From Gammaproteobacteria bacterium (GTDB lineage Bacteria; Pseudomonadota; Gammaproteobacteria; Burkholderiales; Burkholderiaceae_C), in NCBI GenBank assembly GCA_025359085.1, contig JANYHL010000075.1, positions 1 to 34,885 of the forward strand: a stretch of 34,885 nt of DNA. Direction: 5' to 3'. The position numbers were made by a program, and so were the translations under genes. The notes under the pieces are model-generated. The model ran no database searches and was not told where the DNA came from. It saw only the letters and a list, made by a program, of their open reading frames with translations. Shown piece after piece: positions 1 through 34,885 of this stretch (positions are counted from its first letter, which is position 1; every line of letters starts with the position of its first letter).

Positions 1-674
1 CCGATCTGCCCGCCGTCGCCTCGCCCTTGCAGGTCGACGACTTCCTCACCTGGGCCACCCTCGGTGTCGTGCTCGGCGGGCGGCTTGGCTACGTGCTGTT
101 CTACCAGCCCGCCACCTTCCTGGCCGACCCGGTGCGCATCCTGGAGGTGTGGACCGGCGGCATGAGCTTTCACGGCGGCATGCTGGGCGTCATTGCCGCG
201 ATGATCTGGTTTGCCCATTCACGCGGCAAGCCCTGGCTGCAGGTGGCGGATTTTGTGGCGCCCTGTGTGCCGACCGGGCTGGCCGCCGGACGCGTCGGTA
301 ACTTCATTAATGGTGAACTTTGGGGTCGTCTGAGCAGCCCGGATTTGCCCTGGGGCATGGTGTTCCGGGGCGCGGGCGATTTGCCACGGCATCCGTCGCA
401 GGTCTACCAGTTCTTGGGTGAAGGCTTGCTGTTGTTCGTGCTGCTGTGGCTGTACGCGCGCAAGGAGCGCAAACAGGGAGAAGTGGCTGCGGCTTTCTTG
501 CTGGGCTACGGTGTGTTTCGCTTTGTAGCCGAGTTTTTCCGGGAACCGGATGATTTTCTTGGCATTCTGTCGCTTGGCATGAGCATGGGGCAGTGGCTGT
601 GTGTGCCGATGATCGTGGGCGGCATCGGTTTGTGGTGGTGGGCGCAGCGCTCCTCAATAATTTATAAGAAATAA
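1..674 (+). CDS. lgt: Prolipoprotein diacylglyceryl transferase Lgt (5' end outside window)
   Basis: Inner-membrane enzyme that moves diacylglycerol from phosphatidylglycerol to the lipobox cysteine of prolipoproteins, the first step of lipoprotein maturation. The reading frame is open from the first bases of the window, so the true start lies upstream. Visible family motifs are [10 protein letters not shown], the Lgt signature [21 protein letters not shown], and near the end [11 protein letters not shown], which carries a conserved arginine. Several hydrophobic segments alternate with these loops, as expected for a polytopic protein. The last residues (about SSIIYKK) and the stop codon are encoded by a dispersed repeat, so this C-terminus is probably lineage specific. 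The crotonase gene follows after 94 bases, most of which is that repeat. The assignment is firm. Confidence 0.96.
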
Positions 675-729
675 GGCTCTAGCCAGCGTGTAATAAGCGT
701 TTACAGCTATCGATAGCATAGTAAATATT
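656..729 (+). repeat. Dispersed Comamonadaceae-type repeat, copy 1
   Basis: This stretch holds the core AAGGCTCTAGCC and ends in the inverted repeat AGCTATCGATAGC, flanked by AT-rich ends. It covers the lgt stop codon and most of the lgt-crotonase gap. It shares core and hairpin end with five other copies in the window. Its ends were judged by eye. Confidence 0.65.
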
Positions 730-768
730 TCCTGCTGAGTTCGTGTTATTCCATTCTGAAAGCAGATT

Positions 769-1590
769 GTGATGAGTTCCAAAGTGACGTCGCAGGGCCA
801 TATTCGCTGCGAGCACCAGGCCGGCCTGGCGCGGGTCACGATTGCCAATTCCTCTAAATTCAATGCCATGTCGCGTGCCATGTGGCGCGAGTTGCGCGCT
901 GTTTTTGAGCACATTCAGCGCAGCCCTGAGCTGCGTTGTGTGCTGCTGGTGGGGGAGGGCGCGCATTTTTGTGCCGGGGGTGATATTTTTGAATATGCGG
1001 CTTTCAGGTTCCAGGAGGCGAGCCTGCGCGACTTTCACGAGAACGACGTCTGGGGTGGTTTGCAGGCCATGCTGGACTGCGACGTGCCGATCGTGGCGCA
1101 GATTGCGGGCAACTGCATGGGCGCGGGGGTGGAGATGGCCAGTTGCTGCGATATCCGGCTGGCCAGTGCCAGCGCCCAGTTTGGCGCACCGATTGCCCGG
1201 CTCGGCTTTCCGATGGCACCGCGTGAAGCCGCCCTGGTAGCGCGCGAGCTGGGACTGACCGTGGCGCGCCAGATGCTGTTGGCCGCCGAGATTTTCAGCG
1301 CGGCCGACATGAAGGGTGCAGGTTTTCTCAGCCAGGTGCTGTCCGTGGACGCTTTGGCGACGCAGGCGCAAGCCACCGCCGTGCGCATCGCTGCCCTGGC
1401 CGCGCAGGCGGCGCGTCTTAATAAACAAACCATTCGGGCATTAAATCAGCCGCTAGTCCCCGAAAATAGGGCGCAACCAGCTATTGATTTGATATCAAAC
1501 GAGGCGAGTAGCGCCTACGCCTACGCCGCCAGCGCCGAACACCGTGAAGGCATTACCGCTTTTCTGGAGAAGAGAAAACCGGTGTTTTAA
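769..1590 (+). CDS. Enoyl-CoA hydratase/isomerase family (crotonase fold) protein
   Basis: Crotonase-superfamily enzyme, likely acting on an acyl-CoA by hydration, isomerisation or related chemistry; the substrate cannot be read from the sequence. The oxyanion-hole segments are both present: GAHFCAGGDIFEYA near residue 70 and NCMGAGVEMASCCDIRLAS near residue 120, followed by FGAPIARLGF. The C-terminus AEHREGITAFLEKRKPVF is the usual one for the family. GTG at 769 and ATG at 772 are adjacent possible starts and there is no strong ribosome-binding site to choose between them. About 22-25 residues near positions 224-248 (ALNQPLVPENRAQPAIDLIS and following) are encoded by a dispersed repeat inserted in frame, between RLNKQTIR and the AYAYAASAEHREG segment that family members normally have close by. 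The protein is therefore slightly long for its family at 272-273 residues. Confidence 0.88.
   Translation: MMSSKVTSQGHIRCEHQAGLARVTIANSSKFNAMSRAMWRELRAVFEHIQRSPELRCVLLVGEGAHFCAGGDIFEYAAFRFQEASLRDFHENDVWGGLQAMLDCDVPIVAQIAGNCMGAGVEMASCCDIRLASASAQFGAPIARLGFPMAPREAALVARELGLTVARQMLLAAEIFSAADMKGAGFLSQVLSVDALATQAQATAVRIAALAAQAARLNKQTIRALNQPLVPENRAQPAIDLISNEASSAYAYAASAEHREGITAFLEKRKPVF
1438..1502 (+). repeat. Dispersed repeat, copy 2, read in frame inside the crotonase gene
   Basis: This stretch has the core GCCGCTAGTCCCCG and the AGCTATTGATTTGATATC end of the family and lies entirely within the crotonase coding sequence. It is open in the gene's frame and adds roughly 22 residues without a stop. 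Its ends were judged by eye. Confidence 0.65.
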
Positions 1591-1639
1591 AGGGGCTGCA
1601 CCCAAAAATGCCTTTCGATTTCACGATTCGACGCCTGCC

Positions 1640-2083
1640 TTAACGCAATACCAGCACCGGCACATGGGAGTGCGTTAACACCAGTTGCGTTTCGCTGCCC
1701 AGCAGCAGGCGCTTGATGCCACGCCGGCCGTGTGAAGCCATCACGATCAAATCGCATTTGTGTTTTTTGGCCGCGGCAATGATGGCGTCCGATACCAGGT
1801 CTGACTTGACCGTGATCGCCTTGGTCTTGACACCGACGGCCAGGGCGGCTTGCTGCACCGCGTCGACGATCGCTTGGCCGTCTTCGGCCCACTGTTGTTC
1901 CACCCGGCTCACCTCGGCTGCCTGCAAGGCCAGACCGCCTTCAAAGTAGCTCTGCGGATAACGCGGAATGATTTTTACCGCCACCAGCTCGGCGCCGCAC
2001 AGCGCCGCCAGATCGATGGCGCTGCGGACTGCTTTTTTGGACAATGGGGAACCATCGGTGGCGACGAGAATCTTCTTGTACAT
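1640..2083 (-). CDS. uspA: Universal stress protein UspA family
   Basis: Single-domain universal stress protein of 147 residues, cytoplasmic, probably ATP binding. It begins MYKKILVATDGSPLSKKA, the standard Usp N-terminus with the nucleotide-binding aspartate. Near the end it has the ATP-binding pattern G-x2-G-x9-G-S in HGRRGIKRLLLGSET, followed by the typical VLTHSHVPVLVLR. The start at 2083 is chosen because AGGAG sits six bases upstream and because it gives the family N-terminus; an in-frame start at 2176 would add an unrelated leader crossing the promoter. An FNR box lies 56-69 bases upstream, and the gene is divergent from ccoI, so oxygen-limited expression is likely. FNR/ANR control of usp genes is known in other proteobacteria. 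The exact paralogue is not resolved. Confidence 0.9.
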   Translation of the reverse strand: MYKKILVATDGSPLSKKAVRSAIDLAALCGAELVAVKIIPRYPQSYFEGGLALQAAEVSRVEQQWAEDGQAIVDAVQQAALAVGVKTKAITVKSDLVSDAIIAAAKKHKCDLIVMASHGRRGIKRLLLGSETQLVLTHSHVPVLVLR

Positions 2084-2138
2084 GGTTTGCTCCTGAAGGT
2101 TTAAACAAAACAGCTTACACCCCTCCAGCGCTGATGTT

Positions 2139-2152
2139 TTGATGGGGGTCAA
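2139..2152. promoter_or_regulatory. FNR/ANR box between uspA and ccoI
   Basis: TTGATGGGGGTCAA matches the FNR consensus TTGAT-N4-ATCAA at 9 of 10 defined positions. Its centre (2145.5) is about 62 bases from the uspA start and 43 bases from the ccoI start. For uspA a class II position (-41.5) would put the transcription start near 2104 with TAAGCT (2117-2112) as a weak -10. For ccoI the spacing is tight. The window encodes an FNR whose recognition helix suits this site. Confidence 0.75.
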
Positions 2153-2188
2153 GTAAACTGCGGGCCTTGTTGGCAACCCTTGGAGCTC

Positions 2189-4531
2189 ATGTCAATTGCC
2201 AGTTCAGCCGTCGCCGTTGCGGCGCCCTCTGTCCCGATCGATCCCGCTGTCGGCAGTCCGGTCAGCGCGCCGGGTCCTGATGCGCTTGCAGACAGGCTGC
2301 GGCTACTGGACGAGCCGCAGGAGTGGATGGCCTTCAGTCGTCCTGAGGCCAAGCGCGCCCATTGTTGGGAGTCCAACATCCTGATTGAAGGCATGCACTG
2401 CGCGGCCTGTGCCCTGACGCTGGAAGATGTACTGCGGGGTGTGCCGGGCGTGTTGGCGGCCGAGGTCAGCGCGGGCAGCCACCGGGCGCGCGTAGTCTGG
2501 TCGGCCGATGCGGTGCGCCCATCGGACTGGATGCATGCGGTGCAAGTGGCCGGTTACCGTGGCGTACCGGCGAATGATGCGTTTGCCCGCGAGCGTCGAA
2601 AAAACGAAGCGCGCAAGGCACTTTGGCGCCTGCTGGTGGCCGGGCTGTGCATGATGCAGGTGATGATGTACGCCTACCCGGCTTATGTTGCGGCGCCCGG
2701 GGATTTGACGCCCGAGATGGAACAGCTACTGCGCTGGGCTTCCTGGGTGCTGACCTTGCCGGTGGTCCTGTTCTCCTGCGGGCCGTTCTTTGGCAACGCC
2801 CTGCGCGATGTAATGCATCTGCGCATCAGCATGGATTTGCCGGTCGCACTGGGCATGCTGATTACTTTTGCCGTCAGCACAGCGGGCACGTTTGATCCGC
2901 AGGGCATCTTTGGTCGCGAAGTTTATTTCGACTCGCTCACCATGTTTGTCTTTTTTTTGTTGTCGGGGCGCTGGCTGGAATTGCGTCTGCGGGACCGGAC
3001 GGCCGGCGCGCTGGAAGTGCTGATGAACCGCTTGCCGGACAGTGTGGCACGCCGGGCTATTGACGGTAGTTATGAACGGGTGCCGGTGCGCCGTCTGGTC
3101 GCGGGCGACGTCATGCGTATCCTGCCGGGTGAGACTTTCCCGGCCGATGGCGTGCTGCTGCAAGGCGAGACGATGGTCGATGAGGCCTTGCTCACGGGCG
3201 AGTCGCGTCCGGTCGCGCGGGGCGTTGGCGCGGCGGTGATTGCAGGCAGTCACAACCTTTCAGCCGTGGTTCAGGTTCGGGTTCAGCGACTCGGCGACCA
3301 CACCCGCTTTGCCCAGATTGTGGCGCTGATGGAGAGCGCGTCAACCACCAAGCCGCCGATCGCGCGCCTGGCCGATCGCATTGCCAAACCCTTTTTGCTG
3401 GTGGTCCTGCTGGCAGCGGGTCTGGCCGGTGCTTTCTGGTGGGGACGGGGACCCGGTCAGGCGCTGATGGTGGCGGTGGCGGTGCTGGTGGTGACCTGCC
3501 CTTGTGCCTTGTCACTGGCCACGCCTGCCGCCATGTTGGCGGCGGCGGGCACGCTGGCGCGCCGGGGCGTGCTGGTGCGTCGCCTGGAGGCTTTTGAAGC
3601 CTTGGCGGCGATTGACACGGTGGTGTTCGATAAAACGGGCACCTTGACGCGTGATGCCATGGTGTTGGGTGACCGGCAGACACGCGCGGGGGTCGCGCCA
3701 GAACAGGCGCTGGCGATGGCTGCGGCTTTGGCGCGCTATTCGCTGCACCCGGTATCGCGGGCATTGGTGCTGGCAGCCGACGGGGCGGCAACTCCTGGGG
3801 CGTGGCAGGCCGACGCCGTGCGCGAGCTTGCAGGGGCCGGGGTATCGGGCCGGGTCTGGCCGGGCAGTGTCGCGGGCGCACCGATTGATTTGCGGCTGGG
3901 CTCTGCCGATTTCTGTGGCGTGGCGGTGGCCCGGTCAGATTCGTTACAGGTTTATCTCAGCGATGCGCAAGGTTGGCTGGCAACTTTTGCATTTCATGAG
4001 CAGTTGCGCTCAGATGCCAAGGCAACGGTGGCAGCTCTGCAAGGTGCGGGTATCGAGGTGCATTTGTTGTCGGGCGACAGTGTGACGGCCGCGGCCCGGG
4101 TCGCCGCGCAGGTGGGCATCACCGCGTTCAAGGGCGCCTGTTCACCACAGGATAAACTCGATTTTTTGCGCCAGGCCCAACAACAAGGCCATAAGGTGGC
4201 GGTTGTGGGGGATGGCCTGAACGATGGCCCGGTGCTGGCGGGCGCCCACGTGTCGTTCGCCTTTGGGCTGGCTGTGCCCTTGGCGCAGGCGCAGGCGGAT
4301 TTCGTGGTGCTGGGTGATCAACTTGAGGCGGTGGCGCAAGCGCTGCGTCTGGCTCGCCGGACCCTGCGTGTGGTGCGGCAAAATTTAGGGTGGGCAGCCG
4401 GCTACAACGCGGTGTGCATTCCGCTGGCGATGGTGGGATGGATGCCGGCTTGGCTGGCGGGCTTGGGGATGGGTTTTAGCTCTCTGTGGGTGGTCCTCAA
4501 TGCCCTGCGTTTGGCCAAGAAACCGGATTAA
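2189..4531 (+). CDS. ccoI: Copper-translocating P1B-type ATPase for cbb3 oxidase (CcoI/FixI)
   Basis: Inner-membrane ATP-driven copper exporter of 780 residues, needed to supply copper for the CuB centre of cbb3 oxidase. Domains in order: an N-terminal metal-binding domain with GMHCAAC (Cys71, Cys74); transmembrane segments; the actuator loop with TGES; the copper-type membrane motif TCPCALS (CPC at 437-439); the phosphorylation motif DKTGTLT (Asp481); the HP motif in SLHPVSRAL of the nucleotide-binding domain; and GDGLNDGPVLAGA in the hinge. ATG at 2189 is preferred over an in-frame TTG at 2180. Its place directly before ccoS and the ccoNOQP genes, and the FNR box upstream, favour CcoI over a general CopA. 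It ends 13 bases before ccoS. The family is certain and the CcoI name is strongly supported by context. Confidence 0.94.
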   Translation: MSIASSAVAVAAPSVPIDPAVGSPVSAPGPDALADRLRLLDEPQEWMAFSRPEAKRAHCWESNILIEGMHCAACALTLEDVLRGVPGVLAAEVSAGSHRARVVWSADAVRPSDWMHAVQVAGYRGVPANDAFARERRKNEARKALWRLLVAGLCMMQVMMYAYPAYVAAPGDLTPEMEQLLRWASWVLTLPVVLFSCGPFFGNALRDVMHLRISMDLPVALGMLITFAVSTAGTFDPQGIFGREVYFDSLTMFVFFLLSGRWLELRLRDRTAGALEVLMNRLPDSVARRAIDGSYERVPVRRLVAGDVMRILPGETFPADGVLLQGETMVDEALLTGESRPVARGVGAAVIAGSHNLSAVVQVRVQRLGDHTRFAQIVALMESASTTKPPIARLADRIAKPFLLVVLLAAGLAGAFWWGRGPGQALMVAVAVLVVTCPCALSLATPAAMLAAAGTLARRGVLVRRLEAFEALAAIDTVVFDKTGTLTRDAMVLGDRQTRAGVAPEQALAMAAALARYSLHPVSRALVLAADGAATPGAWQADAVRELAGAGVSGRVWPGSVAGAPIDLRLGSADFCGVAVARSDSLQVYLSDAQGWLATFAFHEQLRSDAKATVAALQGAGIEVHLLSGDSVTAAARVAAQVGITAFKGACSPQDKLDFLRQAQQQGHKVAVVGDGLNDGPVLAGAHVSFAFGLAVPLAQAQADFVVLGDQLEAVAQALRLARRTLRVVRQNLGWAAGYNAVCIPLAMVGWMPAWLAGLGMGFSSLWVVLNALRLAKKPD

Positions 4532-4544
4532 TAACAAAGTCACT

Positions 4545-4679
4545 ATGGATATACTGTATTTGCTGATTCCGTTGTCAGTGATTCTGGTTTTTTTTATCCT
4601 GGGCGGCTTGTGGTGGGCGATCTACCGTGGTCAATTTGAGGACATTGAGTCTGAAGGCGAAAGAATTCTGAAGGATTGA
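4545..4679 (+). CDS. ccoS: cbb3 oxidase maturation protein CcoS
   Basis: Very short membrane protein of 44 residues. It starts MDILYLLIPLSVILVFFILG, a single transmembrane helix, followed by GLWWAIYRGQFEDIESEGER. The pattern of a helix, then W-A-x-x-x-GQF(D/E)D(L/I)E, is the CcoS/FixS signature. CcoS is needed to insert haem b and copper into CcoN during cbb3 assembly in the bacteria where it has been studied. It lies between ccoI and ccoN, 13 bases after the former, in the usual pairing with the copper ATPase. No strong ribosome-binding site is visible, so translation may be coupled to ccoI. Confidence 0.93.
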   Translation: MDILYLLIPLSVILVFFILGGLWWAIYRGQFEDIESEGERILKD

Positions 4680-4789
4680 TGAGAATTTTTGTAAGAATTT
4701 GACATGCTTCATAGGGTCTACCGGGAACTGACGAGTCGACGTGACCCACCCTAAGAAACTAACGTAAAACAAACTGAGAAGAGGTGAAT

Positions 4790-6226
4790 ATGGCATTTTC
4801 AAATACGCTGGCAACTACCTATGACGACAAGGTGGTCAGGCAGTTTGCTGTCATGACCGTTGTATGGGGCGTGGTCGGCATGCTGGTGGGCGTGATTATT
4901 GCCGCCCAATTGGCCTGGCCAGAGCTTAATTTTGGCATTCCCTGGCTCAGCTATGGTCGCTTGCGCCCCTTGCACACCAATGCGGTGATTTTTGCATTTG
5001 GTGGCTGTGGTTTGTTTGCCGCTTCCTACTATGTGGTGCAGCGAACATGTCAGGTTCGTCTGTTTGCCAGTGGTCTGGCCTCTTTCACTTTTTGGGGTTG
5101 GCAGTTGGTGATCCTTGCTGCCGCTGTTTCTCTGCCACTTGGGTACACCCAAGGCAAAGAATATGCAGAGCTCGAATGGCCCATTGACATCTTGATTACC
5201 CTGGTCTGGGTCTCCTACGCGATTGTGTTTTTTGGCACGGTCGGCACCCGCAAAGTCCGGCATATCTATGTGGCCAACTGGTTTTTCGGGGCGTTCATTC
5301 TTGCCGTGGCGCTGTTGCATTTGGTCAATAGTGCCGCCATTCCCGCGGGCTACATGAAGTCTTATTCAGCCTATGCCGGTGTGCAGGATGCCATGGTGCA
5401 GTGGTGGTATGGTCACAACGCCGTGGGCTTTTTCTTGACGGCCGGTTTCCTGGGCATGATGTATTACTTTATTCCCAAGCAGGCTGAGCGTCCGGTTTAC
5501 TCCTACCGTCTGTCCATCGTTCACTTCTGGGCGCTGATCTTTACCTACATGTGGGCGGGTCCGCACCATTTGCATTACACCGCGCTGCCGGATTGGACGC
5601 AATCGGTGGGCATGGTGTTTTCCCTGATTTTGCTGGCGCCAAGCTGGGGCGGCATGATCAACGGCATCATGACTTTGTCGGGTGCTTGGCACAAATTGCG
5701 TGACGATCCCATTCTTCGTTTCCTGATTGTTTCGCTGTCGTTTTATGGCATGTCGACCTTTGAAGGTCCGATGATGTCGATCAAAACCGTGAATGCCTTG
5801 TCGCACTACACCGACTGGACCATTGGTCACGTGCACTCCGGCGCACTGGGTTGGGTTGGTCTGGTGACCATGGGCTCCATGTACTACCTGATTCCGAAGC
5901 TGTTTGGACAGAAACAGATGTACAGCGTGAAGGCCATCGAGGTGCATTTCTGGACCGCAACGATTGGGATCGTGATCTACATCGCGGCCATGTGGATTGC
6001 CGGTGTAATGCAGGGTTTGATGTGGCGTTCGATCAACCCCGATGGCACTTTGACCTACTCTTTTGTGGAATCCGTCAAAGCCACGTTCCCGTTTTATGTG
6101 TTGCGTTTGCTCGGTGGCCTTTTGTACCTCGGTGGCATGTTGGTCATGCTCTGGAACACATTCAAGACGGCGACCAGGGGCCGTTCCGTTAACGTGACCA
6201 TTCCGGCCGTCGTTGTCCACGCTTGA
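4790..6226 (+). CDS. ccoN: cbb3-type cytochrome c oxidase subunit I (CcoN)
   Basis: Catalytic subunit of the high-affinity cbb3 oxidase, 478 residues with about twelve transmembrane helices, carrying low-spin haem b and the haem b3-CuB centre where oxygen is reduced. Ligand motifs are visible: RPLHTN with His62 for low-spin haem b, [10 protein letters not shown] with His209, GPHHLHY with His259-His260 for CuB, and IGHVHSG with His347 and His349 for the two haems. YGMSTFEGP holds the conserved helix VII tyrosine that in this family is cross-linked to a CuB histidine. ATG at 4790 is chosen over GTG at 4784 because GAGGTGA just upstream acts as ribosome-binding site. It is followed after 13 bases by ccoO. 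The 110 bases before it show no clear FNR box, so it may also be read from the ccoI promoter. Confidence 0.98.
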
Positions 6227-6239
6227 GAAAGAAAATACC

Positions 6240-6866
6240 ATGGCAAACAACAAGGCAAGCGGCGGAATGTCGCACGCAAACATTGAAACCAACAACTTCC
6301 TCATGATCGTTTTGATCTTGCTGGTGTTGCTGGTGGGCGGCTTGGTGGAGATTGTTCCGCTGTTTTTCCAGAAGTCCACGACTGAGCCTGTCAAGGGTCT
6401 GCAGCCTTACACGGCACTGCAGTTGGCCGGGCGTGACATCTACACCCGTGAGGGGTGCTACAACTGCCACTCACAGATGATTCGACCGTTGCGCGCCGAG
6501 ACTCTGCGCTATGGCCACTATTCCGTCGCGGGCGAATTTGTCTATGACCATCCCTTTCAGTGGGGCAGCAAGCGCACCGGTCCCGATCTGCATCGCGTCG
6601 GGGGCAAGTACAGTGACCAATGGCATGCAACGCATTTGAATAATCCGCGGGATCTGGTGCCTGAATCCAATATGCCTGCTTATCCATGGCTTCTTAAAGA
6701 CACGGTGGATGCTGAATCCATGCCAGCGCACATGAAGGCCTTGCGAATCGTGGGTGTGCCTTATACCGACGAGCAAATCGCCCAATCTTCTGCTGAACTC
6801 AAGGGAAAGAAGGAGATTGAAGCAGTCATCGCCTACCTGCAGGTGTTAGGAACCTTGGTCAAGTAA
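6240..6866 (+). CDS. ccoO: cbb3-type oxidase mono-haem cytochrome c subunit (CcoO)
   Basis: Membrane-anchored c-type cytochrome of 208 residues in the cbb3 complex, which passes electrons from CcoP or soluble cytochrome c to CcoN. After a short N-terminal tail there is one transmembrane helix ([20 protein letters not shown]). The periplasmic domain carries the haem c site CYNCH (Cys73, Cys76, His77) in the family context [14 protein letters not shown], and the likely axial methionine Met145 in [13 protein letters not shown] at 6240 is preferred; an in-frame TTG at 6213 would overlap the end of ccoN and add residues the family lacks. The ribosome-binding site is weak, which fits coupling to ccoN, and ccoQ follows after 16 bases. 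Confidence 0.97.
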
Positions 6867-6882
6867 ACGGGAGATATTTCGC

Positions 6883-7026
6883 ATGGAACTCGACATCAAC
6901 ACTCTTCGTTCGTGGGCCACGGTGACTAGCTTCATCACGTTTATTGGCATCATTGTGTGGGCTTATTCCCGCCGAAATGCGGCCGATTTCGAGGAAGCCG
7001 CCAACCTGCCGTTCGAGCAAGACTGA
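6883..7026 (+). CDS. ccoQ: cbb3-type oxidase small subunit CcoQ/FixQ
   Basis: Single-helix subunit of 47 residues, starting MELDINTLRSWATVTSFITF, with one transmembrane segment followed by WAYSRRNAADFEEAANLPFEQD. The motif W-A-(Y/F)-S-x-x-x-x-x-x-F-x-x-A-A-x-L-P-F is typical of CcoQ, which stabilises the cbb3 complex. It has a GGGAG ribosome-binding site and lies between ccoO and ccoP with short gaps (16 and 24 bases). Confidence 0.95.
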   Translation: MELDINTLRSWATVTSFITFIGIIVWAYSRRNAADFEEAANLPFEQD

Positions 7027-7050
7027 CGGACTGCAATAAAAGGATAAAAA

Positions 7051-7965
7051 ATGAGCGACTTTAGTAATTTTTGGGCGATATATGTCGCCGCCATCACCAT
7101 CGTCAGTATTGCGGCCTGTTTGCTGCTGCTGATACTGACCGGCAAGTCCAAAGGGATAATGAGTAGCGACAACACCACCGGGCATGTGTGGGATGGCGAT
7201 TTGCGCGAGATGAACAACCCCCTGCCGCGCTGGTGGGCTTGGTTGTTTGTCATTACCATTGTTTTTGCTTTTGTTTATTTGGCCTTGTATCCAGGATTAG
7301 GTACTTACGCCGGCAAATTGGGGTGGACCTCTACCGGTCAACACCAGGCTGAGGTTGATAAGGGCAATGCGGAGGTTGCCCCCTTGTACGCCAAATTTTC
7401 AGCCATGAAACCCGAAGACGTGGCCAAAGATGCACAAGCCATGGCTATTGGTGAGCGTTTGTTCATGAACAACTGCGCACAATGCCACGGCTCTGATGCC
7501 CGAGGCAACAAGGGTTTTCCCAACTTGACTGACAACGATTGGTTAGGGGGCGGTACGCCGGAGATTATCAAAGCCGACATCACCAATGGTCGAATCGGCA
7601 TCATGCCCCCGATGGCAGCGGCTGTCGGTACGGCAGATGATGTCAAGAACCTGGCGCAGTATGTTTTGAGCTTGTCAGGCAGCCCGCATGATTCCGTTCA
7701 AGCGGCTCTCGGTAAAGAGAAATTCGCGGCTTGCGCAGCTTGCCATGGTATCGACGGGAAGGGTAATCAGGCCCTTGGTTCGGCCAACCTGACAGACAAC
7801 ATTTGGCTGCATGGCTATGGCGAAGCGGCCATTATTGCCATGATCAATGGCGGCAAGACGAACCAGATGCCCGCCCAGGCCGATAAGTTGACAGAGGCTC
7901 AGATACATGTTTTGGCGTCCTATGTGTGGGGGCTTTCCAATAAGAGCGGTATCGCCGCTCAGTAA
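7051..7965 (+). CDS. ccoP: cbb3-type oxidase di-haem cytochrome c subunit (CcoP)
   Basis: Di-haem c-type cytochrome of 304 residues, the electron entry subunit of cbb3 oxidase. It has two N-terminal membrane helices (about residues 8-30 and 60-85), with the conserved stretch HVWDGDLREMNNPLPRWW between them. The periplasmic part contains two cytochrome c domains: CAQCH (Cys142, Cys145, His146) and CAACH (Cys228, Cys231, His232), each followed by the LTDN(I/D)WL segment common in CcoP. ATG at 7051 has AAAGGA about six bases upstream. It is followed by ccoG after 26 bases. Confidence 0.98.
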   Translation: MSDFSNFWAIYVAAITIVSIAACLLLLILTGKSKGIMSSDNTTGHVWDGDLREMNNPLPRWWAWLFVITIVFAFVYLALYPGLGTYAGKLGWTSTGQHQAEVDKGNAEVAPLYAKFSAMKPEDVAKDAQAMAIGERLFMNNCAQCHGSDARGNKGFPNLTDNDWLGGGTPEIIKADITNGRIGIMPPMAAAVGTADDVKNLAQYVLSLSGSPHDSVQAALGKEKFAACAACHGIDGKGNQALGSANLTDNIWLHGYGEAAIIAMINGGKTNQMPAQADKLTEAQIHVLASYVWGLSNKSGIAAQ

Positions 7966-7991
7966 GCTGGCTACCATCAGCCGGTGGCCAC

Positions 7992-9470
7992 TTGGAAAGT
8001 ACACCGTTGAACTATAAAGCGCTCGGTGATCGCAAGGTCATCCCCATTGTTGCCCAGGAAGGCTATGTGCCAGCGCCTCCATCGGAGTCGACGGATGGCG
8101 GCATGCTCTCCCTGTATGCCTCGCACCAGACGATTTATCCACGCAGTGTCTCGGGCCTGTTCTCCAACTGGCGCTGGGGCATGGTCTGGCTGACCCAGTT
8201 GATTTTTTACGGTCTGCCCTGGCTCGAGTGGGGCCAGCGCCAGGCGGTCTTGTTTGACCTGGCCTCCCGGCGCTTCTATATCTTTGGCCTGGTGCTGTAC
8301 CCGCAGGACTTTATCTACCTGACCGGCATGCTGGTCATCGCCGCCCTGTCGCTGTTTCTCTTTACCGCTGTCGCCGGACGACTGTGGTGTGGCTATGCCT
8401 GCCCGCAGACGGTCTATACCGAAATTTTCCTCTGGATCGAGAAAAAGGTCGAAGGCGACCGCTCCGCGCGCATGCGCCGCGATGCCAAACCGCTATCGCT
8501 GGACAAAGTGATGCGCAAGTCCACCAAGCACTTCCTGTGGCTGGGGGTCGCGCTATGGACCGGCTTTACCTTTGTTGGTTACTTCACGCCGATCAAGCAA
8601 CTTGGCCTTGATTTCCTGCGGATGAGCATGGGATCCTGGGAGGTATTCTGGACCTTCTTCTACGGCTTTGCCACCTACGGCAACGCCGGCTTCATGCGTG
8701 AGCAGGTTTGTAAGCACATGTGTCCGTATGCGCGCTTTCAAAGCGCCATGTTTGACAATGACACCCTGATCGTCACCTACGACAGCGAGCGCGGCGAGCC
8801 GCGTGGGGCCCGCTCACGCAGAGCCGACCCAACCCAGCTGAAGCTGGGCGCCTGCGTTGACTGCAGCCTGTGCGTGCAGGTCTGTCCCACCGGCATTGAT
8901 ATTCGCCAAGGCCTGCAATACGAATGCATCGGTTGCGGCGCCTGTGCTGATGTTTGCGACACTGTGATGGACAAGATGGGCTATGCCCGGGGTTTGGTTA
9001 AATACACCACCGAACACGCAATGCAAGAGCACTGGACCCAGTCGCAGACCTTGCGCCATGTGCTGCGGCCGCGCATACTGATTTACACCGCCATTCTGGC
9101 GGCGATCGTGATTGCGATGGTGACCAGTCTGGCCCTGCGCAAACCGTTCAAGGTGGATGTGATCCGCGACCGCGGTGTGATGGCGCGCGTGGTGGAGGCG
9201 GGCAAGATCGAAAACGTCTACCGTCTTCAAGTCATGAATGCCACTGAAACGGATCAGCGCTTTAAAGTCACGGTGTCGGGTCTGCCCGGGCTGGTGGTGA
9301 CGTCAGACAACGAGCTGGCCGTGCCTGCCGCGCAAGCGCGTTGGCTGGTGGTGCGGACCCAGTTGCCGCCCGATGTGGCGCTTGCGGGTTCCCACCCGAT
9401 TAAATTCGAAATTCAGTCCATCGATATGGACGTTCATGATGCAGAAAAATCTGTATTTTTGGTGCCGTAA
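7992..9470 (+). CDS. ccoG: Cytochrome c oxidase accessory protein CcoG (4Fe-4S, TTG start)
   Basis: Polytopic membrane iron-sulphur protein of 492 residues. In studied bacteria CcoG/RdxA acts in cbb3 assembly as a cupric reductase. After a soluble start, YPRSVSGLFSNWRWGMVW leads into membrane segments. GYACPQTVYTEIFLWIE and MREQVCKHMCPYARFQ are typical of the family. Two ferredoxin-like clusters follow: CVDCSLCVQVCPTG (from Cys288) and CIGCGACADVCD (from Cys312). The C-terminal third is the immunoglobulin-like IG-D of CcoG. TTG at 7992 is taken as start, because the next in-frame ATG (8103) would remove the conserved VIPI region; the ribosome-binding site is poor. It belongs to the ccoNOQPGH run. 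Confidence 0.95.
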   Translation: MESTPLNYKALGDRKVIPIVAQEGYVPAPPSESTDGGMLSLYASHQTIYPRSVSGLFSNWRWGMVWLTQLIFYGLPWLEWGQRQAVLFDLASRRFYIFGLVLYPQDFIYLTGMLVIAALSLFLFTAVAGRLWCGYACPQTVYTEIFLWIEKKVEGDRSARMRRDAKPLSLDKVMRKSTKHFLWLGVALWTGFTFVGYFTPIKQLGLDFLRMSMGSWEVFWTFFYGFATYGNAGFMREQVCKHMCPYARFQSAMFDNDTLIVTYDSERGEPRGARSRRADPTQLKLGACVDCSLCVQVCPTGIDIRQGLQYECIGCGACADVCDTVMDKMGYARGLVKYTTEHAMQEHWTQSQTLRHVLRPRILIYTAILAAIVIAMVTSLALRKPFKVDVIRDRGVMARVVEAGKIENVYRLQVMNATETDQRFKVTVSGLPGLVVTSDNELAVPAAQARWLVVRTQLPPDVALAGSHPIKFEIQSIDMDVHDAEKSVFLVP

Positions 9471-9482
9471 TAAGGATAGCTT

Positions 9483-9773
9483 ATGCAAAAAAATTCCCTT
9501 GAATCTCCTGAGCCGTGGTGGAAATTTGGCTATGTATGGATGGTTGTGGCTGGTCCGGCGATTGTGGTCGTGGCCGCTTTTTTCACTTTGTATCTTGCGG
9601 TGACCCGGCCCGACCCGGTCATAAGCCAAGATTATTACCGCCTGGGGATTGAAATCAACAAGACCTTGAAAGATGAGCCGCAGGCTGCTGCCAGCATGGC
9701 GCCGGCGCTACAGGCCCGCAATCATGCGCAGACCGGCGTTGTACCCAGTTCCCAAATGCCCACCAAGCCTTGA
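9483..9773 (+). CDS. ccoH: FixH family protein (CcoH)
   Basis: Protein of 96 residues with one N-terminal transmembrane helix (about residues 17-39, VWMVVAGPAIVVVAAFFTLY) and a short polar domain. The segment RPDPVISQDYYRLGIEINKTL is the FixH signature. CcoH is a membrane-bound factor required for assembly or stability of cbb3 oxidase. AAGGA lies before the ATG, and the gene begins 12 bases after ccoG. It is shorter than many CcoH proteins, so the domain after the helix is minimal; this short form is common in related betaproteobacteria as far as I recall. Confidence 0.92.
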   Translation: MQKNSLESPEPWWKFGYVWMVVAGPAIVVVAAFFTLYLAVTRPDPVISQDYYRLGIEINKTLKDEPQAAASMAPALQARNHAQTGVVPSSQMPTKP

Positions 9774-9807
9774 ACGCAATGATCTCTGAAGTACAGGAGG
9801 CTCGCTC

Positions 9808-10098
9808 ATGTTGTCACAACGCTTAATGTGGATTATCTGGCCCGCGTTTCTGGTGGCCGGCGTGCTTGAAATACTCGTGTTTGCATTGGTGGATCCGCAA
9901 GATATGCAGTGGTTCGGTCAGCCCGTCGAATTGTCACGTCAGGGTGTTTACACCGTGGCATTTTTTGTCTTTTGGGGCATCAGCATGTTGGGTAGCGGCT
10001 TGACCACCTTGCTGTCCATGTCGCCGTTTGAAGTCAACCGTTGCCCGTTGCCTGCTAACGCGCGTCCCGACGGGTGTCCCAAGCAGGGGCCTTGCTGA
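9808..10098 (+). CDS. Small two-helix membrane protein of the cco cluster, function unknown
   Basis: Protein of 96 residues with a strong ribosome-binding site (AGGAGG before ATG at 9808), placed 34 bases after ccoH and convergent with fnr. It has two predicted transmembrane helices, about residues 8-28 and 48-70. It ends in a cysteine-containing tail (Cys79, Cys90, Cys96) within PFEVNRCPLP and DGCPKQGPC. No enzymatic motif is visible. Position and spacing suggest it is part of the cbb3 operon and may help assembly or metal handling, but this is inferred from context only. Confidence 0.82.
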   Translation: MLSQRLMWIIWPAFLVAGVLEILVFALVDPQDMQWFGQPVELSRQGVYTVAFFVFWGISMLGSGLTTLLSMSPFEVNRCPLPANARPDGCPKQGPC

Positions 10099-10109
10099 GT
10101 CGGTCTCGT

Positions 10110-10838
10110 TCAGGCGGTTCCGGCGCCGGATTTTGGATTGACGATGTCTTTCAGCGCCTCCGTGTTAAGGATGCGAACGTGGCGTTGTTTCACTTCCACA
10201 ATGCCGTCTTCAGAAAATCTTGAAAAAGTGCGACTGACGGTTTCGAGTTTCAAGCCCAAAAAACTGCCAATTTCTTCCCGCGTCATGCGTAATACCAACT
10301 CTGATTGCGAGAAACCCCGAGCGTGCAACCGCTGAACCAGGTTCAGAAGGAAGGTGGCGAGACGTTCCTCGGCGCGCATGCTGCCCAAAAGCAGCATGAC
10401 ACCATGCTCGCGGACGATCTCACGGCTCATGATTTTGTGGACGTGGCGCTGGAGCGCGTTGACTTTGCGAGACAGTTCTTCAATGCGATCAAACGGCATG
10501 ACACAGACCTCAGCGTCCTCCAATGCAACGGCGTCGCAGGTGTGATAGTCGTTGACGATGCCATCGAGGCCGACGACCTCACCGGCCATCTGAAAGCCCG
10601 TCACCTGATCCCGTCCATCCTCGGAGGCCACGCAGGTCTTGAAGAAGCCCGTGCGGATGGCATACAGGCTGGTGAACTTCTCGCCATTGCGAAAGAGGAG
10701 AGAGCCTCTCTTGATGGTGCGCCGGGCAGCGACCATGCCATCAATCAAGTCGAGTTCTTCCTTGCTTAGGCCCATGGGCATGCACAGTTCCCGCAAGTTA
10801 CAGTTGGAGCATGCGACTTTGATGGTATGAGGGTTCAT
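10110..10838 (-). CDS. fnr: Oxygen-sensing regulator FNR/ANR (Crp family)
   Basis: Transcription regulator of 242 residues that with a [4Fe-4S] cluster activates or represses genes when oxygen is low. Four candidate ligands match those of E. coli FNR in spacing: Cys10, Cys13, Cys19 and Cys112 (CSNCNLRELC and EVCVMPF; 93 residues between the third and fourth, as in E. coli). A cyclic-nucleotide-type beta-roll follows, then a dimer helix, then the winged helix. The recognition helix LKLETVSRTFSRF holds the E-x2-SR pattern that reads TTGAT half sites. The gene sits between the cco genes and hemN, both expected targets. A box 33-46 bases upstream of its start may allow autoregulation. The assignment is firm. 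Confidence 0.97.
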   Translation of the reverse strand: MNPHTIKVACSNCNLRELCMPMGLSKEELDLIDGMVAARRTIKRGSLLFRNGEKFTSLYAIRTGFFKTCVASEDGRDQVTGFQMAGEVVGLDGIVNDYHTCDAVALEDAEVCVMPFDRIEELSRKVNALQRHVHKIMSREIVREHGVMLLLGSMRAEERLATFLLNLVQRLHARGFSQSELVLRMTREEIGSFLGLKLETVSRTFSRFSEDGIVEVKQRHVRILNTEALKDIVNPKSGAGTA

Positions 10839-10870
10839 ATGCTGATTTTGGCACTAATCATTAACCTATC

Positions 10871-10912
10871 CTGATGTGGGTCAATTTTTTAGGTCTTACA
10901 CTTTCCTATGAT
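10871..10912 (+). promoter_or_regulatory. hemN promoter: FNR box (10871-10884) plus -10 TATGAT (10907-10912)
   Basis: CTGATGTGGGTCAA matches TTGAT-N4-ATCAA at 8 of 10 positions. A TATGAT hexamer (5 of 6 match to TATAAT) lies downstream at 10907-10912, predicting transcription start near 10919. The box centre (10877.5) is then at -41.5, the classical class II FNR activator position. The same box lies upstream of the divergent fnr gene and could mediate autocontrol. Confidence 0.75.
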
Positions 10913-10953
10913 TCAATCCAAGTCAAGAAACGATTTCAATTTTTGAGGCACAT

Positions 10954-10969
10954 TTGTCAAGCTTGACAA
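10954..10969. promoter_or_regulatory. 16-bp perfect palindrome at the hemN ribosome-binding site
   Basis: TTGTCAAGCTTGACAA is a perfect palindrome in the hemN leader, and its last bases are part of the AAGGAG ribosome-binding site (10968-10973). It does not fit the FNR consensus, since the half sites are TTGTC with a six-base centre. It could be an operator for another regulator or a small hairpin that masks the ribosome-binding site. Confidence 0.45.
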
Positions 10970-10978
10970 GGAGTATTC

Positions 10979-12376
10979 ATGAACACAGCTGTTGCAACCC
11001 CCATTTCCGAAGAACTGATACATCGTTTTGATGTATCAGGACCCCGTTACACCTCTTATCCGACGGCAGACCGTTTTGTGGAGGCTTTTTCAGTTGAGGA
11101 CTATACCCAAGCTTTGAAGCTGCGGCGGGCCGGAGGTGCGGCCATGACCTTGCCTTTGTCCTTGTACGTTCACATTCCTTTTTGTGAGTCCCTTTGCTAT
11201 TACTGCGCCTGCAACAAGATCATTACCAAACACCATGATCGCGCCGGGCCCTATTTACGCTATCTGAGCCGTGAGGTCGATTTGCACACTGAGCAACTCG
11301 GTGTCGGGCAAACCGTGACCCAATTGCATCTCGGTGGCGGCAGCCCCACCTTTTTGACAGATGACGAGCTGCGTGAATTGATGGCCATGTTGCGGCGCAG
11401 CTTTACTTTCGCCCCAGGCGGTGAATACTCGATAGAAGTAGACCCGCGCACCATTGACGCTTCGCGCCTCGATACCTTGGCTGAATTGGGCTTCAATCGC
11501 TTGAGCTTTGGGATTCAGGACTTTGACCCTGACGTTCAAAAGTCGGTACACCGTGTGCAGCCCGCGGAACAGGTTTTTGCCTTGGTGGCTGCCGCTCGTG
11601 ACCGCGGCTTTGATTCCATCAATGCCGACCTGATTTATGGGCTGCCGCTGCAAAGTCCGGAATCATTTGACCGCACGTTGGCGCAGGTGGTGGAGTTACG
11701 GCCAGAGCGCATAGCTCTGTACGCCTACGCACATTTGCCGGAGCGGTTCAAGCCCCAGCGCCGCATTCCGACGGTGGAGATTCCCAGTGGCGCGGCCAAG
11801 GTTGCCATGCTGGCGCGTTCCATGGCCGCTTTCATGGCCGCGGGTTATGTGTATGTTGGGATGGATCACTTTGCGTTGCCGACAGACTCGCTGGCAATTG
11901 CCAAGCGGCAAGGGCGTTTGCACCGCAATTTCCAAGGTTATAGCACCCAGCCCGATTGCGATCTGATTGGCCTGGGCGTCTCATCCATTGGCCGAATTGG
12001 TGCCACCTACAGTCAAAACGCCAAGACGCTGGAAGAATATTACGATCACTTGGATCAAGGGCGCTTCCCGGTGGTGCGCGGTTTGGCGTTGACGCGTGAC
12101 GACCTGTTGCGTCGTGCAGTCATTATGGCCATCATGTGCCAGGGGCGGGTGTTGTTCGAACCCATTGAACTGGCGCATCTGGTCGAATTTCGCAAGTACT
12201 TTGCTCCTGAGATGGAGGCCCTGCAAAAGCTGGCAGATCAGGGCATGGTCACGCTGGACGAGACCGGCATTCAAGTCACTGACATGGGTTGGTTTTTTGT
12301 CCGGGCCGTGGCCATGGTGTTTGATCGCTATTTGCAGACAGACCGCACGCGCGCTCGGTTTTCCAAAATTATCTGA
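10979..12376 (+). CDS. hemN: Oxygen-independent coproporphyrinogen III oxidase (HemN)
   Basis: Cytoplasmic radical SAM enzyme of 465 residues that decarboxylates coproporphyrinogen III to protoporphyrinogen IX without oxygen, a late haem step needed under anaerobic and microaerobic conditions. The cluster motif is CESLCYYCAC (Cys69, Cys73, Cys76 bind the 4Fe-4S cluster; Cys78 follows). The family N-terminus RYTSYPTADRF is present, as are the LGGGSPTFL glycine-rich SAM segment and INADLIYGLPLQ. The start has AAGGAG six bases upstream. An FNR-type promoter precedes it. In this locus HemN supplies haem for the cbb3 oxidase encoded just upstream. The membrane gene at 12385 follows after 8 bases, so they are probably co-transcribed. 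Confidence 0.97.
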   Translation: MNTAVATPISEELIHRFDVSGPRYTSYPTADRFVEAFSVEDYTQALKLRRAGGAAMTLPLSLYVHIPFCESLCYYCACNKIITKHHDRAGPYLRYLSREVDLHTEQLGVGQTVTQLHLGGGSPTFLTDDELRELMAMLRRSFTFAPGGEYSIEVDPRTIDASRLDTLAELGFNRLSFGIQDFDPDVQKSVHRVQPAEQVFALVAAARDRGFDSINADLIYGLPLQSPESFDRTLAQVVELRPERIALYAYAHLPERFKPQRRIPTVEIPSGAAKVAMLARSMAAFMAAGYVYVGMDHFALPTDSLAIAKRQGRLHRNFQGYSTQPDCDLIGLGVSSIGRIGATYSQNAKTLEEYYDHLDQGRFPVVRGLALTRDDLLRRAVIMAIMCQGRVLFEPIELAHLVEFRKYFAPEMEALQKLADQGMVTLDETGIQVTDMGWFFVRAVAMVFDRYLQTDRTRARFSKII

Positions 12377-12384
12377 TCGGGTCA

Positions 12385-13071
12385 ATGCAAACCTCGCTGG
12401 CTGCCACTGCCTTGTTGATGGGCTTGGCCGGCGGGCCGCACTGCATCGCCATGTGTGGCGCTGCCTGCGCGGGTATTGGCCAGGCGGCGGGGGCCCACAA
12501 AAATTCAGCGATGTGGAGTTTTCAGGCCGGACGCGTGTTCGGCTATTCGGCGCTCGGGGCGCTGGCGGCGGCCTCAATGCAGGGTTTGGGTTGGTTGACG
12601 GTGCAGACCGCTGCGTTGCGCCCGGTCTGGACGCTCTTTCATGTCGCTACCCTGGTGCTGGGTCTGTTGCTGCTATGGAAAGCGCAGCAACCGATCTGGC
12701 TGGAGCAGGCGGGTAAAAAAATATGGATCGGCGCCCGCTCGCTGGCGGCCGGACGGGGCCGGGGGGCACCGTTAGTGATCGGTGCGCTTTGGACTTTTTT
12801 GCCCTGTGGCTTGCTCTACTCGGCGCTGCTGGTGGCTGCTTTGACCGGTCATGCTCTGGAGGGCGCCTTGGTCATGGCCTTATTTGCCTTGGGCACCAGT
12901 GTCTCCCTGATGGCCGGACCCTGGTTATGGCTGCGTTTGCGGGGTCATGGTGCTGGCGATTGGGGTGTGCGTTTGGCCGGTCTGGCCCTGGCTGCCAGTT
13001 CGGTCTGGGCTTTGTGGATGGCGTATGCCCATGACGCGGCCCCCTGGTGTGCGACCCCCTTGACCGGTTGA
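12385..13071 (+). CDS. Sulfite exporter TauE/SafE / UreH-like membrane protein
   Basis: Polytopic membrane protein of 228 residues with about six hydrophobic segments. It opens with LMGLAGGPHCIAMCGAACAG; the G-x2-HC-x2-MCG pattern is the hallmark of the UreH-like/DsbD-transmembrane-like group often named sulfite exporter TauE/SafE family. A second motif, ALWTFLPCGLLYSALLVAA, has the conserved Pro-Cys-Gly. Members of this group are frequently encoded beside cco, fnr or hemN genes and are suspected to act in metal or cofactor supply. That role is an inference here. It lies 8 bases after hemN, so it shares the FNR-controlled transcript. Confidence 0.85.
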   Translation: MQTSLAATALLMGLAGGPHCIAMCGAACAGIGQAAGAHKNSAMWSFQAGRVFGYSALGALAAASMQGLGWLTVQTAALRPVWTLFHVATLVLGLLLLWKAQQPIWLEQAGKKIWIGARSLAAGRGRGAPLVIGALWTFLPCGLLYSALLVAALTGHALEGALVMALFALGTSVSLMAGPWLWLRLRGHGAGDWGVRLAGLALAASSVWALWMAYAHDAAPWCATPLTG

Positions 13072-13162
13072 ATCAGCGTTTCTTGACCCAGGAGTCGCCG
13101 GCGCGTTCATGGCGCAGGGTCAACCTGCTGCGCCATCTGCCGGGGCTGGGATAATCCACCCT

Positions 13163-14176
13163 ATGCCGAACCCGAACCTTGTTGGCGCCGACCGCCGCGT
13201 CGAGCCCGACCGCTGGAAGCTGTCGGTGGCGCCGATGCTCGACTGGACCGATCACCATTGCCGCTATTTTCATCGTCTGCTGACGCAGCGCGCGCTGCTG
13301 TACACCGAGATGGTGACGACCGGCGCCTTGATGCATGGCGACGTGCCGCGCCATTTGCACCACAACATGCAAGAGCATCCGGTCGCGCTCCAATTGGGTG
13401 GCAGCGAACCGGCGGCCCTGGCCCATTGCGCCCGCCTGGGTGAACAGTGGGGTTACGACGAGATCAACCTGAATTGCGGTTGTCCCAGTGAGCGCGTGCA
13501 GCGTGGCGCGTTTGGCGCCTGCCTGATGGCCGAGCCGAAGCTGGTGGCAGATTGCGTCAAGGCGATGGTAGACGCCGTGCAAGTGCCGGTTACCGTGAAA
13601 CACCGCATTGGCATCGACCAAGCCGAGAATTACGACTTCGTGCGCGATTTTGTTGGCACCGTCAGCCAGGCTGGCTGTCGCACCTTCATCGTGCATGCGC
13701 GCAACGCCTGGCTCAAGGGCCTGAGTCCGAAAGAAAATCGTGACGTGCCGCCCTTGCGCTATGAGCTGGCCTACCAGCTCAAACGCGATTTCCCTTCGCT
13801 CGTCATTGTCATCAATGGCGGCATCACCAGCAGCGCGCAAATCGCTGAGCATCTGTTGCATTTGGACGGCGTGATGCTGGGGCGCGAGGCGTACCACAAC
13901 CCCTGGTGGCTGGCTTCCTGGGATGCGACGTTTTACGGGGCTGACGCTACAGAAACCAGCCGCGAGCAGGTCGAACAACAGATGTGTGACTACATGACGC
14001 GCGACGCTGCCGGGCACGGCACACCGTGGCCCACCATTGCCCGCCACATGCTGGGCCTGCGGCACGGACTGCCGGGTGCGCGCCGCTGGCGCCAGGTATG
14101 GAGTGACCACAAGCTCAAGGGGCTGCCTGCGTGTGATGTGATGGCCCAAGCGCACGCCCCGGTACAGACCACATAA
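13163..14176 (+). CDS. dusA: tRNA-dihydrouridine synthase A (DusA)
   Basis: FMN enzyme of 337 residues that reduces uridine to dihydrouridine in the D-loop of tRNA (positions 20/20a for DusA). It begins with KLSVAPMLDWTDHHCRYFHRL, the Dus flavin-binding N-terminus with the DusA-specific MLDWTD. The catalytic cysteine lies in NLNCGCPSERVQRGAFGACLM, and VPVTVKHRIGID follows, with the family lysine and histidine. VIVINGGI and GVMLGREAYHNPW are the C-terminal phosphate-binding elements. The start at 13163 is chosen because an in-frame ATG at 13109 adds a low-quality leader. It is not clearly part of an operon. Confidence 0.95.
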   Translation: MPNPNLVGADRRVEPDRWKLSVAPMLDWTDHHCRYFHRLLTQRALLYTEMVTTGALMHGDVPRHLHHNMQEHPVALQLGGSEPAALAHCARLGEQWGYDEINLNCGCPSERVQRGAFGACLMAEPKLVADCVKAMVDAVQVPVTVKHRIGIDQAENYDFVRDFVGTVSQAGCRTFIVHARNAWLKGLSPKENRDVPPLRYELAYQLKRDFPSLVIVINGGITSSAQIAEHLLHLDGVMLGREAYHNPWWLASWDATFYGADATETSREQVEQQMCDYMTRDAAGHGTPWPTIARHMLGLRHGLPGARRWRQVWSDHKLKGLPACDVMAQAHAPVQTT

Positions 14177-14274
14177 GCAACGCCGGATTTAAGAGTGCTC
14201 ATGCCGGTGCTACCAGCACAGCGTTGGCGCCATGACGTATTTTCACGTTGCTGACCTCGCCTCGGTTGTATTGA

Positions 14275-14348
14275 AAATATTAATTTGCTATATAAATAAT
14301 AGCTATAAACCTATATTCTACGGGGGCTACGAGCCAATTTTTTATAAA
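14275..14348. repeat. Dispersed repeat, copy 3
   Basis: Located in the gap between dusA and the MFS gene. It contains ATTCTACGGGGGCTACGAGCC, whose complement matches copy 6 over GTAGCCCCCGTAGAATAT, and an AT-rich hairpin end (TGCTATATAAATAATAGCTA). The rest of the 246-base gap shows no convincing gene. Confidence 0.65.
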
Positions 14349-14422
14349 CTTGACAGAAAACGGCTTGCGGGCGTGAAGGGGGGCGTTCTGTGTGTTGGCG
14401 CCGGTTCCCTTACCATCGCGGC

Positions 14423-15643
14423 ATGACCAGTACCGCTCTTCATTTGCCCCTCGCCGTGCCGCTCCAGCAAGATGCCAACATCATTGCTTTGGTTGGCCTG
14501 GCCCACGCCAGTTCCCATTTTGCCCATCTGTTGCTGGCGCCGCTGTTTCCGGTGTTCATGACTGAGTTTGGCTTGAGCTACTCCGAGCTGGGCCTGCTGA
14601 TGACCACGTTTTTTGTGGTCTCGGGGCTGGGGCAGGCCTCGGCCGGTTTTGTGGTCGATCGGCTGGGGGCGCGGCCGCTGCTGTTTGTCGCGCTGGGTAT
14701 TTTTGTGCTGGCCTGCAGCGCGGCGTCCCTGGTGAGGGGCTACGTCGGCTTGATGGGTGTGGCCGCGCTGGCGGGCTTGGGCAATGCCACTTTTCACCCG
14801 GTTGATTTCACCATTCTGAACCAGCGCGTTTCGGGCCCGCGGCTAGGCCATGCCTTCAGCGTGCACGGCTTGACGGGCTATCTGGGGTGGGCCGCGGCCC
14901 CGGTATTTTTAGTTTCTCTCAGCAGTTTTTACAGCTGGCGCACAGCCTATCTGGCCGCCGCTGTGATGTACGTCGGGATTCTGGTATTGCTGATTTTGCA
15001 GCGTGACAAACTGCGCACCCAGGTGGGGGTGCAGCAGGCAGACACTGCTGCAGAACACAGCATGGCGTTCATGAAGTTGCCGGTGGTGTGGTGGTGCTTT
15101 GCCTTCTTTTTGTTCTCCACCATGACGCTGGCGGTGGTGCAAAGTTTTTCAGTGCCCATTCTTAAGGCCATGCACGGCGTCAGTTTTGAGGCCGCTACCT
15201 TGACGCTGACCGCTTACATGCTGTGCGGTGCGGTCGGCATCTTCGTCGGCGGATTTGTGGCGGTGCGCACCAAAAATAGCGATCGTGTGGTCGCGTTTTC
15301 CATGGCGGTGGCGGCGCTCTTGCTGGCCTTGTGTGGCACCGGTCTGTTTGGGGCCAGCGGCACCATGGTGGTGCTGGCGGGCACGGGATTGGCGGTGGGA
15401 ATGGGCGGACCAGCGCGCGACATGATGATCAAAAACGCCACGCCCCCGGGCGCCACCGGCCGGGTTTATGGCTTGGTGTATTCAGGACTGGACACCGGCT
15501 TCGCGCTATCGCCCATCGTGTTTGGCGTCTTCATGGACCGGGGCTGGTATGGCGCGACGCTGTTCGGCGCAGCGACCGTGTTGCTGCTCAGTGTGGTGGC
15601 GGCATTGGGGGTTGGCCGCAGGACGGTGCGCTCAGGCAGGTAG
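14423..15643 (+). CDS. MFS transporter, Fsr (fosmidomycin resistance)-like
   Basis: Major facilitator protein of 406 residues with about twelve transmembrane helices. The early part (HASSHFAHLLLAPLFPVFM followed by TEFGLSYSELGLL) and LAGLGNATFHPVDF resemble the Fsr subgroup of exporters, which has a conserved FHP in helix 4. The GFVVDRLGARPLL loop is the MFS motif A region between helices 2 and 3. The likely role is export of a small molecule, substrate unknown. ATG at 14423 gives the natural N-terminus. The gene stands alone after a repeat-containing gap and is convergent with the mer-like module. Confidence 0.87.
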   Translation: MTSTALHLPLAVPLQQDANIIALVGLAHASSHFAHLLLAPLFPVFMTEFGLSYSELGLLMTTFFVVSGLGQASAGFVVDRLGARPLLFVALGIFVLACSAASLVRGYVGLMGVAALAGLGNATFHPVDFTILNQRVSGPRLGHAFSVHGLTGYLGWAAAPVFLVSLSSFYSWRTAYLAAAVMYVGILVLLILQRDKLRTQVGVQQADTAAEHSMAFMKLPVVWWCFAFFLFSTMTLAVVQSFSVPILKAMHGVSFEAATLTLTAYMLCGAVGIFVGGFVAVRTKNSDRVVAFSMAVAALLLALCGTGLFGASGTMVVLAGTGLAVGMGGPARDMMIKNATPPGATGRVYGLVYSGLDTGFALSPIVFGVFMDRGWYGATLFGAATVLLLSVVAALGVGRRTVRSGR

Positions 15644-15656
15644 GTGGAGCCGCCTG

Positions 15657-15891
15657 TCATGCTGGAGCGGCAGAGGTCATTTTGTCGGCGACGTGGCCAG
15701 TGACACGCGCAATCGCGAAGCCTTCCAGGAGGTGGACTACCTGAGTTTTTTCGGGCCCAGTACCCCAGGTTTTGCCAAACGGGCGGAACGCATTGACGAT
15801 GCCCGGCGCATCCCCGAGTAGGTGGCGCATGCGCTCCCGCGCGTCAAACAAGTTGAGATCAATATGGGCACTGAACCCTGGCGGCCTTATT
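15657..15891 (-). other. Unassigned stretch with coding-like frame, possible gene remnant
   Basis: Between the MFS gene and the GDCCVxC gene one reverse frame reads continuously with plausible composition (for example FDARERMRHLLGDAPGIVNA and HLLEGFAIARVTGHVADKM, ending in a stop at 15657). No good start with ribosome-binding site precedes it, and upstream it overlaps the GDCCVxC gene in another frame. I do not recognise the protein. It may be the 3' remnant of a gene disrupted when the mer-like module arrived, or chance. Confidence 0.25.
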
Positions 15892-16128
15892 TTATAGGCT
15901 TTGATTCCGCGTTTGACCCAAACCGCAACACCTCGTGTGCTTGCCGCTTTCCTGAATCGGAGGGCAGGGATTTGTGCCGTAGGAGCAAAACACGCAGCAG
16001 TCTCCCGGCAGCGGTTGAAGCACCGCGTGGTAGTACGTACATTCGTAAAACCATTGACAGGCATTCGTGGGCATGATCTCGCTTTTGCAAGATCCACACT
16101 CAGGGCACGTCAGCTTGGACTCCCGCGT
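15892..16128 (-). CDS. GDCCVxC-domain cysteine-rich small protein (start codon doubtful)
   Basis: Protein of up to 78 residues in the GDCCVxC (seleno)protein family, small metal-module proteins of unknown function that often sit beside mercury or other heavy-metal genes. It has CPECG near the N-terminus, then MPTNACQWFYEC, then the signature GDCCVFCSYGTNPCPPIQ. All signature positions are cysteine here, with no in-frame TGA, so no selenocysteine. Similarity begins upstream of the first ATG (16074). The ribosome-binding sequence AAGGA overlapping the merP stop is followed five bases later by ACG (16128-16126), where ATG would be expected. Either ACG is used, or only a 60-residue form starting at 16074 is made, or the gene is decaying. 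As I recall the family, a second cysteine should follow in the FYEC-x2-C position; here it is replaced (CTYY). Confidence 0.6.
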   Translation of the reverse strand, partial: TRESKLTCPECGSCKSEIMPTNACQWFYECTYYHAVLQPLPGDCCVFCSYGTNPCPPIQESGKHTRCCGLGQTRNQSL

Positions 16129-16136
16129 TGCGGTCC

Positions 16137-16457
16137 TTAATTCGCAGTCCCTACCACCGTGGACGGGTAACCCGCATTCTTCGTGGATTCAGTCAAGGCT
16201 CCGACATTGGTTTTCGCGTCGTCAAAGTTCACCACCGCCTGCCGTTTTCCAAAGTTCACTTCGGCTTGGCTGACACCGGGTACTTGCGACAAAGCCTTTT
16301 TTAGGGTGATGGGGCAGACCGGGCAATCCATGGACGGAATTGCTAAAGTAACCGTGGTGGGTGCGGCGCTGGCCGCCAAGGACGTGCCCGTGAGGAGGAT
16401 GGCAATGCCGGCCGTAACGAGTATTTTTTTGGCTTGCGGCCGAATTTGTGTTTTCAT
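16137..16457 (-). CDS. merP: Periplasmic mercury-binding protein MerP
   Basis: Exported heavy-metal-associated (HMA) domain protein of 106 residues. A signal peptide (KKILVTAGIAILLTGTSLAA) ends near ASAAP. The mature part has the metal site SMDCPVCPITLKKAL (Cys45, Cys48), with VPGVSQAEVNFGKRQAVVNF and the AGYPSTV ending typical of MerP. MerP binds Hg(II) in the periplasm and passes it to MerT. Metal-site glycine-methionine-threonine (GMTC) of classical MerP is SMDC here. It follows merT with a 12-base gap. No merA or merR is present in the window, so the module could bring metal in without visible detoxification, or serve another metal. Confidence 0.92.
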   Translation of the reverse strand: MKTQIRPQAKKILVTAGIAILLTGTSLAASAAPTTVTLAIPSMDCPVCPITLKKALSQVPGVSQAEVNFGKRQAVVNFDDAKTNVGALTESTKNAGYPSTVVGTAN

Positions 16458-16469
16458 GGGAACGTCCGT

Positions 16470-16841
16470 TCAGTAAAACCAGGGAGCTATCAAAGGGAAG
16501 AGCAGGGTCACGAGCAATAGCATGCAGACCCCCGCAAAGAGAATTTGGTAGGCACGCCGCACGCCTGGCAAGACACACAATTCACCCGGCGCACATGGGA
16601 CCACCGGACGCCAAACACGGTTACCGGCGAAGAACAAGGCGACCCATGCCGCAACAATGAATATCGGTTGATAGGGCTCCAGCACCGTGAGCTTGCTGAT
16701 CCACGCTCCCGAAACCCCCAGCGTTATCAGGACCAGCGGCCCCAGGCAGCAGGTGGACGCCAGAAATGCAGCAAGTCCTGCGGTCACCAGACTGCGCAGA
16801 CCGGTTTTGTCGCTGGTTTTTTCTGCTTGAAATGCATTCAT
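16470..16841 (-). CDS. merT: Mercuric transport protein MerT
   Basis: Inner-membrane protein of 123 residues with three hydrophobic helices that carries Hg(II) into the cytoplasm. The first-helix cysteine pair in STCCLGPLVLITLG (Cys31, Cys32) and the loop pair CAPGELC (Cys83, Cys89) match MerT. So does SKLTVLEPYQPIFI. A GGAG lies 12 bases before the ATG, which is a long spacing. Only about 37 bases separate the start from the dpp terminator and no MerR-type operator (dyad with 19-bp promoter spacer) is visible, so how it is transcribed is unclear. Confidence 0.93.
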   Translation of the reverse strand: MNAFQAEKTSDKTGLRSLVTAGLAAFLASTCCLGPLVLITLGVSGAWISKLTVLEPYQPIFIVAAWVALFFAGNRVWRPVVPCAPGELCVLPGVRRAYQILFAGVCMLLLVTLLFPLIAPWFY

Positions 16842-16878
16842 GGCGTCATCTTATCTCCGTGCTCAACTGGTTTGATAT

Positions 16879-16906
16879 AAAAAAAGCCGGAGTGAACCGG
16901 CTTTTT
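16879..16906 (-). terminator. Rho-independent terminator after dppA
   Basis: Stem AAAAAGCCGG / CCGGCTTTTT with a six-base loop (16881-16906). On the reverse strand it is followed by seven T residues, 20 bases after the dppA stop. It can end the dpp transcript before merT. Confidence 0.85.
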
Positions 16907-16925
16907 GGGTCAGGTAACTTGAGGC

Positions 16926-18563
16926 TTACTCTTTGATGTCCACGCCGTAGAAGGTGTGACGTGCAAACGGGCTGAGTTTGAAGTCAATCACTTCCTTGCG
17001 CACCGGCTTGATCTGCACGGCGTGCGCAATGGTGAACCAGGGCGCTTGTTCCTTGAAGATCACCTGGGCTTTTTCATACAGTTTGCTGCGCTCGGCCTGG
17101 TTGGATTCAACCTTGGCCTTGCTGATCAGGTCTTCAAAGGGTTTGAAGCAGAACTTGGCGACATTGGAGCCATTGGTTTTGGCCGAGCTGCAGCCCAACA
17201 AGGTGTTGAGGAAGTTGTCCGGATCGCCGTTGTCGCCGGTCCAGCCCAGCATGCCCATCTGGTGTTCGCCCGCCTGCATGCGCTTGCGGTACTCGCCCCA
17301 TTCAAAGCTCTTGATCTCGGCTTTGACGCCAATCTTGGCCAGATCCGCCTGCATCAATTCCGCAATGCGCTTGGCATTCGGGTTGTAAGGGCGCTGCACC
17401 GGCATCGCCCACAGGTCGGTCGTGAAACCATCGGGCAGTCCGGCGGCGGCTAGCAGTTTCTTGGCGGCGGCGGGGTCGAACGGATCATCCTTGACCGCGT
17501 TGTTGTAAGACCATTGGGTAGGCGGAATCGGGTTCTTGGCCGCCATGCCGGTGCCGAGGTAAACCGCGTCCACAATGGCTTGCTTGTTGATGGCCATGTT
17601 GATCGCTTTTCGCACGCGCACGTCATCGAATGGCTTCTTGGTGGTGTTGTACGCCAGATAGCCGACATTCAAACCGGGTTGCTCCAGCACGACCACGTTC
17701 GGGTCCTTGCGGATGGCGGGCATGTCGGCCGGGTTGGGGTAGGGCATCACATGGCATTCGCCTTTTTGCAGCTTGGCCCAGCGCACCGACGCATCGGGGG
17801 TAATGGCGAAGATCAGGTCATCAATCTTGGCCTTGCCGGCCCAGTATTGAGGAAATGCCTTGTAGCGGATGAGTGCGTCTTTCTGGTACTGCACCAGCAT
17901 GAACGGGCCTGTGCCGATGGGTTCCTGGTCCAGCTTTTCGGGGGAGCCCGCCTTGACCATGGCAATGGCGTACTCCTTGGACTGGATGCCGGCGTATTGC
18001 ATGGCCAGGTTGGAGAGAAACGGGGCCTCTGCCTGGTTCAGCGTGATCTTGACGGTGTAGTCGTCCACCTTGTCGACTGATTTAAGCAGCTTGGGCATGC
18101 CCATGTCGTTGAAATACGAGTGGTTGGAGCTGGTGACCTTGAAGTAAGGGTCTGATTCCTTCCACTGACGTTCAATGGAAAAAATGAAGTCGTCGGCGTT
18201 GAAGTCGCGCGAGGGTTTAAAGGTCTTGGTGCTGTGCCACTTGACGCCCTTGCGCAGGAAGAAGGTGTACTCCGTGCCATCTTTTGAGATCGTCCAGCGT
18301 TCCGCCAGGCTCGGCATGACCTTGGTGCCACCGCGTTCGAACTTGACCAGGTTGTCGTAAATTTGTTCCGTGGCATCAAAAGAGGTGCCGGTGGTGTTCA
18401 CGCTGGGGGCAAAATTTTCCGGGCTGCCTTCTGAACAGTACACCAGCGTTTTGGCCGAGGCCGAGGCCGACGCCAGTGCCAGCAGGGCGGGCAATGCCAC
18501 GGCGCACAGCACACCAGGCTTGACACCGAATTTTCGGCGTGCGTTTGATTTTGAACCGGTCAT
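16926..18563 (-). CDS. dppA: Dipeptide ABC transporter substrate-binding protein (DppA)
   Basis: Periplasmic solute-binding protein of 545 residues (family 5) that captures dipeptides, and in E. coli also haem, for the Dpp importer. A signal peptide (about residues 1-37, ending ASASASA) leads to KTLVYCSEGSPENFAPSVNT, almost the same as the mature N-terminus of E. coli DppA. Further DppA-like stretches are RKGVKWHS, ITPDASVRWAKLQKGECHVM, PGLNVGYLAYNTTKKPFDDV and WGEYRKRMQAGEHQMGMLGW. The start at 18563 has AAGGAGT eight bases upstream. It is the last gene of the dpp operon, 19 bases after dppF, whereas in E. coli it is the first. A terminator follows. Confidence 0.96.
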   Translation of the reverse strand: MTGSKSNARRKFGVKPGVLCAVALPALLALASASASAKTLVYCSEGSPENFAPSVNTTGTSFDATEQIYDNLVKFERGGTKVMPSLAERWTISKDGTEYTFFLRKGVKWHSTKTFKPSRDFNADDFIFSIERQWKESDPYFKVTSSNHSYFNDMGMPKLLKSVDKVDDYTVKITLNQAEAPFLSNLAMQYAGIQSKEYAIAMVKAGSPEKLDQEPIGTGPFMLVQYQKDALIRYKAFPQYWAGKAKIDDLIFAITPDASVRWAKLQKGECHVMPYPNPADMPAIRKDPNVVVLEQPGLNVGYLAYNTTKKPFDDVRVRKAINMAINKQAIVDAVYLGTGMAAKNPIPPTQWSYNNAVKDDPFDPAAAKKLLAAAGLPDGFTTDLWAMPVQRPYNPNAKRIAELMQADLAKIGVKAEIKSFEWGEYRKRMQAGEHQMGMLGWTGDNGDPDNFLNTLLGCSSAKTNGSNVAKFCFKPFEDLISKAKVESNQAERSKLYEKAQVIFKEQAPWFTIAHAVQIKPVRKEVIDFKLSPFARHTFYGVDIKE

Positions 18564-18582
18564 CTTGTGGACTCCTTCGGGG

Positions 18583-19587
18583 TTAATGCTGCGGCGCAGC
18601 GGGTTGGATGAATTGTTCAGCCTCGTGGCAGGCCACCTGGCGCCCGGCCAGTTCGCGCAATACGGGGCGCTCCAGATGACAGCGGGCCACCACATTCGGG
18701 CAGCGCGTCGAAAATACACAGCCGCTCGGTGGGTTCAAAGGCGAAGGCAGTTCGCCCTTGAGCACGATGCGCTGGCGGCTGATGCCACCGCCGGCCAGGC
18801 CGGGGGTGGAGGCCAGCAGCGCCTGGGTGTAAGGATGAAGCGGCTGCCCGAAGACGGTATTTTTCTCACCCTGTTCGACGGCGTGGCCGAGGTACATGAC
18901 CAGCAGATCGTGCGCAATGTGGCGCACCACGCCCAGGTCGTGCGAGATAAACAGATAGGCCAGGCCCAGCTCTCGTTGCAAGTCGCCCAGCAAGTTCAAA
19001 ACCTGCGCCTGAATCGAGACATCCAGGGCCGACACCGGCTCGTCGGCCACGATCACCGCCGGCTTGAGCATGAGGGCGCGCGCAATTGCCACGCGCTGGC
19101 GCTGGCCGCCTGAAAACATATGCGGGTAACGATCGTAGTGTTCCGGGCGCAAGCCAACCAGGGCCAGCATGGCGCGGGCCTGCTCAGCGCGTTCGGTCGG
19201 TGTCAAGGTGGTGTTGATTTCCAGCGGCGCTTCCAGAATGGCGCCGATCTTTTTGCGCGGATTCAGTGAGCCGTAGGGGTTTTGAAACACCAGTTGCACG
19301 GCACGGCGCAGCGCGTGGCGCTCAGTGGTGCTGGCTTTCACCACGTCGATGTTGTTCAGGCGCAGTTCACCGGCAGTGGGTGTTTCGATCAGGGAGACCA
19401 TGCGCGCCAGCGTCGATTTGCCACAACCCGACTCACCGACGACCGCCAGTGTTTTGCCCGCGTGCAGTGTGAATGAGACGCCGCTGACGGCTTGTAGTTG
19501 ATCGGCGGTGTGAAGAAAGCCTCGGCTTATTTTGTAGACCTGGCGCAGATTCCGGGCCTCGACCACGGGTGTATCAGATGCGCTCAT
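18583..19587 (-). CDS. dppF: Dipeptide ABC transporter ATP-binding protein (DppF)
   Basis: Cytoplasmic ATPase of 334 residues, one of two in the Dpp importer. Motifs are Walker [10 protein letters not shown], the Q-loop in [17 protein letters not shown], the signature [14 protein letters not shown], Walker [13 protein letters not shown], and the H-loop FISHDLGVV. The C-terminal oligopeptide/dipeptide domain holds cysteines in [14 protein letters not shown]. Its start overlaps the dppD stop in ATGA (19584-19587), which indicates translational coupling and fixes the start. An in-frame ATG at 19665 lies inside dppD and is not needed. Confidence 0.95.
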
Positions 19588-20552
19588 GCGTTTTCTCCCA
19601 GCGGAAACTGGCAGCGCACCATGCCGGCATGCCACGGGCGCAGGGGCGGGCGTTGGGCGCGGCAACTGTCCACCGCATAGGCGCAGCGCGGAGCAAACAG
19701 GCAGCCGCCGGGCCGGTCATACAGGCCAGGCACCATGCCGGGAATCGTGGCCAGGCGGCTCACGCCGTCGCTGCGCTCGGGCATGGCGGACATCAGCGCT
19801 TCGGTGTAGGGGTGGTGAGGCGTCGTAAACAGGGACTGCGCGGTCTGCTCTTCCATGATTTGGCCGGCGTACATCACCGCCACGCGCTGCGCCATCTCTG
19901 ACACCACGCCCATGTTGTGTGTGATCAAAACAAGCGCCATGCCGCGCTCTTTTTGCAGGCTGCGCAGCAAATCCAGAATCTGTGCCTGAATGGTGACGTC
20001 CAGCGCCGTGGTGGGTTCATCGGCGATCAGCAACTTGGGGTTGCAGGAAATGGCCATGGCGATCATCACGCGTTGGTTCATGCCGCCCGACATCTGGTGC
20101 GGATAGGCCTTGAGACGGCTCTCTGGCGCCGGAATGCCCACTTGCTCCAGCAGTTCGATGGAGCGGCGTTTGGCCGCCTTGCCATCGAGCCCGAGATGCA
20201 GCTTGAGCGTCTCGGCGAGTTGAAAACCAACGGTGAAGCAGGGGTTGAGACTGGTCGTGGGTTCCTGGAAAATCATCGCCACGTCTTTGCCGGTCAGTTG
20301 GCTGCGCTCACTGGTGGAGAGCTTCAGCAGGTCGTGCCCGTCAAAACGCAGTTTGTCGGCGGTGACCACGCCGGGATAGGCCACCAGGCCCATCAAGGCC
20401 ATCATGGTGACGCTTTTGCCTGAGCCGGATTCGCCAACAATGCCCAGCACATCACCGGCGTTGAGTGACAGGCTGACCCCTTCGACCGCGTGCATCACAC
20501 TGTTGGTCGAAGGAAAGTCGACGGACAGATTTTCTATTTCAAGTAGAGCCAT
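19584..20552 (-). CDS. dppD: Dipeptide ABC transporter ATP-binding protein (DppD)
   Basis: Cytoplasmic ATPase of 322 residues, partner of DppF. Walker A is [10 protein letters not shown], followed by [18 protein letters not shown], the signature [15 protein letters not shown] (the degenerate form usual in DppD/OppD), Walker [13 protein letters not shown] and the H-loop LITHNMGVV. The C-terminal region carries cysteines in [14 protein letters not shown], a site that binds an iron-sulphur cluster in some homologues. The start at 20552 gives [13 protein letters not shown]; an earlier in-frame ATG (20612) overlaps dppC. Confidence 0.95.
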
Positions 20553-20568
20553 AAAAGTAAGTGGGCTT

Positions 20569-21477
20569 TCAGCGCTTGAGTTTGGGATCAAACGCGTCGC
20601 GCAGACCATCACCGAGCAGGTTGAAGGCCAACACCGTGATCAAAATTGCCAGACCGGGGAAGGTCACCACCCACCAGGCGCGCAGCACAAACTCGCGCGC
20701 ATCGGCCAGCATGGTGCCCCATTCGGGCGAGGGCGGTTGTGCACCCAGCCCTAGAAACCCGAGCGCCGCAGCATCCAGAATGGCAGTCGAGATGCCCAGC
20801 GACGCCTGCACAATCAAGGGTGCGGTGCAGTTGGGCAGGATTTCGTTGAACATCAGGCGCAGGTGACCCGCGCCATTCATGCGCGCAGCGGTCACATAGT
20901 CTTTAGTCGCCTCGGAAATCACGGCGGCGCGCGTGATGCGCACATAGTGCGGCAAAACCACCACCGCCACCGCGAGCATGGCGTTCATCAGGCCCGGGCC
21001 CAAAATGGCCACAATCACAATCGCCAGCAACAAGCTTGGCAGCGTCAGGATGATGTCCATCATGCGCATCACGGCGACCTCAAAGATACCCCGAAAATAA
21101 CCTGCGGTCAGCCCCAAAATAGTGCCGATGATCACCGACAGCGTGACCACCGCCAGGCCAATCGCGAGTGACAGACGGGCTCCGAAAATCAGGCGCGAGA
21201 GAATGTCGCGGCCGATGGCGTCGGTGCCCAGCCAGTGGGCGCTGGAACCCTCGGCCTGCCAGGCGGGCGGCTTCAGAAAGACACTGGGGTCGGTCAGGTC
21301 GGGTGCATAAGGCGCAATCAAGGGTGCAAACAGGGCAAGCAAGAGCACCAGCAGCACAATCCCCAAGCCGCCGACGGCTCCATTGTTAACGCTGAAATAA
21401 CCCCAGAACTCACGCAAGGGGCGCGGCGGCTCCAGGGCTTCGTCGGTATGCAAACTGGTCAAACTTGTGCTGGTCAT
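20569..21477 (-). CDS. dppC: Dipeptide ABC transporter permease (DppC)
   Basis: Inner-membrane permease of 302 residues. A cytoplasmic N-terminus is followed by [20 protein letters not shown] and a first helix, the OppC N-terminal domain. Then comes [20 protein letters not shown], a strong DppC/OppC signature, with further helices. The ATPase-contact (EAA) loop is [20 protein letters not shown]. It pairs with DppB to form the channel. It follows dppB by 7 bases and precedes dppD by 16 bases. Confidence 0.95.
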
Positions 21478-21484
21478 TCTGGCC

Positions 21485-22489
21485 TCAGTGCCTGATGCGG
21501 GGGTTGATGATGCCGTAAGTGACGTCTACCAGCAGGTTGACCGCCATCACGATCATGCCCAGCAGCAGCATGCCACCTTGCAACACGGGGTAGTCGCGCC
21601 GCCCAATGGCCTCAATCAGCCACTTGCCCACCCCGGGCCAGGAAAAAATAGTTTCGGTCAGGATGGCACCGGTAAACAGCACGCCCACTTGCAGACCGAT
21701 CACGGTGATCACCGGAATCAGTGCATTGCGCAAGGCGTGCAGACCGACCACGCGCAGGTTGGACAGGCCCTTGGCGCGCGCGGTGCGGATGTAGTCTTCT
21801 CCCAACACCTCCAGCATGGCCGAACGTGTCATGCGGGCAATCACCGCCAGTGGATTGGTGCCGAGCACGATGGTGGGCAGGATCAGATGGGTGAAGGCGG
21901 ACCAGAAGGCTCCTTTGTCGCCGGCCAGCCAGGTGTCGATCAGCAGCAAGCCGGTGACGGGCTCAATGAAATACTGCACCGCAATTCGCCCGGACACCGG
22001 CGTCAGGTCAAGTTGCACTGAAAACAGCAGGATCAGCAGCAAGCCCCACCAGAAGATCGGCATGGAATAACCCGTGAGTGACACGCCCATCACGCCGTGG
22101 TCGAATATCGTATTTCGTCGCACTGCCGCCAGAATGCCCGCCGGAATGCCCAGCAACAAGGCAAACAAAATGGCGCACAGCGCGAGTTCAATGGTGGCGG
22201 GGAACAGCGTCAGGAACTCACTCAGCACCGGCTCGTGGGTGATGATCGATTTTCCCAGATCACCCTGCAACACACGACCGATGTAAATGCCGTATTGCAC
22301 CAGCACCGGGCGGTCCAGCCCGTATTCTTTGAGCAGGGTGGCGTGGCGCACGGCATCAATGCCGCGTTCGCCGGCCAGGGTTTCAATCGGATCCCCTGGC
22401 ACCAGGCGAATCAGGAAAAACGCCACCATGGTCATGCCGATGAAGGTCGGGATGATCAGGCTGAAGCGGGTTAAGAGAAAACGCAGCAT
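21485..22489 (-). CDS. dppB: Dipeptide ABC transporter permease (DppB)
   Basis: Inner-membrane permease of 334 residues and first gene of the dpp operon. The N-terminus MLRFLLTRFSLIIPTFIGMT and LIRLVPGDPIETL are typical of DppB. The large periplasmic loop contains KEYGLDRPVLVQYGIYIGRV. The EAA loop reads DYIRTARAKGLSNLRVVGLH. The final helices end TYGIINPRIRH. The next gene upstream on the same strand is the SWIB gene, whose terminator (22536-22561) lies just before dppB, so the dpp promoter must lie within about 50 bases of its start or the operon depends on read-through. Confidence 0.95.
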   Translation of the reverse strand: MLRFLLTRFSLIIPTFIGMTMVAFFLIRLVPGDPIETLAGERGIDAVRHATLLKEYGLDRPVLVQYGIYIGRVLQGDLGKSIITHEPVLSEFLTLFPATIELALCAILFALLLGIPAGILAAVRRNTIFDHGVMGVSLTGYSMPIFWWGLLLILLFSVQLDLTPVSGRIAVQYFIEPVTGLLLIDTWLAGDKGAFWSAFTHLILPTIVLGTNPLAVIARMTRSAMLEVLGEDYIRTARAKGLSNLRVVGLHALRNALIPVITVIGLQVGVLFTGAILTETIFSWPGVGKWLIEAIGRRDYPVLQGGMLLLGMIVMAVNLLVDVTYGIINPRIRH

Positions 22490-22535
22490 GTTTCAGGGTT
22501 TGGGTGATCGGGCGAAGCGTGGATCATGCCAGAAG

Positions 22536-22561
22536 AAAAAAGCCGACTTGCGTCGGCTTTT
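22536..22561 (-). terminator. Rho-independent terminator after the SWIB gene
   Basis: Stem AAGCCGAC / GTCGGCTT with a four-base loop, followed on the reverse strand by a run of T residues (complement of 22536-22541). It lies 22 bases after the stop of the SWIB-domain gene and separates it from dppB. Confidence 0.85.
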
Positions 22562-22582
22562 GCGGTAGGCAGCGAAAGCTGC

Positions 22583-23029
22583 TTACTTCAGGTGCTTGCC
22601 AATCAGGCCAGCCATCTCAAACATCGACACCTGCATCTTGCCAAAGACTTCTTTCAGTTTGGCGTCGGCATTGATCATGCGTTTATTGACGGCGTCTTGC
22701 AGCTTGTTCTTCTTGATGTAAGTCCACAACTGCTTGACCACCTCGGTGCGCGGCAGCGGGCCAACGCCCACGATGGCTGCCAGCGCGGCGCTGGGCGTCA
22801 GGGCCCTCATGAAGGCGGCATTGGCCGTGCGTTTTTTAGCGGGTGCTTTTTTGACAATAACTTTCTTGGCCGGAGCGGCTTTTTTAGCCGGTGCAGCTTT
22901 TTTTGCCGGAGCCTTGACGGCTACTTTTTTAGCCGGAGCGGCTGTTTTTGCCGGAGCGACTTTCTTGACCGGTGCTACTTTTTTAGCGGGAGCAGCTTTT
23001 TTTGCCGGTGCTTTCTTTGCAGTTGCCAT
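22583..23029 (-). CDS. SWIB/MDM2-domain protein with histone-H1-like Lys/Ala/Pro tail
   Basis: Protein of 148 residues in two parts. Residues 1-67 or so are a low-complexity basic tail made of repeats such as KKAAPAKK and KKVAPAKK, like the tail of histone H1 and bacterial HC1-type proteins. Residues 75-148 form a SWIB/MDM2 domain: ALAAIVGVGPLPRTEVVKQL, then WTYIKKNKLQDAVNKRMINA and FGKMQVSMFEMAGLIGKHLK. The SWIB fold is known from eukaryotic chromatin-remodelling complexes and from chlamydial proteins. A DNA-binding or nucleoid role is likely from the tail but not shown. The start at 23029 has AGAAGGA at good spacing; an in-frame ATG at 23083 adds a non-conserved leader. A terminator follows. 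Confidence 0.9.
   Translation of the reverse strand: MATAKKAPAKKAAPAKKVAPVKKVAPAKTAAPAKKVAVKAPAKKAAPAKKAAPAKKVIVKKAPAKKRTANAAFMRALTPSAALAAIVGVGPLPRTEVVKQLWTYIKKNKLQDAVNKRMINADAKLKEVFGKMQVSMFEMAGLIGKHLK
22838..23026 (-). repeat. Low-complexity A-P-A-K-K coding repeats
   Basis: Imperfect tandem units of about 15-24 bases (GCCGGAGCGGCTTTTTTAG-like on the forward strand) encode the basic tail of the SWIB protein. Unit number is likely to vary between strains by slippage. Confidence 0.7.
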
Positions 23030-23213
23030 GATTGTTTGTCCTTCTGAAAGTTGATGAGTCACCAGTAAAAACGGCTTCCTCACTGGTGCGGTGGATGCTA
23101 CTGGAGAATGGCTGTGTTTCCAAGGGGAAAATCCTGTATTTCATTGGGAAATGTTGTTTTTTTTGGTTTGTGCGCTTCGACTCTACAATTTTGCTGCTTA
23201 AAGGACATGAATC

Positions 23214-23735
23214 ATGACCCCAACATTCACCACTTGTGATTTGTGCGATGCGTATAAAAACGATGTTTCCGGTGCTTTGCGGGTGTTGCCCCCGGTGTTC
23301 CGGGACTTCGGCGGCGTGCACCATTTTTGCGGACCGGTGGTAACCGTCAAATGCTTTGAAGACAACTCGGGGGTCAAGGCGGCCGTCGAGTCAGTGGGTT
23401 ATCAAGAGACGCCAGCGGGGCGCGTTGGCAAAGTGCTGGTGGTCGATGGCGGTGGCTCTTTGCGGCGCGCCTTGCTGGGTGGCAAGCTGGCGGCGGCCGC
23501 GGCCCGAAATGGCTGGGCCGGCCTGGTGATCGATGGTTGCGTACGTGACGTGCGCGAACTGGCTGCGTTGGGTCTGGGCATTCGCGCGCTGGCGTCGATG
23601 CCGTTGCCAACGGAAAAACGCGGTGAAGGGCACCACGACATTGCGCTGCAAATCCAGGGTGTCTGGGTGCGACCCGGCGACTGGCTCTATGCCGATGAAG
23701 ATGGCATGGTGCTGGCTGCCAGTCGTCTCATTTGA
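23214..23735 (+). CDS. rraA: RraA family protein (RNase E activity regulator / HMG aldolase fold)
   Basis: Protein of 173 residues with the RraA fold. TCDLCDAYKNDVSGALRVLP is the typical N-terminus. VVDGGGSLRRALLGGKLAA and GLVIDGCVRDVRELAALGL hold the conserved Arg/Asp positions that bind metal and substrate in aldolase members. The ending GDWLYADEDGMVLA is also typical. Such proteins are either regulators of RNase E or 4-hydroxy-4-methyl-2-oxoglutarate/oxaloacetate-type aldolases, and sequence alone does not decide. AAAGGA precedes ATG at 23214. Its 3' end overlaps the convergent EamA gene by 8 bases. Confidence 0.9.
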   Translation: MTPTFTTCDLCDAYKNDVSGALRVLPPVFRDFGGVHHFCGPVVTVKCFEDNSGVKAAVESVGYQETPAGRVGKVLVVDGGGSLRRALLGGKLAAAAARNGWAGLVIDGCVRDVRELAALGLGIRALASMPLPTEKRGEGHHDIALQIQGVWVRPGDWLYADEDGMVLAASRLI

Positions 23736-24681
23736 CTCGCGCGGCGGGCAGGGTGGCCAGCAGCACGCCGGCCAAGGCAATGGCGAAGGCCAGCACCTGC
23801 AGGCCAGTGAGCGTTTCACCCAAAGCCAGCACGCCCACCAGTGCCGCCGAAATCGGCAGCATCACCGTGAAGACGCCGGCCTTGGCAGCGGGCACGGTTT
23901 TGAGTCCGGTCATCCAGAGCCAGACCGTCCAGACACTGGCCGCCAGCGCATAAAACACAAGCAGCAGCCAGGTGGCGGGCCGCACCGCAAGCCAGTCAAA
24001 TTTCAAGGCGGCGTAAACACCGAACGGCGTCATCAAGACAAAGCCCCACAGGTTGATCAGCGCGGTGATGCGTTTGGGTGTCAACGCGCCTGTGAGTTGC
24101 TTGCCGATCACGGCGTAAGACGCCTCGCACACGACCGCCGCAAAGACCAGGAGATTGCCCAGCATTGCATTTTTAGAGATTAAACTTGGCTCTAGCCCCC
24201 GTCCTTCTTGGGTGAGTAGCTCTGATTTTGATAATGCAAAGAGGCCAATGCCACAGGCAGCGCAGGCAATGGCGATCCCTACCCGCAGGCCAATGCGCTC
24301 GCGTAAAAAGACCCAGCTCAGCAGTGCCACCATCGCCGGAATGGTGGCCAGGATGATGCCCGCCGAGACCGCACTGGTCAGGCTCACGCCATACAGCATG
24401 CACAGGGTAAACAAAAAATTGCCTAAAAAGGACTCCAGAAAAAGCAGCCGTTTGATGCGCCCGGTCATCGGCACTTCGGTCGCCGGTTTGGCCAGCCAGT
24501 GCGGCATCGCGAGCGCGCCGATGCCAAATCGCAACCAGGCCAGCAACAGCACCGGCAGTGCCGCCGCCAATGGTTTGGACAGGGCCACGTAGCTGCCCAC
24601 CAGGGACATGCTGAGGGCTAGAAAAAAATAACCACGCAAAAGACGGGAGGTGCTTGGCGCGGAGCTGGGAGCGGGAGTCAC
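23728..24681 (-). CDS. EamA/DMT family transporter
   Basis: Drug/metabolite-transporter superfamily protein of 317 residues with about ten helices in two EamA halves. First half: LVGSYVALSKPLAAALPVLL, LAWLRFGIGAL, ILATIPAMVALLSWVFLRER. Second half: ILINLWGF-like region, AASVWTVWLWMTGLKTVPAA, VFTVMLPISAALVGVLALGE. The substrate is unknown; amino acids or other metabolites are usual. The loop between helices 5 and 6 contains about 22 residues (SKSELLTQEGRGLEPSLISK) encoded by a dispersed repeat read in frame. The gene converges on rraA with an 8-base overlap. Confidence 0.92.
   Translation of the reverse strand: MTPAPSSAPSTSRLLRGYFFLALSMSLVGSYVALSKPLAAALPVLLLAWLRFGIGALAMPHWLAKPATEVPMTGRIKRLLFLESFLGNFLFTLCMLYGVSLTSAVSAGIILATIPAMVALLSWVFLRERIGLRVGIAIACAACGIGLFALSKSELLTQEGRGLEPSLISKNAMLGNLLVFAAVVCEASYAVIGKQLTGALTPKRITALINLWGFVLMTPFGVYAALKFDWLAVRPATWLLLVFYALAASVWTVWLWMTGLKTVPAAKAGVFTVMLPISAALVGVLALGETLTGLQVLAFAIALAGVLLATLPAARVK
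24165..24239 (-). repeat. Dispersed repeat, copy 4, read in frame inside the EamA gene
   Basis: It contains TTGGCTCTAGCCCCCGT and GAGTAGCTCTGATTTTGATA and is bounded by the inverted hexamers TTGCAT (24165) and ATGCAA (24234). The whole element is open in the gene's reading frame and encodes a soluble loop. This is the clearest full-length copy in the window. Confidence 0.72.
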
Positions 24682-24768
24682 TGCGGTCAGGTACCTGGAA
24701 ATTGCTGCAGCTGCGCATCATGCCTGATGCCTGCCCGGCACCCCCTGGGGGCACTGGGCGCGCCTGGC

Positions 24769-24798
24769 TTGGGAAGAGGTTTTGTATGTCGGTATAAT
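24769..24798 (+). promoter_or_regulatory. Candidate etfBA promoter
   Basis: TATAAT at 24793-24798 is a perfect -10 hexamer; TTGGGA at 24769 with an 18-base spacer is a moderate -35. Transcription would start near 24805, giving a leader of about 160 bases before etfB. This is inferred from consensus only. Confidence 0.5.
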
Positions 24799-24803
24799 TT
24801 AAA

Positions 24804-24823
24804 AAAAGCACGGTCGTACTATT
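24804..24823. promoter_or_regulatory. Imperfect palindrome at the etfBA start site (operator-like)
   Basis: AAAAGCACGG and TCGTACTATT form an inverted repeat matching at 7 of 10 positions, with inner half sites GCACG/CGTAC. It overlaps the predicted transcription start, the usual place for a TetR-type repressor. The regulator is unknown. Confidence 0.4.
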
Positions 24824-24887
24824 ATTTGCCAAATTTATCGCCTGTCATCTGCATGACCCAGCGGGAAGATGGCACAGCATAGAATGC

Positions 24888-24913
24888 CCTCATTGACGTG
24901 CACGTCAATGAGG
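24888..24913. promoter_or_regulatory. Perfect 26-bp palindrome in the etfBA leader
   Basis: The half site CCTCATTGACGTG is followed directly by its exact reverse complement. It lies 55 bases before etfB. There is no T run after it, so it is not a terminator. It is most likely an operator for a dimeric regulator of acyl-CoA metabolism. TGACGTGC recurs just downstream at 24915. Confidence 0.6.
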
Positions 24914-24968
24914 ATGACGTGCTTTGTGAAGTCAATCGCCGAATTCGTAACTATCTGGAGTCGAAGCA

Positions 24969-25718
24969 ATGAAAGTCCTGGTCGCAGTGAAACGCGTGGT
25001 CGATTACAACGTGAAGGTCCGCGTCAAATCGGACAACACGGGTGTTGATATCGCCAACGTCAAAATGAGCATGAACCCTTTTGATGAGATCGCTATCGAA
25101 GAAGCCGTGCGCCTGAAAGAAAAAGGCGTGGTCACCGAGGTCATCGCCGTATCCTGCGGCGTGACTCAGTGCCAGGAAACCCTGCGCACGGCCATGGCGA
25201 TTGGCGCGGACCGCGCCATCCTGGTCGAGACCACGGTCGAACTGCAGCCCCTGGCCGTGGCCAAGCTGCTCAAGGCGCTGGTGGACAAAGAACAACCCGG
25301 CCTCATCATCCTGGGCAAGCAAGCCATTGACGATGACTGCAACCAGACCGGCCAGATGCTGGCCGCGCTGGCCGATCTGCCGCAAGCCACCTTCGCCAGC
25401 AAGATTGAAGTGGCGGACGGCAAAGCCTCAGTCACGCGCGAAGTCGACGGCGGCTCGGAAACGCTGTCGGTCAGCCTGCCCGCCGTCATTACCGCCGACT
25501 TGCGCCTCAACGAGCCGCGCTACGTGACGCTGCCCAACATCATGAAGGCGAAAAAGAAGCCGCTTGAAATTTTCAAGCCCGAGGACCTTGGTGTGGACGT
25601 GACACCGGGTATCAAGACCCTCAAGGTCAGCGAACCGCCCAAGCGCAGCGCCGGCATCAAGGTCCCCGATGTGGCGACGCTGGTGGCCAAACTCAAGAAT
25701 GAAGCGAAGGTGATCTAA
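24969..25718 (+). CDS. etfB: Electron transfer flavoprotein beta subunit (EtfB)
   Basis: Small ETF subunit of 249 residues. With EtfA it takes electrons from acyl-CoA dehydrogenases and passes them to ETF-ubiquinone oxidoreductase. It starts [20 protein letters not shown], and [20 protein letters not shown] is the beta-subunit motif. [31 protein letters not shown] and [26 protein letters not shown] residues form the AMP-binding and signature regions. GGAG precedes the ATG. Its stop directly abuts the etfA start. The acyl-CoA dehydrogenase gene downstream is a natural partner. Confidence 0.97.
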
Positions 25719-26651
25719 ATGACAGCTCTAGTAATTGCAGAACATGACAACGCGACCCTCAAGGGCGCAACCCTCAACACCGTGACCGCTGCCGTCCAAT
25801 GTGGCGGTGCGGTGCACGTGCTGGTGGCCGGTGCCAACGCCGCCGCGGCGGCTGCGGCTGCGGCGCAGATTGCAGGCGTCTCCAAGGTGCTGCACGCTGA
25901 CAGCGCCGCCCTGGCCCATGGCCTGGCCGAAAACATGACCGCGCAAATTCTTGGCCTGGCCTCGAACTACAGCCATATCCTGTTTGCCGCCACCGCCTCC
26001 GGCAAGAACATTGCGCCACGCGTGGCCGCCAAGCTCAACGTCGGTCAGATATCTGACGTCACCAAGGTCGACAGCCCCGACACTTTCGAGCGTCCGATCT
26101 ACGCGGGCAACGCCATTGCCATTGTGCAGAGCACTGACGCTATCAAGGTCATCACCGTGCGCACCACCGGCTTTGACCCGGCGGCGGCCACCGGTGGCAC
26201 GGCGGCCGTCGAGACCGTGGCAGCGGTCACCGCCAGTGACAAGTCAACTTACATGGGCAGTGAAATCGCCAAAAATGATCGCCCTGAGCTGACCGCAGCC
26301 AAGATCATCGTTTCTGGTGGGCGCGCGTTGGGCTCCAGCGAGAAGTTCATGGAAGTGCTGCTGCCGCTGGCCGACAAGCTGGGTGCCGCCATCGGCGCCA
26401 CGCGCGCCGCCGTCGATGCCGGTTACTCGCCCAACGACTGGCAAATCGGCCAGACCGGCAAGATTGTCGCGCCCCAGCTGTACATCGCGGTGGGTATCAG
26501 CGGCGCGATCCAGCATCTGGCCGGCATGAAGGATTCCAAGGTGATCGTCGCCATCAACAAAGACCCCGAAGCACCGATTTTCTCGGTGGCTGACTACGGA
26601 CTTGAAGCGGACCTGTTCGTGGCGGTGCCTGAACTGGTTGCCGCGCTCTAA
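25719..26651 (+). CDS. etfA: Electron transfer flavoprotein alpha subunit (EtfA)
   Basis: FAD-binding ETF subunit of 310 residues. An alanine-rich N-terminal domain ([20 protein letters not shown]) precedes the conserved C-terminal FAD domain: [60 protein letters not shown] and [20 protein letters not shown]. The ATG follows the etfB stop with no gap (TAAATG), which implies coupled translation. A terminator closes the pair 14 bases later. Confidence 0.97.
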
Positions 26652-26665
26652 GCCAGGCGTCATCA

Positions 26666-26693
26666 GGGCATCGCTTGCGGTGCCCTTTTTTTT
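26666..26693 (+). terminator. Rho-independent terminator after etfA
   Basis: Stem GGGCATCG / CGGTGCCC (one G-T pair) with a four-base loop, followed by eight T residues. It lies 14 bases after the etfA stop and separates etfBA from the acyl-CoA dehydrogenase gene, which therefore needs its own promoter or read-through. Confidence 0.88.
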
Positions 26694-26752
26694 CGCGCCC
26701 TGTTTGAACGATTGGACGAGCGCACTTTTCCTTTTCCATTTGGAGACTCGCC

Positions 26753-28543
26753 ATGAGCTACGTTGCCCCCCTGAAAGACATGCTGTTCAACCTCAAGTAT
26801 CTCGCCGATATTGAGCAAATTGCGCAGTTTCCCGGTTTTGAAGATGCCGGTTTTGAGACGGCGCAAGCGGTGCTGGAAGAGGCCGCCAAGTTCAATGAAG
26901 GGGTGCTCGGGCCGCTGAATTGGGAAGGTGACAAAAATCCGTCGAGCTGGAAAGACGGCGTGGTGACGGCCACGCCGGGTTTCAAGGAAGCGTTTCGCCA
27001 ATTCGCAGAAGGAGGCTGGCAAGGCTTGCAACACCCGGTCGATTTTGGCGGCCAGGGTTTGCCCAAGACCATCGGCGCGGCTTGCGGCGAAATGCAAAAC
27101 TCAGCCAACATGAGTTTTGCCTTGTGCCCGCTCTTGACCGACGGCGCGATTGAAGCCCTGCTGACGGCCGGCTCCGACGAACTGAAAGCCACCTACCTTG
27201 AAAACTTGGTGAGTGGCAAATGGACCGGCACCATGAACCTGACCGAGCCGCAGGCCGGCAGCGACCTGGCCGCCGTGCGCAGCCGGGCGGAACCGCTGCT
27301 TGACGGCAGCTACAAGGTGTTTGGCACCAAGGTCTTCATCACCTGGGGTGAGCACGACATGGCTGAAAACATCGTCCATCTGGTGCTGGCCCGCGTCACG
27401 GGGGCGCCGGAAGGCGTCAAGGGCATCAGTCTGTTTGTGGTGCCCAAATTTTTGGTGAACAACGACGGCTCCTTGGGTGCGCGCAATGATGTGCAGTGCG
27501 TGAGCATCGAGCACAAGATGGGCATCAAGGCCAGCCCGACCGCCGTGTTGCAGTTCGGTGACCATGGCGGTGCGCTGGGTTACCTGGTGGGCCAGGAAAA
27601 CCGGGGCCTCGAATATATGTTCATCATGATGAACGCGGCCCGCTACGGCGTTGGCGTGCAGGGCATTGCCGTTGCCGAACGCTCTTATCAACAAGCGGTG
27701 AGCTTCGCCAAAGACCGGGTGCAAAGCCGTCCGGTCGACGCCTCGGCACCGGCCAACGCGACCATCATTTACCACCCGGATGTGAAGCGCATGCTGATGA
27801 CCATGCGCGCCTACACCGAGGGCTGCCGCGCCATGGCAACCGTGGCCGCCGCGGCCTTTGACGCCGCCCATCATCACCCAGACGCGGCGACGCGCAAACA
27901 AAATCAGGCGTTCTATGAATTCATGGTGCCTTTGGTCAAGGGCTACAGCACCGAGATGAGCCTGGAGGTCACCTCGCTGGGCGTGCAGGTGCATGGCGGT
28001 ATGGGCTACATCGAAGAAACCGGTGCCGCGCAGTACTACCGTGATGCCAAAATTCTGACCATCTACGAAGGCACCACCGCGATTCAGGCCAATGACCTGG
28101 TCGGGCGCAAGACGGCGCGGGATGGCGGGCAAACTGCCAAGGGAATTGCCGCGCAGATTGAAGCGACGGAAGTCCTTTTGCTCAAAAGCGGCAGTGCCGA
28201 CGCGGTGGCGGTCGCCCAGCGGCTCAAGGCCGCCCGTTTGGCTTTTGTCGATGTCGTTGAGTTTGTGGCGAGCAATACCAAGACCCGGCCCCAAGATGTG
28301 TTTGCCGGCAGTGTGCCCTACCTGATGCTGGCCGGTAACCTGATGGCCGGTTGGCAATTGGCGCGCGCGCTGCTGCTGGCCCAGGACGAGATCGCCCACG
28401 GTGTGGATGTGTCCTTCATGCAAGCCAAGATCATCACGGCGCGCTTTTATGCCGACCATCTGCTGACCAAGGCCCCGGGCATGCGTGACGCCATCGTGGA
28501 AGGCTGCCAGAGCGTGACAGCGCTGGCTTTGGAGGCGTTTTGA
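26753..28543 (+). CDS. Acyl-CoA dehydrogenase, long DmdC/FadE-like type
   Basis: FAD enzyme of 596 residues that introduces the alpha-beta double bond into acyl-CoA and hands electrons to ETF. It is longer than the usual 380-residue dehydrogenases because of an N-terminal addition (SYVAPLKDMLFNLKYLADIE) and a C-terminal domain, as in the group that includes 3-methylmercaptopropionyl-CoA dehydrogenase DmdC. Motifs are MNLTEPQAGSDLAAVRS, KVFITWGEHDM, NAARYGVGVQGIAVAERSYQ, GVQVHGGMGYIEETGAAQYY and the catalytic-glutamate segment ILTIYEGTTAIQANDLVGRK. GGAG lies before the ATG. The substrate is not decided: DMSP-derived 3-methylmercaptopropionyl-CoA is possible, but many such paralogues act on ordinary fatty acyl-CoA. 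Confidence 0.93.
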   Translation: MSYVAPLKDMLFNLKYLADIEQIAQFPGFEDAGFETAQAVLEEAAKFNEGVLGPLNWEGDKNPSSWKDGVVTATPGFKEAFRQFAEGGWQGLQHPVDFGGQGLPKTIGAACGEMQNSANMSFALCPLLTDGAIEALLTAGSDELKATYLENLVSGKWTGTMNLTEPQAGSDLAAVRSRAEPLLDGSYKVFGTKVFITWGEHDMAENIVHLVLARVTGAPEGVKGISLFVVPKFLVNNDGSLGARNDVQCVSIEHKMGIKASPTAVLQFGDHGGALGYLVGQENRGLEYMFIMMNAARYGVGVQGIAVAERSYQQAVSFAKDRVQSRPVDASAPANATIIYHPDVKRMLMTMRAYTEGCRAMATVAAAAFDAAHHHPDAATRKQNQAFYEFMVPLVKGYSTEMSLEVTSLGVQVHGGMGYIEETGAAQYYRDAKILTIYEGTTAIQANDLVGRKTARDGGQTAKGIAAQIEATEVLLLKSGSADAVAVAQRLKAARLAFVDVVEFVASNTKTRPQDVFAGSVPYLMLAGNLMAGWQLARALLLAQDEIAHGVDVSFMQAKIITARFYADHLLTKAPGMRDAIVEGCQSVTALALEAF

Positions 28544-28552
28544 TCGGATTTG

Positions 28553-28622
28553 AAGTTGCTATCTATTGAATAGCTGCTTACCCTTTATAGACAAGGGCCA
28601 GCGGCTATTTTTATCAATAACA
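28553..28622 (-). repeat. Dispersed repeat, copy 5
   Basis: It has TTGCTATCTATTGAATAGCTGC (hairpin end) and ends GGCCAGCGGCTATTTTTATC, in reverse orientation to copy 1. It fills the gap between the acyl-CoA dehydrogenase and the nitronate-monooxygenase-like gene. It is the one copy that clearly touches no coding sequence apart from copy 3. Confidence 0.62.
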
Positions 28623-28644
28623 CTGAGATGTTGACGGAGATTTG

Positions 28645-29610
28645 ATGTCCCACTTGCCCGCGCCCCTGAACCGCTTGCCGTTCCCGGTGATCGGCTCGCC
28701 CTTGTTCATCATCAGCAACCCCAAGCTGGTGATTGCCCAGTGCATTGCGGGGGTGGTGGGGGCGATGCCGGCGCTCAACGCGCGCCCGGCCGAGCAGCTC
28801 GAAGAATGGCTGATCGAAATCACCGAGGCGCTCGCGGCCTATAACCAGGCCCACCCGGACCAACCCGCCGCACCCTTTGCCATCAACCAGATCGTGCACA
28901 AGAGTAATGACCGCCTGACGCACGACATGGGTTTGTGCGTCAAGTACCAGGTGCCGATCATCATCACCAGCCTGGGCGCGCGCGAAGACATCAACGCGGC
29001 CGCTCACTCGTATGGTGGTGTGGTGCTGCATGACGTCATCAACAACAAGCATGCGCACAAGGCGATCGAGAAAGGCGCCGACGGCCTGATTGCGGTGGCG
29101 GCGGGGGCCGGGGGCCATGCCGGATTGAAGAGCCCGTTTGCCCTCATTCAGGAAATTCGCCAGTGGTTTGACGGCCCGCTGGTCTTGAGCGGTGCCATCG
29201 CCACCGGCAACGCCGTGCTGGCCGCGCAGGCCATGGGCGCTGACTTTGCCTATATTGGCTCGGCCTTCATTGCAACCGAAGAGGCGCGCGCCGCAGAGGC
29301 TTACAAACAAGCCATTGTCGACAGCAACTCGGACGATATCGTCTACAGCAACCTGTTTACCGGCGTCCATGGCAACTACCTGGCGCCCAGCATCCGCAAC
29401 GCCGGCCTCGACCCCGAGCATCTACCGGAAAGCGACCCCAGCAAGATGAACTTTGGCGGCGACAAGTCACGAGCCTGGAAAGACATCTGGGGCTGCGGCC
29501 AAGGGATTGGCGCCGTCACCAAAATTCACAGTACCGCCGATTTTGTGGCCCAGCTCAAGCGTGAGTACGCCCAGGCACGCGTGCGACTTTTGGAAATAAA
29601 TTATGCCTGA
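28645..29610 (+). CDS. Nitronate monooxygenase-like FMN protein (2-nitropropane dioxygenase family)
   Basis: TIM-barrel flavoprotein of 321 residues in the NMO/2-nitropropane dioxygenase family, which also includes enoyl-ACP reductase FabK relatives. FPVIGSPLFIISNPKLVIAQ is the N-terminal FMN-binding segment. AVAAGAGGHAGLKSPFALIQ contains the family histidine, and PLVLSGAIATGNAVLAAQAM with GADFAYIGSAFIATEEA forms the phosphate-binding part. The true substrate is uncertain; many members next to acyl-CoA genes have no proven nitronate activity. ATG at 28645 with GGAG upstream is chosen. The last residues (about EINYA) and the stop come from a dispersed repeat. Confidence 0.9.
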   Translation: MSHLPAPLNRLPFPVIGSPLFIISNPKLVIAQCIAGVVGAMPALNARPAEQLEEWLIEITEALAAYNQAHPDQPAAPFAINQIVHKSNDRLTHDMGLCVKYQVPIIITSLGAREDINAAAHSYGGVVLHDVINNKHAHKAIEKGADGLIAVAAGAGGHAGLKSPFALIQEIRQWFDGPLVLSGAIATGNAVLAAQAMGADFAYIGSAFIATEEARAAEAYKQAIVDSNSDDIVYSNLFTGVHGNYLAPSIRNAGLDPEHLPESDPSKMNFGGDKSRAWKDIWGCGQGIGAVTKIHSTADFVAQLKREYAQARVRLLEINYA

Positions 29611-29667
29611 TTGGGCTGTAGCCCCCGTAGAATATGCGCAATTTGCTATTTAAATAATAGCATTTGG
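29593..29667 (+). repeat. Dispersed repeat, copy 6, shared 3' end of two convergent genes
   Basis: It contains GGGCTGTAGCCCCCGTAGAAT and the hairpin end TGCTATTTAAATAATAGCA. It covers the stop codon of the nitronate-monooxygenase-like gene on the forward strand and the last codons and stop of trhO on the reverse strand. Confidence 0.7.
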
Positions 29668-30588
29668 CTGGGCCCCGATGTGAACTTGCTGCCGGGCCTT
29701 GGCCAGTTCCCATTGGCGCTGACGTTCGCGGGCGCTGTTCTTCTGGCATTCACGGGTGGTGGCGTGGCATTGGGGGCAGCTTACCCCCGCTTCAAACAGC
29801 GCTGAAGCCAGGTCGGCCTCATCCAGCGGCTGCCGACAGGCCCGGCACAGGCTGTGCTGCTCGGGTTTCAGGCCGTGGCCCACCGATACCCGCTCGTCGA
29901 ACACAAAACACTGGCCCTGCCACAGGCTTTGTTCCAGGGGAATCGTCTCCAGGTATTTCAGGATGCCGCCCTCCAGGTGATAGACATCGTCAAAGCCTTG
30001 CGAACGTAAGAGTGCGGTCGATTTTTCGCAGCGGATGCCGCCGGTGCAAAACATGGCTACTTTGGGCTTTTTGCCGGTGGCCGGGTGCAAGGCGGGCGCT
30101 TGTGCGATCCATTCGGGCAATTTGGCAAAACTCTTGATGGCGGGGTCCAGCGCCCCGGCAAAAGTGCCAATGCCGACCTCGTAGTCGTTGCGTGTGTCGA
30201 TCACGACCACATCGGGGTCGCTGATCAGCGTGTTCCAGTCTTCTGGCTTGACATAGACGCCTGCCATGCGGGTCGGGTTGATGCCGGGCACGCCCAGGGT
30301 CACAATCTCGCGTTTGAGCCGCACCTTCATCCGGTAAAACGGTGCTTTGGCTGACCAGGCTTCCTTGTGCTGCAGGTCCGCCAGGCGCGGATCCCGCCGC
30401 AGGTAGGCCAGCACGGCTTGCACGCCCGCTGACGGTCCGGCAATCGTGCTGTTGATGCCCTCGGTCGCCAGCAAAATAGTGCCTTTGACGTCGTTGGCGT
30501 CGCAGCACGCGCGCAGCGGCGCTTGGAACTCCGCGTAATCAGGCAACTCGACAAATTTGTAGAAGGCGGCGGTCAGGAATTCTGTCAT
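29650..30588 (-). CDS. trhO: tRNA uridine(34) hydroxylase TrhO (rhodanese-related)
   Basis: Rhodanese-domain enzyme of 312 residues (YceA family) that makes 5-hydroxyuridine at tRNA position 34 with oxygen. The N-terminal acylphosphatase-like domain holds ACCDANDVKGTILLATEGIN and STIAGP. The rhodanese domain holds DVVVIDTRNDYEVGIGTFAG and the active-site loop AMFCTGGIRCEKSTALLRSQ with its catalytic cysteine. A C-terminal CRAC...CPQC pair suggests a zinc site. ATG at 30588 gives the family N-terminus; the frame stays open to 30873 but that part has no similarity. The final PNAII and stop are encoded by a repeat. The ribosome-binding site is weak. Confidence 0.93.
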   Translation of the reverse strand: MTEFLTAAFYKFVELPDYAEFQAPLRACCDANDVKGTILLATEGINSTIAGPSAGVQAVLAYLRRDPRLADLQHKEAWSAKAPFYRMKVRLKREIVTLGVPGINPTRMAGVYVKPEDWNTLISDPDVVVIDTRNDYEVGIGTFAGALDPAIKSFAKLPEWIAQAPALHPATGKKPKVAMFCTGGIRCEKSTALLRSQGFDDVYHLEGGILKYLETIPLEQSLWQGQCFVFDERVSVGHGLKPEQHSLCRACRQPLDEADLASALFEAGVSCPQCHATTRECQKNSARERQRQWELAKARQQVHIGAQPNAII

Positions 30589-30963
30589 GGTCGTCGGGGT
30601 CGTCGCGCGCGAAAAGCGCTTGTTGTTGATGCGGGCGGCGTGCCCAGGGCTCAGCGCCTTTATAGTCGTTTTTACTTGACGCTGGGCGGGCCGCCCAGCG
30701 TCCACCCCACCGCAATCGATCTCGCAAGGGCTGCCCCGAAGGCACGCCGCGGGTCGCCCAAGCGTTTTTTGGGGGAAACAGACCATCGCCTTGTGAATAG
30801 CCTGACTCGGTACGAGAGCGCACATACAGGGGCTGATTTTTGTCTTACGCTTCAAATACCCAGTTGGGCCCATCCTTAAACCACTTGAGCATCCGCCAGC
30901 ACTGACAAGCGGCCAACCGTTTCGAACTGTTGTCCTCGTCTAACCATCACTTAGGAGTTCATC
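30589..30963. other. 375-base intergenic region between trhO and the exported hypothetical
   Basis: No gene is supported here. It holds a 25-base palindrome (30678-30702) and a TATAAA hexamer on the reverse strand (30664-30659) that may be the -10 of trhO with a start near 30652, though no good -35 is seen. The rest has no recognisable RNA gene or repeat. AGGAG at its right end is the ribosome-binding site of the next gene. Confidence 0.5.
30678..30702. promoter_or_regulatory. Palindrome upstream of trhO
   Basis: GACGCTGGGCGG, one central G, then the exact reverse complement CCGCCCAGCGTC. It overlaps the -35 position of the candidate trhO promoter, so it may be a regulator site; a stable hairpin is also possible. 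Confidence 0.45.
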
Positions 30964-31359
30964 ATGATCACCACTCGTCTTCCGCTTCGCCATCTCGTGC
31001 TTGCCGCAGCAGCCACCCTGCTGGGCGCCAGCGCGGCACTGGCGGGCACCGCCCGTGTCGAAAGCGATGCCCAGGCACGCTACCGCCAGGATATGGCGGC
31101 GTGCACCAGCGGGCAATCAAACCAGGACCGCGCGACCTGTCGGCTTGAGGCGAAAAATGCCCTGACCGCAGCCAAACGCGGTGACCTGAGCGCTGCCCCT
31201 GACCAATACCAACAGAATGCGCTGAAGCGCTGTGACGCCCACCAAGGGGACGACCGCACCGCCTGCTTGGCGCGCATCCTCGGCGAGGGCAACGTCGACA
31301 GCGGTGTGATGGAGGGCGGGATATTGCGCAAAAGCATCATGATCACGCCCGCGCAATAG
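30964..31359 (+). CDS. Exported hypothetical protein, about 131 residues
   Basis: A protein I cannot assign to a family. A clear signal peptide (LPLRHLVLAAAATLLGASAA, cleavage near ALAG) is followed by a small charged domain with four cysteines in two patterns: DMAACTSGQSNQDRATC and CDAHQGDDRTAC. Both fit two disulphide-linked helical hairpins in the periplasm. The spacing C-x11-C and C-x11-C suggests a duplicated motif. TTAGGAG lies before the ATG. It stands alone between trhO (divergent) and the metallo-beta-lactamase gene (convergent). Confidence 0.85.
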   Translation: MITTRLPLRHLVLAAAATLLGASAALAGTARVESDAQARYRQDMAACTSGQSNQDRATCRLEAKNALTAAKRGDLSAAPDQYQQNALKRCDAHQGDDRTACLARILGEGNVDSGVMEGGILRKSIMITPAQ

Positions 31360-31373
31360 TCCGGCTGGTCGGC

Positions 31374-32738
31374 TCAAGTCGGCCAGGTCGAACCCTGTTC
31401 CGGCACCATGGCACGCCAGCCCAACTCATGCTTGATGCGTTTGCGTAGTTCATCCGCTGCGCCCAGTTCGCCGTGGACCATATAGACCTGGTCCGGCGCT
31501 TGGGGCAGCGTGCGCAACCAAGCCAAGAGCTGGTTGGCGTCAGCGTGTGCCGAGGCCGATTGCAGCTGCACGACTTCGGCGTTGATCTCGACGTCGCGTC
31601 CGTGCAAACGGACGGTCTTGGCGCCGCTGGCGATGGCGGCGCCACGGGTGCCAGGCGCCTGGTAACCGGTCAGAATGATCATGTTGCGATGATCGCCTGC
31701 GTAGTGGGCCAGATGATGCAGCACGCGACCGCCGGTGGCCATGCCGCTGGCCGACAGAATCACCATCGGGCCATGGCGAGTGGCCAGGGCGCGTGACTCA
31801 TCGGTGCTGCTGACCATGGTGGCACAGTGCGTCAGGTCCTGGGCTTCCTTCTTGCTGAGCCGGTGTTCGCCCAGATGCTTCTCAAACAGATCGGTCGTGT
31901 GGACCGCCATCGGGCTGTCCAGAAACACCGGCAACGAGGTGGGCAGATCGCCGCGCAGCTTGAGCTGATGAATCGCGTGCAGCAGGGCTTGCGCTCGTCC
32001 GACCGCAAACACCGGAATCACCGCCACCCCGCCCCGTTGGGCCAGGCGTTGCAACGCGGGCGCCAGTTCGCCCAGCACGTCTTCGTGGGGGTGCTGGCGG
32101 TCGCCATAGGTGGACTCGATCAAGACGGTGTCGGCCGCCGGTGCGTTGGCTGGGGGATTCATGATCAGGTCGTCGGGGCGACCCAGATCGCCGGAGAATA
32201 AAATGCGCCGTCCGGCCACTTCCAGCAGCACACTGGCGGCACCCAGAATATGCCCGGCCGTGGAGAACGTGGCGCGCCAGCCGGGAATTGGCTGGAAGGT
32301 CGTGCCCAGGTCGACCGCCTTCAAGCGGGGCAGGCAATCGAGCGCATCTTGGCGCGTATACAAGGGCAGCGCGGGGGCGTGTTTGGAAAAACCGGCGCGG
32401 TTGGCAAACGCAGCATCTTCTTCCTGGATGTGACCGCTGTCGGGCAGCAAGATGCGGCACAGGTCGCGCGTGCCGCCGGTGGCGTACACCGGCCCCGCGA
32501 AGCCTTCCTTCACCAGCAGAGGCAGGTAGCCGCTGTGGTCCAGGTGAGCATGGGTCAGCACGACCGCATCAATCTGGTTCGGTGCGAGTGGCAAAGGAGT
32601 CCAGTTGCGCAGGCGCAGCGGTTTGTAGCCCTGAAACAGACCGCAGTCCACCAGCAGGCTCTCGGCGCCGTTGCGCACCAGATACTTGGAGCCGGTGACG
32701 GTGCCGGCACCCCCCAGAAAAGTAATGTTGACGCTCAT
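31374..32738 (-). CDS. MBL-fold/beta-CASP metallo-hydrolase (RNA-processing exonuclease-like)
   Basis: Protein of 454 residues of the CPSF/YSH1-like group, in which a metallo-beta-lactamase domain is split by a beta-CASP domain; members are zinc-dependent ribonucleases. Zinc motifs are THAHLDHSGYLP (motif 2), the histidine in FSTAGHILGAASVLLEV (motif 3) and the aspartate in ILFSGDLGRPDDLIM (motif 4). Motif A-like STYGDRQHP, motif B SASGMATGGRVLHHL and motif C SAHADANQLLAWL followed by VHGE complete the set. The start MSVNITFLGGAGTVTGSKYL is the classical N-terminus. RNA as substrate is inferred from the family. A dnaJ terminator precedes it. Confidence 0.93.
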   Translation of the reverse strand: MSVNITFLGGAGTVTGSKYLVRNGAESLLVDCGLFQGYKPLRLRNWTPLPLAPNQIDAVVLTHAHLDHSGYLPLLVKEGFAGPVYATGGTRDLCRILLPDSGHIQEEDAAFANRAGFSKHAPALPLYTRQDALDCLPRLKAVDLGTTFQPIPGWRATFSTAGHILGAASVLLEVAGRRILFSGDLGRPDDLIMNPPANAPAADTVLIESTYGDRQHPHEDVLGELAPALQRLAQRGGVAVIPVFAVGRAQALLHAIHQLKLRGDLPTSLPVFLDSPMAVHTTDLFEKHLGEHRLSKKEAQDLTHCATMVSSTDESRALATRHGPMVILSASGMATGGRVLHHLAHYAGDHRNMIILTGYQAPGTRGAAIASGAKTVRLHGRDVEINAEVVQLQSASAHADANQLLAWLRTLPQAPDQVYMVHGELGAADELRKRIKHELGWRAMVPEQGSTWPT

Positions 32739-32782
32739 GTGGAAATGTCCTGCTTCGGTGATGTCACGCCCACACTATGCCC

Positions 32783-32823
32783 AAAAAAATGCCACGAAGA
32801 CAGCTAAATCTTTCGTGGCATTT
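32783..32823 (-). terminator. Rho-independent terminator after dnaJ
   Basis: Stem AAATGCCACGAA / TTCGTGGCATTT with a 13-base loop, followed on the reverse strand by T residues (complement of the A run at 32783). It lies about 37 bases after the dnaJ stop and before the metallo-hydrolase gene. Confidence 0.88.
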
Positions 32824-32860
32824 CGGCGGCGCCCATTTTTATGACGCCAGGTGATCTTCA

Positions 32861-34000
32861 TCAACTAAAAAAACTTTTCAGCCGGTCGGTCCAGCTGTCG
32901 CCGCTGGGCGAATGTTTGCTACCGCCTTTTTTGAACGACTCGTCAAGCTCACGCAGCAATTTGCGCTGGTGTTCACTCAGCTTGACCGGTGTTTCCACCA
33001 GAATGTGGCAGTACAGATCGCCGGGATAGCTGGCACGCACGCCCTTGATGCCTTTACCGCGCAGACGGAATTGCTTGCCGGTTTGCGTACCTTCGGGGAT
33101 ATCAATGGCGGCCTTGCCGGCCAGCGTCGGGACATCAATTTCGCCGCCCAGTGAGGCTGTGATGAGGCTGATCGGCACCGAGCAATGGATGTCATCTCCA
33201 TCACGCTCAAAAATATCGTGCTTCTTGAGCCGGATTTCAATGTAGAGGTCTCCCGGTGGGCCGCCATTGGTGCCAGGCTCGCCGTTGCCGGCACTGCGAA
33301 TGCGCATGCCGCCGTCGATACCGGCCGGAATCTTGACTTCCAGCGTTTTTTGTTTCTTGATCTTGCCCTGCCCGTGGCAGGCGGTGCAAGGCTCGGGAAT
33401 GACCTTGCCGGTGCCGCGGCAGGTCGGGCAGGTTTGCTGCACGCTGAAAAATCCCTGGCGCATTTGCACGGCGCCCGAGCCACTGCAGGTGCCGCAGGTC
33501 TTGGCCTGGGTGCCGGGTTTGGCGCCGCTGCCGTGACACACGTCGCACGCGTCCCAACTGGGAATCCGGATCTGGGCGTCCTTGCCCCGCGCCGCCTCTT
33601 CCAGCGTCACTTCCATGGCATAGCTCAGGTCGCTGCCACGGAAAACCTGGCGTCCGCCGCCCGCGCCAGCCCGCCCGCGCTGCTGGCCAAACATGTCGCC
33701 AAAAATATCGCCAAAAGCTTCGGCGAAACCGCCATAGCCTTCCGAGCCGGGTCCGCCGCGCATGTTGGGATCGACACCGGCATGGCCGTGCTGGTCGTAG
33801 GCCGCACGCTTTTGCGGATCCGACAGCATTTCGTAGGCTTCCTTGGACTCTTTGAATTTTTCCTCGGCCACTTTGGACGCATTGCCCTGATTGCGGTCCG
33901 GGTGATGCTTCATCGCATGTTTGCGATAAGCCTTTTTGATTTCTTCGTCAGAGGCGTTCTTGGGAACGCCCAGGACTTCGTAATAGTCTCTTTTAGCCAT
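32861..34000 (-). CDS. dnaJ: Chaperone protein DnaJ
   Basis: Type I Hsp40 of 379 residues, co-chaperone of DnaK. The J domain has [20 protein letters not shown] and the HPD motif in [11 protein letters not shown] glycine-rich region follows ([20 protein letters not shown]). The zinc-binding region has four CxxCxGxG units ([32 protein letters not shown]). The C-terminal substrate-binding domains follow, with [20 protein letters not shown]. It lies 97 bases after dnaK on the same strand, with a strong hairpin in between. Confidence 0.98.
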
Positions 34001-34028
34001 GTCTTTGAGTGCCTGGTTTCAACGCAAA

Positions 34029-34058
34029 CGCCGCGTTGAATCAATATTCAACGCGGCG
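34029..34058 (-). terminator. Strong hairpin between dnaK and dnaJ (attenuator-like)
   Basis: A 13-bp perfect stem (CGCCGCGTTGAAT with its complement) around the loop CAAT. On the reverse strand it is followed only by TTTGCGTT, so it is a weak terminator at best. It could reduce dnaJ relative to dnaK or protect the dnaK mRNA end. Confidence 0.6.
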
Positions 34059-34097
34059 CCCCTTATCAGTATTTAAAACAATGTTCAGCGCAAGCGC

Positions 34098-34885
34098 TTA
34101 ACCTTTTTTGACTTCTTTCACTTCTGCGTCGACCACATTGTCGTCAGCCGCCGGGCTGGAAGTGTTTTGCGCTCCCGCTGCCGCTTCAGCACTGGCGCCG
34201 CCCGCGCCCGCTTCAGCCGCTTGCTTGGCTTGCTGGTCGGCATACATCTTCTCACCGAGCTTCTGGCTGACGGTCATCAAGGCGGTGCTCTTCTCGTCAA
34301 TCGATGCCTTGTCATCACTCTTCAGCGCTTCTTCCAGGTGCTTGATGGCTTCTTCAATCTTTTCTTTTTCACTGCCTTCGAGCTTGTCGCCGTAATCGGT
34401 CAGGCTCTTCTTCACACTGTGCAGGCTGGCATCAGCCTGGTTTTTGGCTTGCACCAGCTCGAGTTTTTTCTTGTCATCAGCCGCATTGAGCTCAGCGTCT
34501 TTCACCATTTGCTGAATCTCGGCCTCAGACAAGCCGGAATTGGCTTTGATGGTGATCTTGTTTTCTTTGCCCGTGCCCTTGTCTTTTGCGCCGACGTGCA
34601 AGATACCGTTCGCATCAATGTCAAAGCTCACTTCAATTTGAGGGGTGCCGCGTGACGATGGAGGGATGCCTTCCAGGTTGAACTCACCCAGCAACTTGTT
34701 GACGTTGGCAATTTCGCGTTCACCTTGGAACACTTTGATCGTCACCGCAGGCTGGTTGTCTTCCGCCGTCGAGAAAGTTTGGGCAAACTTGGTCGGGATG
34801 GTGGTGTTCTTGGTGATCATCTTGGTCATGACACCACCCATGGTCTCGATGCCCAGGGACAGCGGGGTCACGTCCAGCAGCAGCA
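34098..34885 (-). CDS. dnaK: Chaperone protein DnaK, C-terminal part (5' end outside window)
   Basis: The frame is open to the window end and reads [20 protein letters not shown], the linker and start of the substrate-binding domain of Hsp70. Then come [20 protein letters not shown], the [20 protein letters not shown] sheet and [20 protein letters not shown], followed by the helical lid. The alanine-rich tail ends with the [15 protein letters not shown] type end that is usual for DnaK (x-DAEF/VKEV). About 260 of some 640 residues are in the window. It is upstream of dnaJ in the standard dnaK-dnaJ order. Confidence 0.98.

Follow-up and report, generated by a model that had tools for sequence, protein, structure and literature searches.

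The window, i.e., the whole stretch of 34,885 nucleotides analysed here, carries six segments that belong to a single 65-bp repeat family (Table 1). All six match a covariance model of 34 copies, the window copies among them, from end to end (51–62 bits, E <2e-15); the remaining four matches in the window score at most 16.6 bits, and three of these are the right-hand palindrome in backward reading. A first-pass annotation had described one dispersed family of six copies, 65–80 bases long and lying in both orientations. The family and the orientations (four copies on the plus strand, two on the minus strand) are borne out; the element measures 65 bp and varies little in length. The same annotation had five copies touching coding sequence and none with coding capacity of its own. 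According to our gene calls, which come from a home-made hexamer model, four do so (those starting at 660, 1434, 24173 and 29599), those at 14285 and 28556 being intergenic, and both gene-internal copies are read through in frame. Copy 2, also present in Rhodoferax KJN.1, encodes ...NQPLVPENRAQPAIDLIS... within the enoyl-CoA hydratase/isomerase, and copy 4 is translated as ...KSELLTQEGRGLEPSLISKN... within the EamA transporter. At the site orthologous to copy 1, no element is detectable in KJN.1; at the copy 5 site, relatives devoid of the element show gaps (measured by eye) of -1 to 25 bases in six cases and of 154–813 in five. Finally, the density and coding overlap that had seemed unusual in the window correspond to the genome average.

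Table 1. The six copies of the 65-bp element in the window, with covariance model scores and gene context.
Copy	Position	Strand	Score (bits)	Gene context
1	660..724	+	57.6	spans stop codon of lgt (27-674 +; LGT PF01790)
2	1434..1498	+	51.1	within enoyl-CoA hydratase/isomerase gene (769-1590 +; ECH_1 PF00378)
3	14285..14349	-	55.7	intergenic, between Dus gene (ends 14176 +) and MFS gene (+)
4	24173..24237	+	58.2	within opposite-strand EamA transporter gene (23728-24681 -; PF00892)
5	28556..28620	-	55.9	intergenic, between acyl-CoA dehydrogenase gene (26753-28543 +) and NMO-family gene (28642-29610 +)
6	29599..29663	+	61.5	spans stop of NMO-family gene (28642-29610 +) and end of convergent TrhO-like gene (29650-30873 -)

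The ends are common to the copies: when 29 of them are anchored on the GGCT core, information climbs at -15 and drops at +49. These ends are not the inverted ones initially proposed, for the consensus termini (TTTTAT... and ...ATAGCAA) do not pair; the 65-bp element thus lacks the terminal inverted repeats of a MITE, and that reading was abandoned. Sites without the element have diverged too far for target site duplications or insertion sizes to be scored. A profile search of 435 kb returned 78 copies, which extrapolates to about 570 in the genome. With a whole-element profile (profiles being derived from copies in the same genomes as those searched), there are 77 matches in 435 kb, against none in five Markov-1 resamplings and none in the reversed sequence. 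The core GGCTCTAGCCCCCGT taken alone (up to three mismatches) shows a weak excess, with four matches in the window for a shuffle mean of 0.95 (four being reached by one of 100 shuffles) and 384 genome-wide versus 211 in the backward control. This genome-wide enrichment of only about twofold is what a chance or compositional artefact could appeal to, but the comparison of 77 matches to zero in every control refutes such an explanation; the orthologous conservation reported below also speaks against it, and we give it practically no credence.

The 78 copies are far from randomly placed: 33 lie inside coding sequences (62.6 expected at random), 27 are intergenic (8.6 expected) and 16 overlap a gene 3' end (3.6 expected). 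Non-internal copies favour gene 3' ends and shun divergent regions. In the window's genome and KJN.1, respectively, 13/45 and 24/59 of them fall between convergent genes (35/251 and 68/501 of the intergenic regions), versus 6/45 and 4/59 between divergent genes (49/251 and 90/501 of the regions). Gene-internal copies amount to 32/77 in the window's genome and 59/118 in KJN.1, and 75 of these 91 use two of the six reading frames. Frame same-0 is stop-free in 30/104 non-coding copies, yet holds five internal ones, whereas frame same-2 is stop-free in 21/104, yet holds 45; the commonest frame of internal copies yields an Ala-rich peptide. In the ECH and EamA proteins, the linker or loop is longer in element-rich genomes and shorter in most element-poor ones (exceptions: G021 for ECH, G012 and G015 for EamA), although the difference (about 7–13 residues) falls below a clean 22-residue insert.

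Both flanks of 27 sites could be matched in KJN.1, and 26 of these sites hold the element, always in the same orientation; two of them meet one KJN.1 element, which leaves 25 distinct pairs. Another tally gives 38/47, with some sites scored against two genomes and with weak pairs and one opposite orientation included. Since nearly all orthologous sites are shared by the two species, recent mobility can be rejected. Elements are more similar between orthologs (72.7% identity) than between non-orthologs (56.5%), even though some ortholog pairs (0.55–0.60) are no closer than random pairs, so that replacement at some sites is possible. Over 13 non-coding pairs, wherever the copy in the window's genome carries the consensus letter, KJN.1 retains it at 251/271 conserved cells (93%) versus 75/123 variable cells (61%; Fisher 1.5e-13), the flanks being 50–64% identical. 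Ten pairs had been set apart as coding by rule and two more, including the hydratase, by hand; a strict set of ten non-coding pairs, obtained by removing three further doubtful pairs, gives 196/212 versus 59/98 (3e-11). Because non-orthologous pairs already agree at 88% of conserved positions, the case for constraint depends on how far these differ from variable positions and from the flanks, over 10–13 pairs of one species pair. Orthologous positions are kept across related species and genera, and the copies are old and appear constrained, without a recent burst.

Among the candidates scored per genome, the covariance model finds matches in 71 (the window's own counted) out of 200 genomes from the family, while among 185 genomes of the class the window's own is the single one to match. 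Because the number of candidates scored per genome was capped, and stricter filters were applied in all but one survey (over 40 genomes), per-genome copy numbers are lower bounds; the cuts for rich and poor genomes were set at 77 and 33 matches. The intergenic site between aroB and dgt holds the element in 21/24 element-rich versus 1/18 element-poor genomes, which leaves three rich genomes without a copy there, and five of the 21 rich-genome positives score just 9–15 bits. On a quick tree of four proteins, the rich or poor state changed at least six times, and we infer that copies may have been lost in a coordinated manner in some lineages.

DNA uptake sequences offer a known case of hundreds of maintained sites, in and between genes, with lineage dialects. 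They are about 10–30 bp long, whereas the 65-bp element holds about 49–56 bits and is an insertion relative to element-free sites. Our searches of an open-access literature collection turned up no description of this family. As described in two papers, the Rickettsia palindromic elements (RPE; 44 integrations, 19 reading frames with an insertion) are also short repeats that occur in intergenic DNA as well as in frame within many unrelated genes, but they reach 105–150 bp and have long stem-loops and terminal inverted repeats (PMC10969869, PMC2229807). The 65-bp element resembles them in its in-frame insertions in unrelated genes (91 internal copies) with orthologs lacking it, and is set apart, by description, by its length, its ends and its betaproteobacterial hosts, as well as by a hairpin that is broken in the dialect of the window's genome and an extrapolated copy number about ten times higher. 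In-frame fusions of small repeats to genes are likewise known from the enterobacterial RU-1/ERIC, RU-2 and RU-3 (PMC2759123); these are described as MITE-like, 103–168 bp long and mostly provided with terminal inverted repeats (PMC2229807), and the intragenic cases described are single ones, unlike here. The beta-proteobacterial repeat element of Bordetella (BRE), which has also been reported from Rhodoferax and Polaromonas, has some copies in genes too, but it is about 90 bp long, 69% GC in Bordetella, often in tandem and limited to at most 29 copies per genome (PMC3110155). Our element, with 65 bp, 31–54% GC in full-length copies and hundreds of dispersed copies per genome, differs from BRE by description.

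Parallels also exist with REP/BIME sequences: high copy number, preference for gene ends, CTAG or GTAG beside a hairpin and, in some genomes, a RAYT with the element at its end. The initial suggestion of REP-like mobile units holds in that there are hundreds of copies in two orientations, with a gene-end preference and empty orthologous sites, but not for inverted ends or a matching transposon. Indeed, no transposon with ends matching the element was found, the single candidate enzyme being a RAYT (REP-associated tyrosine transposase; NCBIfam NF047646, above cut-off). Its gene neighbours gltB in the window's genome; one element covers its stop at the 3' end and another lies 53 bp upstream. A resident RAYT might process the single-stranded element and copy it, the constraint then reflecting enzyme recognition. 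In line with this, an element match lies at the RAYT 3' end in 13/30 element-rich and 0/20 element-poor named genomes (at a lax threshold, E up to 10), two element copies on C37 sit immediately beside the 22-bp terminal repeat of the RAYT itself, and CTAG or GTAG precedes the H1 hairpin (mostly broken in the window's genome) as GTAG heads REPs (PMC2817692). Yet, REPs are defined there as short palindromes, with two inverted copies around the RAYT and an abundance tied to RAYT presence. Here, the two copies around the RAYT of the window's genome have the same orientation, both on the plus strand, and the 65-bp element is no extragenic palindrome of 20–40 bp with a GTAG-type head, 32/77 and 59/118 copies being in genes. 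Moreover, abundance does not follow the RAYT among the genus genomes: PF01797 matches in 39/40 of them, and six of the 26 loci in which the RAYT was read come from genomes with zero elements (G007, G009, G012, G017, G027, G035). The 50 named genomes, picked by RAYT, show just the range of copy number where it is present (0 to at least 105). Furthermore, 17/30 rich genomes lack an element at the RAYT 3' end, copies at gene 3' ends are common anyway, and the constant spacing of 33–34 bp is accounted for by common descent. Since this phyletic test fails, RAYT was dropped as the proven mover and kept as a possible one, an explanation that we consider doubtful on balance. The 22-mer itself is not a dispersed repeat, with just four perfect copies in its own genome (seven with up to three mismatches), and 152/162 of its matches adjoin a RAYT, in loci mostly chosen for their RAYT. 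In some genomes without the full element, the RAYT 3' sequence GCTATNNATTTTGAT resembles palindrome H2, of which it may be either a remnant or the origin.

Alternatively, the copies could be bidirectional transcription terminators that spread and were then kept at gene ends. The bias of the copies towards gene 3' ends and towards regions between convergent genes fits such a role, as do the stable central hairpin of G024 and Polaromonas OV174 (mean z of about -2 to -2.6, from 20 single-base shuffles each) and pair 27-41, which switches between GC (16) and CG (15). However, this pair is unpaired in 37/68, H1 covariation is weak and dialect-dependent, no covariation was found in H2, and genes contain two fifths to half of the copies. 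Positions 24/38, mostly C-C, G-C or C-G according to the lineage, are C-C, with a broken hairpin, in 58/80 copies of the window's genome and 107/123 of KJN.1 (mean z of -0.7 to -0.95), and the sequence is nonetheless constrained there. Terminators appear improbable. A structured RNA element was also rejected: at gathering thresholds the window yields no match to Rfam, A1 shows no consensus structure, and H2 does not covary. Ongoing homing or gene conversion of selfish copies might instead mimic selection and generate the dialects, which are genome-specific and common to many copies; some orthologous pairs do look replaced. Whole-element rewriting would, however, erase ortholog-specific identity at variable positions, where it stands at 56% versus 34% for random pairs, and we deem this scenario slightly less probable still than terminators.

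The reading that we favour, tentatively and with a confidence just short of even, is that of an old non-autonomous mobile repeat of Comamonadaceae-type bacteria now held by selection, probably as a putative host-factor site. Its mobile origin is inferred from orthologous sites without the element. The 65-bp sequence would have spread long ago and become nearly stationary between related species, and selection on some 23 conserved positions, non-coding sites included, would hold the copies, as the pattern between two species suggests. These positions may be the DNA target of a host factor, usable in either orientation and often at gene ends, while lineages no longer needing it would lose nearly all copies together. 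Copies within genes (two fifths to half, mostly in two frames) form part of the proteins. Stop-spanning copies, mostly on the gene's own strand (29 versus 14), are not predicted by a purely orientation-free site; the dialects could also result from homogenisation, and possible replacement at some orthologous sites likewise speaks against this reading. A bolder version, which we regard as conceivable though rather unlikely, is that the repeat was co-opted wholesale, several hundred sites being read by a trans factor whose specificity drifts from lineage to lineage (dialects C-C, G-C and C-G at positions 24/38) and whose loss would make a lineage shed nearly all copies together, with DNA site and tolerable peptide co-selected at the nearly half of sites that lie in proteins.

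Repeats scattered through bacterial genomes are commonly regarded as selfish or extragenic. In the present case, one family occupies hundreds of sites, of which nearly half lie in genes, and seems constrained copy by copy, which, together with positions kept in related species and genera, suggests former mobile DNA now kept for a purpose. For annotation, proteins of these genomes may hold a repeat-derived segment like NQALAPVxxAQxAIxxIA. If our reading is true, these bacteria would represent a large natural experiment on mobile DNA turning into a host property, lineage-specific segments would have been added to many of their proteins, and a DNA-binding partner should be findable.

Each of the six segments that the first-pass annotation had assigned to one repeat family matches end to end, with 51–62 bits, a covariance model built from these segments and 28 more aligned copies of the same genome; the remaining four matches in the window score at most 16.6 bits. 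The whole element is also in excess over randomised DNA, as the HMM yields 77 matches at E ≤ 0.001 versus 0 in the controls (the reversed sequence and five resamplings under a Markov-1 model). The draft genome measures 3.16 Mb in 149 contigs. An uncapped count in 434,885 bases of it, made up of the window and 20 further 20-kb stretches, gives 78 copies at E ≤ 0.01, which extrapolates to about 570 genome-wide, while the full model gives at least 150 (150 of 1293 candidates scored).

The element is 65 bp long, with sharp edges and an almost constant length. Its majority sequence, TTTTATATCAAATCAGGCTCTAGCCCCCGTCGAATATGCGTAAGCAGCTATTAATTTAATAGCAA, comprises a left arm rich in A/T, a CTAGCC core and a GCG block, with the palindrome H2 (AGCTAT..ATAGC) on the right, for which no covariation was seen among the copies; the element has no terminal inverted repeats. 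The central hairpin (H1) pairs in some genus relatives, namely in GCGCTTATnnATAAGCGC-type copies of G010 and G023 and in CCCTTATnnnTAAAGGG-type copies of G024 and G004, the samples outside the two main genomes being small (0 to 16 copies each). In the window's genome, H1 is mostly broken, positions 24/38 being C-C in 58 of 80 copies, and the same holds for the element-rich relative Rhodoferax sp. KJN.1 (107/123). A role as terminator is hard to square with this broken hairpin.

According to our own gene calls (341 genes, 86% coding), 33 of the 78 copies lie inside genes, fewer than the 62.6 expected; intergenic copies (27 against 8.6) and copies over the 3′ end of a gene (16 against 3.6) are in excess. 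KJN.1 (686 gene calls over 860 kb) gives the same picture, with 59 of 118 copies within genes. Relative to all intergenic regions of at least 20 bases, non-genic copies avoid divergent gene pairs (6/45 vs. 49/251 in the window's genome, 4/59 vs. 90/501 in KJN.1) and favour convergent ones (13/45 vs. 35/251 and 24/59 vs. 68/501). Copies beside a nearby stop codon are of mixed orientation (26 same, 31 opposite), and those covering the stop lean to the strand of the gene (29 vs. 14).

Frame same-2 (consensus like xNxALAPVxxAxxAIxxIA) accounts for 45 of the 91 gene-internal copies of both genomes, anti-1 for 30 and the remaining four frames together for 16, including 5 in same-0. Stop codons account for this bias only in part, since same-0 is stop-free more often than same-2 in non-coding copies (30/104 vs. 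21/104), yet is used less. The earlier view that the repeats have no coding capacity of their own does not hold, two window copies contributing segments to an enoyl-CoA hydratase and an EamA transporter. The element-derived linker of the former is common to KJN.1, matched in length by G060 and shorter in several element-poor relatives (G003, G006, G007, G027, G028, G030, G035), but long in G021, likewise element-poor. Element-rich species have the EamA loop in common, and in most element-poor ones it is shorter, except that G012 and G015, in which 0 and 11 copies were recognised, retain a loop of similar length.

Of the 35 genus relatives, 27 give one match or more (15 of them at least 75, counts being capped at 87) and 8 none. 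Across the family, 71 of 200 genomes match, counting the window's own, as do 56 of 141 genera; there were no matches in 24 genomes from other families of the order, and in the class sample (185 genomes) only the window's own matched. Named element-rich genomes include Rhodoferax, Polaromonas, Acidovorax and Curvibacter, and the counted genomes of Variovorax, Ramlibacter, Caenimonas, Hydrogenophaga and Hylemonella carry 0–4 copies. The aroB-dgt intergenic region, about 4 kb from the gene of a REP-associated tyrosine transposase (RAYT) in the window's genome, was examined at 81 loci, one from the window's genome and 80 named; 66 were readable, and copy counts exist for 42 of these. Among the 24 element-rich genomes (Rhodoferax, Polaromonas, Curvibacter and others), 21 have the element there, five of these matches being weak (9–15 bits), and it was not found in L279, L223 and L231; in the 21 the gap is 48–91 bp, mostly element, in a single orientation by eye. 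No match was found in 17 of 18 element-poor genomes, whose gap is −26 to 23 bp, bar one (88 bp, L296), and 5 of the 24 loci without copy counts have a match. A quick four-protein tree has the rich/poor state (cut at 77 and 33 matches) changing 8 times; well-supported branches force at least 6 of these changes, and L218, L220, L221 and L224 form a poor clade nested within rich genomes. We read this pattern and the aroB-dgt site as probable repeated, coordinated loss; independent gain at that site, in one orientation and in 21 genomes, appears less likely.

Of 122 distinct own-genome copies examined, 27 have both flanks matched in the KJN.1 DNA covered, and 26 of these sites carry the element there, always in identical orientation (two meet one and the same KJN.1 element). 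With 26 of 27 sites recovered, KJN.1 contributes little ascertainment. The element is a dispersed family with filled and empty sites, retained at orthologous sites. Orthologous pairs are 72.7% identical versus 56.5% for non-orthologous ones, so that most are the same insertions, even if some (0.55–0.60 identity) are no better than random. Homogenisation of the copies is hard to square with the ortholog-specific identity at variable positions. Considering cells where the window's genome carries the family consensus, KJN.1 keeps it in 13 non-coding pairs at 251/271 conserved-position versus 75/123 variable-position cells, with flanks 50–64% identical (ungapped). If the pair at the RAYT end and two that our gene calls put at gene starts are dropped, the values for the 10 left are 196/212 versus 59/98; twelve coding pairs have 218/235 versus 67/98. 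Equal neutral decay across all positions is ruled out by this contrast, which shows position-specific constraint in non-coding copies of this species pair.

The RAYT (NCBIfam NF047646, above the family cut-off; best named matches in Rhodoferax and other Comamonadaceae) is a possible mover. In the window's genome, one element lies at its 3′ end and another 53 bp upstream, its terminal repeat is directly abutted by two element copies, and the 3′ element resembles the own genome's dialect in several species. Against this, RAYT was also read in genomes with zero elements, a 3′ match occurs in only 13 of 30 element-rich genomes, and the pair of flanking copies is in direct orientation. Separately, most of the 68 alignable RAYT 3′ flanks (of 80, L218–L297) are followed by TTTRATNTGTCCCCAATTA, often preceded by GCTATNNATTTTGAT, which resembles H2 even without a full element. 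In G062, a genus relative in one contig, Y1 transposases are matched seven times, and three of these matches score identically, in contrast to many other genus genomes with a single low-scoring RAYT match.

Locations of individual sites
Site	Location	Observation
Window copy at 660	660..724, +	Lone flank-matched site without element in KJN.1
L358	G000:C37:32217-36220 (window's genome)	Three perfect RAYT terminal repeat copies away from RAYT, two directly abutting an element copy; by eye, a sugar-nucleotide/polysaccharide gene region
L182, L187 (G010, G023)	Orthologous to window 28544-28641	~1.4 kb extra between acyl-CoA dehydrogenase and NMO-family genes; apparently a gene, element-like sequence at either end (by eye)
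L001, L002	G000:C7	Two copies ~4 kb apart, left flank in common: local duplication including the element

The coding insertions recall Rickettsia palindromic elements and the placement recalls REPs, but the element fails the tests of REP/RAYT membership. The open-access literature searched yielded no description of it. We infer that it is a putative DNA site for a host factor.
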